The notes beneath the pieces are model-generated. The model was not told where the DNA came from and ran no database searches. It was given only the letters and a program-made list of their open reading frames with translations. The translations under genes were made by a program, and so were the position numbers. From contig MHBH01000061.1 of NCBI GenBank assembly GCA_001804805.1, positions 1-64,000 of the forward strand: a stretch of DNA of 64,000 nucleotides. Reading direction: 5' to 3'. Each line of letters opens with the position of its first letter. Position 1 is the stretch's first letter. This document shows, one piece after another, positions 1 to 64,000 of the stretch. This DNA comes from Lentisphaerae bacterium GWF2_49_21. GTDB taxonomy: Bacteria; Verrucomicrobiota; Lentisphaeria; Victivallales; GWF2-50-93.

Positions 1-116
1 GACTGAATAATCGTCCCAGAAAATCGATCGGTTTTAGAACACCAAAAGAGGTATTTCATAGCGGCAGTGTTGCACTTCAGACTTGAATCCACACAATGGT
101 ATAGATGTAACTAATT

Positions 117-192
117 ATATATCAAGCTCATGTCCAGCATGGCACCGGCACCCCATATATCAAGCTCATGTCCAGCATGGCACCGGCACCCC
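117..192 (-). repeat. 38-bp tandem duplication
   Basis: Two identical adjacent 38-bp units (117-154 and 155-192) containing GGTGCCGGTGCCATGC on the minus strand. The first unit read by the neighbouring minus-strand gene supplies its last codons and its TGA stop; the second lies wholly in the 3' untranslated region, so the duplication does not change the protein. Confidence 0.9.
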
Positions 193-594
193 ATTTTTGC
201 CCCAGAGTGCAAACGCAAAGAGAATTGAGATGCCTAACCAAATAAAACCAGCCTCATGGAGATATTGAGGATAACTTTCCGGAACAACAAAAATCACGCA
301 AGCGAGAGCTGTAATTGCCATGACACCAAGTACGACATGCGCAAGAATCTTAAGCCACCGAAATCTATCTACAATCAGCCGGAGTCCGAGTATCAGGGTA
401 GTAAGGGCGACAGAACAAAGGAAAAACCATTCTGGCTTCCCAAATCGAGGCCATCCGTCAGGATCAATATTGATCATACACGCCAGTGCGCCACGAACAA
501 CCCCATACGTAACAAATGCGGCCCACAGGAAGGAAACACCTCCAAAAACGCAGCATAAAACCAAGATGAATTTCTCAATTATATTTTTCAACAT
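166..594 (-). CDS. small multi-pass membrane protein, unknown
   Basis: I do not recognise this family. The 142-residue product has four hydrophobic stretches (about residues 8-35, 55-75, 83-105 and 112-132) with short polar loops, so it is probably an inner-membrane protein. The start follows a G-rich Shine-Dalgarno (AAGGGGG) placed very close to the ATG. The C-terminus and stop codon lie inside the first unit of a 38-bp tandem repeat. It sits in an AT-rich stretch with other small membrane proteins of no known function and has no operon partner. The gene is supported by its length, hydrophobic pattern and ribosome site; the role is unknown. Confidence 0.6.
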   Translation of the reverse strand: MLKNIIEKFILVLCCVFGGVSFLWAAFVTYGVVRGALACMINIDPDGWPRFGKPEWFFLCSVALTTLILGLRLIVDRFRWLKILAHVVLGVMAITALACVIFVVPESYPQYLHEAGFIWLGISILFAFALWGKNGVPVPCWT

Positions 595-725
595 TCCCCC
601 TTACGCATTACACTTGCTGTCATTGCACTGTAAAATAGACCATCCGGAGCGTGAAAGTCAAGGGTAGGCTAAGACATGAACAATTGTTCACATTTCAGAC
701 TTTTCTGTGTAGTTGGAGATGTTCA

Positions 726-1115
726 TCACCATGGATTGCAAATTAGCTTATTATGGTAAAACAGAGAAGATTCCATGTATGATAATACAGCCAAAAGCAA
801 AAAGACAATTGTCTCTATAAAAAGCGAGATCGCAAGAGCACGGGAAATGCCGGACCGAAACTTGTATAGCCGCCAGCTGGTAAAAAAAGCGAACACAGAC
901 CAGACTAGAACGTATATAGTAGGGATAATCACCTCGCTGGGAAAACCATGGAGGGACGGAAAACAACAGATACCTGGGATGAGGAGAATCTGTAGGAGGA
1001 AAGGCAAAATCCGCACATGCAGCTTCAGTCCTTGGCGGGGGAGAAAGATCGAAAGCACAACTGTAATGATCCCGCAGACAATTCCGATGTTCACGACCAT
1101 ACTGCTAAAGCTCAT
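726..1115 (-). CDS. small multi-pass membrane protein, unknown
   Basis: Unrecognised 130-residue protein with four hydrophobic segments separated by short basic loops. I place the start at the ATG opening MSFSSMVVN, 10 bases after a GGGGG motif, rather than at an in-frame TTG seven codons upstream. It lies on the same strand as the preceding small membrane protein with about 130 bases between them, too loose to call an operon. The similar size and topology of the two suggests, without proving, a shared accessory origin. Confidence 0.6.
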   Translation of the reverse strand: MSFSSMVVNIGIVCGIITVVLSIFLPRQGLKLHVRILPFLLQILLIPGICCFPSLHGFPSEVIIPTIYVLVWSVFAFFTSWRLYKFRSGISRALAISLFIETIVFLLLAVLSYMESSLFYHNKLICNPW

Positions 1116-1263
1116 ATAAATTATGCCCCCGAACAATTATTGTTCCGCCACCTGCGCATTGTACTAAAGCACCATATTAATAAAGCACTTTCCCTTGGTC
1201 TTTCAACATCCTTGCCTTTCCCCATTCAAGCATGTATGTTACGACAACAGTTGCGGGGGATGC

Positions 1264-1839
1264 ATGGAAACAAATGATAATAAAAAGGACAATGTTCTTG
1301 GCCCTATTATTATCAGTTTCATCATTGGTATTTTTCTGCTTCTTTGCCTTACTTATTATTCAGAATATACAAGATCCAAGGACAGGCCAAGGTTTGAAAC
1401 GCTCTTAACTATAAAGAACTATGATTTTAACATGTCCGGCTTTAAGAAGGTTGACACCCCTGCATATAAGTTCAGTGGCGGCACCATGGAATTTGTCGAA
1501 GAGGAAATGATTAAGCAGGACAAATTCAGCAAGAAAGAAATTGATTCCAGGACGTACATCTACTCAAAACCGTTAAGCACCCATCGCATTGACTGTGACT
1601 GGATAATAGTCGTTGAATATGAAGATAATGTAATAAAAGAATATTACAGTTTTTTAGTTGACTACACGCATAAGGAATTGACTTATCTTGTTCCTCCAGG
1701 ATTTATTACTGTCTTACCTGTAGATAAATCAATATGGGAATCGCCGAAAGTAAAAGAGCTTATTGAAAAACCAATATTGGAATTTGTCAAGAAACCTAAC
1801 AAACCTACGACAGGACGGGAAATAGGAATAGGTAAATAA
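1264..1839 (+). CDS. single-pass membrane-anchored protein, unknown
   Basis: The 191-residue product begins METNDNKKD, has one strong transmembrane segment at about residues 12-34, and continues as a roughly 155-residue charged domain that should lie on the periplasmic side. I see no catalytic motif and do not recognise the family. The start is set by a GGGGG motif 5 bases before the ATG; in-frame codons upstream lack a ribosome site. It is the first of three same-strand small genes with gaps of 77 and 39 bases, so co-transcription with the ankyrin protein is possible. Confidence 0.65.
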   Translation: METNDNKKDNVLGPIIISFIIGIFLLLCLTYYSEYTRSKDRPRFETLLTIKNYDFNMSGFKKVDTPAYKFSGGTMEFVEEEMIKQDKFSKKEIDSRTYIYSKPLSTHRIDCDWIIVVEYEDNVIKEYYSFLVDYTHKELTYLVPPGFITVLPVDKSIWESPKVKELIEKPILEFVKKPNKPTTGREIGIGK

Positions 1840-1916
1840 TAATATCTGCTGGGGGCGGCAATACATGAAGTGCATCAATATACCTTCAAGAGGAAGTGAG
1901 AGCATACAGGCAAGTC

Positions 1917-2828
1917 ATGATTAAGAAATTTACAGTGAGTAGAATAATAATATCTACTTGTGTTATTTTAGCAATATCCCTATTGCTATGGCTATATCTC
2001 CATGGCTACTTCAATCCGGAAAGAACATTTCTAGAAGCATGCAAGACCGGCAATGTTGAGCTTGTAAGAAAGATGTTGAAGTCCGGAAAGATCGATGCCA
2101 ATGGCAAGGGGGATTACGAAGGCTGCTATTTGATGATTGCTGCGGGAACAGGGAATGTTGAGATAGTTAATATTTTAATAGAGAATGGAGCAGATGTAAA
2201 CAATAATAAATCACTGTTTACCGCACTCCATATGGCAGTTTCCAGAAATCATCCTGAGATAGTTGAGCTCTTGCTTGAACATGGAGCAGAAGTTGATTAT
2301 AAAAAGGGGATCAATCGTTTTGCATTAGGATTGGCTGCAGTCAATGGCAATGATAAAATCGTAAAAATTCTCTTGAATCACAAAGCAGATGTCAATTTAT
2401 CTGATAGTTATGGTACTGCACTGGACTATGCGTATCTTGGACACAGCGATAAAATAGCACAACTCCTAAAATCATACGGAGCCAAAACAAATGCGGTACT
2501 TGAAGCCGAGAAATCCGGCACATTACCCAATTCAAATGAAACTAAAAAGGATCCGACTGCTGTTCAATCAAATCAGAACAATAAATTAATTTTTTGGGGT
2601 ACAGTTAAAAAAATAGAAATAGCGGCTGAGGAACGCTCGCTTGTGAACTGGATTGTTACATTTAGAGTAGACAAAGTAATATCTGGAGATTTTTCAGGGG
2701 AGGAATTCTCGTTCCGGATCCATAGCCCGTCTAAATCAGGCCTTGAGAGAGGCAAGCTTTATAATGTAGAAGCTGAGAAAACTGAAAACGGCTACAAGAT
2801 CGATCAGTACCAGTGGATAGGGAAATAA
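1917..2828 (+). CDS. membrane-anchored ankyrin-repeat protein
   Basis: About 303 residues. A signal-anchor helix (about residues 8-27) precedes roughly five ankyrin repeats (residues 35-195), recognisable by units such as GNVEIVNILIENGADVN and HPEIVELLLEHGAEVD. A separate C-terminal domain (about 225-303, starting IFWGTVKKIEI) is rich in beta-strand pattern. Ankyrin repeats bind other proteins, so this is probably an envelope interaction scaffold; the partner is not indicated. I use the ATG before IKKFTVSR; a GTG seven codons upstream next to AGGAAG is an alternative start. Confidence 0.8.
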   Translation: MIKKFTVSRIIISTCVILAISLLLWLYLHGYFNPERTFLEACKTGNVELVRKMLKSGKIDANGKGDYEGCYLMIAAGTGNVEIVNILIENGADVNNNKSLFTALHMAVSRNHPEIVELLLEHGAEVDYKKGINRFALGLAAVNGNDKIVKILLNHKADVNLSDSYGTALDYAYLGHSDKIAQLLKSYGAKTNAVLEAEKSGTLPNSNETKKDPTAVQSNQNNKLIFWGTVKKIEIAAEERSLVNWIVTFRVDKVISGDFSGEEFSFRIHSPSKSGLERGKLYNVEAEKTENGYKIDQYQWIGK

Positions 2829-2867
2829 CGGCCTGTGCCATGCCAAAAAAATGAATGATAAGGATAT

Positions 2868-3143
2868 ATGAGAAAATATTTGAATATGATTCTTTGTGTC
2901 TCAGGAGTAATTCTATTCATCTATTCATTCGCACATAAACAAATGAGTCTGGAAGATATCTGGGTAACCTTTCAATCCAATCAGATCGATAAAGATGAAT
3001 TCGCGCTGCTCCAATGCCAGGTCTCCCTTGAGGCATGGCTGATCCGCATAGTTGGAATCGCCTGTGTAACCTATTGTATCTGGAGAAAGATAGGGGCTAA
3101 GATGAAGTGTGCAGGGGAAACTGGTTCCACGTTGGACAAGTGA
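2868..3143 (+). CDS. small membrane protein, unknown
   Basis: A 91-residue product with an N-terminal hydrophobic helix (about 5-22) and a second one near residues 58-74, with a charged loop between. An AAGGAT ribosome site lies 3 bases from the ATG. It follows the ankyrin gene by 39 bases on the same strand. No recognised domain. Confidence 0.55.
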   Translation: MRKYLNMILCVSGVILFIYSFAHKQMSLEDIWVTFQSNQIDKDEFALLQCQVSLEAWLIRIVGIACVTYCIWRKIGAKMKCAGETGSTLDK

Positions 3144-3318
3144 CTGATAGGAATGAGCAGTGGCGTAATTATTGGCCCTTGGAAACTGAAGACAAAGCTG
3201 GCGGGTTCCATTCGACAAAGCTGCTTCGACAAGCTCAGCACAGGTCAGGGCGAGAAAACACCGCCCTACTTCACGGTTCTTGTGGCAATAAAGTCAGCAC
3301 CGGTGAAAATGAAAAATC
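3144..3318. other. intergenic, no gene seen
   Basis: Gap between convergent genes. Reading frames across it are short and match no family pattern. No clear terminator was found. Confidence 0.5.
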
Positions 3319-4485
3319 TCACCCAAGCGGTTCGGTTCCTTCAGAGAGGACATTGAGATAGCGGGCATAACTGAAAATCCGGTTGCGCTTCTGTCCGGTA
3401 AGTTCCTTAACCAATCCCATCTCAACCATTGCCTTGAGCGCCTTCGACACTGAACTTTCAACAATACCAGTCTCCTTGCTTGCTTGTGAAACGGTAATAA
3501 CTGGAGTTCGGGCAAGAACATCAAGCACACGCAAACCCGAACCACTGAGCCGTTTCAACTCCTTCATACGGATGCTGTCTTCACGGACAATGTCTGTCAG
3601 CTTGTTGGCGGTGGAAACTCCCTGGGTTGCGGTATCCTTCACTGCATCGGCGAAAAAAGACAGCCATGATTCCCAGTCTCCTTCCTCGCGTACCTTCTGG
3701 AGCTGGTCATAGTATGCCTGACGGTTCTGCTTAAAATAAAGGCTGAGATATAGGAGTGGCTCGTTGAGGATCTTCTCATGGCAAAATAATAGTGTGATGA
3801 GCAAACGGCCAAGACGTCCGTTGCCATCGAGGAACGGATGAATTGTCTCAAACTGGACATGGGCAAGGGCAGCCTTGATGAGAGTTGGAGTTCGTCCCGG
3901 TTCATCATTCAGGAATTTTTCAAATGCACCGAGGCAGTCCGCCATACGCTCTGGAGGCGGCGGAACAAAACGGGCATTGCCCGGACACGTACCGCCAATC
4001 CAATTCTGACTTGTACGAAATTCACCAGGTTTCTTGTCTGAGCCGCGTCCTTTTGCCAAAAGTTTTTCATGGATCTCGCAGATAAGCCGGTTGCAAAGGG
4101 GAAATCCTTCCTGAAGACGCTTCAGCCCATGTTCCATCGCCGCTACATAGTTTGACACTTCCCTTACATCGTCCATTGGAACTCCGGGTGCAGCATCCAT
4201 TTCAAAAAGAAGAAGATCTGATAGCGAAGACTGCGTTCCTTCAATCTGAGATGAAAGAACAGCTTCTTTCCGAATATACATGTATATGAATAGTGATGTG
4301 TCGGGGAGGATTGAAGCCATCCCATCCAAACGTCCCAAAGCCATGTGCGCCTTATCAATTGAATCCTGCAAGGAGGGCTGAATTTCCAAAGGCGGATTTG
4401 GTGGCAATGGATTGGGAACAAACGACTTGACCGTTTCTCCAACGGTTGAATTTATCACATATTCGCCTGTAGAATTTCGTTTCAT
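3319..4485 (-). CDS. Fic-family protein adenylyltransferase with winged-helix tail
   Basis: The 388-residue protein carries the canonical Fic motif HPFLDGNGRLGR (H216 to R227), the active site that transfers AMP from ATP to a hydroxyl side chain of a target protein. Upstream is the inhibitory helix motif SSQIEG (residues 78-83, Glu82), matching S/T-x-x-x-E-G/N, so this is a self-inhibited Fic with the inhibitory motif N-terminal to the core. About residues 310-385 look like a winged helix-turn-helix (ITVSQASKETGIVESSVSKALKAMVEMGLV), so it may bind DNA. The region before the start holds two closely matching palindromes that could be its operator. No antitoxin gene lies next to it. The target protein is unknown. 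Confidence 0.92.
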   Translation of the reverse strand: MKRNSTGEYVINSTVGETVKSFVPNPLPPNPPLEIQPSLQDSIDKAHMALGRLDGMASILPDTSLFIYMYIRKEAVLSSQIEGTQSSLSDLLLFEMDAAPGVPMDDVREVSNYVAAMEHGLKRLQEGFPLCNRLICEIHEKLLAKGRGSDKKPGEFRTSQNWIGGTCPGNARFVPPPPERMADCLGAFEKFLNDEPGRTPTLIKAALAHVQFETIHPFLDGNGRLGRLLITLLFCHEKILNEPLLYLSLYFKQNRQAYYDQLQKVREEGDWESWLSFFADAVKDTATQGVSTANKLTDIVREDSIRMKELKRLSGSGLRVLDVLARTPVITVSQASKETGIVESSVSKALKAMVEMGLVKELTGQKRNRIFSYARYLNVLSEGTEPLG

Positions 4486-4519
4486 GACCTTATTTTGCTT
4501 TTCGATTTAAGGATTTTGG

Positions 4520-4549
4520 TATATTGCGATAATGCCTTAACGCAATATA
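4520..4549. promoter_or_regulatory. palindromic operator candidate 1 upstream of fic
   Basis: Thirteen-base arms TATATTGCGATAA and TTAACGCAATATA (one mismatch) around the 4-base spacer TGCC, 35 bases before the fic start. Same layout as the second palindrome about 100 bases further upstream. A short TTGCAATGCAA palindrome (4602-4612) lies between them. Confidence 0.6.
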
Positions 4550-4625
4550 TAATAGTGCTTAGCAGGCAATTTTCAACTAAAACGATGATATTTCCGTTAT
4601 TTTGCAATGCAATATAAGAATTTTC

Positions 4626-4657
4626 TTATTTTGCGATAAGCCGTTATCGCAAAATAA
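4626..4657. promoter_or_regulatory. palindromic operator candidate 2 upstream of fic
   Basis: Perfect 14-base arms TTATTTTGCGATAA and TTATCGCAAAATAA around the 4-base spacer GCCG. The core TTGCGATAA-N4-TTATCGCAA is shared with the nearer palindrome, so a dimeric regulator, perhaps the winged-helix domain of the Fic protein, is a reasonable binder. Confidence 0.65.
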
Positions 4658-4811
4658 TAATATTGGAATCTGTTCAAACTAAGCTCAAAAACAACATGTA
4701 ATTGTTGAATATCGGGATATGGCAGTGCTGTTTTGCAACAATGTTTCTTACCCGAGATTTATACGCCGTGGCGCACGGACAACGCTACGTCTGTTAATTA
4801 AAGACTGGAAT

Positions 4812-4836
4812 GGGACAGGCTAAAGCCCGTCCCTAC
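4812..4836 (-). repeat. family D hairpin repeat, copy 1
   Basis: On the minus strand GTAGGGACG-GGCT-TT-AGCC-TGTCCC: stem with a central G-T pair and 2-base loop. The TAG at its 5' end is the stop codon of the DUF1667 gene. Confidence 0.75.
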
Positions 4837-5189
4837 TTAAGAGACCTTGTCGCAATCAGGTCGGCGCCGGATGAAAGGATGTCGGGGGCGATGATTTGAC
4901 CGATCTTGACAGGGGCCTTTACCTTGATCTTCGATGCCTTCTTAACTATCTTCGAACACAATTCCCGGGGAACAGGCATGGATGTCCTGACAGGGAGAAG
5001 AGGCAGGGAAGATCCTGTGATCTTTACAGTCGTTGTGACGAACCTGATAGGATTTAGAATCTCATTCTTCGCGTATTCAAGGCCCTTCTTGCATTCGCTT
5101 CCCTTGATGGAAAGGACTTTCCCGTTCTCGACATCTACTTCGAGAGCGCAGCCGTTCGGACAGCTTATGCAGATGATTTCTTTTTTCAT
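4833..5189 (-). CDS. DUF1667 cysteine-rich partner of anaerobic glycerol oxidoreductases
   Basis: The 118-residue protein has CISCPNGC near its start (Cys7, Cys10, Cys14) and a fourth cysteine in SECKKG (Cys33), the four-cysteine pattern of DUF1667 (COG3862), likely an iron-sulfur or zinc site. This family is regularly found with a GlpA-like dehydrogenase and a COG0446 FAD/NAD oxidoreductase, which are exactly the two genes before it here. It probably acts in electron transfer of the complex. The AAG-TAG end of the gene is shared with a hairpin repeat. Confidence 0.88.
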   Translation of the reverse strand: MKKEIICISCPNGCALEVDVENGKVLSIKGSECKKGLEYAKNEILNPIRFVTTTVKITGSSLPLLPVRTSMPVPRELCSKIVKKASKIKVKAPVKIGQIIAPDILSSGADLIATRSLK

Positions 5190-5351
5190 ATTTTTTTACC
5201 TTGGCGCTCTGCGCCTGCGTTAAAAAAATTACTATTCATTAGATGCAAACGACTTAATGCCCAGACAATTGTCTTCTCCTCGCAAAGGAGGGCGGGGTTT
5301 CTTACCCGCCATGGCGGACAGGAATGTCCGCCCTCCGTTCTTAATTCAAAT

Positions 5352-6599
5352 TCAAGATTCAATGAACGTTTCCAAATACTGCGCATCGGCAGGGACTTCC
5401 TTGATTGGAATCCTCTGCATGATGCTCGGGAATATCTTCCTGAATTTCTTCTTGTAAAGAAAATGTTTTTCTGTGTAAACGCACAGAAAAACATTTTCTA
5501 ATGGGGCGATTGTCCTAAGCGACAGCGTTGCCGGTTTGCCGGCTTCGACCTTTGAAGGAAGAGTATAGCTCAACATCTTTCCTGTCCTTACTGGTATTTC
5601 GCGGAGTTTTTGAATGTCACCTTTAATATACCGGGCTACCCGGTATCCACAGAATTCGGCTTCTTCAGAAACCCAGTCCACGATGTCATGTACATGCAGG
5701 ACATTTCCACAGGCGAAAACACCTTCAACAGATGTCATGAGGTTTGCATCGACGACCGGGCCTCTCGTGACATTGTCGAGAACTATCCCCGCCTTTATCG
5801 AAAGCTCGTTTTCAGGTATAAGCCCGACCGACAACAGCAGAGTGTCGCAGTCGAGATGGAAGCTCCTGTTCCTGTCGGGGAACGACCTGTCGACCACCGG
5901 CGAGACTTCGACGGATGAGATCCTGCGTCCACCTTTGATTTCGCTTATCGTATGTGAAAGATAAAGCGGAATATCGAAATCCTGGAGGCATTGGACGATG
6001 TTTCGGTTGAGTCCACCTGGATGAGTCTGTATCTCGATGACAGCCTTGACCTTCGCGCCTTCAAGGGACATTCGCCTTGCCATGATGAGTCCGATGTCTC
6101 CGGAACCGAGGATCACTATTTCCCTGCCCGGCATGTATCCATGGAGGTTGACCATCTTCTGGGCAAAACCGGCGGTGAGTATTCCTGCTGGACGGCTTCC
6201 CGGGATTGCGATATTGCCACGGTTCTTTTCACGGCATCCCATTGCGAGGACAACGGCCTTGCATGAAATCCTCAGGAGCCCCTGCTCTTCTGAAAGCACG
6301 ATGACTTCCTTTTCCTTGCCGGAAGAAATTATGTCTATTACGCAGGCTGAGAGGAGAAGTTCAACATCGGCCTGATTGGACAGATCGAGATAGCGTTCGG
6401 CATATTCGGGGCCTGTCAGTTCCTCCTTGAACTTGTGGATTCCGAACCCGTTGTGAATGCACTGGTTCAGGATTCCGCCTGCGAAACTTTCCCTGTCGAT
6501 CACCAGGATTTTTTCAATCCCTGATCTTTTCAGGGAGACAGCGGCGGCAAGTCCGGCCGGACCGGCTCCGATGATGACTATGTCGTATTTTAAGTTCAT
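5352..6599 (-). CDS. FAD/NAD-dependent oxidoreductase of the glycerol module
   Basis: Cytoplasmic 415-residue flavoprotein. An FAD-binding Rossmann motif GAGPAGLAAA (from residue 12) and an internal NAD-binding motif GSGDIGLIMAR define a pyridine-nucleotide-disulfide-type two-dinucleotide fold. NQCIHNGFG near residue 47 and the C-terminal SLRTIAPLENVFL region match the COG0446 partner of GlpA-like dehydrogenases. Expected role: pass electrons from the dehydrogenase to NAD(P) or another carrier. It lies between the GlpA-like and DUF1667 genes on one strand. A perfect 18-base inverted repeat lies within its last 50 codons yet the protein reads normally through it. Confidence 0.88.
   Translation of the reverse strand: MNLKYDIVIIGAGPAGLAAAVSLKRSGIEKILVIDRESFAGGILNQCIHNGFGIHKFKEELTGPEYAERYLDLSNQADVELLLSACVIDIISSGKEKEVIVLSEEQGLLRISCKAVVLAMGCREKNRGNIAIPGSRPAGILTAGFAQKMVNLHGYMPGREIVILGSGDIGLIMARRMSLEGAKVKAVIEIQTHPGGLNRNIVQCLQDFDIPLYLSHTISEIKGGRRISSVEVSPVVDRSFPDRNRSFHLDCDTLLLSVGLIPENELSIKAGIVLDNVTRGPVVDANLMTSVEGVFACGNVLHVHDIVDWVSEEAEFCGYRVARYIKGDIQKLREIPVRTGKMLSYTLPSKVEAGKPATLSLRTIAPLENVFLCVYTEKHFLYKKKFRKIFPSIMQRIPIKEVPADAQYLETFIES
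5458..5499. repeat. 18-bp perfect inverted repeat inside a coding region
   Basis: Arms AGAAAATGTTTTTCTGTG and its exact complement flank the 6-base loop TAAACG. It lies within the oxidoreductase gene about 110 bases before the stop. The encoded residues fit the family, so this is coding DNA that can also form a very stable hairpin. Confidence 0.9.
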
Positions 6600-6614
6600 A
6601 AATGATTTTCTTCA

Positions 6615-6639
6615 GTAGGTACGCCCTTCAGGGTGTACC
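6615..6639 (+). repeat. family D hairpin repeat, copy 2 (variant stem)
   Basis: GTAGGTACG-CCCT-TC-AGGG-TGTACC. Same design as the other copies but with both arms changed together, so pairing is kept. Confidence 0.7.
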
Positions 6640-6653
6640 ATTCTTGAATTCAT

Positions 6654-6678
6654 GGGACAGGCTAAAGCCCGTCCCTAC
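6654..6678 (-). repeat. family D hairpin repeat, copy 3
   Basis: Minus-strand copy with stem sequence identical to copy 1; lies 55 bases upstream of the oxidoreductase start. Confidence 0.75.
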
Positions 6679-6683
6679 TTCCT

Positions 6684-6713
6684 AAGAACAGCTCTTACGA
6701 GCTTGACTACAAA
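6684..6713 (-). repeat. family E hairpin repeat, copy 1
   Basis: Minus strand TTTGTAGTCA-AGCTC-GTAA-GAGCT-GTTCTT. Conserved flanks TTGTAGT and GTTCTT around a stem closed by a GTAA loop. Confidence 0.7.
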
Positions 6714-6742
6714 CATATACCTAACCCGAAGAATTGAATAAG

Positions 6743-6771
6743 CTTGTAGTTAATGCCGTAAGGCCTGTTCT
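6743..6771 (+). repeat. family E hairpin repeat, copy 2
   Basis: CTTGTAGTTAAT-GCC-GTAA-GGC-CTGTTCT. Same flanks and GTAA loop as copy 1, different stem bases. Confidence 0.65.
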
Positions 6772-6776
6772 ACCAA

Positions 6777-6801
6777 GTAGGTACGTGCTTTAGCATGTAC
6801 C
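6777..6801 (+). repeat. family D hairpin repeat, copy 4 (variant stem)
   Basis: GTAGGTACG-TGCT-TT-AGCA-TGTACC, a third stem version with compensating changes. Confidence 0.7.
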
Positions 6802-6828
6802 ATCTTCAATTCTAAGAATGCTAAGAAT

Positions 6829-6853
6829 GGGACAGGCTAAAGCCCGTCCCTAC
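6829..6853 (-). repeat. family D hairpin repeat, copy 5
   Basis: Stem identical to copies 1 and 3. Its TAG is the stop codon of the GlpA-like gene, as copy 1 is for the DUF1667 gene. Confidence 0.75.
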
Positions 6854-8292
6854 TTCTTAAACAATAAGACTTCTGAGCCTTTTCCTTTCTTTGAAATCTT
6901 TTCTATCGGTATGCCGGTCTCCCTGTGGATGATGTCCAGAATCCTCGACGTGCAGAATCCCCCCTGGCATCTGCCTGTGCATGCCCGTGCCGAGAACTTT
7001 ATTCCGTCAAGGGTGGAGTGTCCGCTCCTGATCGCCGCGATGATCTCCGCCTCGGTTATGTTCTCACAGCGGCACACGAGCTTGGAATAATTTTTATCCT
7101 TAGCGATGAGCTTTTCGATCATCTTATAGTCTCTTTGTTCAACAAGCGGTCTTATTTTCGGAACGGCCTTTCTCACAGCCTGAAAATTATCTTTCTTCTT
7201 CAGTTCCAGTCCTTCTGCAACGAGAATATCCTTGATCATCTCAGCGATTGCCGGGGAGGCTGTGAGTCCAGGCGACTGGATTCCGGCGGCGTTTATGAAT
7301 CCTTTCACAGATGTCTTCCCTATTATGAAATCTCCGCCGGTTGCTGCGGGGCGGAGTCCGACAAATGAAGTTATAATGTCAGTAGCCCTGATGGCAGGAA
7401 CCATCTTCTGGGCGTTCTTGAAGACGGCTTCGAGTCCGGACCTAGTCGTGCTGAAATCAGTCTTGTCTTCAATATCTACGGCGGTAGGTCCGACCATGAC
7501 AGGTCCGTCGACAGTTGGAATCACGAGAAGCCCTTTTGATTTTTCAGAGGGAACTGGGAATATCACTCTCCTGACAAGGCCGCCCACTCTTCTGTCGAGC
7601 AGGTACTCCTCTCCTTTCCTCGGGATAATCCTGAAACCGTCAACACCTGCGAGTTTCGCAATTTCGTCAGAAAAAAGTCCTGCGGCGTTAATAACAAATT
7701 TTCCTGTGAGTGAAACCCCTTTGCTGCTTACACATTCAAGGCATGAATCCCTGCGGGAAATTTTCTCAACTTTGCTGTCAAGGAAAACCTCGACGCCGTT
7801 TGTTTTTGCATTTTCGATCAGGGCGAAGCAGTATTCATAGGGGCCGACAATGCCTGCAGTTGGGGAATGGAGCGAACCGAGGATGTCGGGATTGAGGTTC
7901 GGCTCAAGTTCGAGAGTGCGTTCACGTCCGAGGAGTTCCATGCCTTCAATACCGTTCTGGACGCCACGCTGGTAGTATTTGTGGAGTATCTGGAGTTCGT
8001 CGTCGGAGAATGCGACCATGAGTTCGCCACGGCGTTCGAAAGGGAAGCCAAGTTCAGCGGATAATTCGTCGAACCTGCGGTTGCCTTCGGCCTCGAGCTT
8101 CAGCTTGAGGGTGCCGGGCTGGGAATGGAAGCCGGCATGGATGATTCCTGAGTTTGCCTTGCTAGTGCCGAAGGAGACATCCTCCTCTTTCTCAATGACG
8201 GCGATCCTGAGCTTATAGCGGGAAAGCTCCCTGGCGACAGCAGCGCCTACGACGCCTGCACCGATGATCAAGATGTCAAAATTCTTTTTCAT
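6850..8292 (-). CDS. GlpA-like FAD dehydrogenase with C-terminal BFD-type iron-sulfur domain
   Basis: The 480-residue protein opens with an FAD motif GAGVVGAAVARELS and follows the DAO/COG0579 fold (ANSGIIHAG, SPTAGIVGPYEY), the family of glycerol-3-phosphate dehydrogenase and L-2-hydroxyglutarate oxidase. About residues 400-460 form a Fer2_BFD-like [2Fe-2S] domain with CRCENIT and ACTGRCQGGFC. With the next two genes (FAD/NAD oxidoreductase and DUF1667) it forms the known three-gene anaerobic module, so sn-glycerol-3-phosphate is the likeliest substrate, but a related 2-hydroxy acid cannot be excluded. No glycerol kinase or facilitator is visible. Confidence 0.85.
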   Translation of the reverse strand: MKKNFDILIIGAGVVGAAVARELSRYKLRIAVIEKEEDVSFGTSKANSGIIHAGFHSQPGTLKLKLEAEGNRRFDELSAELGFPFERRGELMVAFSDDELQILHKYYQRGVQNGIEGMELLGRERTLELEPNLNPDILGSLHSPTAGIVGPYEYCFALIENAKTNGVEVFLDSKVEKISRRDSCLECVSSKGVSLTGKFVINAAGLFSDEIAKLAGVDGFRIIPRKGEEYLLDRRVGGLVRRVIFPVPSEKSKGLLVIPTVDGPVMVGPTAVDIEDKTDFSTTRSGLEAVFKNAQKMVPAIRATDIITSFVGLRPAATGGDFIIGKTSVKGFINAAGIQSPGLTASPAIAEMIKDILVAEGLELKKKDNFQAVRKAVPKIRPLVEQRDYKMIEKLIAKDKNYSKLVCRCENITEAEIIAAIRSGHSTLDGIKFSARACTGRCQGGFCTSRILDIIHRETGIPIEKISKKGKGSEVLLFKK

Positions 8293-8365
8293 TGCCTTTT
8301 AAAATACAGTATGTTCCTTGAAAATACAGCTTTAATTTGAATCAGATTGAGTTACTATATTGAGC

Positions 8366-11300
8366 ATGAAAATACAAAATTTCCTGGTTTCCCAAATATT
8401 GATCCTCTGCTTAGCCAATTCGGTCTATTCGCAGGACTATGCGGTAAAGCCGGCATGGTGGGACAGCACCGCCAAGGTATCGGTCGAAAAGGCTGATAAT
8501 CTATTCAATTCATATCATAAAAGTCTTGAAAAGAACAAAGCTGACCGCGCCAAGCTTGAGAACTGGCAGGAGATAGGGCCGTTCGACAGGAGCGGTGACA
8601 AGACATTTGAAACCGTTTATCCTCCGGACAAGGAGCTCAAACTTGACGCATCATATCCCGGCAAGGACGGCAAGCCGGTCTCATGGGTGAAATGGCCGGC
8701 TGGAGAGAAAAGCCCCATTTCAGAAAATATCACCGAGGCGGTATTCTTCTTCTACAATACGATAACGGTCCAGAAGCCCGCCCAGAAATTCCTGTTCATC
8801 TCCCATGACGACGGCGCAGAGGTCAGGCTCAATGGAAAACAGGTACTGCTGAGCAAGACCTACATTGATCCGAGCAATCCCGACATAGTTCCTCTTGATC
8901 TTAAGGCCGGCAAGAATGAGATTCTTGTCAAGCTAGAACAAGGCGGAGGTCCGTGGGCACTGGCCACCAGCGTCGGCGATGTAAGTCCCATATATGTCGA
9001 GATAAGAGTCATCACCGAGCTTCTCAAGATTTTCCCTTCCGACATCGTCGAGGTCACGGAGATGCTGGCTGGAAAGCTTGTAAGCGACTACACCCAGATC
9101 CAGGATTTCCAGAACATGCTTTTCTGGGCGGAGTTCCTATTCAAGAAAAAGACGCAGATTTCCGCATTCAGGAAAATACTCGAGGACAGCTACAACATCT
9201 GCCTTAAGAATGACAAGATGCAGGTCAGCGGCAAGGATTTCTTCAAAAAAATCTACGACAACAGGAGCTACGACAGCCAGATCAGGGGCGTGTCCGTCAG
9301 GTTCATGCTGGATTTGATGCTGAAAAGAGAGGAGTTTGACGACCTTGTCAAATTCACAGACATCAATTACGCGGAGCTCAGGGATATCATCGGCAATGAT
9401 CTGTTCTTCTACAAACTGAAGGCCTACATAGCCAAAAGCGATTATGACAACTCGAAGAACACCATAAGGGACATGGAGGGAATTCCCGAGCTCAAGGACA
9501 AGCCGGAACTGCAGGATCTGAAACGCAGGGCCGAGACTCTCAAGACTACCGCAGTGATGGTCAAGAGCGACTGGGAGCTTAATTCGAACATAGAAAATGC
9601 GAACAAGCTGAGCGGTGAGAAGAACATACTGAAACTGAACCGCCTAATCCAGAACATCCTGCTCTCGAAGAACGCCTCATTGCTCGAAACCGACGACAAG
9701 AACCTCCTCACCGGTGCAGTACTGAAATACAAGGAGGGCTTCAAGGTCTTTGAAAAGGACTACTCTAAGCCCCTGGAAAAGTATTTTGAAATCCTTGGGA
9801 CAAAAAAGGGTTCGCTATCCGAAATCCAGGCGCGCAAGCGCAAGATCCTCCTGAGTTTTGCCCCGCAGGGGGTGAAAAAAGATGCCGACCCCCTGCTCTC
9901 CAGTATTTCAGAGACGGTTCTTGCCGATGCCGACAAATATGCATTCAAGCCTATTGCCGCCATGAATCCCGGCTACATAGAGATGCTCAAGAACGACAAT
10001 GTGTTCACCGGCAAGGCGAGTTATGCGCTGAACTCCTCCAGTTCGGTCAGCAAGGATATTGTGCTCATCCAGAACAGCAGGCAGATAGTCTGCTTGAAAG
10101 GCGACAAGGTCCTCTGGAGCAGGCAGCTCGACAACTGCGTGATAGAGACCGACAAGAACAAGATCCCCGAGAACACTCCGATATTCACTGGTTCGTTTTC
10201 CCCGAAGACAAACGGATCATTGGTCTTCACGAGGCTCATATCCGACGGCAGGTTCGGCGTCTTCGCGTTTGACTGCGCCGACGGCCATACTGTATGGGAC
10301 ATGAAGGGGAACGACTACGCGATCTGTTCGGATCCGGTCATATACCAGGATCAAATCATAGTCAATGCAAAAAAATCAGATGTCATAACACAGTATTTCC
10401 TCCTGGTCCTAAACGCAGCCACCGGAAAGATTGAGGACGAGATCTACCTGTTCTCCGGCGAGGAGGTCACTCCTCTTGGCGGACTGTATGACATATATGC
10501 CGTCCGTCTGGACGTCTTCATGCCTGAACCTGTCATAAGGAACGGGCGGGCATACATCTCCACAAATTCAGGAATAGTCTTCTGCGTCGACATGGAAGGC
10601 GATTTCATCGTGTGGGCGAGAAAATATTCAAGAGTTCCCTTCATAGCGCAGAACATGGATCTTTCATACGCCCTTGGCAGGAAGAAGAACTTCCTCCCTG
10701 CGGTCGGGAACCAGAACGTATTGTTCTCCCCGGTTGATGCGCCCGGGATGATACTCCTGAACAAGGAATCAGGAAGCGTAGTCGCTGAAAGCTCCAGTGT
10801 AAAGCCCCTTGACATCCGTCAGGCCGGCCCCGACTCGTTCCTCGTGATCGACAAGAATTCCACCGCTGGCTTGTATTCGCTCAAAGGACTCGAACCGATA
10901 AAGGCCCTTGCCGGCACCAATTACAGTTTTGTCGATAAGCTGAAAGATGGGTTCATCCTGTCCGATGGCAAGGGGCTTGAGATCTGGACTGATGCCGGAG
11001 TTCTCTCGAAGAAGATCAAGCTCCCTGCATCCTTCCTGCCGATATCCGCATCCAAGAACGGGATTTTCGGGTATGAGCCGGACAAGATAAGGCCGATCAT
11101 AGGCCTCCTCACGACAAAGGCGGGAAACTACCCCGAACCCTCGTGCGTAGAAAAAAATGTGCAGAAGCTGAACAATCCGCAGATCATCGAGATCAATAAG
11201 GCTTTCTTCATCAAGGCCGACAACTACATTGTCCTGCTGGACAGCAAGCTCTTCACAGAATGGGCCGTCCCACTGAGATCGAAGAACACATCCGTACTGA

Positions 11301-12922
11301 GCTCGGACAAGATCGTCTATCTGGTTTCAAAGAATACGCTTGTCGCCATCGACAGGAAGACCGGGGCCATAATAAACCGCTTCCCGAAGGAAGGCGAAAC
11401 CTACAAAAACTATTCCGGTTCTGCGATTTTCGCGGGGAAGCTGTATGTAGGCGAGGCGACTCCCCAGACGAACAAGACACAGGTTCTCATCGTCGACGGC
11501 GCAAAGAACGAATACAAAGGCATGCTTAATCTCATCCCCCAGATGCTGTCCATCTACAACAATGGCGACTTCCTCCTGATCGGATGGAACAACGTCATGG
11601 ACATCTATAAGTTCAACAAGGACACGGCAGTCTTTGACAAGACCGACAAGACGATCAAGGTAAGCAAGAACATGTGGGAATACAGGAGGATCAATGTCGA
11701 TGAGAAGCCGACATTGTTTGTCAATCCCCAGGACTGCTTCACATTCGATCCGCTCACATCCACAGTTAATAAATTCCCCATAAAGAACTGGCCTCATGTC
11801 AAGTGGGACTGGGGCATGCATGACAGCAACTTCACTGTCATCGACAAGATCGCGGCATGCTCCTTCCAGCAGCATGTATGGTCTCTTCTCGACATGAATG
11901 ACAGGACCGACCTCAGCAACAATGTGAACTTCTGCACTTCTCCTGTCGGGGATTCCGGCAATCTTCTCGGCCTTGTCGTAAACGATCTGTCCAAGCCGCC
12001 ATGGGAATTCAAATATTCCGCCGCATGCTTCGACATAAAATCCAAAAGCATCCTATACAAGCAGGAGATCAATCCATACGCAAACCTGAACAACATGAAT
12101 CCCTGGAACGACCTGAACTTCATGGCCGGTGACAAGTCATTCCATTTCTTCCATCCGACCGCCAACAGAGAGTTTTCGGAGGAGAACAATCTCGTCATAC
12201 AGGATTATAAGAATAAAAAGGCCGAACTCAGGACCTTCCCCGGATATTCCTCCTGTCCGGACGCCATTTCATCGAATGGCAACGTGCTCCTGCTGATAAA
12301 CTCCAGTCCGAAGGTATTCTCGGTTGAAAATGTACTCAAGCTGACCGACAAGGTCGCCTCTATCTACGAAGTTCCATCTGAGACAAAGATCAAATATGAG
12401 ATCGATGGATATCCGGACGAATGGGACATGTCAAAGTTCCATATAGCCGGGAAGAACAAGTTCTCCGCCTCCTTGGACAAGAACAATCTTATATTTGCGG
12501 GGCAGATCAACGACGAGAGTCTGATAAGGAAAGCCGGCGTGGATGGTTTTGAGAAATGCCTGAGCTTCACCTTGATGCCCGGAAGTGCCGCATGTTTCAG
12601 GACCGACAACCTCAAGTCCGCCGGTTTCACATGGGACTTCTCCGAGAAAAGCCCGGATATGAAATTCGAATATTCGGTCAGCGCCTCCGGGGATTCCTGC
12701 TTCTTCGAGATGTCAGTTGCCCTGAAAAGCATATTCCATGTCGATCCCAACTGGATAATCAATGCGATGAAGGACTCCAAGAACAGGCACATCCGCGGCG
12801 ACCTGGCATTTTCATTTGTAGTTACGGACGAAAAGAAGACCAGACAGAGCATCTACACCAAGGATGAACCCATCCCTCTCTATTATCCAAGGCTGAAGTT
12901 CATGTTCGACGCAAAGAAATAA
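8366..12922 (+). CDS. giant secreted PQQ-propeller protein with CBM9-like C-terminus
   Basis: About 1518 residues with a signal peptide (MKIQNFLVSQILILCLANSVYSQ). Residues 65-210 form a galactose-binding-like module beginning WQEIGPF and containing SHDDGAEVRLNGK, common in PVC secreted proteins. A helical stretch (about 215-540) follows, then a long region of strand repeats typical of a PQQ-like beta-propeller (about 550-1300; VVCVDMEGDFIVWARKY-type units). The C-terminus (from YEIDGYPDEW, about 1365) resembles CBM9 carbohydrate-binding domains. I infer an envelope or extracellular binding protein; no enzyme motif seen. The start is the ATG before KIQNF, as the first in-frame codon upstream is a TTG. 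It stands alone and is divergent from the glycerol module. Confidence 0.8.
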   Translation: MKIQNFLVSQILILCLANSVYSQDYAVKPAWWDSTAKVSVEKADNLFNSYHKSLEKNKADRAKLENWQEIGPFDRSGDKTFETVYPPDKELKLDASYPGKDGKPVSWVKWPAGEKSPISENITEAVFFFYNTITVQKPAQKFLFISHDDGAEVRLNGKQVLLSKTYIDPSNPDIVPLDLKAGKNEILVKLEQGGGPWALATSVGDVSPIYVEIRVITELLKIFPSDIVEVTEMLAGKLVSDYTQIQDFQNMLFWAEFLFKKKTQISAFRKILEDSYNICLKNDKMQVSGKDFFKKIYDNRSYDSQIRGVSVRFMLDLMLKREEFDDLVKFTDINYAELRDIIGNDLFFYKLKAYIAKSDYDNSKNTIRDMEGIPELKDKPELQDLKRRAETLKTTAVMVKSDWELNSNIENANKLSGEKNILKLNRLIQNILLSKNASLLETDDKNLLTGAVLKYKEGFKVFEKDYSKPLEKYFEILGTKKGSLSEIQARKRKILLSFAPQGVKKDADPLLSSISETVLADADKYAFKPIAAMNPGYIEMLKNDNVFTGKASYALNSSSSVSKDIVLIQNSRQIVCLKGDKVLWSRQLDNCVIETDKNKIPENTPIFTGSFSPKTNGSLVFTRLISDGRFGVFAFDCADGHTVWDMKGNDYAICSDPVIYQDQIIVNAKKSDVITQYFLLVLNAATGKIEDEIYLFSGEEVTPLGGLYDIYAVRLDVFMPEPVIRNGRAYISTNSGIVFCVDMEGDFIVWARKYSRVPFIAQNMDLSYALGRKKNFLPAVGNQNVLFSPVDAPGMILLNKESGSVVAESSSVKPLDIRQAGPDSFLVIDKNSTAGLYSLKGLEPIKALAGTNYSFVDKLKDGFILSDGKGLEIWTDAGVLSKKIKLPASFLPISASKNGIFGYEPDKIRPIIGLLTTKAGNYPEPSCVEKNVQKLNNPQIIEINKAFFIKADNYIVLLDSKLFTEWAVPLRSKNTSVLSSDKIVYLVSKNTLVAIDRKTGAIINRFPKEGETYKNYSGSAIFAGKLYVGEATPQTNKTQVLIVDGAKNEYKGMLNLIPQMLSIYNNGDFLLIGWNNVMDIYKFNKDTAVFDKTDKTIKVSKNMWEYRRINVDEKPTLFVNPQDCFTFDPLTSTVNKFPIKNWPHVKWDWGMHDSNFTVIDKIAACSFQQHVWSLLDMNDRTDLSNNVNFCTSPVGDSGNLLGLVVNDLSKPPWEFKYSAACFDIKSKSILYKQEINPYANLNNMNPWNDLNFMAGDKSFHFFHPTANREFSEENNLVIQDYKNKKAELRTFPGYSSCPDAISSNGNVLLLINSSPKVFSVENVLKLTDKVASIYEVPSETKIKYEIDGYPDEWDMSKFHIAGKNKFSASLDKNNLIFAGQINDESLIRKAGVDGFEKCLSFTLMPGSAACFRTDNLKSAGFTWDFSEKSPDMKFEYSVSASGDSCFFEMSVALKSIFHVDPNWIINAMKDSKNRHIRGDLAFSFVVTDEKKTRQSIYTKDEPIPLYYPRLKFMFDAKK

Positions 12923-12952
12923 TGGTACTGCTACGGAGACGGCTTGTGATTC

Positions 12953-13594
12953 TTATTTCAATGAAAAAGATTCCTGAAACACCTTTTTCATCTCTAAATA
13001 TTCCTTCGTGTCCTTGAGATCGTCGTCCAGACAGTCCTGAAGTATAAGTAACGTAACTCCGGTTACGTTTCTGATTTCATAAATTTCCTGCGTCATTGTC
13101 TGCATGGTGCTTTCCGTAAGCTTAAACTTCACCCATACTCTTGTCCCTTCGACTTCCTTTCCGTCCAATTTTATCTTTGCTGAAGACGTCGTGCAGTTTC
13201 TTTTCCCATAACTGGATATCAGTTTCTCAATAAAGTCTTTCACCTCAATCTTAACCATGTATTTCTCTACCATGATGCTGGCGTTGTCACCGGAAATGGT
13301 CCAAATCTTTATCTTAGGCTGGGCGAGATTGGCCTCAAAGATGAAGGCTCGCGGATATTTGAAACTTACTCCTCCATATTCAAAGAGCCTATAAGGTTCA
13401 GCCCATAGGACAATCTTCGGGTTTTTAACTTCAATCTGCGGCTGTATTGGCTTGTCCTGCTCAATCGGGTATTTTTTTCCATCGATTTCAAGATTGTATT
13501 TTACTGGCGGTTCAACCGACTCGTCCAATTCCCCCGAAAACAGGACTATGGACAGAAATCCCACCATGATCGAGATACCGTATTTTATTCTCAT
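12953..13594 (-). CDS. exported protein, unknown
   Basis: A 213-residue product with a signal peptide (about residues 1-20, MRIKYGISIMVGFLSIVLFSG). The mature part is mostly beta-strand pattern and contains a pair of cysteines far apart (RNCTTSS and LQDCLDD). No family recognised. The ATG has a GGGGGA ribosome site 4 bases upstream. It converges on the giant propeller gene, whose stop is about 30 bases away. Confidence 0.65.
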   Translation of the reverse strand: MRIKYGISIMVGFLSIVLFSGELDESVEPPVKYNLEIDGKKYPIEQDKPIQPQIEVKNPKIVLWAEPYRLFEYGGVSFKYPRAFIFEANLAQPKIKIWTISGDNASIMVEKYMVKIEVKDFIEKLISSYGKRNCTTSSAKIKLDGKEVEGTRVWVKFKLTESTMQTMTQEIYEIRNVTGVTLLILQDCLDDDLKDTKEYLEMKKVFQESFSLK

Positions 13595-13819
13595 GTCATC
13601 CCCCTAAACTTTTTGATTTAGATAGTTGCTCTGGTAAAATATCCGGAAGCCCCTGGAGAATCAAGACAGGAACAAGTTATTCTGTCATCTACTGGTCATG
13701 GAGGATACAAATTAAGTAAAAATCCTGCAGTTTTACATAGAACTTTCAAGGTTAGGAACTAACTTATGCAGTTTCAAGGGAAATCAGCAGTCTTGCCAAA
13801 TATAAAAGGACCTGAAAAC

Positions 13820-16800
13820 ATGAACCAGAAAGTCAAGAATCTATACGTCACCAGGATCGAGAATTTCTTCAACAGGCTCAATGAAAAAGTCCTTGGGGAC
13901 TCAGTTCTGTTCAATGCTGAATTCTGCCATAGCACCGAACCGGTACCCTTTTCAAAACGCCTCAACGGCAGATACAGGAAGATAAAGGAAGGCGCCAACT
14001 GGGGCGGAATATGGGACAGCGCCTGGTTCCATCTGACGGCGGATGTTCCGAAATCGTGGAAAGGCAAAGAAGTCGTCGCGCAGATCGACTTGAATGGCGA
14101 AGCACTTATTTTCACAAAAGATGGAACTCCTGTCCAAAGCCTTACAAAAGGTTCTGTGTTCCAGGGAGACTACTGCAAGGACATCCATTATCTTTTCAAG
14201 AGCTGCAAGGGCGGCGAGAAGGTCGATCTCTGGGTGGAAGGCGCGGCCAACGGCCTCTTCGGCGTTGAACGTCCCGACGATCCGAACCTGAAGGATCCCT
14301 ACCGCCACGGCAAATATTCCGGAATTGTGAACAAGATCCGTCTCCGCGTTTTTGACAGGGACACCTATGCCTTCAGGCTCGATGTCGAAGTCCTGAAATC
14401 GCTGGCGAAGCATCTCCCGGAAAACAATGTCCGGAGGGCGAGGATCATCCGAACATTGAACGAAGCGATCGACGCGTTCGTGGACAATCCTGCGAATTCC
14501 GCAAAATGCAGGAGAATCCTGAAGAAGGAGCTCGACAAGAAGGCAACATCTTCGGATCTTTCAACGGTCGCCGTCGGACACGCCCACATCGACACCGGCT
14601 GGCTCTGGCCTGTCCGTGAAGGCGTCCGCAAGTGCGGAAGGACTTTTGCAAGCCAGGTGACGCTCCTGAAAAAATATCCGTCATACGTCTTCGGAGCTTC
14701 GCAGGCCCAGCATTACGCGTTCACGAAGGAATATTATCCGAAGCTCTACGCGCAGATAAAGGACCTTGTCAAGAAAGGCCGCTGGGAATGCCAGGGCGGA
14801 ATGTGGGTCGAGGCCGACTGCAACATCATCAGCGGCGAATCAATGGTCCGACAGATCCTGCACGGAAAAAATCTTTTCATGGACGAGTTCGGGATCGATG
14901 TCAGGAACTGCTGGATCCCCGATGTCTTCGGATATTCCGCCGCAATGCCACAGATATTGAAGAAGTCCGGGGTAGACTTCTTCCTGACACAGAAGCTGTC
15001 CTGGTGCCAGTTCAATGAGTTTCCGCACCATACTTTCATCTGGCGCGGCGTCGATGGCTCCGAAGTACTCACACATTTTCCGCCCGAGGACACATATAAT
15101 GCTGGCCTCCATGCCGGTGGACTCGCACACGGCAGGGATAAGTTCAAGGAAAATGCATATCTCGACGAGTTCATGACACTGTTCGGGATCGGTGACGGCG
15201 GCGGCGGACCGAAGGAGGAATATATTGAACGCGGACTCAGGAATGCGGATCTTGAAGGCGTTCCAAGGGTGAAGTTCGGAACCGCGGAGGAATTCTTCGA
15301 CAGGCTTGCGAAACACGCGGACAGACTGCCGACATGGGTCGGTGAACTTTATTTCGAGCTGCACCGCGGAACACTCACGACACAGGCCCTGACCAAGAAA
15401 GGCAACCGCTTCCTCGAACAGAAGCTCAGGAACACGGAGTTCATCTGTTCCTGCATGCCTCTGAGCAAATATCCGTCCAAGGATCTGGATTTCATGTGGA
15501 AAAAACTTCTCCTGAACCAGTTCCACGACATACTGCCCGGATCAAGCATCCGAAAAGTCTATGAGACGACCCAGAAGGAGCATGCGGAATGCCTTGAAAA
15601 ATGCGATGGGATCATCCAGGACGCCGGGAAAGTCCTGTTCGATAAGAACGAAGATTATGTTGCGATGTCCAACTGCCTTTCCTGCAATTACAGGGGCGTT
15701 GTCGAACTCCCGAAAGGTCTCGACTGCGGACTGCTCGATGAAGACGGAAACGAAGTTCTCGTACAGAAGGAAGGGAAGAAGACTGTCGCCCTTGTCGACA
15801 TCCCCGCACAGGGCTTCAAGGTGTTTGAAAAATCCGGAAGTGCACCTGAAGGCGAAACCGCTTCAGGTGGTCTCGTATTGGAGAATGAATTGATAAGATA
15901 TGAGTTTGAAAAGGACGGCACGATAAGCAGGATATTCGACAGGGAGTGCGAACGTGAAGTGCTTGAAAAGGGCGCAAAGGGAAATCTCCTGACTCTCTAC
16001 AAGGATCGTCCACACAACTTCGATGCCTGGGACATCGACATCTATTATGAGAAGAGCATCATAGGCACAGCCAAACCTGTGAAAGTTGAAAAGATCCCAG
16101 GGGGCTTTGTCCGTAACGGAATCAGGTTCACCTCGGAGATTGGGGATTCGGAGATAGTCCAGGAAGTTTTCCTGGCATTCGACAGCAGGCGGATCGACTT
16201 CAAGACCGCCGTCGACTGGAAGGAAAGGCACAAGATGCTGCGCGTCTCTTTCCCGGTCGACATCAGGAGCGAGACGGCGAACTATGACATCCAATACTCC
16301 TACATGCACAGGAACACGCACCGCAACACGACCTGGGATCTTGCGAAATTCGAAGTCGTCGGGCATCGCTACGCGGATCTCTCGGAGAATGAATACGGCG
16401 TGGCAATACTCAACAACTGCAAATACGGCCACAAGATCCTTGACAACGTCATTGATTTGAATTTGCTGCGTTCACCGACCAATCCGGATCCCGAGGCCGA
16501 CCTTGGCGTGCATGAATTCACCTATTCGCTACTGCCGCACAAGGGACATCTGACAGATTCAGACGTAATGGCCGAAGCCGCGATGCTGAACATGGGAGTG
16601 ACAGTCTTCAACAACTGTGGAAGGCCGAAATTCCAGGTTCCATGCACGATTGAGAGCGAGGGCATATCCATGGAGGTCCTGAAAAAGGCCGAAAAGGAAA
16701 ATTGCCTTGTCATACGTCTTGTCGAAACCAAGGGACATACTTCAAAAGGCATCCTCAAGGTCAACATTCCGAAGGCGAAACTCGTGGAGACAAATCTCAT

Positions 16801-16894
16801 GGAGTGGACCGACGGAAGGGCTATGAGCTGTGCCAAGCCAGTTGAAATCACGATGCGCCCCTTTGAGATCAGGACGTATAAGATCAAAACTTGA
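13820..16894 (+). CDS. GH38 alpha-mannosidase
   Basis: The 1024-residue cytoplasmic-looking enzyme hydrolyses alpha-linked mannose. Zinc ligands are visible as HAHIDTGW (H254, D258) and, further on, NQFHDILPGS (H569). PDVFGY holds the nucleophile Asp368. Length and the order of an N-terminal beta region, catalytic barrel, helical bundle and long beta-sandwich match GH38 enzymes of bacteria. I start at MNQKVKN because AAAAGGA lies 9 bases before that ATG; the longer frame from 13766 has no ribosome site. There is no signal peptide, so imported oligosaccharides are the probable substrate. No transporter is adjacent. Family A and B repeats follow the stop. Confidence 0.95.
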   Translation: MNQKVKNLYVTRIENFFNRLNEKVLGDSVLFNAEFCHSTEPVPFSKRLNGRYRKIKEGANWGGIWDSAWFHLTADVPKSWKGKEVVAQIDLNGEALIFTKDGTPVQSLTKGSVFQGDYCKDIHYLFKSCKGGEKVDLWVEGAANGLFGVERPDDPNLKDPYRHGKYSGIVNKIRLRVFDRDTYAFRLDVEVLKSLAKHLPENNVRRARIIRTLNEAIDAFVDNPANSAKCRRILKKELDKKATSSDLSTVAVGHAHIDTGWLWPVREGVRKCGRTFASQVTLLKKYPSYVFGASQAQHYAFTKEYYPKLYAQIKDLVKKGRWECQGGMWVEADCNIISGESMVRQILHGKNLFMDEFGIDVRNCWIPDVFGYSAAMPQILKKSGVDFFLTQKLSWCQFNEFPHHTFIWRGVDGSEVLTHFPPEDTYNAGLHAGGLAHGRDKFKENAYLDEFMTLFGIGDGGGGPKEEYIERGLRNADLEGVPRVKFGTAEEFFDRLAKHADRLPTWVGELYFELHRGTLTTQALTKKGNRFLEQKLRNTEFICSCMPLSKYPSKDLDFMWKKLLLNQFHDILPGSSIRKVYETTQKEHAECLEKCDGIIQDAGKVLFDKNEDYVAMSNCLSCNYRGVVELPKGLDCGLLDEDGNEVLVQKEGKKTVALVDIPAQGFKVFEKSGSAPEGETASGGLVLENELIRYEFEKDGTISRIFDRECEREVLEKGAKGNLLTLYKDRPHNFDAWDIDIYYEKSIIGTAKPVKVEKIPGGFVRNGIRFTSEIGDSEIVQEVFLAFDSRRIDFKTAVDWKERHKMLRVSFPVDIRSETANYDIQYSYMHRNTHRNTTWDLAKFEVVGHRYADLSENEYGVAILNNCKYGHKILDNVIDLNLLRSPTNPDPEADLGVHEFTYSLLPHKGHLTDSDVMAEAAMLNMGVTVFNNCGRPKFQVPCTIESEGISMEVLKKAEKENCLVIRLVETKGHTSKGILKVNIPKAKLVETNLMEWTDGRAMSCAKPVEITMRPFEIRTYKIKT

Positions 16895-16909
16895 CAGAGT
16901 CAAGTTTTT

Positions 16910-16943
16910 GGATGATTGGTTGATGGATGTGTGGATGATTGTG
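16910..16943 (+). repeat. family B GGATGATTG tract
   Basis: Degenerate short repeats (GGATGATTGG, TGATGGATG, GGATGATTG) 15 bases after the mannosidase stop. Confidence 0.5.
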
Positions 16944-16985
16944 TAATTGCAGCTCATAGCTTGAATCTTGTTTTCAGATTCCCAA

Positions 16986-17012
16986 GTTGGAGTTCACAGC
17001 TTTAGCGTGTCC
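16986..17012 (+). repeat. family A 3' repeat, copy 1
   Basis: GTTGGAGTTCACAGCTTTAG followed by CGTGTCC, in the sense direction about 90 bases after the mannosidase stop. Confidence 0.8.
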
Positions 17013-17199
17013 TGATTTTTCATCCTGGCTGCTCTTTTGTCGAAATCCAAATTCTTCCTATCAACCTTCTAAATAATTGATCTAATAATGAAAAGTGCAG
17101 ATTAAATGTAAAGTGAATTTACGACAATGACTCCATCTGTACCCCGTTGGACTATATACCACTTGTGCTGTAAAGTACTTTTGAACACAAGGGTGCTTT

Positions 17200-18768
17200 A
17201 TGTGTAAAACGACAATGTTGCCTTCTCTGCTCTTTCTTCTATTTATTTTTGCAGTCTGTGGAAAAGCAGAAGAACCGACTGGATCGAATCCAACTTCTGC
17301 TAATTATCTTGACAAGGCATATCCAAAACAGGAATTGGATAAAATAATCCATATGGGAATGACTTCTGAAGAAATCATCAAGATATTCGGGGAACCATAT
17401 TATAAAAGTCCTACCTCGGGTGTTGAAAAGCACATAGACAACTTCTTATATATGATTAATCCGATTAATGTTAAAGCTAAGAATAACGACAAGGTTATTA
17501 GCGGGTTCACTGTAAGCTTTGTTGACAACAAGGTAGAAGTTTGGGATATTAGTACAACATCAATGGCAAAGAAAAGTGATAATGCCAAAGCCGATAAGCC
17601 AGCAGAAACTCAGCCAGTCGCAGATGGCAAATCTCTTGAAAGGGCAGATAAGTTGATTGTAGATAAAAAATATTCCGAGGCTATTGGAATTTATGAAATA
17701 TTTGCAGAAAAAGGAGATGCTTATGCCCAGTATATGATAGGGGGGATGTTTTTTAAAGGATTGGGGGTGGCGCAGGACTATAAGGTAGCGTCTCAGTGGT
17801 TTATGAAAGCCCTAAAAAATGGTTCACCTGGCGGGGCGTACGGATTAGGATTAATGTACCAAGAAGGATGGGGTTTTGCGAAAGACTATAAAATAGCGGC
17901 TTCTTATTACTCTTTGGCAGTAACCAGAATTGATAGCTCAACCCATTTAATGATGAGTAACATACCCAATGTAGATGTGGAAATTATAAGTGATGGACGT
18001 CAAATAGGGAAAATAAATAAATTGCACAAAGTGGAATATGAAGCAGTTCTAAACGCCCAGCATAATTTGGCAGAACTATATTTCAAGGGTTTGGGTGTTG
18101 AGAAAAATTATGATTTAGCTTTAAAATGGGTGAGGATATCAGCTGAAAACGGGCTTCCTCAATCACAATACTCACTTGGGAGAATGTATTACGAGGGGAA
18201 AGGAGTTCAACAGGATTATCAAGAAGCTTCAACATGGGTCGAGAAGGCAGCAAATTCAGGGTTGCCAGAGGGGGAATATGTTTTGGGATGTTTATATTAT
18301 GAGGGTAAAGGCAAAGAACGTAATGTTGAAAAAGCTCTGGAATGGTTTAAAAGATCAGCAAATAAAAACTTTATTCCATCCTTCAACTATGTTGCATTCA
18401 TTTTAGCTGAAAAAGGAGATAACCTTGATGAAGCCAGGAAATTTGCCGAGAAAGCTGTCCAGGCGAATCCTGGTGTGGGTGAAAATGTAGATACTTTAGG
18501 ATGGGTTTTATACAAACAGGACAACTACGCTGAAGCCGTAAAACAACTTGAAAAAGCCGTAAATCTTTTACCAGATGACGCAGAAGTCAGAAGCCATCTT
18601 GCCGAAACCTATTTAAAACTTGGTGATAAGTACAAGTCTAAAGAGCAGTGGACGAAAGCACTCGACCTGAAGCCCGATAACAAGCTGAAAAAAGAGATAC
18701 AGGCAAAGATGGAGTCTCTTGACAAAAAAAGTTCCGACATACGGCCAACTCCAAGGGATGGTAAGTAA
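17200..18768 (+). CDS. exported Sel1/TPR repeat protein
   Basis: 522 residues with a hydrophobic signal (MCKTTMLPSLLFLLFIFAVCGKA). An SmpA-like segment may lie near residues 45-115 (MGMTSEEIIKIFGEPYY). From about residue 145 come six or seven Sel1-like repeats (AQYMIGGMFFKGLGVAQDYK, SQYSLGRMYYEGKGVQQDYQ), then TPR units at 410-500 (TLGWVLYKQDNYAEAVKQLEKAV). Such solenoids bind protein partners in the envelope. AAGGG precedes the ATG by 7 bases. Codon use is AT-richer than the mannosidase gene. It converges on rodA with only about 30 bases between stops. Confidence 0.8.
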   Translation: MCKTTMLPSLLFLLFIFAVCGKAEEPTGSNPTSANYLDKAYPKQELDKIIHMGMTSEEIIKIFGEPYYKSPTSGVEKHIDNFLYMINPINVKAKNNDKVISGFTVSFVDNKVEVWDISTTSMAKKSDNAKADKPAETQPVADGKSLERADKLIVDKKYSEAIGIYEIFAEKGDAYAQYMIGGMFFKGLGVAQDYKVASQWFMKALKNGSPGGAYGLGLMYQEGWGFAKDYKIAASYYSLAVTRIDSSTHLMMSNIPNVDVEIISDGRQIGKINKLHKVEYEAVLNAQHNLAELYFKGLGVEKNYDLALKWVRISAENGLPQSQYSLGRMYYEGKGVQQDYQEASTWVEKAANSGLPEGEYVLGCLYYEGKGKERNVEKALEWFKRSANKNFIPSFNYVAFILAEKGDNLDEARKFAEKAVQANPGVGENVDTLGWVLYKQDNYAEAVKQLEKAVNLLPDDAEVRSHLAETYLKLGDKYKSKEQWTKALDLKPDNKLKKEIQAKMESLDKKSSDIRPTPRDGK

Positions 18769-18801
18769 GGGATGAATCAGGTTAATGGTCTGTTCAACCC
18801 C

Positions 18802-19944
18802 TTACCAGATCGTCTGGCGGCGTGAATAGATCGACTGGATGAAGCCGAGGAAGACCATTGTCACTATCATAAATGTCCCTCCGTAGCTTATCAGCGGCAG
18901 AGGAATTCCGGTGATAGGCATGAGCTTTATGGTCATGCCGATGTTGACAAACGAATGTGCGAAGAACACACCCGCAATCCCGACGGCGATATACCTTCCG
19001 AAGTTGTCAGGTGCGAAAACAGCGGCTCTCAGGGCGGAGAATATCAGCAGACAATAAAGGAACACGACCGTCACCGCCCCGACAAAACCGGATTCCTCAG
19101 CTATAACGGAATATATGAAATCCGTATATGAGACATTCTTGGGGAGGAATCCAAGCGTGTTCTGTGTTCCCTGCATGAAACCTTTACCAAACGCACCTCC
19201 GCTGCCGACGGCAAGCTGGGACTGAAGACTGTTCCAGCCGCGGTTCTCCGGATCGCGTTCCGGATTAAGGAAGACGCGGATCCGCTCCTTCTGGTATTCC
19301 TTCAGGAACGGATATATCGACGGAACAGCTGCGGCGGCCAGGAAAAGCCCGAGGAAGATCCATTTCCATTTCAATCCGGCCGAGAACAGCACTGCGCAGA
19401 TCATAGGTATGAAAACGATGCTGGTTCCAAGATCAGGTTCGATGACAACAAGAAGGAAGGGCACTCCGCAGGCAACTCCAAGAATGAAGAGATGGGTGAG
19501 TTTATTCACGTCAAATCCTTTTATCGAAAGCATCCAGGCAGCCATGAGCAGGACCCCGAACTTGGCGAATTCCGAGGGCTGGATGCTTACCCCTGCGAAG
19601 GAAAACCACCTCCGCGCACCGTTCAGATCGACACCGAGTTTCAGGACCAGGACAAGCCCAATCAGGCATGCCAGATAGAAGAAGGGGGTGAACTCCAACA
19701 GCTTCCTGTAGTCCAGGAAGAAGGCCATTAATATCCATACGGCAAATCCCATGCCCGCCCATATGAGCTGTTTCTTCCACAGGAAGGCAGCCTTGTCGCC
19801 CACCTGCTGTCCTGTCCCGTAGATGAACACCACCCCGAAGGTGATAAGCCCGATCATCGCAATAAGCTGTATGAAATCAACTTTTGCGAATATGCCAAGG
19901 ATACGGCTCTTCAAATCTTTCCTGGATTCTTCCGGATAAGACAT
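18802..19944 (-). CDS. rodA: RodA-type SEDS peptidoglycan polymerase
   Basis: About 380 residues and ten predicted membrane helices. SEDS signatures are present: NGARRWFSFAGVSIQPSEFAK, EPDLGTSIVFIPM, and the C-terminal GIPLPLISYGGTFM. RodA polymerises lipid II during side-wall elongation, usually with a class B penicillin-binding protein, which is not in the window. I use the ATG opening MSYPEESRK, 10 bases after the preceding gene's stop, instead of a longer frame that would overlap it by 80 bases. It is the last gene of nadD - rsfS - unknown - rodA. Confidence 0.92.
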   Translation of the reverse strand: MSYPEESRKDLKSRILGIFAKVDFIQLIAMIGLITFGVVFIYGTGQQVGDKAAFLWKKQLIWAGMGFAVWILMAFFLDYRKLLEFTPFFYLACLIGLVLVLKLGVDLNGARRWFSFAGVSIQPSEFAKFGVLLMAAWMLSIKGFDVNKLTHLFILGVACGVPFLLVVIEPDLGTSIVFIPMICAVLFSAGLKWKWIFLGLFLAAAAVPSIYPFLKEYQKERIRVFLNPERDPENRGWNSLQSQLAVGSGGAFGKGFMQGTQNTLGFLPKNVSYTDFIYSVIAEESGFVGAVTVVFLYCLLIFSALRAAVFAPDNFGRYIAVGIAGVFFAHSFVNIGMTIKLMPITGIPLPLISYGGTFMIVTMVFLGFIQSIYSRRQTIW

Positions 19945-19954
19945 TAGGTCACCA

Positions 19955-20569
19955 TCAAACAATCTTTTTTCTGTTTTCTTCCATGAGACGGAGTATCTTC
20001 TCCCTTGCCAGCAGAAGCTTGCAGGACTGTTCATTCATCTTGGCCGCAAGATCCGGCTGAAGACGGGTCACTTCGTTGGCAAGGCCGATGATGTCATTGA
20101 TCGTTGCATTCATCCTCTTGCAGCTGGCGACAACCAGATGCGGCATGTCGGATGGCATCTCCATCACTCCGATAATCCTCGAAACAAGGATTGCATACAG
20201 GCAAGCACCCCTGACTCCAAGATTCATCGTTTCAGGATCGAACGAAGCCACATAGGTCTTTGTCCAGGCATAGGCAAATTCGAGGATCCTCCTGTAGATT
20301 TCCGCGCCCTGGAGACTTTTCCAGTCTTCGGGAAGATAAGAGTCCTCGTCGGGATCTCCAAACTGGCATTCATAAAGCCTGTCATAGAGCAGATTGGCCT
20401 CGGGAAGATTCTTCTGCATCTTCCTGACCCTGTTGAAGAGGATCTCCTCCTCGTCGGGAAGATCGATGTAGCGGGGAAGCTCCTGCATATACGTGTTTAT
20501 GCACTGATCCTCCTCCCGGAAGATTGACTCCCACTTGAATTCATCCCATTTTTTGATGTCATCGGCCAT
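19955..20569 (-). CDS. unknown cytoplasmic protein coupled to rodA
   Basis: A soluble, acidic, mostly helical 204-residue protein with no signal peptide or membrane segment. I recognise no domain. Tryptophan-containing patches (KKWDEFKWESIF at the N-terminus, WKSLQGAE mid-protein) and a lysine/glutamate-rich helical tail are visible. Its stop is 10 bases from the rodA start, and rsfS and nadD precede it on the same strand, so it may serve cell growth or the cell-shape machinery. That is inference from position only. Confidence 0.75.
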   Translation of the reverse strand: MADDIKKWDEFKWESIFREEDQCINTYMQELPRYIDLPDEEEILFNRVRKMQKNLPEANLLYDRLYECQFGDPDEDSYLPEDWKSLQGAEIYRRILEFAYAWTKTYVASFDPETMNLGVRGACLYAILVSRIIGVMEMPSDMPHLVVASCKRMNATINDIIGLANEVTRLQPDLAAKMNEQSCKLLLAREKILRLMEENRKKIV

Positions 20570-20589
20570 AGTCTCAGATCAATTATTTG

Positions 20590-20658
20590 GACAGGATTAC
20601 ATGATTTCCATGATACTCCTAATTTTAATTCATCCTGTCAATCCAGTTATCCTGTCAA
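20590..20658. repeat. family F CAGGAT repeats
   Basis: ACAGGATTACATG and CATCCTGTCAATCC..TTATCCTGTCAA, an imperfect inverted set between the unknown gene and rsfS. A similar ACAGGATAACAGGATTTACA lies at 62821. Confidence 0.55.
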
Positions 20659-20688
20659 CTGAATTTGATTTCAGCATATTGTATTCTG

Positions 20689-21117
20689 TCAAGACAGGCT
20701 CTTTTTCGCGAGGAGTTTGAGCGTCTCAATCTTCGGAGCGTCGCCCCAGAGGCTTTCAAGCTTATACTGCTCCCTCATCTTAGGAGAAAGCACATGCACA
20801 ATCACCGATCCGAAATCAATGACAGTCCAAAGGCTTGCAGGTACGCCGTCAATCGCCCTCGGTCTTTTATCCATCTTCGCACGTACTTCCCGCGTTACGC
20901 TGTCGGTAATAGCTGATATGTGCGGTATCGAGTTTCCGGTGCAGAGCACGAAATAGTCGGCTATGACGGACAGTCCCGACAGTTTTAGGGTGATCACGTT
21001 TTCGGCCTTGTGGTCATCTGCAGTCTTCGCGCAGATGTAAGCCAGTTCCTCAGCCTTGCCGGAAACAACTGTCTTTACCGTCTTCTTTGCAGTCTTCTTC
21101 ACCGCTTTCTTAGCCAT
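20689..21117 (-). CDS. rsfS: ribosome silencing factor RsfS
   Basis: 142 residues. The core from about residue 22 (ELAYICAKTADDHKAENVITL) to 130 is RsfS/DUF143, with the typical ADYFVLCTGNS and SLWTVIDFGSVIVHVLSPKMREQY blocks. RsfS binds ribosomal protein uL14 and blocks subunit joining when nutrients are scarce. The N-terminus carries a lysine-rich extension (KKAVKKTAKKTVKT) not needed for the fold. nadD next to rsfS is a widespread bacterial arrangement. Confidence 0.95.
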   Translation of the reverse strand: MAKKAVKKTAKKTVKTVVSGKAEELAYICAKTADDHKAENVITLKLSGLSVIADYFVLCTGNSIPHISAITDSVTREVRAKMDKRPRAIDGVPASLWTVIDFGSVIVHVLSPKMREQYKLESLWGDAPKIETLKLLAKKSLS

Positions 21118-21172
21118 TTATCTTCCTCCAGTTAAAATATTTTCGATTGACGATTTCCAATTACCTATATTT

Positions 21173-21823
21173 TCAAGAATAAATCCTGTTCCTTATAATA
21201 TACCTGTATACGGCCCCATCGACCAAGTCTTCTACGTTTTTACCATCAATTATTCTTTTCCTGATTTCCGTAGAGGAAAAATCATAGCATGGCATATGCA
21301 ATATATATCCCAGAAGCTTTTCAGCAACTTTTGCATCCCAGTTTGCCCTGAGTTCACCGGATGTAGGAACCTGTCCCTCCCTCGGATAAGCTATCAGCGT
21401 CCATTTTGCCGCAATCTCCCTGGCCTTGTACCAGGTGTGAAGGAGCCGCAGGCTGTCGCTCCCGACAAGCAGCTTTATCTGTGAGGCGGGATTCTTCTTT
21501 TCGAACTCAAGCATGGTGTCAAAGGTGTAGGATGGCCCGTTTCTCCTGCTTTCCATGTCCGAAACTTCGAATTTGCCTTTTCCAGCAGTTGCAAGCTTCA
21601 GCATTTCAAGCCTGTGCCTGAATTCAGAAACAGGGAAACCAGGCTTATGCGGCGGACGGTAGGCCGGAACAAAGATTATCCTGTCCGCAAGTCCCGCCGC
21701 AAGCACCTTTACGGCAATTTGCACATGCCCGTTGTGCGGGGGATCGAATGTCCCGCCGAAGATGGCGATGGAACCATTGCCGATTTTCAATTGCTGATTG
21801 CCGATTTTCGATTTTTTAACCAC
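21173..21823 (-). CDS. nadD: nicotinate-nucleotide adenylyltransferase NadD
   Basis: About 216 residues. IAIFGGTFDPPHNGH is the nucleotidyltransferase signature with the HxGH-type motif; YRPPHKPG and the C-terminal SSTEIRKRI match NadD, which makes deamido-NAD from nicotinate mononucleotide and ATP. I prefer the GTG 9 bases after AAAGGAGG; the ATG three codons upstream touches that ribosome site with no spacer. The first 20 residues look like translated intergenic repeat and are not conserved in the family. rsfS follows after 55 bases. Confidence 0.93.
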   Translation of the reverse strand: MVKKSKIGNQQLKIGNGSIAIFGGTFDPPHNGHVQIAVKVLAAGLADRIIFVPAYRPPHKPGFPVSEFRHRLEMLKLATAGKGKFEVSDMESRRNGPSYTFDTMLEFEKKNPASQIKLLVGSDSLRLLHTWYKAREIAAKWTLIAYPREGQVPTSGELRANWDAKVAEKLLGYILHMPCYDFSSTEIRKRIIDGKNVEDLVDGAVYRYIIRNRIYS

Positions 21824-22098
21824 GGAACACATCCTCCTTTGTCCTCCGCCGGATGACTACGGAGGACAGGCAGAAAAGAATAAACCGAGGAACACGATAT
21901 TACGGAAAACTTCAATTACTGCCGAGACGGCTGTACCACATTCTTAAATGTACATATTCACTGACGGATCCGCCGCGGCGGATTCAGTGAATATATACCT
22001 TCTTCGCCAATTCCCGTTTCTTGTTTTCTACTTTCTAAATTCTACTTTTATTTCTCACACTCCAGAACTCCCGCACTTCCGAACTTTAGAACTTCCCT
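21824..22098. other. intergenic, repeat fragments only
   Basis: Contains a truncated CTGTACCACATTCTTAA element (21932-21948), related to the inverted repeat at 53937, a CCGCCGCGGCGG palindrome near 21969, and a tract of related GAACTTC words just after the permease stop. No gene seen. Confidence 0.45.
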
Positions 22099-23034
22099 CT
22101 ACGTCTTCAGCCTTGGATCCAGGATATCCCTGAGCGAATCACCGAGCATATGGAGCGCCAGCACCAGGAAGAACATGAAGCCAGTGGCCCCGGCGACCTC
22201 CCACCAGACCCCCTGCCAGAGACGCTGCTGGCCATCGGAGATCATCACTCCCCAGCTCGGTTCCATCTGTACGCCAAGTCCGAGATAGCTTACGATCACT
22301 TCTGTCATTACGGCATATGCAAAGCGTAACGTAAAATAAATAATTATCAGATGGAAGAGGTTCGGGATCATATGTCGCATGATTATCTTGAACGGGGAGA
22401 ATCCGAGCGCCTTGGCGGCCTGGATGTAGGCGGTGTTCTTAAGCTTCATGGCCTCTCCCCTGACAACCCTGCACAGTCCAACCCAGCCGGTTATGCCAAT
22501 ACCGAGGTAGACAGCGATCATTCCGGGATCGGCATTGAAGAATTGAGCAGTGGCATTGAAAGCTTCGGCCAAAGGCGGATAAAGGAATCCCTTTGTCACA
22601 AGAAGCGCGAACGCCAGTATGAAAAGAAGAGTCGGCATTGATGCGAAAGTACTGTAGGTCCACACGGCAAAATCATCTATCCAGCCTCCGAAATAACCTC
22701 CTGCCGCCCCGAGGGCTACTCCTATCATTACCGCCAGGAACGACGAGAAAAATCCTATCTTCACAGCAGTCCGGCTTGCATGCATCGCCCTCCAGAAGAC
22801 ATCCCTTCCCTTGAAATCCGTACCAAGCCAGTGTGAGGAGGACGGGGGCTGATACGCATTTTCGATACTCCCTCTTTCATATAACGGGGTGATTTTCGCC
22901 TTTGAACAGTAGAATCCGTATACCTCGCTGAACAGCGCAAATGCGAAATACAGGCAGATTATCAAAAGCGCAGCCGCCGAGAACTTATCCTTCATCAGGC
23001 GCTTAAGAACGTTCAATATGCTCGTATAATCCAT
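22099..23034 (-). CDS. OppC/DppC-type ABC transporter permease, orphan
   Basis: 311 residues with six membrane helices. HWLGTDFKGRDVFWRAMHASRTAVKIG is the N-terminal signature of OppC-like permeases, and AAKALGFSPFKIIMRHMIPN is the EAA loop that docks on the ATPase. The family imports peptides, nickel or oligosaccharides. The OppB partner, ATPases and binding protein are not within the window on this side, so the operon probably once continued or is dispersed. No SD motif is striking at the start. Confidence 0.9.
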   Translation of the reverse strand: MDYTSILNVLKRLMKDKFSAAALLIICLYFAFALFSEVYGFYCSKAKITPLYERGSIENAYQPPSSSHWLGTDFKGRDVFWRAMHASRTAVKIGFFSSFLAVMIGVALGAAGGYFGGWIDDFAVWTYSTFASMPTLLFILAFALLVTKGFLYPPLAEAFNATAQFFNADPGMIAVYLGIGITGWVGLCRVVRGEAMKLKNTAYIQAAKALGFSPFKIIMRHMIPNLFHLIIIYFTLRFAYAVMTEVIVSYLGLGVQMEPSWGVMISDGQQRLWQGVWWEVAGATGFMFFLVLALHMLGDSLRDILDPRLKT

Positions 23035-23185
23035 ATTCCCCGCTTATTTAACACGAAATCCAACATAAAAACTGAAAATCTACATATAATATACATCCAT
23101 TCGCGGAAATAGCCTTCATGGTTGAAATTTCTCATAAGTAAGGCTAGATTACCGGTTTACTATTTTTATTGGGGGCAATATTTCC

Positions 23186-26100
23186 ATGTTTTACAATTTC
23201 AAATGTTCCGTATGCAAGAACGACATTCAGGCGGAATACCAGTTCATCGGCGAACTGGTGTCCTGCCCTATCTGCGATTCCGCCCAGATCGTCCCTGATC
23301 CGCCCTTGCTGGTGGACTCCATCTTCAGCGGCTACAAGATCGTGGAAATTTATGCTTCAAACCATCTTTGGACATCATACAAGGCGGTCGGTGAAATCGA
23401 ACATCCCGGGCAGGAGGTCCTCTTAAGGATTCCAAGCTCGTTCTATCTTAAGAACGACTTCAATCCGGAACTCTTCTTCAATGCCGTGCTCAGGACAGGC
23501 TCCCTCAACCTCGAAGGATTCCCTGCTCTTGTGGACAGATCCATTACGCCCGGCCGCACCTTCTTCATCTATGAATTCAACCATAAGGCAAAGACTGTTT
23601 CCGGATTCGCCTCCAAGCAGGTTCCCATAAGCAGCCTTGACTCGATCAAGATAGTCAGGAGGATCGCCTGCGCCCTCAACAAGGCATGGGAGAAGGAGAA
23701 TCTGATCCACCAGAACCTGAAGCCTTCGAATGTAAGGGTCGACGAGGACGGCAACATAACGATATATGAGTTTGGCCTCTCACAGTCCCTGATTGGGAAT
23801 TCCATGCTCCTCAACAAGGGTTTCAACATCTGGGACTACAGGTATATGAGCCCTGAATTCATCCAGGAGGGAATAGCCTCCGACCAGAGATGCGACATCT
23901 ACGCCCTCGGCGGGATTTTCTATCTTCTTCTCACAGGCCACCATCCTTACGGCACCAAGGCGCCTGAGGAAGTTCCTGAATCACCTCTTCCCGATCCGCG
24001 CGAATTCAACTATGAAGTTCCTTCCAACTACATATCCATCATCGAAAAACTGATGGCGAAGGACATCAATGAGAGATTCCAGTCCTGGAACGAAGTGATT
24101 GAATATATAAACATAACCTGCCCTGAATCCATAGCGGCCCCGGAGGCTGCCGGTTCAGATGTACAGCATATAAACATCGCAGCCCTGTCGACAGGCCGCT
24201 TCGAACCTGCCGGACAACTGGTAGGCCAGTTCGACGAACCCGTCAGAAAGACCGGGAAACGGACCGGCAAGTTCAAAAAAGAGAAATTCACCGACACAAT
24301 AGCGAGAATAAACAGGAACCTCATACCTGGCATAAACAGGCAATGGAAAACTTCCATCAAATCCCCTGATGCAGATTCCCAGGCCGTAAAATATTTCTTT
24401 GTCGCCGCAGCTGTAATCCTTATCACATTCGCCCTGGTGATGATAATGCTCTATTCCTACTACGGAACCAAGAAGACAATCAGGCCCATGGAACAGGCAC
24501 AGAGAGAAGTGCCCACTGTAATCGCCCCTGCCTCCATACCTGATCAGAAGGCGGTTCAGCCAGGTCCGAAGCCTCTCCAGACAAACAAGACCGCCCCCTC
24601 CCAGAAAAGAAGCACCCTCAAGGAAATCTCAGATTTCTATGATTCCAACCCGGCAATCAACCTTTCCGAGGCGTACAGGCGTCTCGACACGCTGAAGAGC
24701 GAAGCCATCAGGATTGAAGACGTCAAACTTGTACAGGACATAAACGAAAAGCAGCATGCTATGGATCTTTTCAAGAAGGAGAAGGTCTCAGCCGTCATTG
24801 AAAAGCTTAAAAAGGAAACTTCCCAGCTGGTGAAGGACGGCAACCTGCTGGACGCATGTGAAAAAATCGAAAGCTATACCGGCGAATATGCCGATGAGAG
24901 CGCAAACGAACGCAGGCTTCTCTCCGCCTCGCTGAAAAAATCAGTCTCCGACGAAAAATCGACCTTGTTGAAGACCGACATCGAATCCTGCATGAGTTCA
25001 GGGAACTTCGAAGAGGCCGAAAAGATTGCCAATGCCTTCAAAGGCAGTACCGAGGATGAGACTTTCAAGCGGCGCCAGATGCTCCTGAACCAGGTTGAGG
25101 ACAGGAAGACAAAGTTCACAAGGGAGGTCTCCCCGCTGTATACTGAAGCATGTGAGAATTTCCTTTCCGGACAGCCCGATGCGGGCATCGACAAGATAAA
25201 GCTCTTTATCGCCAATCCTGAAACCGCTCCTGAATCAAAAGCTTATGCGAAAAACCTCCTGGAGAATATTTCAGCATACAAGAGCATCTCGCAGGTACAG
25301 TCGACGCTCGATGAAAAGCTCAAACAGTGCGATTCGGCTGTAAAGGGCGACAGCTCATTCCTCAGGACAATGCTCTGCCTCCAGGAAAAATCCTATGAAA
25401 AGGCCAAGGATCAGATAAAGAGGATAAAATACCATCTCGGCGACAGCTTCATGCAGGTCGTCCTGGAACGCGAGGCCGAAACTGTCTTTGTTTCACTGCT
25501 TGCCAAATACGAGCTGACATTCAATCCCGGAAAGACCGAGCAGTTCCTTCTTGAACTCACACAGAAGAAGATCCAGCCGGCCAACGCAGTGGCGCTTGTG
25601 AACGCCACCAGCCAATACAATGAAAAATACAAGGCTACATCGTTTGTCAACAAGCATGAGAACATCATAGAGGCCGTGAGGAAATTCTGCAAGAGGGCCG
25701 GAGCCGAGGATACCGCTGTCAAGGCCGCAAATTCCGTCACCGTGACCCCGGACGATCCCCAGGGAGGGACCGACTTGATCCAGAAATCCCTTTCAGACAA
25801 GACCAATGCCATGTCGATATTCCTCAAACAGGGGACATATCAGACAAACAGGCTCAGGGAATTCTCAATGAACCAGAATGGCACAAAGATGACAGGCGAG
25901 CCTGGTACCGTGATCAAGAACAACTTGTCGGTCACCGGCAAGGACATAATTGTTTCAGGGATTAATTTTGAAGGCGTAGTTTCATGTACCGACAATTCGA
26001 AGAACATATTGTTCAGGAACTGCATGTTCAAATCCGACCTTACAAAGATCCATAACTCTTCTGCAGTGACCTTCCAGAACTGCCTGTTCAAGGGGCTGCT

Positions 26101-26536
26101 TGTAGAGAACTCCAGCACCATCACCTTGAACCATTGTACCATCCTTGCAAGCCCGAACGCTCCGGACAAGACCGCGGCATTATGGATAAAGGGGGACTCC
26201 GACGTGGAAATCAACAACTCGATCATATACGGCGAAGGCTATGGCATTGCCTTCACCCATCCGGACAACTTGAAGAACAGGAAGATCAACAATACTCTCT
26301 GGTATGGCGACGAGGCTCTCTGCGTTGTGATAAACAACAACAAGATCGATGACAAAGAGAAGATCGAGGCCGACAAAAAAACCAAACTCTCAAAATATTT
26401 CAAGATCAGGAGCAATATCCACTCGCCTCCGCAGTTCGTCGACGACAAGAAGGGCATCTGGCGCCTGGTAAAAGGTGTCGCAGGAACCAAGAAGGCCGAC
26501 GACGGCAAGGACTGCGGCATGGTATTTGAAGAGTAA
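23186..26536 (+). CDS. membrane pseudokinase with zinc ribbon and beta-helix tail
   Basis: 1116 residues. An N-terminal zinc ribbon (Cys7, Cys10, Cys27, Cys30) is followed by a Ser/Thr-kinase-like domain (about 47-305) with recognisable late subdomains (MSPEFIQEG, CDIYALGGIFYLLLTGHHPYG). Catalytic residues are lost: the HRD motif reads HQNLKPSN (Asp to Asn177), DFG reads YEFG (Asp to Glu195), and the VAIK lysine position appears to be Arg81. A membrane helix lies at about 404-425, then a long coiled-coil/helical region (470-880), and the C-terminal 220 residues resemble a right-handed parallel beta-helix (NNLSVTGKDIIVSGINFEG). I infer a signalling or scaffolding pseudokinase facing the cytoplasm with a periplasmic binding domain. 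Confidence 0.82.
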   Translation: MFYNFKCSVCKNDIQAEYQFIGELVSCPICDSAQIVPDPPLLVDSIFSGYKIVEIYASNHLWTSYKAVGEIEHPGQEVLLRIPSSFYLKNDFNPELFFNAVLRTGSLNLEGFPALVDRSITPGRTFFIYEFNHKAKTVSGFASKQVPISSLDSIKIVRRIACALNKAWEKENLIHQNLKPSNVRVDEDGNITIYEFGLSQSLIGNSMLLNKGFNIWDYRYMSPEFIQEGIASDQRCDIYALGGIFYLLLTGHHPYGTKAPEEVPESPLPDPREFNYEVPSNYISIIEKLMAKDINERFQSWNEVIEYINITCPESIAAPEAAGSDVQHINIAALSTGRFEPAGQLVGQFDEPVRKTGKRTGKFKKEKFTDTIARINRNLIPGINRQWKTSIKSPDADSQAVKYFFVAAAVILITFALVMIMLYSYYGTKKTIRPMEQAQREVPTVIAPASIPDQKAVQPGPKPLQTNKTAPSQKRSTLKEISDFYDSNPAINLSEAYRRLDTLKSEAIRIEDVKLVQDINEKQHAMDLFKKEKVSAVIEKLKKETSQLVKDGNLLDACEKIESYTGEYADESANERRLLSASLKKSVSDEKSTLLKTDIESCMSSGNFEEAEKIANAFKGSTEDETFKRRQMLLNQVEDRKTKFTREVSPLYTEACENFLSGQPDAGIDKIKLFIANPETAPESKAYAKNLLENISAYKSISQVQSTLDEKLKQCDSAVKGDSSFLRTMLCLQEKSYEKAKDQIKRIKYHLGDSFMQVVLEREAETVFVSLLAKYELTFNPGKTEQFLLELTQKKIQPANAVALVNATSQYNEKYKATSFVNKHENIIEAVRKFCKRAGAEDTAVKAANSVTVTPDDPQGGTDLIQKSLSDKTNAMSIFLKQGTYQTNRLREFSMNQNGTKMTGEPGTVIKNNLSVTGKDIIVSGINFEGVVSCTDNSKNILFRNCMFKSDLTKIHNSSAVTFQNCLFKGLLVENSSTITLNHCTILASPNAPDKTAALWIKGDSDVEINNSIIYGEGYGIAFTHPDNLKNRKINNTLWYGDEALCVVINNNKIDDKEKIEADKKTKLSKYFKIRSNIHSPPQFVDDKKGIWRLVKGVAGTKKADDGKDCGMVFEE

Positions 26537-26569
26537 TATTTTCTTCCTGCTGCCGGAAGAAAATATCAT

Positions 26570-27391
26570 ATGCAATCCATTGCCCGGGATATTATGAGAT
26601 TTGAAAGACCACATTCTCTATCCAAGGAAACTGCAATACCCAGCCTCGTGCTCGTGCATGGCCTTTCGAACGTGCATCAATGGAGCGATGAATTCCTGTC
26701 TGTCTGCCTTGACAGGTTCGGTTCCGGAAACGTCTTTGCAATCGTCATGAACGAATCCATGGAAATCCATACAAGGACAATATCCGGCCGGCTTGTCTAT
26801 TATTGCGGCAACAACAAGCATTTCTTCGGAGGCTACAGCCATATCTCCAGGCAGGTCCGTTTCCTGAAAAAGAAAATAGAGCTTCTGCATTCCTATGGGC
26901 TGAAACAGAAATTCAATATTATAGCCCACAGCATGGGCGGACTTGTCTCCCGCAGATACATCCATGAAAATCCCAGTCAGGTGCTGAATCTCGTCACTAT
27001 TGCAACACCACATCTGGGTTCACCTCTTGCAGACAGCTTGAAATGGGCCGGTTTTTTCCTTAGGGCGGAGGAAGCGATCGCCGATCTGGGCCCTTCTTTC
27101 CTTGCAAAATTCAACAGGAAATATCCAATCACCGGCTCCCCCTTGGCCGAAGGCGGCAGGATTTATACGATAGAGGGCGGCTCTACCCGGAAAAGCATAG
27201 GATGGCGCGGAGAAATTACAATCGGGAGACTGACACTCAAAAAGAAGCACGGAGTTGAGAACGACGGATTTGTGCCAGATGGAAATGCGAAAATAGAAGG
27301 AGCCATACATGTGGCGGATTTTGAAAGGCTGGACCATTATAAGCTCGTCAGAAGAAAGGAAGTCGCCATCGCCGCATGCGATCAGCTATAA
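26570..27391 (+). CDS. lipase-like alpha/beta hydrolase
   Basis: 273 residues. VLVHGLSNVHQW is the oxyanion region, AHSMGGLVSRRYI carries the nucleophile serine in the G/A-x-S-x-G elbow, and the family pattern NLVTIATPHLGSPLAD follows, as in triacylglycerol lipases and PGAP1-like esterases. An aspartate in ENDGFVP and a histidine near DHYKLV complete a plausible triad. No signal peptide is seen, so it is probably cytoplasmic or membrane-associated. It starts 34 bases after the pseudokinase stop and may be in its transcript. Its stop is 1 base from that of the opposing glycosyltransferase. Confidence 0.82.
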   Translation: MQSIARDIMRFERPHSLSKETAIPSLVLVHGLSNVHQWSDEFLSVCLDRFGSGNVFAIVMNESMEIHTRTISGRLVYYCGNNKHFFGGYSHISRQVRFLKKKIELLHSYGLKQKFNIIAHSMGGLVSRRYIHENPSQVLNLVTIATPHLGSPLADSLKWAGFFLRAEEAIADLGPSFLAKFNRKYPITGSPLAEGGRIYTIEGGSTRKSIGWRGEITIGRLTLKKKHGVENDGFVPDGNAKIEGAIHVADFERLDHYKLVRRKEVAIAACDQL

Positions 27392-27392
27392 C

Positions 27393-28142
27393 CTATTTTA
27401 GCACTTCCGCCCATGGCTTTTTGTAGAAACGGGATTTTCTCTGGAGAATATTATATTTGATCATGTGCCAGATGGCGGCAACACCGTCCTTCCAGGTGAT
27501 CTTCTTCCCTTCCTCGTAGGTGCGACCATGGTAGCTTATCGGAACCTCGTAGATCCTGAGCCTCCTCGCATGTGCGAACTTCGCAGTCAGCTCCACTTCA
27601 ATACCGAACCGGTCGGAATCAAGGTTTATATTCTGGATGACCTCCCTCTTGAAGGCCTTGTAGCATGTCTCCATATCGGTGAGATTTATGTCCGTAAGCA
27701 GATTTGACAGGAAAGTCAGGACCTTGTTTCCGAGCTGGTGTTTGAAATAAAGCACTCTTCCGGTCCCGCCATGGAAACGCGAACCGTAGACCACGTCAGC
27801 CTTGCCGTTGACAATCGGATTTATCATCACAGGATAATCATCGGGGCTGTATTCCTTGTCGGCGTCCTGGATTATCACTATCGGGGACTTCGCCTCGTCA
27901 AATCCCCTCCTGATTGCCGCACCTTTGCCCTTGTTCTTTTCCTGACAGAAAAGGCGGATCATCCCATCATGCTTTTCAGCGTATTTCTGGATGACCTCGC
28001 GTGAGTTGTCCTTGGAAGCATCGTCCACAATGATGATCTCGGCGGTCTCGGGCCTCTTGAGAACCTCGTCGAGGATCTCACAGATCGTCTTGGCTTCATT
28101 GTAGACTGGAATGACAACGCTGAGCGCTTTTTCAGAATTCAC
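27393..28142 (-). CDS. family 2 glycosyltransferase, polyprenyl-phosphate mannosyltransferase type
   Basis: About 249 residues. GT2 signatures: SVVIPVYNEAKTI at the N-terminus, VDDASKDNSRE, the IQDADKEYSPDDYP metal-binding block, and VYGSRFHGGTGR. The layout matches dolichol/undecaprenyl-phosphate sugar transferases of the DPM1 type without C-terminal membrane helices. Such enzymes load a sugar on a lipid carrier for envelope glycans. I use the GTG start because GGAG lies 6 bases before it; a TTG four codons upstream would include that site. It stands alone, convergent with the lipase. Confidence 0.88.
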   Translation of the reverse strand: MNSEKALSVVIPVYNEAKTICEILDEVLKRPETAEIIIVDDASKDNSREVIQKYAEKHDGMIRLFCQEKNKGKGAAIRRGFDEAKSPIVIIQDADKEYSPDDYPVMINPIVNGKADVVYGSRFHGGTGRVLYFKHQLGNKVLTFLSNLLTDINLTDMETCYKAFKREVIQNINLDSDRFGIEVELTAKFAHARRLRIYEVPISYHGRTYEEGKKITWKDGVAAIWHMIKYNILQRKSRFYKKPWAEVLK

Positions 28143-28257
28143 TGTTGACTCCAAATCAAAGACTTATTGTATTGAAATGATAATCTATATTCAGAAGAGC
28201 TTAATGCAAAAGCACAAGTCAAAGTTGTTGGAGCAATAAACAGCGGTTTACAGAATT

Positions 28258-28282
28258 GTAGGAGTTCACAACTTCAGTTGTG
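28258..28282 (+). repeat. family A-like repeat with perfect stem (antisense)
   Basis: GTAGGAGTTCACAACTTCAG followed by TTGTG. Stem CACAACT-TC-AGTTGTG is perfect. It overlaps the epimerase stop codon and, unlike the other copies, is antisense to that gene. Confidence 0.7.
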
Positions 28283-29281
28283 CTTTTTCAAGTATTCGAT
28301 TGTCCTCTTCAATGCTTCATCAGGACTGACCTTAGTCTTGTATCCAAGATCATTTCTGGCTGCGGAAATATTGAAATAATGAGAAAAGGCCAGCTGTCCG
28401 GCGACGAACCTTGTCATATAAGGTTCTCCCGGAAACGGGATACCCTTATATAGAAATTCAATTAAAAAACCCGCCGCATAGGCGGAGCGATAAGATATTT
28501 TTCTATTCGCAGGAGGAATTCCAAGCTCCTTCAGGAGATTGTTTATCCAGTCCCAGAGGAGCACAGGCTTCCCATCGCTCACGAAATACGCCTTGCCGTT
28601 CGCCTTCTGCGAAGTTCGCAAAGTTTCCGCGGCAGCGATATGTGCAGACGACGCATTGTCGATGTATGTCATGTCAACAAGATTTTTCCCGTCGCCGACC
28701 TGGGAGAGCTTTCCCTTCCTCGCCCTCTCGATGACTCTCGGAAGAAGGTGAGGATCCCCAGGCCCCCAGATAAGATGCGGGCGGATCGCCACGGTTGCGA
28801 AGTTCGCAGAATTAGCCTTCAATACCGCGCGTTCGGCAATGGCTTTCGTCTCAGGATAATATGCGAGATATTTTTTAGGATATGGAGCCGACTCATCGGC
28901 GTTTTCGGTGTTGCCGGAATAAGCTACACTCGGTGAGCTCGTATATACAAGGGTGCAAGCACCCTGTTTCTTGCTTGACTCAATAATATTTTGAGTTCCA
29001 ATAACATTTATCCCGTAAAAATCTTCGCCTCTTCCCCAGACCCCGGCAAGCGCAGCGGTATGGATGACAAGGCTGCGAGATTCGCAGGCTTTCATGACAA
29101 ACGAAAGATCCTGGATGTCGCCACAGAGGACTTCAACACCCATTTTCTCAAGTCCTGGCTGCGGCTTCCTGCCAATAGATCTTATCGACGCGCAGTTGAG
29201 TCCGACAAGATCCTCGATGATCTTCCTGCCGAGGAATCCGCCCCCGCCTGTAACCAGAACATTTTCGTTCTTCCAATCCAT
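28274..29281 (-). CDS. NAD-dependent epimerase / 3-beta-HSD family reductase
   Basis: 335 residues of the extended SDR type. VLVTGGGGFLGRKII is the NAD(P) glycine motif, TSSPSV supplies the catalytic serine region, and YYPETKA is YxxxK. HTAALAGVWG and DPHLLPRVIERARKGKL resemble sterol-4-carboxylate 3-dehydrogenases and OleD reductases of olefin synthesis. No OleA/B/C is in the window, so the substrate stays open. It is divergent from the DUF362 gene with only 47 bases between starts. Confidence 0.8.
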   Translation of the reverse strand: MDWKNENVLVTGGGGFLGRKIIEDLVGLNCASIRSIGRKPQPGLEKMGVEVLCGDIQDLSFVMKACESRSLVIHTAALAGVWGRGEDFYGINVIGTQNIIESSKKQGACTLVYTSSPSVAYSGNTENADESAPYPKKYLAYYPETKAIAERAVLKANSANFATVAIRPHLIWGPGDPHLLPRVIERARKGKLSQVGDGKNLVDMTYIDNASSAHIAAAETLRTSQKANGKAYFVSDGKPVLLWDWINNLLKELGIPPANRKISYRSAYAAGFLIEFLYKGIPFPGEPYMTRFVAGQLAFSHYFNISAARNDLGYKTKVSPDEALKRTIEYLKKHN

Positions 29282-29328
29282 AGATTTTAATGCTTCAAAT
29301 GTTATTTTATTCCTGGAAAGGGTAATAT

Positions 29329-30156
29329 ATGTCAGGACGCTTAATTGAACAGCCAGTTTTTAAAGTTAATTTCACCGCATGGAAGACAAGCGTTCCAAAA
29401 CTGCTTGATGCCTGCGGGCTGGACAAGGTGCTGTCACAGCTCGAGAAGAAAGTCCTTATAAAGCCCAATCTTGTCGAGGCGTCTCCGCCTCCGATCACGA
29501 CGCCTGTCGAGCTTGTATCCAGCATAATCGACTACATCAGGAGCAAGAATCCTTCGCTTGAAATAATTATCGGCGAAGGCTGTGGCTCTATCGAATATGA
29601 GACCCCTACCCCGTTCAAGCAGCTCGGGTATGTCGAAATGGCGTACAAACAGAATGTCAAACTTGTCGATCTCAATTACGAGAAGACCGTCTCTCTTTCA
29701 AAAAAGGAATGCAGACGCTGGCCTGAAATGCATCTTCCTGAAATAGTCATGGACAATTTCCTTTTCTCCGTGCCGGTGCTCAAAGCACATTCGATGGCGG
29801 ACGTCACGCTAACCATGAAAAACATGATGGGAGCCGCACCTCCGAAACATTACAATGCCGGAAGCTGGAAAAAATCCGCGTTCCACGAGAGGATACAGGA
29901 AGCAATATTCGATCTCAACCGCTACCGGACTCCTGATTTCACCTTGATAGATGCCACTGTCGGAATGGCGGAATCCCATCTCTGGGGTGCGCACTGCGAG
30001 CCTCCTCCGAACCTTCTTATCGCCTCGTTCGATCCAGTCGCCGTAGATGCATATGGCACGCAGGTCCTCGGACGGGACTGGCGGAAGATCGGACACATCA
30101 AGATGTCGGATGGTGTCCTGGGGCATGCGGAGGCGGAAGTCGTGGAAGTGAAATGA
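29329..30156 (+). CDS. DUF362 protein
   Basis: 275 residues matching DUF362 (COG2006): VLIKPNLVEASPPPITTP at the start, IGEGCGS, VPVLKAHSMADVTLTMKNMMGA and ASFDPVAVDAYGTQVLG are all family landmarks. DUF362 proteins are often joined to ferredoxin domains, but here only the core is present. The biochemical role is unsettled. A GAAAGGG ribosome site lies 6 bases before the ATG. Divergent from the epimerase, so the two may share a promoter region. Confidence 0.88.
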   Translation: MSGRLIEQPVFKVNFTAWKTSVPKLLDACGLDKVLSQLEKKVLIKPNLVEASPPPITTPVELVSSIIDYIRSKNPSLEIIIGEGCGSIEYETPTPFKQLGYVEMAYKQNVKLVDLNYEKTVSLSKKECRRWPEMHLPEIVMDNFLFSVPVLKAHSMADVTLTMKNMMGAAPPKHYNAGSWKKSAFHERIQEAIFDLNRYRTPDFTLIDATVGMAESHLWGAHCEPPPNLLIASFDPVAVDAYGTQVLGRDWRKIGHIKMSDGVLGHAEAEVVEVK

Positions 30157-30211
30157 AACAGTCGTCAGTGGTCAGTCGTCGGTCGTCAGATATGAGATTT
30201 TAAGGAATTTG

Positions 30212-30281
30212 TTTGTAGTTAACGCATTCTTGCGTGTTCTTTACCTTATGGTAGACAGCCAAAAATGGCTTAACTACGAAC
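30212..30281 (+). repeat. family E composite repeat, three-stem form, copy 1
   Basis: An outer stem GTAGTTAA/TTAACTAC encloses two hairpins, ACGCA-TTCT-TGCGT and AGCCA-AAAA-TGGCT, giving a three-way junction. It lies 56 bases after the DUF362 stop on the same strand. Confidence 0.75.
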
Positions 30282-30289
30282 CAGAAGAC

Positions 30290-30314
30290 CACAACTAAAG
30301 TTGTGAACTCCTAC
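30290..30314 (-). repeat. family A-like repeat with perfect stem
   Basis: Minus strand GTAGGAGTTCACAACTTTAG then TTGTG, in sense 34 bases after the URO-D gene stop. Confidence 0.7.
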
Positions 30315-30347
30315 ATAATCCGACAATACAGTTATCTTCTATACCTC

Positions 30348-31499
30348 TCACGCCGCCTGGCTTTTCGCACTCAGCTCTTTCCAGTATGCAAGGACATCCG
30401 CTGCAGTCTTGAATCCTGCCTTTATAAGGGCTTCATTGACGCCCATGTTCGCAGCGAGGACTCCCTGGGAAGCGTATTTGTGAATACGGCCAATGAAGGC
30501 CTCTGCGCTTTCGTCAGGGAACCTGGGCCAGCCGTTGAAATTCACTTTTCCGGCTTTTGCGAACTTCTCCATGTTGGCGTAGAAGTCAATTTCTTGTTCA
30601 TGACCGGGGATATGCCCGAAATTAAGGGCCTTGAGCTCGGGCTGTTCGAGTATTGCGTCCGTCAGCGCTTCATTGTAACCGCAGTAATGAACCCAGGCGC
30701 CGCCAAACTCGCGGGCAAGCTTTTTCGTATATGGAATGGCGAATTCACGGATCTGTTCATCTCCAAGCAAAGCCGTCGTATCTTCACAGATGCGAATGCC
30801 GAAGCTGTCGGAATAAATGGCATTGCTGTGATGAAGAGATGTCATTGGTTCTCCTATGGCTTCCTTCATCCAGCGGTGTGCCTTGATTCCCAGTTCCAAG
30901 CAGATCCCCATGAGATGATGGACAAACTTCGGATCGTCGTAGAGTTCCAGGAAAATATCGTCGCCCATCATCAGATGCGCGAGATCAAACGGTCCCTGCG
31001 TGTCCATGACATATATCGGCAGCGAATCCCCCATGGTATCCTTGAAGTAATGCATCATCTCAAGTCCGCGTGCAAAACTGCCTTGCGATTTGATGTCATC
31101 GGGCTTCAACTTGATTATCTGCTCCTTTGTCAGGCGCTCATGCAGCCAGGGCATCTTGTCGGGGAAGGATTCCTGTTCAAGACCAAGGCATGCCAGCATG
31201 ATTCCCGTACCGAGGTTCGCCCTGATCGACGGGACTGAATCACTGCGTCCGTTGCCGGCGCCACAGGCTCCTCTTGCTTCACGGCAGAGCATCTTCACCT
31301 TGTCAGTAAACACCTGCTGGAGATCGTATGCCGGTATCTCCTCCTGCTTTTTTGTCAACTTGTCTCCGATGAAGAGGAGAGGCACATCCAGCTTTTCCCT
31401 GCGCCACGCCTGGCACTGGCGCTTCCTGCTCATGCTGATATGGTCGTAGTCGAAATCCAGATATTCCTTCAGCCTGCTGACGTCAAAGTTGTCGTTCAT
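30348..31499 (-). CDS. uroporphyrinogen decarboxylase-family (MtaA/HemE-like) protein
   Basis: 383 residues of the URO-D TIM-barrel family. VHYCGYNEAL near residue 280 resembles the His-x-Cys zinc site of the cobamide-dependent methyltransferases (MtaA/MtbA) rather than true HemE, and MDTQGPFDLA is the substrate-side block. Lentisphaerota encode many such proteins, often beside AraC regulators, as here. The likely role is methyl transfer or demethylation of a small substrate; no corrinoid protein is nearby. AGAAGGAG lies 7 bases from the ATG. A long open frame exists on the opposite strand but it is a shadow of this gene. Confidence 0.85.
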   Translation of the reverse strand: MNDNFDVSRLKEYLDFDYDHISMSRKRQCQAWRREKLDVPLLFIGDKLTKKQEEIPAYDLQQVFTDKVKMLCREARGACGAGNGRSDSVPSIRANLGTGIMLACLGLEQESFPDKMPWLHERLTKEQIIKLKPDDIKSQGSFARGLEMMHYFKDTMGDSLPIYVMDTQGPFDLAHLMMGDDIFLELYDDPKFVHHLMGICLELGIKAHRWMKEAIGEPMTSLHHSNAIYSDSFGIRICEDTTALLGDEQIREFAIPYTKKLAREFGGAWVHYCGYNEALTDAILEQPELKALNFGHIPGHEQEIDFYANMEKFAKAGKVNFNGWPRFPDESAEAFIGRIHKYASQGVLAANMGVNEALIKAGFKTAADVLAYWKELSAKSQAA

Positions 31500-31591
31500 T
31501 GCAATACTCCTTCTTGATTATTTGTATATTATAATTATAGTATCCTATTCTGTAAATGTATTTTATATTTATAATTTTGTATTACTTGATC
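31500..31591. promoter_or_regulatory. divergent promoter region of URO-D gene and AraC gene
   Basis: 92 very AT-rich bases between the two starts with several TATAAT-like words. No clear inverted operator was picked out. Confidence 0.45.
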
Positions 31592-32383
31592 ATGGCATCT
31601 TCAGTCAATATCGAGTTCATCGGCTTCAACCATGTACCGCAATGCAATGCATGGGTGGACAAGTTTTTCACCTATTACGTCGTCCAGTACGCGGAACGTG
31701 GCGAACTTGATTTATTCATTGACAAGAAACCGGTGATAAAATTGAATGGGCCAGTTGTCTGGTTGACTTTTCCCGGCCCCTATTTCCGCTTCGGACGCCG
31801 TGACGGCGGTACCTGGCACCACCGTTTCGTTTCATTTAATGGGAAGGTTCCGGATTCCTACGCCAAAAATGGCCTCTTCCCCTCCTCCACTCCCGTAATT
31901 GAAATCAGCGAACCTCTGAAATTCACCGAGTCCTTTGACAGTCTTCTGTCACGGCTGGCGATATCAACTGAGCCAAGCTTCAGGACAGTCCACATGCTTG
32001 AGGAGATCCTAGTCCAGCTTGGTGAACAGCCGGTTGGCGTCGTTGAGGAACCTGAACCGGTAAAGAACATCCGCAGGATCGCCAAGGATATTGAATCAGA
32101 TCCTTTCAAGGATCGCGACTGGAGGAAGACGGCGAAGGATGCCGGAGTTTCATATCCGCATTTCCGAAGGCTTTTCCACGAAACATATAAAACTCCACCA
32201 ACACGGTTCCTTCTCCTCAAAAGGCTTGAAAAGTCTGCCTCAATGCTGAGGACCGGAGGCAACAAAATCGAAGAGATAGCCGAAACCTGCAAGTTCTACG
32301 ACCTCTACCATTTTTCCAAACTGTTCAAGAAATACTACGGCACCGCACCGGGAGAGTACAGAAGGAACCATATGGGGAGGTAA
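31592..32383 (+). CDS. AraC-family transcriptional regulator
   Basis: About 263 residues. The N-terminal 120 or so form a cupin-like sensing domain. The C-terminal 100 contain the two AraC helix-turn-helix units (DWRKTAKDAGVSYPHFRRLF and IEEIAETCKFYDLYHFSKLF) ending with the typical YYGTAPGEYRR. It is divergent from the URO-D methyltransferase gene and probably controls it. I start at MASSVNIEF, because the upstream 12 residues are a hydrophobic run (MYFIFIILYYLI) with no ribosome site. Confidence 0.9.
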   Translation: MASSVNIEFIGFNHVPQCNAWVDKFFTYYVVQYAERGELDLFIDKKPVIKLNGPVVWLTFPGPYFRFGRRDGGTWHHRFVSFNGKVPDSYAKNGLFPSSTPVIEISEPLKFTESFDSLLSRLAISTEPSFRTVHMLEEILVQLGEQPVGVVEEPEPVKNIRRIAKDIESDPFKDRDWRKTAKDAGVSYPHFRRLFHETYKTPPTRFLLLKRLEKSASMLRTGGNKIEEIAETCKFYDLYHFSKLFKKYYGTAPGEYRRNHMGR

Positions 32384-32453
32384 TGAGCAGATGACAGACG
32401 ACGGATAACAGCGGACAGATAATAAAGGACAGTGGTCAGTTGAAAGAATCTTT

Positions 32454-32476
32454 GGAGCGCTGGCGTCTCGCCGGCA
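32454..32476 (-). repeat. family I GCCGGCG..CGCTCC hairpin, copy 1
   Basis: Minus strand GCCGGCG-AGA-CGCCAGC then GCTCC, one mismatch in the stem. Lies directly downstream of the DUF1232 gene, in its sense direction. Confidence 0.55.
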
Positions 32477-32477
32477 A

Positions 32478-32777
32478 TTATTTATTACCAACCACAATGC
32501 TGCGATGTTCCATCAGCAATTCCGAGGGGATTGTCTTCAGGGCGAGGAATACGAGCAATGGGACAATAATAATATCATCTATCTGGCCGAGAACAGGGAT
32601 GAAATCCGGAATTATATCAAACGGCATCGCCAGATAAGCCAAGGCAGAGCCCAACAGGATTCTTGTAATAAGAGGACACCTTCGGTCAGCCAGGATATTC
32701 CTGTATATGGTCAGTTCCTGTTTGAATTTACTTATATGAGATTTAAATGACATATCTTTCATTGACATATCTTTCAT
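32478..32777 (-). CDS. DUF1232 (YkvA-like) membrane protein
   Basis: 99 residues. ALAYLAMPFDIIPDFIPVLGQIDD is the conserved DUF1232 block; the family spans or lies on the membrane and its function is unknown. The first 10 residues are a duplicated MKDMS, caused by a 15-base tandem repeat at the start, so either ATG could be used; the second would give 94 residues. The 174-residue gene precedes it on the same strand with 16 bases between. Confidence 0.85.
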   Translation of the reverse strand: MKDMSMKDMSFKSHISKFKQELTIYRNILADRRCPLITRILLGSALAYLAMPFDIIPDFIPVLGQIDDIIIVPLLVFLALKTIPSELLMEHRSIVVGNK

Positions 32778-32793
32778 GTTCTTTGTAGCATTC

Positions 32794-33318
32794 CTATTTC
32801 TTTTTGATTCGAAAATCTATCCGGTGCCCGCCAGACAGGTATTTGTAATACTTGGCCTGAAATCCCGGGATATCAGAATGCTTGAGTGAAGTCATGTCGA
32901 TTATCCATTCGTCGTCATCAAGAATACTGGAAAGGGATGAAAGACAGACCTTCTCAGAAGTTCCTTCAACATAACCTGTTTGATCGCTGAAATCTCTGTG
33001 GATACAATACGACCCTGACCAATCAATTTCAGAACCATCGAATTTCTTGGCATGTTTTTCAAATGCGCCCGCTCCTTTTTCAGTAAGCCCAAACCAAAAT
33101 TCTGTACCAGGATAATTTTCCGGTTCAGCAAGAAGCGTCTCTTTATCAAAATCAACATCATTGAGCAATTTGATCAAACCTTTTTGGATAAGTATTTCTA
33201 TTCTATCTATTATGTCCCTCCGTTTTGCCTGCATGGCCTTTTCAAGAGGATATATCTGATTCATGCTCTCAAAGTCATCAGATAATTCGTTTAGTATCAA
33301 CCAGTCAATTTTGTCCAT
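32794..33318 (-). CDS. winged-helix-like protein, unknown
   Basis: 174 residues. The first 55 (MDKIDWLILNELSDDFESMNQIYP, then AKRRDIIDRIEILIQKGLIKLL) look like a winged helix that could bind DNA or RNA. GTEFWFGLTEKGAGAFEKHA is similar to the wing of MarR/ArsR-type domains. The C-terminal half (110-174) is of unknown fold with no recognised motif. The DUF1232 gene follows after 16 bases. A GAGG ribosome site precedes the ATG. Confidence 0.65.
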   Translation of the reverse strand: MDKIDWLILNELSDDFESMNQIYPLEKAMQAKRRDIIDRIEILIQKGLIKLLNDVDFDKETLLAEPENYPGTEFWFGLTEKGAGAFEKHAKKFDGSEIDWSGSYCIHRDFSDQTGYVEGTSEKVCLSSLSSILDDDEWIIDMTSLKHSDIPGFQAKYYKYLSGGHRIDFRIKKK

Positions 33319-33364
33319 GATTTCATTACCTCATCAACAACTATTATATTTGAATATCGCAATC

Positions 33365-33445
33365 AATCCTGAAAGGATTCAATAATATAGCCTAGGGTTT
33401 CAACCCTAGGTATACGTCCCAAAAACATTTCGTCCTGAAGGGACG
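33365..33445 (-). repeat. hairpin set at the 3' side of the RAYT gene
   Basis: Three hairpins: AATCC-TGAAA-GGATT, CCTAGGGTT-TC-AACCCTAGG (33391-33410), and CGTCC-TGAAG-GGACG. The last ends four bases before the transposase stop. The middle one recurs in inverted orientation on the other side of the gene. Confidence 0.8.
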
Positions 33446-33448
33446 GAA

Positions 33449-33895
33449 TCAATCCCAGATATATTTGTCATCATATTTGACCTTGTGCTTTTCCAACAGA
33501 AGTAAAAATTCTTTTTCATATGAATATTTCTCATGATGACTCTTCTGATTCTTAATATATCTGTCTACCTGTTCTGCAAGAGACTCACTGACCGAAAAAA
33601 CACCATATCCCCTCTGCCATTGAAACATTGAAGCGCCTTTCTCATGAATCCACTTTGATGATCCTCCCTTTATGTAGCGCATCATATCTGACATCGAAAC
33701 TGAAGGATGAAATAGCGCTATTAAATGAACATGGTTCATAGTTCCACCTATTTCCAGAACTTCTCCCTTCTGCCCCCTGACAATACCACAGATATACGGG
33801 TAAAGTTCATTCTCGAATTCAGGCTGTATGAGATTGATTCTGTTCTTTGTTGAAAAAACCACGTGGTATAAGAGATTTGACAAAGACTGGGACAT
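33449..33895 (-). mobile_element. IS200-like / RAYT (Y1) transposase
   Basis: 148 residues of the Y1_Tnp superfamily. GGTMNHVHLIALFHPS carries the HxH metal-binding pair (NHVHL), the fold begins LYHVVFSTKNR, and VDRYIKNQKSHHEK contains the tyrosine region (YIKNQ) expected of the single catalytic tyrosine. Such enzymes cut and join single-stranded DNA at hairpins; those bound to REP elements are RAYTs. Inverted hairpin sets flank the gene at 33365-33445 and 33911-33993, so a mobile or REP-like unit of about 630 bases is present. The ATG has AAGGAG 5 bases upstream and the gene appears intact. Confidence 0.9.
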
Positions 33896-33910
33896 GAGGC
33901 TCCTTTTCCT

Positions 33911-33993
33911 TCCGCCCCTTCAGGGCGGATAATTTCGTTACTCAAGACCTAGGGTTGAAACCCTAGGCTGTATTATTTTACGCATAAATGCGT
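33911..33993 (+). repeat. hairpin set at the 5' side of the RAYT gene
   Basis: TCCGCCC-CTTCA-GGGCGGA, CCTAGGGTT-GA-AACCCTAGG (33948-33967) and ACGCAT-AA-ATGCGT. Reverse-complemented, the first two repeat the order and sequence of the set on the other side, so they are inverted ends. Confidence 0.8.
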
Positions 33994-34049
33994 ATAATCC
34001 ATTCCATTTTTGCTGACTGATTTCTATCATCTGCTTGCCACGCCGTAGT

Positions 34050-34757
34050 CTAGCGAAGGCTGGTCGACTGTTTTCCAACCTTCTCCACGAATTCCATGAA
34101 TGAGTCGACTACCATGTCGAAATCCTCGGAGCCGATATGGCCGAAGCCGTATCTGGCATAGCAGCGTTTTATTCCGGCACGGCGTCCGGCTTCGAGATCG
34201 GTATGGTTGTCGCCGATTATCCAGGTTTCATTAGGATTGGCTCCAGTCTCCTTCATCGCGATCATAATGCTCTCCGGCTCCGGTTTAAGCGGATACTTGT
34301 GGCTGCCACCGAGAACCAGATCAAAATACGTATCCATCTTGAAATGCCTGAGGATATCCTCGCATTTGTCAGAAGGCTTGTTGCTCGTCAGAGCGATTTT
34401 CCAGCCATGCCCGCGAAGGATTTTGAGCCCCTCGCCTACTGTCGGATAAAGGCTTGTCTTCACAAACATGTTATCCCTGTAATGCTTCTTGAACTTCTCC
34501 AGCGCTTCATCGTGGCTGACCTCGAAATCCTTCAAAGCCCTTTCAACAAGCTTTTTCGCCCCGTTGCCGACATACGCAGTCACTGTCTCGACTGGAAGAG
34601 GCTTAAGACCATAGTCAGCCCTCATGAGGTTTACCCCGGCCGCCAGATCCTCCCTTGAGTCGATCAGGGTGCCGTCGAGATCGCAGAGCAGCAGATGATG
34701 TTCATGTCTGTGTTGCATTGGATTTCTACTTTTTAGGAAATTCTCTTTATTTTCCAT
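34050..34757 (-). CDS. HAD-family phosphoglycolate phosphatase-like
   Basis: 235 residues. CDLDGTLIDS is HAD motif I with the nucleophile aspartate, LTSNKP is motif II, the KPEP region is motif III (lysine), and IGDNHTDLEAG is motif IV. The helical cap after motif I matches Gph/PGP phosphatases that dephosphorylate small phosphoesters. Neighbours suggest no pathway. Two starts are possible, MENKEN and MQHRHEHH 13 residues on; neither has a convincing ribosome site. It is divergent from thpR with 48 bases between. Confidence 0.88.
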   Translation of the reverse strand: MENKENFLKSRNPMQHRHEHHLLLCDLDGTLIDSREDLAAGVNLMRADYGLKPLPVETVTAYVGNGAKKLVERALKDFEVSHDEALEKFKKHYRDNMFVKTSLYPTVGEGLKILRGHGWKIALTSNKPSDKCEDILRHFKMDTYFDLVLGGSHKYPLKPEPESIMIAMKETGANPNETWIIGDNHTDLEAGRRAGIKRCYARYGFGHIGSEDFDMVVDSFMEFVEKVGKQSTSLR

Positions 34758-34805
34758 TGTCTAATATTACATTAATCCAACAATCCAATTCTCCAAGGGG
34801 TTTCC

Positions 34806-35345
34806 ATGCCGCGTCTTTTCATAGCGATTGACATGCCGGACGAACTGCGCGGGAAAATCTGCGAAGTTCGCAGGAATCTCCCGGGTGTCAGATGGGTGGA
34901 CAAGGAGCAGATCCATCTCACTCTGAGGTTCATCGGAGATTCCGACGATGAAAACTCCCAGAGGATCAAATCTGCACTTGCCGAAGTGAAATTCAAATCT
35001 TTCCGTCTTGAGATGGACGGCGCCGGATTTTTCCCCAACGAACGAAGACCTACGGTGTTCTGGATCGGATGCAAAAAAAACTCCGTCCTGACAGAACTGA
35101 AAAAAGGCATTGACGACATTCTGGAAATGAACGGACTTCCTCCGGAGGGGCGCAGGTTCGTGCCTCACATCACGATAGCAAGGCTGAAAAACATACAGCC
35201 CGGTGAAATCAGGAAGCTTTCAGGAATGTGTAGCGGTGTCATCCCATTGGAATTCACGGTCCCTGAATTCATGCTGTATTCAAGCGTCCTGACATCCGGT
35301 GGGGCAATTCACACGAAGGAGCAGGTATATTCCTCCCTCGGGTAA
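34806..35345 (+). CDS. thpR: RNA 2',3'-cyclic phosphodiesterase ThpR
   Basis: 179 residues of the 2H phosphoesterase family. Two H-x-T/S motifs are visible, IHLTLRFIGD (near 39-48) and FVPHITIARLK (near 118), which together open a 2',3'-cyclic phosphate on RNA. The family is also called LigT. A second RNA-repair enzyme, rtcB, lies about 24 kb away in this window, so the genome has a tRNA/RNA repair set, though not in one operon. AAGGGG lies 6 bases before the ATG. Confidence 0.93.
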   Translation: MPRLFIAIDMPDELRGKICEVRRNLPGVRWVDKEQIHLTLRFIGDSDDENSQRIKSALAEVKFKSFRLEMDGAGFFPNERRPTVFWIGCKKNSVLTELKKGIDDILEMNGLPPEGRRFVPHITIARLKNIQPGEIRKLSGMCSGVIPLEFTVPEFMLYSSVLTSGGAIHTKEQVYSSLG

Positions 35346-35449
35346 TCCCTCCTCACTAATTTATTAAACATATATAGGTCAATCCTTGAAAATGCTTCAA
35401 TCGCCAATAATCTTATTGGTTTGAATTATCCAAGGAGGAGGCCTTTTAT

Positions 35450-36628
35450 ATGCTTCGTATAAATTTGAAGTCTGCTTCCCACGTTGGAACCTTGCTGTCA
35501 TTCATATTTCTTTCCATTGCGGCACAATGCGCGGATTTCGCGTCTCCTGAAAAACTCGCCGCCATCAAGTCCGAAAAATCTGTTACATGCGGCTTTTTCG
35601 CCAAACAGGGGGACAAAACATACATTTTCACAAGCATCTTCGCACTCGCCAAAGGGGGATTGACATTCGGCACCGGCGACGGCAAACCGGTAAAGACCGG
35701 GATCTTTGAGATGGCAACCGACAGGGATCTTGTGAGGATCGCAGTTGACAGCCAGATAAGCAGCTTCTTTGAGATCGAGAGCGAAAATGTCATGGGCGAG
35801 GCCGCTACAATCCCATCGGTAGTTCTGAAGGAAAATGGTTCAAAGGACAAACCAGACATCCAGACTTTCTCCGGCACCGTCAAAGGAGTCGGTCCTGAAT
35901 TTTTCAGGATCACCAATCCCGCCACTGACGCTGAAACGGACATAGTCGGGGCCCCGGTCTTATGCAAGAACGGCAAGGTCATCGGCGTAATGTCATATGA
36001 AATACCCGTCCTTTCAGTATCAAAAGTGGATAAAAATGAAGCCCCTCCCGCCAATCAAAAGGGTAAGAAGGCAAAGAAACCTGCGGTTAAAAAGCTTTCA
36101 AAATATGACTTGCGATGGGAGAACAACACATGTTCCAGGCTCAACGGAGACATAAAATGGATAGCTATCAAACCACAGGATCTGGCTGCGCAGGCCAGGC
36201 TTATAACCGAGACGAGGAATTTCATCGACGGATACATGGAAGTCGTGCAGTCCTGGTATGGCAATCCTTTTGCGCTGATTGACATGAACGCTTCGCCACC
36301 GCCCCTTGAATTGAAATCCTGGGCCGAGGAGCACAACAAGAAAATGACCTTCACCCCCAAATACATTGCTAACATAGAAAAGGATTTTGGGCACAACCAG
36401 GAGGTGGCGAGACAACTTCAGGACACCGCGAAGGCCGACGGCATGAGGCTGAGTTCTTTTGCATCGACACGTGCAACTGCGATCAAAAATGCCGATGGCA
36501 GCCCCTATATAAAGCTCTATTGTTCTGAAACGGCAAAGGTCTTTGATGGAATTACACAGATAGTCGTCGCGAAAAGCAACAATCTGCTCTATATCCTTCC
36601 ACATGTAATCATAAAAAGTGAAAATTGA
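35450..36628 (+). CDS. exported trypsin-fold protein with lost catalytic residues (copy 1)
   Basis: 392 residues with a signal peptide (cleavage near AAQCADF). The region 40-190 resembles a trypsin-like Deg/Do-type protease: TYIFTSIFALAKGG sits where TNAHVV normally holds the histidine, DRDLVRIAVD resembles the aspartate strand, and TDIVGAPVLCKNGKVIGV replaces the GNSGGP serine loop. The histidine and serine are absent, so I infer a non-proteolytic binder. The C-terminal 180 residues are helical and unknown. It has a paralogue 6 bases downstream (next gene), giving a tandem pair. AAGGAGGAGG precedes the ATG by 8 bases. Confidence 0.75.
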   Translation: MLRINLKSASHVGTLLSFIFLSIAAQCADFASPEKLAAIKSEKSVTCGFFAKQGDKTYIFTSIFALAKGGLTFGTGDGKPVKTGIFEMATDRDLVRIAVDSQISSFFEIESENVMGEAATIPSVVLKENGSKDKPDIQTFSGTVKGVGPEFFRITNPATDAETDIVGAPVLCKNGKVIGVMSYEIPVLSVSKVDKNEAPPANQKGKKAKKPAVKKLSKYDLRWENNTCSRLNGDIKWIAIKPQDLAAQARLITETRNFIDGYMEVVQSWYGNPFALIDMNASPPPLELKSWAEEHNKKMTFTPKYIANIEKDFGHNQEVARQLQDTAKADGMRLSSFASTRATAIKNADGSPYIKLYCSETAKVFDGITQIVVAKSNNLLYILPHVIIKSEN

Positions 36629-36633
36629 TCAAA

Positions 36634-37731
36634 ATGAGAATATTGCTATCTTCAATAATCCTGATGTTCCTGTCATCCTTCACCGGGCTTTACGCGGAAA
36701 GTTTCGAGGATGTCAAGGACTCAATTGTCATAATTGACACGGAAACCGGCAGGAGGTGTGCGATACTTGTAAAAATGGACGGTATCCTATATATACTCAC
36801 TTCCCAGGACGCCCTAACAGGAGGCATTGTTTCCATAAAAACTCTTTCTGGAAAGATACTGCAGGCCCAGTCCTGCGAGGTTCCGGAGGAGCAGATCGGC
36901 CTTCTGAGGATGAAGACGGATTTTCCTGAGGCAAAAGACGTCACGATCAATGGCTCATCCAAGAACAGCGGGGTTGAAGTCTTCAAGACCGATCTTAAAA
37001 TGGGAATAATTATTGAGCAGCAGACAGGCATTGAAAAAAACAACGCCCTGAAGTTCCCCGACGAGAACGGTGCGCCTGTCACATTCATCGAGGAAGCTGT
37101 CGGAAGTCCGGTAGTGAACAAGAAGGACAACAAAGTCCTAGGAGTGGTCGGGGCCAGGGGTTTTGCAGTACAGAACTGCGGCTTTGCCTGGACGGAAATG
37201 AACAAGGATCTTGTTGGCAGGAAAAACGAACTTCAGATTCTCAAGCAGGACATGAAATGGTCCAAGGCGGATCTGACACAGCTTATCAAGCAGGGTTCTC
37301 TTATTGATGAAGCGGAAGCTTTCCTTTATCCTTTCACCGTACTTGCAGATTTCTGGTGCAATAATCCATACGCCTCCATTGTAATCAAGCCCGAACAGCC
37401 GGAAAGGATGAAACCCTGGATTGAAACCCAGAACCTGATGGTCAAGGAAATCCCGACAATACGCTTTAAAATACAGGAGGGCTCGAAACTCATGGGGGAC
37501 ACCATGAAGAATGTCTCGTCGGGCCAGTTGAAGGACAAATCCAAGATTATTGGGAAAAGGCTTACCGACTTCGCGCCCGTCTACCAGAAAACACTCGCAA
37601 GCCCGAACATCAAGTGGGAATCCTCCTATTTTAAAAAGAAAGCCGAAGACCTTTCAACCGTCTTCAAAAATCTCGCCGAGGGACTCCGCAAGGAGGCTGA
37701 GGACAACACAAAGGTAAATCCGCCGCTTTAA
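36634..37731 (+). CDS. exported trypsin-fold protein with lost catalytic residues (copy 2)
   Basis: About 365 residues with a signal peptide (MRILLSSIILMFLSSFTGLYA). Block by block it parallels the preceding gene: YILTSQDALTGGIVSI replaces the histidine strand, EEAVGSPVVNKKDNKVLGVV stands for the serine loop without serine, and DDEAEAFLYPF resembles the paralogue's IDGYMEV region. The aspartate strand is also lost (EEQIGLLRMKTD). It follows its paralogue by 5 bases, so the two are co-transcribed. ATG is used; a TTG three codons before it overlaps the upstream stop. Family B and A repeats follow the stop. Confidence 0.72.
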   Translation: MRILLSSIILMFLSSFTGLYAESFEDVKDSIVIIDTETGRRCAILVKMDGILYILTSQDALTGGIVSIKTLSGKILQAQSCEVPEEQIGLLRMKTDFPEAKDVTINGSSKNSGVEVFKTDLKMGIIIEQQTGIEKNNALKFPDENGAPVTFIEEAVGSPVVNKKDNKVLGVVGARGFAVQNCGFAWTEMNKDLVGRKNELQILKQDMKWSKADLTQLIKQGSLIDEAEAFLYPFTVLADFWCNNPYASIVIKPEQPERMKPWIETQNLMVKEIPTIRFKIQEGSKLMGDTMKNVSSGQLKDKSKIIGKRLTDFAPVYQKTLASPNIKWESSYFKKKAEDLSTVFKNLAEGLRKEAEDNTKVNPPL

Positions 37732-37740
37732 GATTGCGTG

Positions 37741-37770
37741 ATTGGATTGATGGATGACTGGATGATTGGG
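37741..37770 (+). repeat. family B GGATGATTG tract
   Basis: ATTGGATTGATGGATGACTG and GGATGATTGG, 10 bases after the second trypsin-fold gene. Confidence 0.5.
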
Positions 37771-37789
37771 TTGCGTAAAAGATTTATTC

Positions 37790-37815
37790 GTTGGAGTTCA
37801 CAGCTTTCTGTGTCC
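37790..37815 (+). repeat. family A 3' repeat, copy 2 (variant stem)
   Basis: GTTGGAGTTCACAG-CTTT-CTGTGTCC. The stem is CACAG/CTGTG, different from the other copies but fully paired. Sense orientation, 58 bases after the stop. Confidence 0.75.
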
Positions 37816-37867
37816 GCCATAGCTTCCTAGCGACGGCAGAAGCGCGTCTTGTATATTGTTTTTCTAA

Positions 37868-37940
37868 TTACCAGTTCCAGGTATCAAGTTACGAGATACA
37901 ACTCCCCATCCATCCAACAATCCAGTCATCCATTCATCCG
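37868..37940 (-). repeat. family C and B tracts behind tsaE
   Basis: Minus strand reads GGATGAATGGATGACTGG then AACTTGATACCTGGAACTGG, in sense just after the tsaE stop. Confidence 0.5.
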
Positions 37941-37944
37941 GTTC

Positions 37945-38397
37945 TTATGGTATTTTCGAAATCCTCACTTTCCTTCTGTTTTCTCCGGCATGAAAGATCT
38001 CCACACGGAGAGTTCCGGAGGGAAGAATGTCCTCGATCCTTTCCGCCCATTCCACCAGAAGCACTGCATCAGGATTCGAGAGATATTCGTCCACCCCGAA
38101 AACCATGGCGGCCTTTGAATCCTCTATCCTGTACAGGTCGAGATGATAGAACCACCTGAGCCTTTCCCTGCCCGGCACCTTGTATTCCTGCATCAGAGTG
38201 AAGGTCGGACTCGAGACCGTCTCGGTTATTCCGAGCCCGCGCGCAAAGCCGCGCGCGAAGACAGTTTTCCCGGCACCAAGTTCGCCGCAGAGCGCAACCA
38301 CTGAGCCAGGGATGACGCCTTTTGCGAGATCCGCAGCAATCTCCTCGGTCATGGCCTCTGAAAAGCTTTCAAATTCCTTATGGTCCGAAGTGTTCAT
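37945..38397 (-). CDS. tsaE: tRNA threonylcarbamoyladenosine synthesis ATPase TsaE
   Basis: 150 residues. GELGAGKTVFARGFARGLG is the P-loop and SSPTF follows with the usual serine/threonine; HLDLYRI is the typical next block and VLLVEWAERI the Walker-B-like strand. TsaE works with TsaB and TsaD to load threonylcarbamoyl on A37 of ANN-decoding tRNAs; those partners are not in the window. The start lies inside the thiL 3' end (20-base overlap), so translation is coupled. Confidence 0.95.
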   Translation of the reverse strand: MNTSDHKEFESFSEAMTEEIAADLAKGVIPGSVVALCGELGAGKTVFARGFARGLGITETVSSPTFTLMQEYKVPGRERLRWFYHLDLYRIEDSKAAMVFGVDEYLSNPDAVLLVEWAERIEDILPSGTLRVEIFHAGENRRKVRISKIP

Positions 38398-39277
38398 ATC
38401 CTGTCTTGTGATGCGATGTCAGCAGTTTCCCGCTTCCATCATATATCCCTTTTTTCCTGCCGGAGACGAATTTTCCTATGCGCGTGAGCTTAATTTTTTT
38501 GAAAGGCCATTCCTTTTCAAGTTTTGCGGATTTCGCAGGGTTCACGGAGAAGATGAGCTCATAGTCCTCGCCTTCAGCCAATGCCATTCCGACGTCCGCG
38601 CCTTTCCTGAGAGGGATTGAATTCGTATCGATGACGAGTGAAACTCCCGAAGCCTCGCAGATCCTCTGCGCATCGGAAATGAGCCCGTCGCTCACATCGA
38701 TCATGCACTTGGTAAACCTGCCTGAGAGAAATCTTCCGGCCTCAATGCGGGGCGCAAATCCCAGATGGTGTCCGGACCTGAAAGAATTTCCAAAGCAGCC
38801 TGTCGCATACAGCAGATCTCCAGGTTTCGCCCCAGATCTCAGGCAGATCCTGTCCTTTTCCACCCATCCTGCGATTGTAAGTGTACATACGGAAACATCC
38901 TTCCTGGCCGATGAAACATCTCCGCCGCAGATGCTGATCTTCCATTTGGTAGCCTCCTTCTGGAGCGCCTTCAAAAATCCAGTGATCCATTTTTCACCGG
39001 CGGACTTGGAGGCAATTGTCAGGAGCGCAAAAGAGGGTTCGCCTCCCATGGCCGCAATATCGCTGAGATTGCGGTTGAGAAGCTTGACGGCGACAGCAGA
39101 GGAAGGAGTCCTGTCCTTCAGGTAATGGACATCCGAAACGACCTGGTCTGCGGCAAACAGCAGGAGTTTTCCCGTCCCGACATCAAGTGCGGCACAGTCG
39201 TCACCGGGACCGACAACCACATTTTTTCCCTGCCGGAAAATCCTGATTATCAGGCTGTGTATCTCTTTTTCCCTCAT
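38378..39277 (-). CDS. thiL: thiamine-monophosphate kinase ThiL
   Basis: 299 residues. GPGDDCAALDV near residue 22, AADQVVSDVHYL, NLSDIAAMGGEP and ICGGDVSSARK are landmark blocks of ThiL, and MIDVSDGLISDAQRI is the later metal/ATP block. The enzyme makes thiamine diphosphate from thiamine phosphate with ATP. It overlaps tsaE. The 109-base gap to the divergent cls gene contains an inverted repeat. Confidence 0.94.
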   Translation of the reverse strand: MREKEIHSLIIRIFRQGKNVVVGPGDDCAALDVGTGKLLLFAADQVVSDVHYLKDRTPSSAVAVKLLNRNLSDIAAMGGEPSFALLTIASKSAGEKWITGFLKALQKEATKWKISICGGDVSSARKDVSVCTLTIAGWVEKDRICLRSGAKPGDLLYATGCFGNSFRSGHHLGFAPRIEAGRFLSGRFTKCMIDVSDGLISDAQRICEASGVSLVIDTNSIPLRKGADVGMALAEGEDYELIFSVNPAKSAKLEKEWPFKKIKLTRIGKFVSGRKKGIYDGSGKLLTSHHKTGYEHFGP

Positions 39278-39365
39278 TTACTTTTGCGCACCATTTGCTA
39301 AATGACCAAAATCCCGATAATATGTACTTCATGTGGAAAATTAGCACATACCGCGCAAAAGTAAA
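39277..39365. promoter_or_regulatory. inverted repeat between thiL and cls
   Basis: Perfect 13-base arms TTTACTTTTGCGC (39277-39289) and GCGCAAAAGTAAA (39353-39365), 63 bases apart. The first arm touches the thiL start codon and the second lies 21 bases before the cls start. Likely regulator or nucleoid protein binding, or shared promoter control. Confidence 0.6.
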
Positions 39366-39386
39366 TTTTCACAAAGGGAAAAAATA

Positions 39387-40889
39387 ATGTTCGAAACTGT
39401 ACAGTTTGACATTTTTACAGATATATTCCTCGTTGCTGTCCACATAATAATCTGCTCTGTCGTCGCCATCCACATCCTTCTCAACAAGCACGAAGAACCC
39501 GTATCGGCGATCGCCTGGCTGATCATCGTCTTCTCCTTCCCGCTGGCTGGAACTTTTTTCTATCTTATTTTCGGAATAAACAGGATCTACACCAAGGGCG
39601 TCGACATCCAGAACGCAAATGATTTTGTGAGTTCACACAAGAACAAGCCTGAACTTGTCTCCGCGGCCAAATATTTTGAAACCATAAACAAGTATATCTT
39701 CAGGACGGAAAAGACGGAGGATTATCCGTTGTTCGGGACAAGCCTCGACAAACTGCTTCCGGACACCCTCCCCCTCAAAGGCAACAAGATAGAACTTCTT
39801 CTCGACGGGACCAAGGCGTACCCGAAGATGATCGAGGCCATCGAAAAGGCGACAAGCAGCATCCATCTGCAGTCATTCATCATCATGGACGACGCCGTCG
39901 GGAGCACGATCCTCAACCATCTCGAACGCAAGGCGAAGAACGGAGTCAAGGTCAAAGTCATCTACGACAAGTTCGGAAGCGCCAAGGCCCTCTTTTCATT
40001 CCTGATGAGAAAATACGGGAGGAACATACCAAATTTCGAAATGCGCCCGTTCTCGCAGTTCACCATCAAATCCCCATGGGGCTTCCAGCTCAGGAACCAC
40101 CGCAAACTGCTCGTGATCGACGGCAGGACCGCCTTTGTCGGTGGAATCAACATCAGCAGCGACAATATCAGCGGACTTAGCAGTCCTGACCACTACATCC
40201 ACGACCTCCACTGCATGTTGACGGGACCGGCCGTCGGCGCGCTACAGCTCTCATTCCTGAGGGACTGGCATTATGTTTCAACAGCCCACCCGGTCGAACT
40301 TCTCATCGAGGAAAACCTGCCAGTTCCGGAGGCCTGCGGCGATTCGATAGTCAGGATCGTCGACTCCGGCCCCGGACAGAACTATCAGGCTTCTGAGAAG
40401 CTTTTCATGACCGCCGCCTCGACCGCACAGAAATATGTCTGGATCATGACCCCGTATTTCGTTCCCGACAAACCGTTCTGGAAACTCCTCTGCATGGCCG
40501 TAGCCCGCGGAGTCGAGGTAAGGATAATTGTCCCGAAGAAGAACAACCATTGGTACGTCCAGTATGCCGCACAGAGCCTCTACGCCACCCTTCTCGAGGG
40601 AGGCATCAAGATCTACGAGAAGGAGGGCTCATTTTCGCACGCCAAGGCGGTCCTTGTCGATGGTCTCTGGGTGATCATGGGCTCCAGCAACTGCGATGTC
40701 CGCAGCTTCAGGCTCAACTACGAACTTGACTTCACCGTAATGAATGGCGATTTCCTGGCCGTCCTGCACTCGCAGTTCCTGAAGGAGATGTCCGAATCGA
40801 AGGAAGTCCTGCTAGAGAATGTCCTGCAGAAGAAAGTGCCCCAGCAGCTCTTGGAAAACGCCTGCTCGCTCCTGACGCCGATCCTGTGA
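39387..40889 (+). CDS. cls: cardiolipin synthase (phospholipase D family)
   Basis: 500 residues. Two N-terminal membrane helices (about 10-30 and 42-62) precede two HKD motifs, NHRKLLVIDG (H238) and SHAKAVLVDG (H418), the pair of phospholipase D active sites. The family joins two phosphatidylglycerols to cardiolipin in the inner membrane. KQNNHWY and GSSNCDVRSFRLNYELDF are typical. AAAGGG lies 8 bases before the ATG. The gene is divergent from thiL, with which it shares an inverted-repeat control region. Family B and A repeats follow its stop. Confidence 0.94.
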   Translation: MFETVQFDIFTDIFLVAVHIIICSVVAIHILLNKHEEPVSAIAWLIIVFSFPLAGTFFYLIFGINRIYTKGVDIQNANDFVSSHKNKPELVSAAKYFETINKYIFRTEKTEDYPLFGTSLDKLLPDTLPLKGNKIELLLDGTKAYPKMIEAIEKATSSIHLQSFIIMDDAVGSTILNHLERKAKNGVKVKVIYDKFGSAKALFSFLMRKYGRNIPNFEMRPFSQFTIKSPWGFQLRNHRKLLVIDGRTAFVGGINISSDNISGLSSPDHYIHDLHCMLTGPAVGALQLSFLRDWHYVSTAHPVELLIEENLPVPEACGDSIVRIVDSGPGQNYQASEKLFMTAASTAQKYVWIMTPYFVPDKPFWKLLCMAVARGVEVRIIVPKKNNHWYVQYAAQSLYATLLEGGIKIYEKEGSFSHAKAVLVDGLWVIMGSSNCDVRSFRLNYELDFTVMNGDFLAVLHSQFLKEMSESKEVLLENVLQKKVPQQLLENACSLLTPIL

Positions 40890-40892
40890 AGA

Positions 40893-40930
40893 ATGGATGA
40901 ATGGATTGCTGGATGATTGGATGACTGGGG
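40893..40930 (+). repeat. family B GGATGATTG tract
   Basis: ATGGATGAATGGATTGCTGG then ATGATTGGATGACTGG, directly after the cls stop. Confidence 0.5.
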
Positions 40931-40975
40931 AAGAAGAAGCAAAATGAACTTCAGCTCCCGGAAAGACATGTATTC

Positions 40976-41002
40976 GTTGGAGTTCACAGCTTTAGCGTGT
41001 CC
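40976..41002 (+). repeat. family A 3' repeat, copy 3
   Basis: GTTGGAGTTCACAGCTTTAG then CGTGTCC, sense to cls, 86 bases after the stop. Pairs with copy 4 as an inverted repeat. Confidence 0.8.
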
Positions 41003-41045
41003 GATGATTAATTAAACGCCTTGCTTATTATTATTTCAATCAAAT

Positions 41046-41072
41046 GCACACGCTAAAGCTGTGAACTCCAAC
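41046..41072 (-). repeat. family A 3' repeat, copy 4
   Basis: Minus-strand GTTGGAGTTCACAGCTTTAG then CGTGTGC, sense to the pseudopilin gene ending at 41097. Confidence 0.8.
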
Positions 41073-41099
41073 GAATTTCAAGTCATAAGTTTCCAATCA
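41072..41099 (-). repeat. family C repeat containing a stop codon, copy 1
   Basis: Minus strand TGA-TTGGAAACTTATGACTTG then AAATTC; its first three bases are the stop codon of the pseudopilin gene, and family A copy 4 follows directly. Confidence 0.65.
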
Positions 41100-41615
41100 C
41101 TTCTTATTCTCCTCAAGCCATTTCGTCCCAGCGAATCGCTGGACCTGACCGTCCGCAAAGAGGATGTTTCCGAATTTTATATGGTTGTCTGGCTTATCCC
41201 AGACAATCGCCAGCTCAGTATTTTTAAGTGCTTTTTCATCAAGCCCCTCACGGATGATATAGGAGCAGTTCTGGTCTGTGATGTCTTCAACGGATTTTAT
41301 GGAATTTGCCGTTGACGGACAAACCAACAACTTGAGATCTTTGAGATATCCTTGAGAATAGAGTGTTTTAAAACCGAGGGCACCTTGATAAGGTGGATAT
41401 AATTTATAATCCTGCGCATACATGTTTAAAGCTTGTCCTATTTGTTGAAGGTTTTTCTTGCAATTAGCCCGTGCTCGTAATTCTGGTTCCCGATGCCCCG
41501 TGTGTATATACAATGGGGTAGAGAATATAAAAATTACAATGCATATATAAATCCAACATCTTATTGCCAAGTATTTATCTTTCTTTTGTCCCTTATTGTC
41601 TTCTTTCTCACTCAT
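41097..41615 (-). CDS. H-X9-DG pseudopilin-like secreted protein 1
   Basis: 172 residues. One membrane helix (about 18-38) follows a lysine-rich N-terminus; a type IV prepilin cleavage motif is not obvious. The body has KKNLQQIGQALNMYAQDY, YPPYQGALGF, LVCPST and the C-terminal H-x9-DG (H..ADG) with RFAG after it, all DUF1559-like features of PVC pseudopilins. The ATG is 7 bases after GGGGG; an in-frame GTG five codons before lies in that ribosome site. It is the last of three related genes on this strand. Confidence 0.85.
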   Translation of the reverse strand: MSEKEDNKGQKKDKYLAIRCWIYICIVIFIFSTPLYIHTGHREPELRARANCKKNLQQIGQALNMYAQDYKLYPPYQGALGFKTLYSQGYLKDLKLLVCPSTANSIKSVEDITDQNCSYIIREGLDEKALKNTELAIVWDKPDNHIKFGNILFADGQVQRFAGTKWLEENKK

Positions 41616-41663
41616 TTTATCATCCCCCACTTAAGAAATCTCTAATTTAATGCTCAAGAACAA

Positions 41664-41690
41664 TTACACGCTGAAGCTGTGAACTCCAAC
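41664..41690 (-). repeat. family A 3' repeat, copy 5
   Basis: Minus strand GTTGGAGTTCACAGCTTCAG then CGTGTAA, sense to the pseudopilin gene ending at 41715. Confidence 0.75.
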
Positions 41691-41717
41691 TAATTTCAAA
41701 TTTCGAATTTCCAGTTA
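41690..41717 (-). repeat. family C repeat containing a stop codon, copy 2
   Basis: Minus strand TAA-CTGGAAATTCGAAATTTG then AAATTA; the TAA is the gene's stop. Family A copy 5 follows directly. Confidence 0.65.
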
Positions 41718-42233
41718 CTTTATATTCTCCATCCAATTTGCGCCGGCGAAACCACCGGAACGATCCCAGTCGATAAAAATTATATTCCCATATTTTGAAT
41801 GATTGATCGGCTTGTCCCAGGCTATTGCACTGTCAACAGAATTTGCTTCATTCAATCCGGCACGGTATACATATGAGCAATAATCCTCTTTGACCTCATT
41901 ATTTTTACGAGCCTTATCCCAGTCTTTAGTAGATGGGCACGTATACATCCACATGTTTTCGAGATAATCACCGGAGCGGAGCATCTCAAGCCCCCTTGCC
42001 CCATTATAAGGCGGATACTCTCCCTTGTACTCCTGTGAATACATCCTCAAGGCCAGGCCAACCTGCTTGAGATTACCAAGGCAGCTAATCCTCAGGGATT
42101 TTTCGGATGCTTTATGGCCAGTACCGGGAAGCAAGCTGAAAAATATCACAAGGATTGCAAGAACAATTATCAGTTCAAAAAGAGAGAAATTGCTGTATCT
42201 TTTGCTCTTTACCAACCTTTTATTTCCATTCAT
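41715..42233 (-). CDS. H-X9-DG pseudopilin-like protein 2 (prepilin motif, degenerate tail)
   Basis: 172 residues. NFSLFELIIVLAILVIFFSL is a type IV prepilin helix with the conserved Glu at position 5, although Asn stands where Gly is normal before the cleavage site. The body repeats the family blocks (LGNLKQVGLALRMYSQEY, YPPYNGARGLEMLRSG, YTCPST). The C-terminal motif is H-x9-D followed by Trp, so the DG is lost (HSKYGN..FIDWDRSGG). AGAGGGGGGAG lies 7 bases before the ATG. Middle gene of three paralogues. Confidence 0.85.
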   Translation of the reverse strand: MNGNKRLVKSKRYSNFSLFELIIVLAILVIFFSLLPGTGHKASEKSLRISCLGNLKQVGLALRMYSQEYKGEYPPYNGARGLEMLRSGDYLENMWMYTCPSTKDWDKARKNNEVKEDYCSYVYRAGLNEANSVDSAIAWDKPINHSKYGNIIFIDWDRSGGFAGANWMENIK

Positions 42234-42262
42234 TTTAACTCCCCCCTCTTTTAGTATTCATT

Positions 42263-42286
42263 AAGAACAGCTCTTACGAGCTTAAT
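42263..42286 (-). repeat. family E hairpin repeat, copy 3
   Basis: Minus strand ATTA-AGCTC-GTAA-GAGCT-GTTCTT, same stem as the copy at 6684 but lacking the TTGTAGT flank. Confidence 0.6.
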
Positions 42287-42331
42287 CCGCCTTCTCCTTT
42301 TGACTGGCTACGGTGGAGAGGTTACAAAAAT

Positions 42332-42358
42332 GCACACGCTAAAGCTGTGAACTCCAAC
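42332..42358 (-). repeat. family A 3' repeat, copy 6
   Basis: Minus strand GTTGGAGTTCACAGCTTTAG then CGTGTGC, sense to the fusion gene ending at 42397. Confidence 0.8.
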
Positions 42359-42359
42359 A

Positions 42360-42399
42360 AATTCCTAGTTTCAAGTATCAAGTTTCGAGTTACCAGTCA
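42360..42399 (-). repeat. family C repeat containing a stop codon, copy 3
   Basis: Minus strand TGA-CTGGTAACTCGAAACTTG then ATACTTG; TGA is the stop codon of the fusion gene. Family A copy 6 follows directly. Confidence 0.7.
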
Positions 42400-44679
42400 C
42401 TTCGTATTCTTCATCCAGTCCGTACCGGCGAAACCGGCTGCATGTCCGTCTGTGAACAGGGCATTTCCGTATTTCACATGGTTCTTCGGCTTGTCCCAGA
42501 CCACGGCGATGTCAACCGAGGAGGATTCCGTAAGCCCGCCACGGTAGTCGTACGAACAGTTCTTGTCCGTGATTTCATTGTTGTCCGGTATCGTGTCGGT
42601 GGTCGAGGGGCACGTATACATCCTGACATTTTCAAGGTATCCTCCTGAGCGGAGCATCTCGAGCCCCTTTGCACCGTCATAAGGCGGGAAGCATTCCTTG
42701 TTTTCCTGCGAATACATCCTGATTGCAAGACCGATCTGCTTCAGGTTGCTTGTGCATGAGATCGTCCTCGACTTCTCCCTGCCGCATTTCAAGGAAGGGG
42801 CAAGTCCGAATGCAACCAGCGACATTATAAAAATAAGCACGGCAATTTCTACGGTGCTGGGATTCTTGAAGCCTGATTTAGGGTGTTCAGCAGGACCGTT
42901 TTCGTGTTCTTCCTCCTTTCCCCCTCTGCTGAAGACACTGATCATCGCACCTATGCCTAGAAGGACAAATGAAAGCATCACAAAATCCCAGTATTCCAAC
43001 TTATAGAGAAGGTTGAACGCCCCGCGCATCAACGGGATCGAAAGAAGCAGTACCACCGACTTGTCACCGCAGCGTATCCAGTATGCCACGGCAAGACCGG
43101 TGAAGATCAGCGATGAAGCAAGTATGTAGTATCCTGAATCCGAGACATGGAAGCTCGCGGCCATCGCGATGAACGCGGCTATCACAGATATCAGCAGCGG
43201 GAATTTTTTAGCGAAATAAAGCGCAAACACCACGACTCCGACGCCCCATATGAGAAAAAGGGCCGATGGAAGGCTCAATCCCCAGCCGGCCAGTTCACCG
43301 GTTATCTGCGGGCATGAAGACATGCCGATGACTCCGAGCGTATATCCGCCCAGGACAAGCAGCGCCTGCCTGAAGTAGAGTCCTGCGGACAAAACGACCA
43401 GCGCCAGGACGCCGAAGAACAGGTTCGTATTGGTAATTCCGGGTACTCGGATGCTGCTGGCAATTGAAATGAGGAAGCACAGGAAATATGGCACGGCGAC
43501 CCATGCGAATCTCCCCTTTCTACTTATGAGGAAAACCGCAACCAGCGACAGTCCGCCTATGAGCATGAGAGCCGGCGGATTCCAGAGGAAGCCAGGGCTG
43601 AAGCTGTAATCTATGATGAACAGCCTGTTTGCGGAGGATATGCCGATAATGGCAAGAGGGATCAGCGATACAATCATTTCCAGAACGCCTGTCTTCTTCC
43701 CGTAGATCCTGAGCATCTCTATCTGGAGGAGGCTGAAGAGGATTATCAGCGGGATGAAATCCCCGAATGAATATTTGAACTCGAAGACATAGCCTATCGC
43801 GATCTGATGACCGATCCCGGAAAGAATAAGGAACAAGGAGAATACCCATGCCATTCCGCGGGATAGGACAAACTGCCTGCCCTTGCCACGTTCGAGTTCA
43901 GCGCCATCAGGCGTCCTGAGCGCGCCTATCAGCATTGCCACCCCTGCTCCGAGCATGATCAGCCAGCCACCGAGCCAGACGTTTCTTAACGTATCCTTGA
44001 TTGCCGGATCATCCGATATCACATACGCCATGATGGGCGATGTAAAGAAGTTCCAGACGAAGAAAAGCATCATTCCCCAAAGCATGTATCTGCTAAAATC
44101 AATTTTCATCTTTTTACCCATGAGCAGGATCTTCGCGGCGGCTATGATCGAGGCTATCAGTCCAACTATGAGCGCCACTTGGCGGTTGTCGTTGGACAGG
44201 CTGTCGATCCCGATCGCAGTTCCGACGATGAAGAGAGCGACATAGAGCATGATTGAGACAGCGTCATCAAGTGATTTCTTCAGCAGCATGAGCAGGCCCA
44301 GGACACAGAAAAGTGCAATTTCATATAGGGAGAGGGTGGAAACACATGACAGTTTCGCCCAGAGCGTGTCATGTTTTTCGAATATGGGGCCGAATACGCC
44401 CGAAATTCCATAGATGAGTGTCATTACGCTGAGACAGTAGAGTATGTTTGCGCCAGTTCCGATCACATATTTTTTCATGATAGCCGAAAAATTCCGCTGC
44501 ATCCTGAAAATGAATTCATTGATCTGGATTGTCGGGTCGGGATGTCCGGGCGGGGCTTTTGCAGAGTCGGAATCTTCTTTCAATTCGTTGAATTTCTTTT
44601 TTACCGCCTCCTTTTGCTCGTCTGTGAGGTTCTGGACTCCTGGAATGCCATCCGTGAGGAAATTCGTGTCCGAGTTCAT
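42397..44679 (-). CDS. multi-pass membrane protein fused to an H-X9-DG pseudopilin domain
   Basis: About 760 residues. An N-terminal polar segment with a helical QKEAVKKKF stretch is followed by roughly 16 membrane helices (about 70-610), a pattern like DUF2157-type proteins. A linker and one further helix (about 625-645, VEIAVLIFIMSLVAFGLAPS) lead into a full pseudopilin-like domain (LKQIGLAIRMYSQEN, FPPYDGAKGLEMLRSG, YTCPST, and H-x9-DG). This tail matches the two following genes almost block for block. I start at MNSDTNFL, 7 bases after AAGGAGG; the nine residues before it lie across that site. Expression is from a promoter mirrored with that of the regulator. Confidence 0.8.
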   Translation of the reverse strand: MNSDTNFLTDGIPGVQNLTDEQKEAVKKKFNELKEDSDSAKAPPGHPDPTIQINEFIFRMQRNFSAIMKKYVIGTGANILYCLSVMTLIYGISGVFGPIFEKHDTLWAKLSCVSTLSLYEIALFCVLGLLMLLKKSLDDAVSIMLYVALFIVGTAIGIDSLSNDNRQVALIVGLIASIIAAAKILLMGKKMKIDFSRYMLWGMMLFFVWNFFTSPIMAYVISDDPAIKDTLRNVWLGGWLIMLGAGVAMLIGALRTPDGAELERGKGRQFVLSRGMAWVFSLFLILSGIGHQIAIGYVFEFKYSFGDFIPLIILFSLLQIEMLRIYGKKTGVLEMIVSLIPLAIIGISSANRLFIIDYSFSPGFLWNPPALMLIGGLSLVAVFLISRKGRFAWVAVPYFLCFLISIASSIRVPGITNTNLFFGVLALVVLSAGLYFRQALLVLGGYTLGVIGMSSCPQITGELAGWGLSLPSALFLIWGVGVVVFALYFAKKFPLLISVIAAFIAMAASFHVSDSGYYILASSLIFTGLAVAYWIRCGDKSVVLLLSIPLMRGAFNLLYKLEYWDFVMLSFVLLGIGAMISVFSRGGKEEEHENGPAEHPKSGFKNPSTVEIAVLIFIMSLVAFGLAPSLKCGREKSRTISCTSNLKQIGLAIRMYSQENKECFPPYDGAKGLEMLRSGGYLENVRMYTCPSTTDTIPDNNEITDKNCSYDYRGGLTESSSVDIAVVWDKPKNHVKYGNALFTDGHAAGFAGTDWMKNTK

Positions 44680-44714
44680 AGACCGGCCCTCCTTTTTTGA
44701 CGCCATTAAATAGC

Positions 44715-44746
44715 ATTAGCTATCTTTTACTATCTATTGCTATCAT
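44715..44746 (-). promoter_or_regulatory. left ATAG-box array, 10-bp phased
   Basis: On the minus strand, GATAGC, GATAGT, GATAGC recur at exactly 10-base steps (44746, 44736, 44726 as box starts), beginning over the -10 box and running towards the fusion gene. Confidence 0.65.
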
Positions 44747-44769
44747 ACAATCTTTTAATTATTTGTCAA
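44742..44769 (-). promoter_or_regulatory. promoter for the fusion gene
   Basis: Minus strand TTGACA (44769-44764), 16-base spacer, TATGAT (44747-44742). Mirrors the plus-strand promoter. Confidence 0.7.
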
Positions 44770-44776
44770 GTCCTAT

Positions 44777-44804
44777 TTGACATTATTTAATATCTATTTA
44801 TAGT
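44777..44804 (+). promoter_or_regulatory. promoter for the HTH regulator
   Basis: TTGACA (44777-44782), 16-base spacer, TATAGT (44799-44804). The two -35 boxes are a TGTCAA-N7-TTGACA inverted pair. Confidence 0.7.
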
Positions 44805-44818
44805 ATTTGATAGTAAAT
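44798..44818 (+). promoter_or_regulatory. right ATAG-box array, 10-bp phased
   Basis: ATAGTA recurs at 44800 and 44810, exactly 10 bases apart, the first overlapping the -10 box. A looser TATCTA lies one helical turn upstream. Confidence 0.6.
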
Positions 44819-44887
44819 GGAGGTCTCGACGTTGCGCCGATCCCTCCAATGATGCTACGCATCAAATTCAAAGAAAGGACAAATAAT

Positions 44888-45343
44888 ATGGAAAACCAAG
44901 TCAATCAGGGGCCGAAATGGTACACGATCAGGGAGGCGGCGGAATATCTGTCTATCGGGGAGCCCACCCTCTACAGATGGATGCGCGATGGAAAACTGAC
45001 TTTCAGGAAAATAGGTGACTCAACCCGCTTCCTCAAGGAGGATCTCGACGCCTTCGTCCAGGTCTTCCCCAGCTCAAAGGATGTCGACCAGGTAAAGGAG
45101 ATCTGCCAGGTCTGCCACCACGACAAGCTTATCGACGGTCATTTCAGGACGACCGGACTCAACTACTTCAGACCGTCAAAGACCAAGTTCTGGAGCCTCA
45201 AGGGAAGCGATATCAGCTCAACAGCCAAGATGTGCGCAAGATGCGGCGCCATCATGCTCTTCGGCGACCTGAAAAAGCTCCAGGCGCTGACGGACGCAAA
45301 GGAAAAAGAGGAGATGGCGATAGAGCCTTCAAAAGAAAACTGA
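44888..45343 (+). CDS. excisionase/MerR-type HTH regulator with zinc-ribbon tail
   Basis: 151 residues. Residues 10-60 are an HTH_17 (excisionase family) domain: WYTIREAAEYLSIGEPTLYRWMRDGKL with TRFLKEDLDAF. The rest holds two CxxC pairs, CQVCHHDK and CARCGAIM, a likely zinc-binding domain, joined by GLNYFRPSKTKF. AAAGGA lies 8 bases before the ATG; longer frames include the promoter. It is divergent from the pseudopilin fusion gene across mirrored promoters whose -10 boxes are covered by phased ATAG boxes, so it probably represses both. Confidence 0.85.
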   Translation: MENQVNQGPKWYTIREAAEYLSIGEPTLYRWMRDGKLTFRKIGDSTRFLKEDLDAFVQVFPSSKDVDQVKEICQVCHHDKLIDGHFRTTGLNYFRPSKTKFWSLKGSDISSTAKMCARCGAIMLFGDLKKLQALTDAKEKEEMAIEPSKEN

Positions 45344-45430
45344 ACATCCAACATTGGAAAAACTTGAAAATTAGCATCCTTATTCGTTCCTGCCAGCTTC
45401 CAGATTGGCTAGAAGCTACGAATGCATTGC

Positions 45431-45501
45431 TTGTAGTCAACGCATTTTTGCGTGTCTCTTCGCTTTTCAAAATTACAGCCAATAATGGCTTAACTACGAA
45501 C
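45431..45501 (+). repeat. family E composite repeat, three-stem form, copy 2
   Basis: GTAGTCAA/TTAACTAC outer stem (one mismatch) with ACGCA-TTTT-TGCGT and AGCCA-ATAA-TGGCT inside. Stems match the copy at 30212 while the linker between hairpins differs. Lies 88 bases after the HTH regulator stop, sense. Confidence 0.75.
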
Positions 45502-45692
45502 TATGAAAAACTAGGACGTACAAGAAAGCCGCGAAATAAATTTCACGAAACAAAGCGGTAATCAGTCTTCGCCTGGAGGCTACGCCCGACACGGCAAATC
45601 ACCGCAGTCCAAGGTCAGGCCAAAGCGCCTGACGAAAACAATTCTGCTTGGTTTTACTTAAAACTTACCACCTGAAACTTAAAACCAATTTT

Positions 45693-45719
45693 GCCGGCGA
45701 GATGCCGGCGCTCCATTAA
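45693..45719 (+). repeat. family I GCCGGCG..CGCTCCATTA hairpin, copy 2
   Basis: GCCGGC-GAGAT-GCCGGC then GCTCCATTAA. Confidence 0.6.
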
Positions 45720-45723
45720 TATC

Positions 45724-45755
45724 CCAGTTACAAATTACCAGTTACGAGTTTCGGG
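45724..45755 (-). repeat. family C tract
   Basis: Minus strand CCCGAAACTCGTAACTGG then TAATTTGTAACTGG, directly behind the P1-peptidase/C39 gene stop and in sense. Confidence 0.5.
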
Positions 45756-45760
45756 TATTT

Positions 45761-47509
45761 CTACTCAATCTTTGGAATTTCCGTCGGCTTGTATGTCGGA
45801 GGAGTGGACTTGCTTATGGATATCATCATCTGGGGATATTTCTTGCCCTTGTCCTCGTCATGCCAGCGCTTCTGGAACTCGTCACACGGAATAAAGGTAT
45901 AGTTTCCGAGTGTTGACGGATCCATGAAATAAAAGTTTTTGCTGTCATACCCGATTGCAACCACATAATGGCCATCCGCCCAGTCAGTTGAATAATCAGT
46001 CTTGGGATCGTCCTTCCATGCCTGAATTGCAACTATCGACGGAATTCCCTTGTCAATGGCACGTTTAAGGTCGCTGATGTCCGCACCCGTCTTCATATCC
46101 ACCTGATATCCTTTTCCCTTTGCAAGCTGTGCGATTTTCTGGCATTCTGTCCCGTCTTCGGGGGTTGTCCCAAGTTCTCTTGCCAGCTTGTCCTCGCGTA
46201 TTTCCTCGCCGTAGTAGCGCAAAATGGACTGCAGGGATGCGACACCGCAGGTGTAGTCAAAACCCTGTCTGCAGGTTGGAACGCGGATGATATTCGAGTT
46301 AAGCCTGTTATATTTCGCCAGAACTTCCTTGAGACGGTCATGGGATATTCCATAAGCCGTGTTTCCATTTATTCCTGTCATGGTCCTGCCGGCTATGATC
46401 GCGTTTACAACCGCCTCTTCAGTGGCCTGCACGACGGCTTCAAAGATGCGGTTCATGCTGTCATTTTCAATGGTGTCTATCTTGACTTCCTTTTGGGCAA
46501 AAGCTCCCGGATTTGCGGTGGAGAAGGCAATGAATATCTCTCCGGAACCGTTCAAGGCGACCGTACCGACGCGTGCGAGTCCGAGAGGGACGCGGCGCAC
46601 AAGTCTCTTGAGCTGGTGCGGCATCAGAGGAGCATCCGTGGCCACGACAACGATTATCGAGCTCTCCTTGCCTCCAGTACCGCCGGGAACCATGGAATTG
46701 ATCAGCGGCATGTTCTCGGTCATTTCCTTCCCGACCGGAGCTCCGGCGATGGTGAGAGTCGGACGCCGGCCATGATTTGCCTGGACAAGAACTCCCACGG
46801 TATATCCACCGTCCTTCTTATCGAGGACGCGGGACGATGTCCCTATTCCAGCCTTGAACTGGTGGCATATCATTCCTGTTCCACCACCAACGCTTCCTTC
46901 CGCCACCGGTCCGGACTTTGCGCCGTCAAGGGCTGCATACACATGCTCCTTCTTCACATGGAAGCCGTTCAAATCGTTCAGATATCCGTCATATGTCTCA
47001 GCTACAACCGAAAGGCTGGCATCTTCCTCGTCACCCAGTTTCTTCTCAATCTGCCACAAGGCCAGCGCATCACGGACAGTTCCAACGCTATTGGTGTTGG
47101 TGATACAGATCGGACTTTCAATGAACCCGGACTCCTCCACCCACCAATAACCGGTCATTTCGCCGTTCCCGTTCAGGGCATAGCAGCCACCGAAGACCGG
47201 GTCATACTTCTTGCCTCTCGGAAGAATGGCCGTCACTCCGGTCCGTACAGGGCCTTTTCCGCGGACAAGGGTTCCTTCTCCGGAAATGATCGTGGAATGT
47301 CCTACTTCGATGCCTGCGACATCGGTGATGGCGTTGAATTTACCAGGAACACCATCGAATGGGATTCCAAGGTCACGGGCGCGTATTACATCCGACTTTA
47401 CATCCGCTGGAACCGGGTCTGCAGGCTTGTCGGCCCGGCAGGAAACAAATGCAAACATCACGATCAATGAAAATCCTGCTACGAGTAAGAACTTAGATGC
47501 CGTCTTCAT
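45761..47509 (-). CDS. P1-family (DmpA-like) peptidase fused to a C39-like peptidase, lipoprotein
   Basis: 582 residues. The signal ends FAFVSC, so a lipidated cysteine is likely. Residues 45-395 form a DmpA/P1 family (S58) domain: GVPGKFNAITDVAGIEVGHSTI, the GSVGGGTGM loop, and GTVALNGSGEIFIAFSTAN, where Gly-Ser marks the self-cleavage and nucleophile site. Residues 405-565 are C39-like: CRQGFDYTCGVASLQSILRYYGE with the catalytic Cys, GHYVVAIGYD with His and FMDPS. Both families cleave peptides, the first exposing new N-termini. The fused form is unusual. AGGAGA lies 6 bases before the ATG. The next gene upstream is unrelated. Confidence 0.88.
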   Translation of the reverse strand: MKTASKFLLVAGFSLIVMFAFVSCRADKPADPVPADVKSDVIRARDLGIPFDGVPGKFNAITDVAGIEVGHSTIISGEGTLVRGKGPVRTGVTAILPRGKKYDPVFGGCYALNGNGEMTGYWWVEESGFIESPICITNTNSVGTVRDALALWQIEKKLGDEEDASLSVVAETYDGYLNDLNGFHVKKEHVYAALDGAKSGPVAEGSVGGGTGMICHQFKAGIGTSSRVLDKKDGGYTVGVLVQANHGRRPTLTIAGAPVGKEMTENMPLINSMVPGGTGGKESSIIVVVATDAPLMPHQLKRLVRRVPLGLARVGTVALNGSGEIFIAFSTANPGAFAQKEVKIDTIENDSMNRIFEAVVQATEEAVVNAIIAGRTMTGINGNTAYGISHDRLKEVLAKYNRLNSNIIRVPTCRQGFDYTCGVASLQSILRYYGEEIREDKLARELGTTPEDGTECQKIAQLAKGKGYQVDMKTGADISDLKRAIDKGIPSIVAIQAWKDDPKTDYSTDWADGHYVVAIGYDSKNFYFMDPSTLGNYTFIPCDEFQKRWHDEDKGKKYPQMMISISKSTPPTYKPTEIPKIE

Positions 47510-47573
47510 AATAACTCTCCTATGTATAATTAAATATTTATTTTACAATTGAATGGCTCTCATCCGAACGCGG

Positions 47574-48233
47574 TCATGGGATGATAGTCACCGTGCCATC
47601 ATCCAGATCATAATAGGCGCCGACAATGGACAGGCCGCCTTCCTTGGCTTTTTTCTCCAAGATCGGCTGGGATGATTTCAATAGACGGACCATCGAGGAC
47701 ACATTGGCCCTGATGGCATTGTCCAACAGATCGCCAGGCTGGTTCTTGGCTTTGTCCACAGACGGTTGAATGGCTTTGACAATACTCTCGACGTGTCCAT
47801 AAGCTTCATCTCCCTTGATCGTGGCATCGACCGCACCGCAGCGCTTGTGCCCAAGCACCATTATATATTTGACGTTTAAATGCTCCACGGCATATTCAAG
47901 GCTCCCCAATGCCGTATCATCAATGATATTGCCGGCCAGGCGGATGACAAACAGATCCCCCAACCCCTGATCGAAAATTATTTCAGGAGGGACTCTGGAA
48001 TCCGAGCAGGTCACAATTGTCGCAAATGGATGCTGCCCTTTGGCGACTTCCATGCGGCGCAAGGCTGACTGATTCGGATGGGACAGAATTGAAAAAGCGT
48101 ACCGTCTGTTTCCTTCGAGCAATTTCTGCTGTGGCGTTTTGCCTGCGGTATCAAGACCTTCCGGAGCAAGCTGGCTGCAGCCGGCACAGAATGCCAGCAT
48201 TATGCCGATCAACATAGCGTTTGTTCTCTTCAT
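47574..48233 (-). CDS. beta-carbonic anhydrase, lipoprotein
   Basis: About 219 residues. The signal MKRTNAMLIGIMLAFCAGC shows a lipobox. TCSDSRVPPEIIF supplies zinc Cys and the Asp-Arg dyad; GHKRCGAV supplies His and the second Cys; LVIRLAGN is typical. It interconverts carbon dioxide and bicarbonate, here at the envelope. I reject the longer frame (68 more residues, unrelated). AGAGGG lies 4 bases before the ATG. Divergent from the CocE-like lipoprotein gene with 180 bases between. Confidence 0.9.
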   Translation of the reverse strand: MKRTNAMLIGIMLAFCAGCSQLAPEGLDTAGKTPQQKLLEGNRRYAFSILSHPNQSALRRMEVAKGQHPFATIVTCSDSRVPPEIIFDQGLGDLFVIRLAGNIIDDTALGSLEYAVEHLNVKYIMVLGHKRCGAVDATIKGDEAYGHVESIVKAIQPSVDKAKNQPGDLLDNAIRANVSSMVRLLKSSQPILEKKAKEGGLSIVGAYYDLDDGTVTIIP

Positions 48234-48413
48234 TTTCCCTCTTGCTTGGTCCCCGGACAAATAATAGTGGTCGACGGATATTATGTCAAACCACATTTCA
48301 TTTTCATGCCTGATAAAGACGTATTCATGTTTCTCAACAACTTGATTATCTGTGTTTATCGACCTATTTTCTATGGCGATTGAAAACCTAGGATTTTTAA
48401 CCAGAGGGCATAT
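48234..48413. promoter_or_regulatory. divergent region between carbonic anhydrase and CocE-like genes
   Basis: 180 bases with AT-rich words on both strands; no palindromic operator picked out. The longer carbonic anhydrase frame runs through it but is not supported. Confidence 0.4.
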
Positions 48414-50222
48414 ATGAACATTGCAAAAAGAATGCAAGTTGTTTTTCTTTTCGCAATATCTTTGATTTTATCCTCTTGTATTTCAGACAGGCCTGCCATC
48501 GTCTCAACCACAGATAAAAATGCCGGATCCGGCGTCTATATTGAAAAGAACGTGCTTGTCCCCATGCGTGACGGCGTCAAACTGATGGCAAACATATATC
48601 GCCCGGCTGAAAAAGGGAGTTTTCCTGTCCTGATATTCCGCACTCCCTACAGCAAGGATGAAGGCGATCCAAACAATGAAAGCACATTCCTCAATGCGGT
48701 AAAACGCGGATATGCGATGGTGATTCAGGACATACGGGGCCGTTACAGATCAGAAGGCGAGTTTGCCCCATACAAGAATGAAGGCAAAGACGGCTACGAT
48801 ACCATTGAATGGGCGGCCGCCCAGCCCTGGTCGGACGGAAATATCGGAACCTTCGGTCTTTCATATCCGGGCGCCGTCCAGTGGCTTGCCGCTGTTGAAA
48901 ATCCGCCCCACCTCAAGGCGATGGTTCCGGCAATGTGCTTTTCCACCATCAGGCAGTTCATTTATTTCGGCGGGGTCTTTGAACTCGACTGGACTCAGTG
49001 GTGCTACTGGTATATGTCCCCTGACGCCAGGATCAAGAAAAATTTGCCAGGACCGAAGACCTGGGAGGATGCTGAGGCTGAATATAAAAGGATAGGAATT
49101 GATGCAATAGAAGGATATCTGCCCACCTTGGACATGCCTTATCTCAAGGATACCGCCCCTTATTATTATGAATGGATAAGGCATCAGCCATATGATCCGT
49201 ATTGGGATTTCGGTGATTTGCATGATAAATACGGAAAGGTCAAGGTGGCGGTCCTGAATCTTTCAGGATGGCATGACGAGGCTTATGGGGCGGAAGGCGC
49301 GACAACAAATTTCCTGGGCCTCTTGAAGGAGAGGAAAGGAGAAAAGGACCCGAAGACAAAACTCATCATCGGCCCATGGAGACATGGAGTTGGAAATACA
49401 AAAAGGACAAATGCAGGCGACAGGGATTTCGGCCATTTGGCGAAACTTGATTATGACAAGGTTGTACTCGACTGGCTTGATTGCCATGTGAGAGGGATCA
49501 AGAACGAGGCCGCCACTTGGAAACCTGTGAAGGTTTTTGTCATGGGGGACAATAAATGGATTGAAACGGATGACTGGCCTTTGAAGAATACAAAATATAC
49601 TCCGATGTATCTTTGCAGGGGCAAGGACGGCAGGGGCTCCTTGAAAGCAGAACAGACAACAGGGCTCGATAAAAGTTCATTCGTTTCCGATCCTGGAAAT
49701 CCTGTCAAAGACAAATACGGGACCAGCATGGGTGCTTTTGATTTAAGCTACATAAGCACAAGGCCGGATGTCCTGACTTTTGATACGGAAGCATTGGACA
49801 TGGATATCGAAGTTGTTGGAAATATCGGAGCTGAAATCTATCTTTCTGCAGATGCGCCTGACTGCGATCTGTTTGTCAAGGTCCTGGATGTCCATCCCGA
49901 CGGCAAGGCATATAATGTCATGCCCCCGGGGAAGGAAGTCATGCGGGTGAGCTACAGGGACAGGACTCCTGAGAGGAAGCTTCTTCAGCCGGGACAGCAG
50001 GTCAAGTTGAACTTTGAAAACATGCGGACAGGAAATACATTCAAAAAAGGTCATGTGGTGAGGGTGTGCATTACAGCAAGCTGGTATCCTATCTACTCAA
50101 GAAACCTGCAGACAGGCGAGCTTGAAAGTCTTAGTGCAAAAATGCAGAAGGCGGTTATCAACATCCATCATGACGCAGAACATCCTTCAAGGATAATATT
50201 GCCAGTAATTCCTTCGGAATGA
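48414..50222 (+). CDS. CocE/NonD-type serine hydrolase, lipoprotein
   Basis: 602 residues of the X-Pro dipeptidyl-peptidase S15/CocE family. The signal ends LILSSC with a lipobox. IYRPAEKGSFPVLIFRTPYSK, QDIRGRYRSEGEF and the nucleophile elbow GLSYPGAVQW are diagnostic; the C-terminal beta-sandwich follows from about 440 (DFTVK-like strands with FKKGHVVRVCI). The family hydrolyses acyl or peptide bonds including cocaine esters, glutaryl-7-ACA and X-Pro peptides; the natural substrate here is unknown. GAGGG lies 6 bases before the ATG. The membrane-fusion protein gene follows after about 60 bases on the same strand. Confidence 0.9.
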   Translation: MNIAKRMQVVFLFAISLILSSCISDRPAIVSTTDKNAGSGVYIEKNVLVPMRDGVKLMANIYRPAEKGSFPVLIFRTPYSKDEGDPNNESTFLNAVKRGYAMVIQDIRGRYRSEGEFAPYKNEGKDGYDTIEWAAAQPWSDGNIGTFGLSYPGAVQWLAAVENPPHLKAMVPAMCFSTIRQFIYFGGVFELDWTQWCYWYMSPDARIKKNLPGPKTWEDAEAEYKRIGIDAIEGYLPTLDMPYLKDTAPYYYEWIRHQPYDPYWDFGDLHDKYGKVKVAVLNLSGWHDEAYGAEGATTNFLGLLKERKGEKDPKTKLIIGPWRHGVGNTKRTNAGDRDFGHLAKLDYDKVVLDWLDCHVRGIKNEAATWKPVKVFVMGDNKWIETDDWPLKNTKYTPMYLCRGKDGRGSLKAEQTTGLDKSSFVSDPGNPVKDKYGTSMGAFDLSYISTRPDVLTFDTEALDMDIEVVGNIGAEIYLSADAPDCDLFVKVLDVHPDGKAYNVMPPGKEVMRVSYRDRTPERKLLQPGQQVKLNFENMRTGNTFKKGHVVRVCITASWYPIYSRNLQTGELESLSAKMQKAVINIHHDAEHPSRIILPVIPSE

Positions 50223-50284
50223 AAGTCCGGGAATGGAAATATGGTTAAACTGGAAAATGTAAAAGACAATACATGGAGGGACAT

Positions 50285-51427
50285 ATGAGAAAGCTACTTG
50301 CATTGCTAATTATTTCACTTTTTTATTTTACTGCCGCCGCGGAAGAGTTCATCGGGACTGTCGATCATTTCAAGACCGGCGACCTCGGATTTGAAAACCA
50401 GGGAAGGATTGTAGACATACAGAGAATAGGGCTGAGGGTGTCTTCAATAATATATGATGAGGAAAACAAGGTTGTCAGCAGTGGGGACGTCGTAGCGTCC
50501 CAGGACACTTCCCTATGCGAGGCGGCGGTGGCTGTAAGCGAGGCCGAACTTAAACAGTCTGTTGCCGAACTCAAGGAGAAACAACTCGACCTTGAGAGGA
50601 GCAAGCAGCTAAAGGAAAAGAATGCCCTCAGCCAGAAACAAATGGACACTTCCGAGAAGGAATACGACATGGCGGTTGCCGCCCAGAAAAGGGCCGAGGC
50701 ATCTCTCCGAACCGCAAAATATAATCTTGATGCCTGTTTCCTGAGGGCTCCGTTTGACGGCGAGATAGCGGCGCAGCTGGCTTCCGAAGGAACCTGGGTT
50801 GACCAGGGGGATTCTGTTGTCACCCTTACTGTCTTTTCAATAATGAAGGTGGTGGTGGAAGTTCCAGATAATTTAACAAGGAAGATTTCCCTGACCAACA
50901 AGATAAGTGTCGTTTCCCCTGTCGACGGTGAACACATCAGGCCAACCTGGTTCAATGACAACACTTCCGAATCAAAAAATATCACGCTGCTGGTTGCTAA
51001 CAGGAAAACACCTGTATATCAGCTGACTGAGGAGGAGAAAAAGCTTCCTCTCGTGAGCAATGTGTCATTTGTCATCGGCAAGCATGGTGAGGATTTCAGG
51101 AAAACCATCTGGATTCCGGAAAACTCCATCATCAAGGATGAGAAAGGCCCTTTCGTCTGGTTTGCAAAAGGACAGAACATGAATGAGAAGACAAATGTAG
51201 TCGACAGGCAGTTCATCGCCGGGAAGAAGTATGTGAAATTACTCGACAAGTTCAACAATCTCGGTATAAACACCTTCAGGTGCATCGAAAATCCCGGGGA
51301 CATAAAACTCTACGACATAATAATTGTCAATCCTCCGAAAGATCTCGAGGACGGAAGCAAAGCCGTCTATCAGCCAAACCGATGGCTCTTGCGCAAAGGG
51401 GACCAGGTCAAGGTGATTGTTGAATAG
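50285..51427 (+). CDS. membrane-fusion/HlyD-type efflux adaptor, orphan
   Basis: About 380 residues with a signal peptide (MRKLLALLIISLFYFTAAAE). After a short strand region, a long coiled coil (about 85-145, SEAELKQSVAELKEKQLDLERSK and EYDMAVAAQKRAEASLRTAKYNLD) and the lipoyl-like half FLRAPFDGEIAAQLASEGTWV mark an RND/HlyD-type adaptor. No inner-membrane pump or outer-membrane factor is adjacent, so the partner is elsewhere or this is a divergent use. I choose the ATG of MRKLL, 5 bases after GGAGGGA; the codons before it form the ribosome site. Confidence 0.82.
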   Translation: MRKLLALLIISLFYFTAAAEEFIGTVDHFKTGDLGFENQGRIVDIQRIGLRVSSIIYDEENKVVSSGDVVASQDTSLCEAAVAVSEAELKQSVAELKEKQLDLERSKQLKEKNALSQKQMDTSEKEYDMAVAAQKRAEASLRTAKYNLDACFLRAPFDGEIAAQLASEGTWVDQGDSVVTLTVFSIMKVVVEVPDNLTRKISLTNKISVVSPVDGEHIRPTWFNDNTSESKNITLLVANRKTPVYQLTEEEKKLPLVSNVSFVIGKHGEDFRKTIWIPENSIIKDEKGPFVWFAKGQNMNEKTNVVDRQFIAGKKYVKLLDKFNNLGINTFRCIENPGDIKLYDIIIVNPPKDLEDGSKAVYQPNRWLLRKGDQVKVIVE

Positions 51428-51448
51428 GATTGATGGATAAGAAGAATG

Positions 51449-51475
51449 CACACGCTAAAGCTGTGAACTCCAACA
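51449..51475 (-). repeat. family A 3' repeat, copy 7
   Basis: Minus strand GTTGGAGTTCACAGCTTTAG then CGTGTGC, sense to the gene ending at 51542. A family C tract follows (51476-51497). Confidence 0.8.
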
Positions 51476-51541
51476 AATTTCAAATTTCGAGTTACATCCC
51501 CTGCTCCGACACTCCCATACTCCGTTACGCCGACACATCTT

Positions 51542-53818
51542 TCATCTCTTATGCAGGAAGATCATGCTTGCGGCGTGTCTGGCTTTTGATCTGTCTGCCC
51601 CTGCGTCACGGTCACGAGAATCCCTGTTGAGGCCGTCAAGGATACGATGCCCCGGTCCACCCTCTCCATCGCGCTTGCTGTTTTCCCAGCGATCCTTCCA
51701 GTCATTGCCTTTCCAGTTGTCACCCTTTTCACCATCCCTGTCGGATTTCCAATTGGCATCACCCCAGTTGCCATTGCCATCGTATTTCTGCCATTGTCCG
51801 TCCTCTTTCCTGTATAGGTTTCCGTCATGTCCGGCATAAATGTCACCATTGCTCGCTTTGGCGAGAGTTGAATCGCCCTTGTGTTCTCCGGCGATCCATT
51901 TGCCTGATGAATTTTCGGCCCAGCCCCTTGTTACTCCGTTCGGTCCTGTGAAATGTCCAGCTTCGGCCCAGTTGCCGTCATGTGTGACAACACTTCTGCC
52001 CCATGAATCATAACCGTTCTTGCCGCCGGCATGGGCATAATATCTGTCTGTGAAAGGATTGTAGGCCTGCGTACCCCAGCGCGCCCAGTCGGATCCGTAA
52101 ACATATCCCGAACGTCCCCAGGCGCCTGTGGATGGATTGTAGAATCCGCACCAGCCTGCTCCGCCATAAGGACCATAGTGAGGATAACATGGACGGTAAT
52201 AATTCCCCCACGCATAACTGTAATGAGCTCCGCATCCGTATGAGCAGAAACAGAATGAGCTGTCGCTGTTGTTTGCACTGACGGCCGCCATGGTGATCAT
52301 CGCCGCCCCGAACATCAAAGTCTTCGTTGACGAGGAATTGAAACTCCCGCTGTAACCGCTGGTATAGCCGACCACGGCCGTCTCAGGAGTCGAATCATAG
52401 ACATATACATAAGTGGTGTTGTAGAGCGGACACTCCGGCGGAATCGTATAGATCATCGGATCAACCTTCCTGCAGACTGTCCAGGGTCCTGTCGAATTCA
52501 GCGACTGGAACCAGATCCCCTGGTAACAACAGTAATAGAGCCCGTTCGCCTTCACGACCTGGAACTGCGTATTCACCGCATAGGTCATCGTCGTCCCTGG
52601 AATCTCAATGAACTTCGGCTCTCCGTCATAAATGACCTTCACGGTCGTTTCACTGATCTTCACAGTCGCCTTGTGGGGAACTGATGCGAGCAGGACGGCA
52701 TCCTTCGCCTCCTGCGTCCCGGGCACTGATGCGAGGACGAATCCGACCGGGCTGTCCGACTTGATCTTTGCGAATTCCGCAGGCAGGCTGGTCGAAGCCG
52801 CCTTCCAGGGTCCGTTCAAATCCGCCGCGCGGAACCAGCGTCCGGCAACCAGGAAATAATAATTCTTGTCGTTCATGTCGAGGAAAAGCGGCGTCAGCGG
52901 ATTGGTCGCATACATGAGCTTCGTTCCCGGAACCGAGGTGAATTCGGCCGGGCCTTTCATGACAATCAGCTCGGAAGGTACGGTGCCTGTGAAGACTTTC
53001 GGCAGTTTCTCATTAGAATTTCCAGGAATCATTTTGCGTACATCATCCCAGGCAGAGTCTTTAGGAAGGCTGGAAAATTCCGCAGGAAGCGAACCTGAAA
53101 AAGTCCAGGGACCTTTCAAGGGATCCGGAGAAACTAGCCAGAAGCTGTCGTTGAGCAGGTAATATTTGCTGTCGACGGTGTCATTCAGCACGGTCCAGTT
53201 GGTGTTCACCGCGAACTTCAGCTTTGTCCCGGCAACATCCTTGAAGATCGGCTGTCCGATGAAGGTCACCAGTATCGCAGGTTCCTCGCTGTAGAAGATC
53301 GGCGGGGGCTCGAGATTGAGCTTGACCTCGGGAACTTTGGAGTTTTCCGGCATTTTCGAGAGGAGGTTTTCCAGGGGCACGTCCAGGCATTTCATCTTCG
53401 GGACAAGATCCTTCACGAGTTTCTTGAAGACATCAGCCTTTGCATCCGCCATTCCCGGGAACCTGACCGCAAATTCCATGTTGCTTATCAGGACTGTCCG
53501 GGCCTCGCGGTCGACAAACGTGTCCGCCTGCACGGCCATGACGCCGTAATTCAGGATTTCGCTCCCCTTCTGGCTGACAGCCAGGGCCACGCGGAACTGG
53601 ATCTTCAAATTATCCTTCCACGAATCGATCTGCGGCTGGAAGAGGACGACTGTGTTTCCGCCTTCCTCAAACGCACGCGGCCAGATGAGATTCGACTTCC
53701 CCTCCTGGATTTTCTGGATATTTGTCACGCCGGCAGGATTGTCTTCGGCAAAGATGTCTGGCAGGAAAACAGCTGCAGAGAGAAACACTGTTGCGAAGAT
53801 CGCAGATTTCAGGGACAT
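51542..53818 (-). CDS. exported three-repeat protein with G/W/Y-rich tail
   Basis: 758 residues with a signal peptide (cleavage near DIFAED). Residues 1-190 form a strand-rich start. Three similar units of about 100 residues follow (200-460), each with GT-LxxA-NT, a YY strand and a GPW motif (NTNWTVLNDTV..GPWTF; RWFRAADLNGPW; GIWFQSLNSTGPW). Then come PPECPLYNTTYVYVYDSTPETAVVGYTSGY, a long tyrosine/glycine/tryptophan-rich tail, and a charged end. I do not recognise the family with certainty; a carbohydrate- or surface-binding exported protein is likely. AAGGAG lies 5 bases before the ATG. Confidence 0.75.
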   Translation of the reverse strand: MSLKSAIFATVFLSAAVFLPDIFAEDNPAGVTNIQKIQEGKSNLIWPRAFEEGGNTVVLFQPQIDSWKDNLKIQFRVALAVSQKGSEILNYGVMAVQADTFVDREARTVLISNMEFAVRFPGMADAKADVFKKLVKDLVPKMKCLDVPLENLLSKMPENSKVPEVKLNLEPPPIFYSEEPAILVTFIGQPIFKDVAGTKLKFAVNTNWTVLNDTVDSKYYLLNDSFWLVSPDPLKGPWTFSGSLPAEFSSLPKDSAWDDVRKMIPGNSNEKLPKVFTGTVPSELIVMKGPAEFTSVPGTKLMYATNPLTPLFLDMNDKNYYFLVAGRWFRAADLNGPWKAASTSLPAEFAKIKSDSPVGFVLASVPGTQEAKDAVLLASVPHKATVKISETTVKVIYDGEPKFIEIPGTTMTYAVNTQFQVVKANGLYYCCYQGIWFQSLNSTGPWTVCRKVDPMIYTIPPECPLYNTTYVYVYDSTPETAVVGYTSGYSGSFNSSSTKTLMFGAAMITMAAVSANNSDSSFCFCSYGCGAHYSYAWGNYYRPCYPHYGPYGGAGWCGFYNPSTGAWGRSGYVYGSDWARWGTQAYNPFTDRYYAHAGGKNGYDSWGRSVVTHDGNWAEAGHFTGPNGVTRGWAENSSGKWIAGEHKGDSTLAKASNGDIYAGHDGNLYRKEDGQWQKYDGNGNWGDANWKSDRDGEKGDNWKGNDWKDRWENSKRDGEGGPGHRILDGLNRDSRDRDAGADRSKARHAASMIFLHKR

Positions 53819-53936
53819 GGGAACTCCTTCGAAGATTTAAAGATGTGGATGAATAATAATTCTTATGCCGGCTAGATCCCTGTCATCCGACGGGACAAGT
53901 GCCAGCGCTCCATAATAATCCTGAATTTCTATCAAG

Positions 53937-54007
53937 AATGTGGCACAGGCGTCTCGCCTGTTTATAAGGTTAAAAAATAATTACAGGCGGGACGCCTGTA
54001 CCACATT
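53937..54007. repeat. family H double hairpin in an outer inverted repeat
   Basis: Two hairpins ACAGGCG-TCT-CGCCTGT (53945-53961) and ACAGGCG-GGA-CGCCTGT (53983-53999) enclosed by AATGTGG and CCACATT. A three-way structure is possible. Confidence 0.75.
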
Positions 54008-54016
54008 GTTAAAAAA

Positions 54017-54049
54017 TCCAGTTTCAAGTTTTCAGTATCGAGTTACAGT
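54017..54049 (-). repeat. family C tract
   Basis: Minus strand CTGTAACTCGATACTGAAAA then CTTGAAACTGG, just behind the stop of the 197-residue gene, in sense. Confidence 0.5.
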
Positions 54050-54054
54050 TTTTT

Positions 54055-54648
54055 TCAGAAATTCTCCAGGGCCTTCTTGACCTTTTCAGATTTTGCCTTC
54101 ATCGGGTTCTGCCTGTTCTTCTGGACGAGTGACATGTATTCCTGATTTGCGATCAGGAGGGAGCCGGATATCCTCGAATTCACCGCTATGAGACCGCCCT
54201 TTTCCGGTCCACCACCGCAGATCCACCTGTCCTTGGCAACACCAGGTTCGATCTTGTCGCTGGCGATCACGCCTTCATCATCGTTTATCTCAAGGAGCCA
54301 GTCGCGGTCGTTCATGGTGCTGTCCGGCTTCCAATCCTTGCCGTTTGCCTCTAGGAGCTTCTTTATGATCTCCGACGACTTCTCCCCGGTCTCCAGCTTG
54401 AGCATGTCGTAGTCGTATTCCATATAAACGGCCTTGCCGCCGCTGAAGACGACGGTGACGTTCACATTCTCCTTCTTGAACTGCCTCATCTCAAGTCCCG
54501 TCCTCTGGTCGAACAGCTTCAGGCCGCTGGAATTGTCCACAGGCTGTCCATAGCGCTTCACATGCTCCTCCATCGTCTCCCCTATTCTCGCCTGCACGTC
54601 CAAACAAAGGAAAAAAGCCGTGATGGCTGCCACGATTGAGATTCTCAT
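54055..54648 (-). CDS. exported protein, unknown
   Basis: 197 residues with a signal peptide (MRISIVAAITAFFLCLDVQA). A short conserved-looking start, GETMEEHVKRYGQPVDN, resembles small PVC proteins that measure distances from a GxP motif, but I cannot name the family. The mature part is charged with a C-terminal KSEKVKKALENF helix. AAGGAG lies 6 bases before the ATG. A family C repeat follows the stop. Confidence 0.65.
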   Translation of the reverse strand: MRISIVAAITAFFLCLDVQARIGETMEEHVKRYGQPVDNSSGLKLFDQRTGLEMRQFKKENVNVTVVFSGGKAVYMEYDYDMLKLETGEKSSEIIKKLLEANGKDWKPDSTMNDRDWLLEINDDEGVIASDKIEPGVAKDRWICGGGPEKGGLIAVNSRISGSLLIANQEYMSLVQKNRQNPMKAKSEKVKKALENF

Positions 54649-54841
54649 TTGACGCTCCTTTTTATATTATTGACATATTAAAGCCGGATAATATATCCCG
54701 CAGTAAACATTTTCGCCATTTTCATGAGTTTTTTTCCGATTCCGCGCTGTTAAATTCCAAGTGTCATGCTATTTTACATATTCCTAAAATTTTTTCCGTT
54801 TAGGTTCCCTTTAGAACATCAACCAATGAACGAGGTAATTT
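54649..54841. other. intergenic, promoter side of etfB and 197-residue gene
   Basis: AT-rich gap between divergent genes. No repeat family member seen. Confidence 0.4.
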
Positions 54842-55738
54842 GTGAGTCACACTATCATTGTGTTTGTCAAACAGGTGCCGGACACCAAGAATGTGACCGG
54901 CGAGGCTATGAAGCCGGACGGCACGGTCAACCGCGCCGCACTTCCGGCCATCTTCAATCCTGAAGACCTTAATGCGCTTGAACTAGCCCTTCAGCTCAAG
55001 GACAGGTACGGCGCCAAGGTTGTCGTAGGAACAATGGGCCCGCCAAACGCGGCGGAAGTCCTCCGCCAAGCCCTCTACAGGGGCGCGGACGAGACAATCC
55101 TGCTGACCGACAGGGCGTTCGCCGGCGCCGACACGCTTGCAACCAGCTATGCTCTTGCCTGCTGTGCGAAGAAATACGGCAAATTCGATCTCATCCTCTG
55201 CGGAAGACAGGCCATCGACGGCGACACCGCCCAGGTAGGGCCGCAGCTTGCTGAAAAAGCCAGCCTGCCCCAGATATCATACGTCGAGGAAGTCATCTCC
55301 CTGGAAAAGAACAAGGTTCGCGCGAAACGGGCGATTGAAGGCGGATACGAAATACTCGAGTCACCTCTTCCGGTGCTCATGACCGTTGTCGATGCGAACG
55401 ATCCGCGTCCTCCGGCCGCAAGCAAGCTGATGAAATACAAGAAGGCCAAGACGAGGACCGAACTTCTCGCGGTACATGCCGGTGATAACTACACTGACGC
55501 CGAAGTCATAGAATCGGAAGAGCAGGAACTCAGGAAGAATGGCCTCTGGATAAATGAAATGAACGCTTCCGAAGTCGGAGCGGATCTCGAACGTACCGGA
55601 CTCAAGGGTTCGCCTACGAAGGTGAAACAGATCATGAGCGTGGTCCTCAAGGGAGGAACCTTCAAGAAGATCGAACCGACCGAGGCCGGTGCAATGTCTC
55701 TCATGCATGAATTAATCGAAGATCATACTTTAGGGTGA
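54842..55738 (+). CDS. etfB: electron transfer flavoprotein, beta subunit
   Basis: 298 residues. VKQVPDTKNVTGEAMKPDG at the start, then GTMGPPNAAEVLRQALYRGADE and CGRQAIDGDTAQVGPQLAE, are EtfB landmarks and hold the AMP-binding region of the N-terminal domain. It pairs with EtfA to move electrons from acyl-CoA dehydrogenase. The start is GTG with GAGG 8 bases before. It is first in a run etfB - etfA - acyl-CoA dehydrogenase - rpoZ; etfA begins 5 bases past its stop. Confidence 0.95.
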   Translation: MSHTIIVFVKQVPDTKNVTGEAMKPDGTVNRAALPAIFNPEDLNALELALQLKDRYGAKVVVGTMGPPNAAEVLRQALYRGADETILLTDRAFAGADTLATSYALACCAKKYGKFDLILCGRQAIDGDTAQVGPQLAEKASLPQISYVEEVISLEKNKVRAKRAIEGGYEILESPLPVLMTVVDANDPRPPAASKLMKYKKAKTRTELLAVHAGDNYTDAEVIESEEQELRKNGLWINEMNASEVGADLERTGLKGSPTKVKQIMSVVLKGGTFKKIEPTEAGAMSLMHELIEDHTLG

Positions 55739-55743
55739 TAAAA

Positions 55744-56766
55744 ATGTCAGAAAAAATTGGAAATGTCTGGATATTCATCGAACAGGAAGGCGGAAAGATC
55801 GCCAACGTGAGCCTTGAACTTGTCTCAAAGGGCAGGGATCTCGCGGCGAAACTCGGAGTGAAGACCGAGGCCGTCTATATCGGAAACAACATCGAAAGCT
55901 CAGCAAGCACACTGTATCATTATGGCTGCGACACTGTCTATCTGTCGGAGGACCCGAGATTCGAGCCATTCACAGTCCTTCCATACGCAAGGACAGTCGT
56001 CAGCCTCGTCAAGGCACACCGTCCGAACATCCTCCTCTTCGGTGCAACTCCGAAGGGCCGCGAACTCGGACCGCGCGTGGCCTCAGAGCTGATGGCTGGC
56101 CTCACAGCCGACTGCACAGACCTGCAGATCGATGATTTCGAAGACAAGATCGGACAGAAGACCTACAAGAACAAACTGATGCAGATCCGTCCCGCATTCG
56201 GCGGAAACATCATCGCGACAATCGTGAACACCTGGCAGGATCCGCAGATGGTTACCGTCAGACCCGGTGTCATGAAGATGAATGAGCCGGACAAGTCCCG
56301 CAAGGGCAAACTTGTCAAGGTAAAGGCCGAGATCGCCCCTGAAGACACCATTGTGAAGGTAATCGAGCGCGTCCAGAAGGAGAAGGACATCGACCTCCAG
56401 GCCGCTCCTATCATCGTCTCCGGCGGCTATGGAATCGGAAGCAAGGAAAATTTCAAGCTCATATATGATTTCGCCAAGGCTATCGGTGGTGAAGTCGGAG
56501 CTTCCCGCGCCGCAGTCGACGCAGGCTGGATCAACCACGACCACCAGGTCGGCCAGACAGGTGTCACAGTCCGTCCGAAACTCTATATCGCATGCGGCAT
56601 AAGCGGTTCCGTTCAACACCGCGCCGGCATGGCCGAAAGCAGCAAGATAATCGCCATCAACACCGATCCCGACGCTCCGATCTTCTCGGTTGCCCACTAT
56701 GGAATCGTCGGAGACGTGAATGCTGTGATCCCGAAATTAATCAAAGCCTTCAAGGCCAAAGTTTAA
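55744..56766 (+). CDS. etfA: electron transfer flavoprotein, alpha subunit
   Basis: About 340 residues. The C-terminal FAD domain shows SRAAVDAGWINHDHQVGQTG, and LYIACGISGSVQHRAGM; the N-terminal half has GNNIESSASTLYHYG and FGATPKGRELGPRVASEL. It completes an EtfAB pair with the preceding gene. Whether it is bifurcating cannot be decided from sequence by eye; the pairing with a fused-size acyl-CoA dehydrogenase in an anaerobic genome would allow it. The ATG lies after AGGGTGA, and a GTG three codons earlier overlaps the etfB stop. Confidence 0.95.
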   Translation: MSEKIGNVWIFIEQEGGKIANVSLELVSKGRDLAAKLGVKTEAVYIGNNIESSASTLYHYGCDTVYLSEDPRFEPFTVLPYARTVVSLVKAHRPNILLFGATPKGRELGPRVASELMAGLTADCTDLQIDDFEDKIGQKTYKNKLMQIRPAFGGNIIATIVNTWQDPQMVTVRPGVMKMNEPDKSRKGKLVKVKAEIAPEDTIVKVIERVQKEKDIDLQAAPIIVSGGYGIGSKENFKLIYDFAKAIGGEVGASRAAVDAGWINHDHQVGQTGVTVRPKLYIACGISGSVQHRAGMAESSKIIAINTDPDAPIFSVAHYGIVGDVNAVIPKLIKAFKAKV

Positions 56767-56778
56767 GGAGATATATAC

Positions 56779-58503
56779 ATGGCTAATTTTTTTACTGAGA
56801 ACAAGGATCTCCAGTTCACTCTTGCGAACCTCGACCTCGAGGAAGTCGTCAAGATGCGCGAGGAAAACTATATTGAATCCGAAAAATTCCAGCATGCGCC
56901 GGTCGACTACAAGGATGCGCTGGACAACTACCGCAGGGTGCTCGAGGTCATAGGGGAGATAACAGGCGACAGGATTGATCCTAGATCACGCCAGGTCGAC
57001 GAGGAAGGTCCTCATTTCGAGAACGGCAAGGTGACATACCATCCTCTCACCCAGAAGAACATCCAGGACCTCAAGAACGCACAGGTCATGGGCGTCATGC
57101 TCCCGTACAAGTACGGCGGGCTCAACTTCCCGAACACTGTCTATACAATGATGACTGAAATGGTATCGAGGGCCGATGCAAGCCTCCAGAACCTTTTCGG
57201 GCTCCAGGATATTTCAGAAACGATCCTCGACTTCGGTACCGAGGAGCAGAAGAACAAGTACCTCCCGCAGTTCGCGACAGGCGAAGCCGACGGCTCGATG
57301 GACCTGACAGAACCTGATTCGGGTTCAGACCTCCAGTCAGTCCGTCTCAAGGCCACCTTGGATCCGAAGACCGGCAAATGGTATCTCGACGGGATGAAGC
57401 GCTTTATCACGAACGGATGCGCGAAGATCCATCTCGTTCTCGCACGTTCCGAGGAAGGCACTACCGACGGACGCGGCCTTTCGATGTTCATCTGCGAGAA
57501 ATGCCCGGAACTGGTGGTCAGGCGTATCGAGCACAAGCTTGGCATCCACGGAGTCGCCACATGCGAGCTCCAGTACAACCATGTACCCGCCGAACTCTGC
57601 GGACAGCGCAGGAGAGGCCTTACGAAATATGTAATGTCGCTCATGAACGGCGCACGCGTCGCGATCAGCGGACAAGGCCTTGGAATTGCGGAAGCCGCAT
57701 ACTACGAGGCGAAGAAATACGCCGCCGAACGCGAGCAGTTCAAGTCGCCTATCGACAAGTTCCCGGCCATCTACGACATGCTCACCAGGATGAAGATCAA
57801 GATTCTCGCGAGCCGCACCCTTCTCTATGAGACGACAAAACATGTCGACCTCAGGGCGTGCTATACGAAAAAGTTCGAGGAGATTCCGGCAGGACAGGTC
57901 AACGAGGAGATCAGGGAGAGGCAGAAATACTATTCGAAGGTCGCTGCGATCCTCACTCCGATGAGCAAGGCCATGTGCACGGAAGTCGCAAACCAGGTTT
58001 CATACGACACCATCCAGATCCACGGTGGAACAGGTTTCATGCATGACTTCAACGCCGAACGCTACTACCGTGACGCCAGGATCACGAACATCTATGAGGG
58101 AACGACCCAGCTGCAGGTTGTCGCCGCCATCGGCGGAGTCATCCAGAGGACTCTTGATCCTCTCATCAAGAAGCTCGCCTCCCTGCCATATGATGGCGCC
58201 CTTGAACGCATGGCGAAGGAACTGGACAAGATGCACAGGAAGCATCTCGAGGCCGTCAAATTCGTGGCCGAGAAGAAGGACTCGAACTACCATGATCTCA
58301 TGGCGCGTCCTCTCGTTGACAATGAGACTTACATATTCGTCGGATATCTCATGCTCCGCGACGCCCTCAAGAGCCGCGAAAGGGAGATCCTCGCCGAGAA
58401 GTTCGTGCTGTATTCGATCCCGGAATTCAATTCCAGGTTCGATCTCGTCATGAGCAACGACTTCACGACGATCGACAAGCACCGTGAAATAGTGGATTAC
58501 TGA
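56779..58503 (+). CDS. acyl-CoA dehydrogenase partner of EtfAB
   Basis: 574 residues, longer than the usual 380 because of an N-terminal segment of about 70 and a C-terminal helical extension. The core has MDLTEPDSGSDL, LDGMKRFITNG, the catalytic glutamate E440 in NIYEGTTQLQ and IHGGTGFMHDF. It belongs to the FAD acyl-CoA dehydrogenase family, oxidising or reducing an acyl-CoA C2-C3 bond. The ribosome site AAGGAG, 8 bases before ATG, is strong. The etf genes directly upstream serve as its electron carrier. Chain-length preference is not deducible. Confidence 0.93.
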   Translation: MANFFTENKDLQFTLANLDLEEVVKMREENYIESEKFQHAPVDYKDALDNYRRVLEVIGEITGDRIDPRSRQVDEEGPHFENGKVTYHPLTQKNIQDLKNAQVMGVMLPYKYGGLNFPNTVYTMMTEMVSRADASLQNLFGLQDISETILDFGTEEQKNKYLPQFATGEADGSMDLTEPDSGSDLQSVRLKATLDPKTGKWYLDGMKRFITNGCAKIHLVLARSEEGTTDGRGLSMFICEKCPELVVRRIEHKLGIHGVATCELQYNHVPAELCGQRRRGLTKYVMSLMNGARVAISGQGLGIAEAAYYEAKKYAAEREQFKSPIDKFPAIYDMLTRMKIKILASRTLLYETTKHVDLRACYTKKFEEIPAGQVNEEIRERQKYYSKVAAILTPMSKAMCTEVANQVSYDTIQIHGGTGFMHDFNAERYYRDARITNIYEGTTQLQVVAAIGGVIQRTLDPLIKKLASLPYDGALERMAKELDKMHRKHLEAVKFVAEKKDSNYHDLMARPLVDNETYIFVGYLMLRDALKSREREILAEKFVLYSIPEFNSRFDLVMSNDFTTIDKHREIVDY

Positions 58504-58524
58504 TAAATCAGGAGGATTTGATAT

Positions 58525-58749
58525 ATGAACGCTAAGTTTCTAGAAAAAGCAAGAAAAGTAATTCCGGATCCCCGGAAGCTTGTCATCATCGCCTCTCGCA
58601 GGGCCAAGCACCTCACAAGAGGCGCGCGCCCGATGGTCAGGACGACCGATGACAATCCGCTCAACGTAGCTCTGCTGGAGATTGGAGAAGGCCTGATAAC
58701 CTTCGAAGAGCCAAAGGAGACCAAGGAAAGCAAAGAGAGCAAGAAGTAA
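58525..58749 (+). CDS. rpoZ: RNA polymerase omega subunit
   Basis: 74 residues. RKLVIIASRRAKHLTRGARPMV and NPLNVALLEIGEGLITF match the RpoZ core, with the Lys/Glu-rich tail. Omega helps assembly of beta-prime and affects ppGpp response. It follows the acyl-CoA dehydrogenase by 21 bases with AGGAGG before the ATG, which is an odd place for rpoZ (normally near gmk or spoT), so it is probably co-transcribed with the etf genes. Confidence 0.85.
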   Translation: MNAKFLEKARKVIPDPRKLVIIASRRAKHLTRGARPMVRTTDDNPLNVALLEIGEGLITFEEPKETKESKESKK

Positions 58750-58763
58750 TAATTTCCTTTTTG

Positions 58764-58788
58764 CAGGGCACTGCATCGCAGCGCCCTG
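58764..58788. terminator. bidirectional hairpin terminator between rpoZ and rtcB
   Basis: Stem CAGGGC-A-CTGC-ATC-GCAG-C-GCCCTG (10 paired bases, one A/C mismatch, three-base loop) flanked by AT-rich tails on both sides, between convergent genes. Confidence 0.75.
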
Positions 58789-58799
58789 TCAAAAGAAAA

Positions 58800-59993
58800 T
58801 TATCCTTTCTCCACCGCCAGCGGTCTCAGCTTGTGTACAATCTCCACCAGATCCTTCTGTTCGTCCATGACCGTGTTGATATCCTTGTATGCCATAGGTG
58901 ATTCATCGAGGTGTTTTTCAGAGCAATGGAAGACGATTCCCTCCATTGATTCCCGGAATTTCTCCATGCTGAAAGTCTTTGTCGCCGCATGCCTGCCCAT
59001 CACGCGTCCGGCGCCGTGGCTGCAGCTCTGGAAGGATTCCTCGTTGCCCCTGCCCTTCACGACATAGCTGGCCGTGCCCATGCTTCCGGGTATGATTCCC
59101 GTGTTCCCGAGGCTTGCGAATGTCGCACCTTTCCTGTGCACCCAGACCTTTTCACCGGAATGCTCTTCAAGCGCCGCATAATTGTGATGGATGTTTATTT
59201 TTTCAAGGCGGACAGGCACGTTGCCAATGACTCTTTTCATGGATTCCGTAATCTTCTTGAGCATGCAATCGCGGTTCATGAATGAAAAGTCTATGCAAAA
59301 ATCCAGTAGCGTCAGATATTCCTGTCCTTCATTGGAGTCGACTGGCAGAAACGCAAGATCCGGCGCTGGCAGGCTTATCCCTTGCTTCGCATTGAGTTCC
59401 TTGGCGATCCGGTTGAACCTGTCACAGACGCATTTCCCGATGTTGCGGCTCCCACTGTGAAGCATGAACCACATGAAACCTTCCTCGTCGACCTGCATCT
59501 CGATGAAATGGTTTCCACCGCCGAGAGTTCCGAGCTGTTCGGCAACCGCATCAAAAGTGACAAGTCCGTTGCCCTTGCCAAGTCCACGTAGCGACTGCTT
59601 ATGCTTTTCCAGCAAATCCTTGGCCTCATTCTTAAACACCGAATGGTCGCGCTGGTGTCTCATGCCCATCGGAATGAGGCTGCGGATCTCGCGCATGATC
59701 TCGATTTTGTCTTCACGCGAAAGAGATTCCGCCTTGAAATCAAACTTGTTAGCCATCACGCCGCAGGCTATGTCGACACCCACCATGTTAGGCGAAACGG
59801 CATCCTTAAGGGCGGACACGCCTCCTATCGGCATCCCATAGCCGGGATGGAGGTCCGGCATGAGCGCAACGTGGTCGAATATTTTGGGATGGTTGCTCAC
59901 GTTTATGGCCTGATCGAGCGCTCCCGGCTCCGGATTGGCGCACCAGGACTTGATAGGCACCCTTTGACGGTCTTTATTGAAGATTATATTCAT
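58800..59993 (-). CDS. rtcB: RNA-splicing ligase RtcB
   Basis: About 397 residues. PIKSWCANPEPGALDQAINVSN starts the family, GVDIACGVMA holds the manganese cysteine, GGGNHFIEM and HSGSRNIG follow, and SHGAGRVMGRHAAT contains the histidine that carries GMP. RtcB joins a 2',3'-cyclic phosphate end to a 5'-OH on broken or spliced RNA. The true start is MNIIFNKDRQ; the 36-residue longer frame is a tail of repeat DNA. thpR elsewhere in this window acts on related RNA ends. Confidence 0.95.
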   Translation of the reverse strand: MNIIFNKDRQRVPIKSWCANPEPGALDQAINVSNHPKIFDHVALMPDLHPGYGMPIGGVSALKDAVSPNMVGVDIACGVMANKFDFKAESLSREDKIEIMREIRSLIPMGMRHQRDHSVFKNEAKDLLEKHKQSLRGLGKGNGLVTFDAVAEQLGTLGGGNHFIEMQVDEEGFMWFMLHSGSRNIGKCVCDRFNRIAKELNAKQGISLPAPDLAFLPVDSNEGQEYLTLLDFCIDFSFMNRDCMLKKITESMKRVIGNVPVRLEKINIHHNYAALEEHSGEKVWVHRKGATFASLGNTGIIPGSMGTASYVVKGRGNEESFQSCSHGAGRVMGRHAATKTFSMEKFRESMEGIVFHCSEKHLDESPMAYKDINTVMDEQKDLVEIVHKLRPLAVEKG

Positions 59994-60303
59994 GTTTAAC
60001 CACAGAACACACTGAATACACAGAAAAAATATATACCACGAAACACACGAATGACACGAAAAAAGCCATTGGCAAGGTTTTGCTTCACAAAATCTTGCCA
60101 ATATTACTTCTAATAATCATGCAAAAAGAATACGAAATTACAGATAGTATTACTATATTTATAACGTCATTTCAGGCAAATTATAAGAGCGCTCCTACAA
60201 AGCCACTGATTCTCAAATTATTATTTGCTTTTGAATCTGGAAGCTCGTTCGTAGTTAATCTCGCAAGAGATGTTATATTTCCTAAAAATATATAATTGTA
60301 ATC
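59994..60303. other. divergent gap between rtcB and creatininase-family gene
   Basis: About 310 bases. Contains ACCACAGAACACACTGAAT and ACCACGAAACACACGAATG words near rtcB and one family E hairpin. No gene seen. Confidence 0.5.
60248..60275 (+). repeat. family E hairpin repeat, copy 4
   Basis: TTCGTAGTTAA-TCTC-GCAA-GAGA-TGTTA, with a GNRA-type GCAA loop. Confidence 0.65.
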
Positions 60304-61059
60304 ATGAACAATTCCCTCCCGAAATCCGTGCAGTTGCAGTTCATGCGGCCGGCGCAGCTGGAAGCCGCAATGAGGAAATTCCCTGCCGTATATGTACCTT
60401 TCGGCCTCATCGAGTGGCATGGCCGGCATCTTCCACTCGGAAATGACGCCCTGAAATCCCACGCTATCCTTGTGAAGTGCGCCGAAAAGTTCGGAGGCGT
60501 CGCCTATCCCCCAATATATTTCCCTTCCGCGTCCTGGGGAAACGGAGTCCTGCTTGAGGAGGACATCAAATCCAAGGTTCCGATGATCAGTTCGCTTTTC
60601 GAACTCCTGAAAAAGACAGGATTCCGGGTGATCATCGGGGTTTCCGGACACAATATCAAGGAACAGATAGAAATGATCAACAAGGCGCTTGAGCCTGTCA
60701 TCGCCGACCATACTGTCGCCGGTGTGGGCCTCTGGGAGATGTCCCTTAGCCGCTGCGCCGAATCAGACTCCGACCACGCCGCGAAATGGGAGACATCCAA
60801 CATGATGTATTTCTATCCCGAACTTGTCGACCTGAAAGAACTCGGGACAAAGCCTCTTGCACCTAGAATGAAGCCTCCGGACGGCATAGGCGGACTCGAT
60901 CCACGCAAACACGCCTCGGCCAAGGTCGGAGAACGCAATGTCGAACTCGCCATCGATGCCATCGGAAAAAAGGCCCAGGAGCTTCTTGAGTCATTGCCTC
61001 CGGACCAGCGTTCATTCAGGCTCAAGGCCATCAGCCCCGAATACTGGTGGCAGATCTGA
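60304..61059 (+). CDS. creatininase-family metal-dependent amidohydrolase
   Basis: 251 residues. FGLIEWHGRHLPLGNDAL, VSGHNIKEQ and DSDHAAKWETSNMM are the metal-binding His, Glu and Asp blocks of the creatininase superfamily, whose members open cyclic amides such as creatinine or the formamide of riboflavin and related coenzymes. Substrate here is unknown. There is no clear ribosome site at the ATG. It is divergent from rtcB and isolated on its strand. Confidence 0.88.
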   Translation: MNNSLPKSVQLQFMRPAQLEAAMRKFPAVYVPFGLIEWHGRHLPLGNDALKSHAILVKCAEKFGGVAYPPIYFPSASWGNGVLLEEDIKSKVPMISSLFELLKKTGFRVIIGVSGHNIKEQIEMINKALEPVIADHTVAGVGLWEMSLSRCAESDSDHAAKWETSNMMYFYPELVDLKELGTKPLAPRMKPPDGIGGLDPRKHASAKVGERNVELAIDAIGKKAQELLESLPPDQRSFRLKAISPEYWWQI

Positions 61060-61096
61060 TTAATCGGAATTGCCCTGTTTCTGACCATATTCCTTG

Positions 61097-61121
61097 TTTG
61101 TAGTTAATCTCGCAAGAGATG
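61097..61121 (+). repeat. family E hairpin repeat, copy 5
   Basis: TTTGTAGTTAA-TCTC-GCAA-GAGA-TG, same stem as copy 4, sense to the creatininase gene 37 bases after its stop. Confidence 0.7.
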
Positions 61122-61330
61122 CGAATATCTTGATTTAATCGGGCAGAACTCTTCATTCCGGCAAAGGAGTCCATTTCATCCTTCTAAAAATATGACAACG
61201 TATAAAGCTTCACGAATTGTAGATATATACCTTCTCCAAAATTCTTCAAGTTTTTGCTCGTAGCGTGCCGAAGCAGTCCTCCCGCGAAGCCTGCCGGACT
61301 TGGAAATGAGTTCAAGCAAGGGCTTTTTTG

Positions 61331-61359
61331 CTTGTAGTAGCGCATGTTTGCGCGTTCTT
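61331..61359 (+). repeat. family E hairpin repeat, copy 6 (variant stem)
   Basis: CTTGTAGTA-GCGCA-TGTT-TGCGC-GTTCTTC, a GC-rich stem version. Confidence 0.65.
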
Positions 61360-61373
61360 CATTTTTAAGGATC

Positions 61374-61425
61374 GCCGACCTCCAGGTCGGCATCAAGAGC
61401 CGGTCTGGAGACCGGCGCTCCATTA
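61374..61425 (+). repeat. hairpin pair including family I copy 3
   Basis: GCCGACCT-CC-AGGTCGGC (61374-61391) and GCCGGTCT-GG-AGACCGGC followed by GCTCCATTAG (61399-61425). Both stems pair perfectly. Confidence 0.7.
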
Positions 61426-61614
61426 GAGAACTAAAGAATGCTCGAACACGAGCTATCCGCCTTCACAAAAGCGCTACGGCGCGACACGCTACAAACGAAC
61501 ACCTTAAGTCCGAGTTCCTCCTTCATCTACTGAGTTTTGAAATTGGCTCATCTGCTTATTTGAAATAAGACTATCACAGGATAGCTTTTCAACTACAGGA
61601 AAAAGAGGTTTCCG

Positions 61615-62076
61615 ATGTTTCTGCGGGCACTAATAGCATTTTTAATTCTTCCGTGCGTTTTCGGAGGGATTGCTCCTCTGCTTCTGTCGCATGCCGATCC
61701 CTGGCGTGGGCATGGAATCATAATTCCCGGTGCAATCGTGATGGGATCGGGTCTTTTCCTGCTGTTATGGTGCGTCCGTGACTTCTACGTGGCAGGCAAA
61801 GGGACGCTTGCCCCGTGGGATCCGCCGAAACATCTGGTAGTCGTCGGACTTTACCGCTATTCGCGGAATCCGATGTATATTTCTCTCTTGACACTGATCG
61901 GCGGATGGGCGCTCCTGGCGGCTTCACCCCTGATTGCAGGATATCTGCTTTTTTTTGCCGTAGCTTTCCACCTGCGCGTGGTCTTCTACGAGGAACCATG
62001 CCTGTCAAAGTTGTTCGGACAGGAATGGACTGATTATAAGGCAAAAGTTTCAAGATGGATTAATTTACATTTTTAA
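61615..62076 (+). CDS. isoprenylcysteine/phospholipid methyltransferase-like membrane protein
   Basis: 153 residues with four hydrophobic segments. The C-terminal half has LVVVGLYRYSRNPMYISLLTLIGG and FYEEPCLSKLFGQEWTDYKAKV, the SAM-binding motif of ICMT/PEMT family methyltransferases. Substrate may be a lipid or isoprenoid; family members vary. AGAGG lies 7 bases before the ATG. The zinc-ribbon gene follows on the same strand after about 60 bases. Confidence 0.85.
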   Translation: MFLRALIAFLILPCVFGGIAPLLLSHADPWRGHGIIIPGAIVMGSGLFLLLWCVRDFYVAGKGTLAPWDPPKHLVVVGLYRYSRNPMYISLLTLIGGWALLAASPLIAGYLLFFAVAFHLRVVFYEEPCLSKLFGQEWTDYKAKVSRWINLHF

Positions 62077-62138
62077 ATCCGAAGCACGAATATCGGGTTA
62101 AGCACAAACTGCTCCGGATATCCTTTAGTAGGTAAATT

Positions 62139-62522
62139 ATGGATCAGAATTTAGAAAAAGATAATTTCGTGACATGCGGCAGATGCAACGCCCGGAACAG
62201 CTTCGGGAACTATGAATGCATAAGCTGCAGGGAGGTATTGGAATACGGCGACACGGACGAACCCTACATCGATGCGGAATCCACACCGAAAAGCGAGCCA
62301 GCCCTCAGGATAAACTGGTATAGGAAGAGCCTTTTCTACATTCCGCCTTTCATACTCCTGCTCATAATGCTCACGTTCTATCTCTACTATGCCGCGGATC
62401 TGCTTCTCATATTGACAATAATATTATTCTTCCCCTGGGCGACCTACTGCACAGTCGACATATACACCGACTCGAAACGCATGGAGGAAACACGGAAGTT
62501 GGACGTACCGAAGAGGGAGTGA
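62139..62522 (+). CDS. zinc-ribbon protein with two membrane helices
   Basis: 127 residues. A cytoplasmic ribbon CGRCNARNSFGNYECISC (Cys14-Cys17 and Cys29-Cys32, approximate) is followed by two hydrophobic helices (about 66-85 and 88-106) and a basic tail. Function unknown; a redox or signal sensing role is possible. The stop is 9 bases from that of the convergent acyl carrier protein. Confidence 0.7.
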   Translation: MDQNLEKDNFVTCGRCNARNSFGNYECISCREVLEYGDTDEPYIDAESTPKSEPALRINWYRKSLFYIPPFILLLIMLTFYLYYAADLLLILTIILFFPWATYCTVDIYTDSKRMEETRKLDVPKRE

Positions 62523-62531
62523 TGCTCAGCG

Positions 62532-62774
62532 TCATCCATCCTTGACCTTCTCCTTGAGATACTGGATGACCAGCCCATAGGTCTTCATCTTGTCGACCTC
62601 CTCATCCGGGATATCGAATCCGAATTCCTCCTCCAGGGCCATTACAATTTCGACAATGCTCAGGGAATCCGCCCCGAGATCCTCGATAAATCTGGATTCC
62701 GGCCTTATTTGTTCTTCTGGAATACAAAGATTGGCAATGATCACCTTTTTCACTTTTTCCTCTATTGAAGCCAT
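62532..62774 (-). CDS. acpP: acyl carrier protein
   Basis: 80 residues. DLGADSLSIVEIVMALEEEF contains the serine that receives 4'-phosphopantetheine, and FDIPDEEVDKM is the following helix. It carries growing acyl chains in fatty acid or related synthesis. AGGAGG lies 6 bases before the ATG. Fab genes are not in the window, and a degenerate acyl-carrier-like gene lies just upstream, so it may serve a specialised pathway. Confidence 0.92.
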   Translation of the reverse strand: MASIEEKVKKVIIANLCIPEEQIRPESRFIEDLGADSLSIVEIVMALEEEFGFDIPDEEVDKMKTYGLVIQYLKEKVKDG

Positions 62775-62820
62775 TTTATTCCTCCTTTGTTTTTAAGAAC
62801 ACCTTTAGAAAATTGCATAG

Positions 62821-62848
62821 ACAGGATAACAGGATTTACAGGATGGTA
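62821..62848 (+). repeat. family F CAGGAT repeat
   Basis: ACAGGATAACAGGATTTACA then GGATGG, between the two acyl-carrier-like genes. Related to the copy at 20590. Confidence 0.55.
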
Positions 62849-62861
62849 ACAACGAAAAGAT

Positions 62862-63212
62862 TCATCCATATCCCAAGTCATCAACATATTTAGTTTCTCT
62901 TGTAACTTCAGGACCGCTTGTGCAACCTGTGACTTCCTTGCTTGTCTTGACAAGTATCTTCCACACATCGTCTTCAAAATCCTTGCATTTATCCACATAT
63001 CCGGGATTCTGCTCCCGTATCAGCCTTATGAGCAGATTATACATGTCGCCAACCGTCCTTACAGATCCGGAATCGGCGTCAGATATGCTGACCTTGAATT
63101 CTTTCTCCAGCGTAATCACAAGCTCCACCGCTTCAAGTCCCATTTTAGAACCTTTCACTTTGAATTCCCGCGATTCAAATCGTATTCCCAAGTTCGAGCT
63201 GTGTTTCGACAT
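62862..63212 (-). CDS. acyl-carrier-like protein lacking the pantetheine serine
   Basis: About 116 residues. Residues 24-68 (KMGLEAVELVITLEKEFKVSI, then TVGDMYNLLIRL) fit the PVC acyl-carrier-like pattern MGLDSVELV, but the serine position is alanine, so it cannot be phosphopantetheinylated. The C-terminal part (WKILVKTSKEVTGCT, then EVTRETKYVDDLGYG) resembles the start of a second carrier domain cut off after DLG. GGAGAA lies 6 bases before the ATG. It overlaps the LacI-type gene by 38 bases. Probably a regulatory or dimerising remnant. Confidence 0.72.
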   Translation of the reverse strand: MSKHSSNLGIRFESREFKVKGSKMGLEAVELVITLEKEFKVSISDADSGSVRTVGDMYNLLIRLIREQNPGYVDKCKDFEDDVWKILVKTSKEVTGCTSGPEVTRETKYVDDLGYG

Positions 63213-64000
63213 TATGGGTTCTCCGCGGATCATGAAGATTCCCGTTTATCCGATCAAGAAGGATTTCCACGGCCTTTGCCGCAAGCTTCAACGGATCCAT
63301 CCGGACAGTCGTCAAAGCCCTTCCATTGACAACAGCTCCGGCAAAACCTCCAAACCCCATGACACCCACGTCACTGCCGATCACATATCCGCGGCGTTCG
63401 AGACGTTCACAGAGGAAAATGGCAAGCGCATCATCACCTGCAAAGACCATGACCTTCCTGTCCTTGTTGGATTTCATGATCTCAAAGATCTTCTGAAGGA
63501 GCTCTCCGGCATTTGATTCCATCCATCCTTCCACGACATTTATCTTATCCTTGGGCACCTTTCTGGAAAGCAACACCTTATTCAGCTCCTGGAAACGGAG
63601 GCGGTCGTTCTGGAAGCGATCTATCCTGCAGACCAGGAAATTCCCGTATCCCGCTTTCAAAGCCAGTTCGACCTGCATTTTCACAGCCTGTCCATGATCG
63701 GATGTCACTGAATCAATCTTCAAATCAGTGTTCCTGTCGAGGATCACCATCGGCCTGGACGTTTCAGCAAAACGTTCCAGAGCTGAATCTGGAATCCTCT
63801 GCTCGACAATTATACCATCCACAAAACCCTGGAGTCCGCCAATCGCGCATGCAATTTCAGCGCAGGCGTCGCTGCTTGGATGATGCGCAGACAATGATGT
63901 CACACATGGGGGGACGACCAGCTGGAAACCATTCTTCAGGATTTCATGCGACAGGCTGGCGTTGAGCGCATCCAGAAAATTGTTCTCGGCCTGTCCAGGG
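63175..64000 (-). CDS. LacI/GalR-type regulator sensor domain, partial at window edge
   Basis: The frame is open to the right edge, so the N-terminus, including the expected LacI helix-turn-helix, lies outside. The visible 275 residues form a periplasmic-binding-like sugar-sensing domain: SHEILKNGFQLVVPP, IVEQRIPDSALE, DGHGQAVKMQVELALKAG-type and VFAGDDALAIFLCERLERRG, DVGVMGFGG and LTTVRMDPLKLAAKAVEILL are all typical. It probably represses sugar genes outside the window. It overlaps the acyl-carrier-like gene by 38 bases, so it is transcribed with it. Confidence 0.85.
   Translation of the reverse strand, partial: PGQAENNFLDALNASLSHEILKNGFQLVVPPCVTSLSAHHPSSDACAEIACAIGGLQGFVDGIIVEQRIPDSALERFAETSRPMVILDRNTDLKIDSVTSDHGQAVKMQVELALKAGYGNFLVCRIDRFQNDRLRFQELNKVLLSRKVPKDKINVVEGWMESNAGELLQKIFEIMKSNKDRKVMVFAGDDALAIFLCERLERRGYVIGSDVGVMGFGGFAGAVVNGRALTTVRMDPLKLAAKAVEILLDRINGNLHDPRRTHNVETQLELGNTI

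Follow-up and report, generated by a model that had tools for sequence, protein, structure and literature searches.

Single copies of a short hairpin repeat, here called family A, are about four times commoner after genes in the sense than in the antisense direction in the genome of Lentisphaerae bacterium GWF2_49_21 and two of its congeners, whereas copies arranged in inverted pairs show no such preference. Judged by its sequence and layout, family A is very probably a repetitive extragenic palindromic (REP) family with REPIN-type inverted doublets that occurs in a group of uncultured Lentisphaerota and is mobilised by a cognate RAYT (REP-associated tyrosine transposase), i.e., a Y1/HUH single-strand transposase. 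A RAYT-mobilised REP family whose solitary copies insert strand-specifically, giving the sense bias, is the best explanation of the whole, and a reasonably probable one.

The original prediction concerned the window, by which we mean the whole stretch of 64,000 nucleotides that was analysed (contig C61 of a 5.9-Mb, 91-contig assembly, G000). It listed seven copies of GTTGGAGTTCACAG, and all seven were found, exact, where it had placed them; a scan of the window with up to 3 mismatches to GTTGGAGTTCACAG gave 17 matches against 4.7 expected. The short distance to the stop codon of the sense gene was also borne out for every copy. The solitary copy at 16986..17010 (+) lies in sense 91 bp past a GH38 alpha-mannosidase gene (13766-16894). 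That at 37790..37847 (+) lies in a convergent gap, 58 bp past the stop codon of a gene that ends at 37731, and is broken, its loop being split by a 33-bp insert of the CCATAGC...GCGACGG type, another palindromic repeat; there is no REP in the aligned syntenic gap of the congener G003. The copies at 40976..41000 (+) and 41048..41072 (-) are the left and right halves of a REPIN-like inverted pair with a 29-bp arm that is 100% complementary, the left half lying in a convergent gap 86 bp past a PLD-domain gene (39387-40889) and the right half 24 bp past a DUF1559 gene (41097-41630). The copies at 41666..41690 (-), a CTTC loop variant, and 42334..42358 (-) are in sense, 24 bp past a DUF1559 gene (41715-42233) and 38 bp past a DUF1559-domain gene (42397-44679), respectively, and the group from 40976 to 42334 is without counterpart in the aligned syntenic gap of the congener G001. 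The seventh copy, 51450..51474 (-), lies in a convergent gap, 67 bp past a minus-strand gene (51542-53818) and 25 bp past a plus-strand gene (50285-51427). Two copies of a perfect-stem subtype had been reported as well and are both present: GTAGGAGTTCACAACTTCAGTTGTG at 28258..28282 (+), antisense between two minus-strand genes, and GTAGGAGTTCACAACTTTAGTTGTG at 30290..30314 (-), in a convergent gap and sense to one neighbour, 33 bp past the gene at 30348-31499.

Each of the seven copies thus reads in the direction of the gene just ended, as had been described, but the agreement of seven out of seven is weak evidence within the window. The copies at 37790, 40976, 41048 and 51450 count as sense whichever way they are turned because their gaps are convergent, and those at 41048, 41666 and 42334 each trail a DUF1559 paralogue and may therefore be duplications. 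With the inverted pair and the broken copy at 37790 also taken into account, the informative and independent evidence in the window comes to about two copies. The orientation claim rests on the genome-wide count, not on the window copies.

For this count, stretches around the listed copies were taken from the own genome and genes were called with a home-made dicodon model, whose short ORFs may be spurious; 147 copies were placed, a few on the last contigs being left out. Across the 5.9 Mb, the family-A pattern gives 122 copies when head and tail are fixed and 139 when up to three mismatches are allowed, and a reversed-pattern control returned 0. Only 11 of the 147 placed copies fall inside called ORFs, mostly weak fill-in ORFs. 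Solitary copies were those without another copy, inverted or direct, of 17/25 or more matches within 230 bp. In tandem (same-strand) gaps of the own genome, solitary copies are split 40:9 between sense and antisense (p=9e-6), and 33:5 when the genes on both sides are strongly supported. Fetched stretches of the two congeners G002 and G003, which cover most copies with some left out, gave solitary splits of 18:6 and 13:3, and a first sample of relatives, overlapping this set, gave 21:7. Pooled over the three genomes, the solitary tandem-gap copies stand at 71:18 (p=1.3e-8). In contrast, copies with a mate show no such orientation bias in any of the three genomes (19:16 in the own genome, 14:11 in G002 and 6:6 in G003).

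Solitary short copies number 16 in convergent, 44 in tandem and 4 in divergent gaps, against 18.8, 75.5 and 31.3 kb of gap, respectively, and they lie a median 77 bp from a stop codon; those in convergent gaps are nearer to the sense gene in 10 of 16 cases, which is no clear preference. The predicted genome-wide bias in strand and 3' position is thus upheld, by the pooled split over three genomes and by divergent gaps being poor in copies. A second REP family of the same genome, GGAGCGCYGGC..., is unrelated to family A and is split 23:3 in favour of sense. Other REP families in this genome have mixed orientation or too few copies, so that not all are sense-biased; several families and subclasses were compared, and single p-values near 0.02 are to be weighed accordingly. 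A sense/antisense bias relative to genes was not found in the REP/RAYT literature searched, the coverage of which was incomplete, and is absent from passages of two papers on GTAG-tagged REPs (PMC2817692, PMC3733652).

The copies of family A are headed by GT[T/A]G and form a hairpin, bulged or perfect, with a TTTA/TTCA loop; their flanks contain CT, which stands on both sides of many copies (TCTT-GTTGG...GTGTCTTG). REPs are palindromes of 20-40 bp, high in copy number and mainly extragenic, and family A, a 25-bp bulged hairpin with up to 139 copies, agrees in size and placement. The GTAG-type head reads GTTG in the main subtype, and GTAG itself is found in two others, the perfect-stem subtype and the one that flanks the RAYT of G001. 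Inverted doublets, as in REPINs, are mostly head-out in the three genomes (20:5, 13:1 and 10:2), with spacing fixed at 48 bp in G002 and G003, yet solitary copies are abundant and undecayed. Passages of PMC2817692, PMC3733652 and PMC3116915 define REP/RAYT elements by such features. Some copies are absent at syntenic gaps in relatives, a lineage-specific presence and absence; among 13 gene pairs matched across species, the REP is common to some and not to others, a count that is biased because the stretches were fetched around REPs. Targeted insertion, one of the candidates originally proposed, is right in part, in that the repeats very probably are RAYT-mobilised REP elements.

The RAYT gene of the own genome (G000:C20:81920-82525, in L049/L051; L049:1351-1959) lies between inverted family-A copies, with two further family-A copies outside the pair, and a 61%-identical homologue in G002 (L052) has the same -,+ RAYT -,+ layout. 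In G001, copies of the GTAGGAGTT perfect-stem type flank a homologue of 55% identity. The arrangement known as a REPtron, a Y1 gene between inverted repeats, is seen at L049/L051 and L052 with family A, and at L055 with the perfect-stem type. Against the NCBIfam profile NF047646, 'REP-associated tyrosine transposase', the own-genome RAYT scores 79.5 bits (E=2.3e-22) with a cut-off of 80, and every RAYT tested came just under the cut-off. Its HUH motif reads NYYHLL, where the homologues have an intact NHYH; the difference may reflect a real loss or an assembly variant, and because of the change the own-genome RAYT may no longer be active. The two genes between which it has inserted on C20 are radical-SAM-like and carry CxxxCxxC-type motifs. 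Several other RAYTs and many other Y1 genes in these genomes have hairpin (REP) families of their own on their flanks, the own genome alone having 20 Y1-transposase matches. Two relatives, G004 and G005, carry family-A copies without a close RAYT, both assemblies being fragmented.

All the matches listed from the genome collection come from assemblies of Lentisphaerota, one of them under a record title that reads only 'bacterium', and within the order to which the window belongs the repeat is found chiefly in a single family. Rfam at its gathering threshold has no family for it, and our literature search found no work joining Lentisphaerota with repetitive extragenic palindromic sequences. As passages of Nunvar 2010 (PMC2817692) and Di Nocera 2013 (PMC3733652) describe them, GTAG-tagged REPs with RAYTs resemble family A in their GTAG-type 5' head and short imperfect palindrome, in having more than 100 extragenic copies near 3' ends with tandem and convergent gaps favoured, and in a RAYT gene between inverted copies. 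Family A differs in that its head is mostly GTTG (GTAG in subtypes), in a GAGTT spacer ahead of the hairpin, and in its host, Lentisphaerota being a group not mentioned in passages of PMC3733652. With REPINs (Bertels and Rainey 2011, passages of PMC3116915), family A shares inverted head-out doublets tied to a RAYT; in P. fluorescens SBW25, however, singlets are decayed and make up 18% of copies, whereas solitary family-A copies are common and undecayed. The TnpAREP/REP group 3, in passages of PMC8266576, likewise has a TTTA loop and a CT beside the element that serves as cleavage site (in family A this likeness is one of sequence only), but the main subtype of family A has GTTG for GTAG, and the HUH motif of the own-genome RAYT is changed.

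Several other repeats were observed in the window and the genome. Octamer tracts of the GGATGATT/GGATGATTGGATGACTGG type start immediately past stop codons, in sense, at window positions 37732-37769, 40891-40928 (+) and 16913-16942, and another lies on the antisense strand at 37903-37939; the tract at 40891-40928, which follows the gene end at 40889 and precedes the REP, is nearly identical in G001, whose gap is without the REP. Heptamer tracts (AACTTGA/TACTTGA/AACTGGA...) begin a median 8 nt past stop codons (e.g., L178:4357, L214:4428 and window 42358-42396) and are split 19 sense to 2 antisense in tandem gaps, 9 of them having a family-A REP in sense within the next 90 bp. Some family-A hairpins are split by palindromic inserts of the CCGTAGC...GCGAAGG or CATCACGTG...CACGTGG types, i.e., are nested short repeats (L213:6278, L175:4595, L236:10685, a G002 site in L152/L346, and window 37790). 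A longer CTTC-type element of about 150 bp (GAGCTGATTTCAAAAATACGAAAAACGTTTGTTGCGGGAATAACGCTT-REP-CTTGGTATT...) has 23 copies (e.g., in L174, L179, L182, L191, L209, L215, L216 and L251) and was set apart from the family-A counts because it has no clear orientation bias and favours divergent gaps (10 copies). Further families of short hairpins, headed by GTAG or GGAG, occur in the window at 4810, 6652 and 6827; 30255 and 45475; 60244 and 61093; and 32454 and 45692.

The sole Rfam match in the window is Acido-Lenti-1 (RF01687, listed as an sRNA) at 33365-33410 (-), with an inverted copy at 33947-33977. The match forms one arm of an inverted repeat (31 bp, 97%) around an IS200/IS605-type transposase gene (33449-33895, -). 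The own genome has 55 matches to RF01687 and G001 has 43; they often come in inverted pairs approximately 80-175 bp apart, and with such numbers and pairing RF01687 resembles a repeat that is mobile or REPIN-like more than a single RNA gene. Among 30 loci fetched, an obvious transposase ORF lies near it at the window locus only.

For the orientation bias itself, we tentatively favour an origin in which solitary REPs are inserted strand-specifically into exposed DNA of the non-template strand. TnpAREP proteins, in passages of PMC8266576, recognise single-stranded REPs strand-specifically and cleave at an adjacent CT. If the RAYT likewise binds REP single strands in a strand-specific manner, a solitary REP would for that reason be mobile only as its GTTG-headed strand, which would enter the strand exposed by transcription (the non-template strand), or one coinciding with it, near gene ends. 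Insertion there would yield the sense orientation, and selection would clear insertions from genes and promoters, leaving mostly 3' copies. Inverted doublets would be unbiased because they present the REP on both strands. A narrower form, in which the RAYT inserts solitary REPs in a transcription-coupled way, so that orientation records the direction of transcription at insertion and doublets escape, is possible but doubtful. Target-site preference was considered as a cause and rejected: the 10 nt upstream of copies are T-rich and G-poor, but in REP-free gaps the two strands have sites resembling them by position weights equally often (48% sense).

In E. coli, REPs form RNA hairpins that are described as protecting 3' ends or tuning translation and decay in operons, and family-A REPs might likewise insert either way, with sense copies kept for such a benefit of the hairpin. 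The predicted fold is indeed stronger in sense (-6.9 vs -2.8 kcal/mol for family A, -7.9 vs -6.0 kcal/mol for the perfect-stem type), although the fold z-score against shuffles is modest (-1.1, family A). Past the hairpin the sequence is T-rich in sense but not in antisense (0.52 vs 0.12 T), yet the GGAGCGC family is equally biased without a U-rich tail. The median of 77 bp to the stop codon would also suit selection on RNA, as would an orthologous copy shared with G001 (L109/L247), identical in the two species while the surrounding gap has diverged; that copy is, however, itself antisense. No decayed solitary copies at 20-23/25 matches were found, which is again consistent with selection, but antisense solitary copies are no more decayed than sense ones, intergenic solitary copies in both orientations having 24-25/25 matches with a few very distant exceptions. 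This equality speaks against a function that only the sense RNA would have, and, since copies are near-exact or absent in both orientations, the decay test argues against sense-specific selection only. The undecayed solitary copies fit recent spread, unlike the outcome of sense-RNA selection alone. Termination, which the original prediction had offered as a role, finds no support as simple terminator replacement: other terminators are not depleted in sense-REP gaps, terminator-like sites occurring in 12/38 of these (32%) and 58/213 REP-free gaps (27%; p=0.56). On these grounds, we place strand-specific insertion first and RNA selection second, the latter being somewhat unlikely.

The gene link would be only apparent if insertion followed the replication strand, with REPs entering the lagging-strand template and genes mostly co-directional with the fork. 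IS608 and ISDra2, relatives of RAYTs, target that template (abstract of PMC6006769), which predicts sense copies for co-directional genes. Strand shuffles within contigs retain part of the agreement (mean 19.6/30), but the observed 25/30 exceeds them (permutation p=0.02), the REP follows the flanking gene in 7/10 cases where that gene runs against its neighbourhood, and the correlation with a leading-strand index is -0.01, in tests that have low power in a 91-contig assembly. The replication strand is probably not behind the bias. Alternatively, solitary sense copies could be leftovers of head-out doublets in which the downstream, antisense member was the one preferentially lost; the member beside the upstream gene in such doublets is the sense one, and passages of Bertels and Rainey (PMC3116915) see singlets as REPIN remnants. 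Nevertheless, this would require a one-sided preferential loss, and solitary sense copies are the best conserved short class (0.94 mean identity), unlike the decayed singlets of P. fluorescens, which makes such an origin improbable. Chance within one window, to which the scarcity of informative copies there had left room, is already refuted by the genome-wide count, 71:18 across three genomes (p about 1e-8) making it extremely improbable.

How the widespread RAYTs transpose is still poorly understood. A bias that solitary REPs show and paired ones lack, seen in three related genomes and with a second family, is a sequence-only handle on how a single-stranded element enters the chromosome, and any closed genome rich in REPs would allow it to be checked. 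If selection on RNA were the true cause, the same bias would instead mark a large set of 3'-end elements. Additionally, REP/RAYT systems are extended to a Lentisphaerota clade with several REP families and about 20 Y1-transposase genes.
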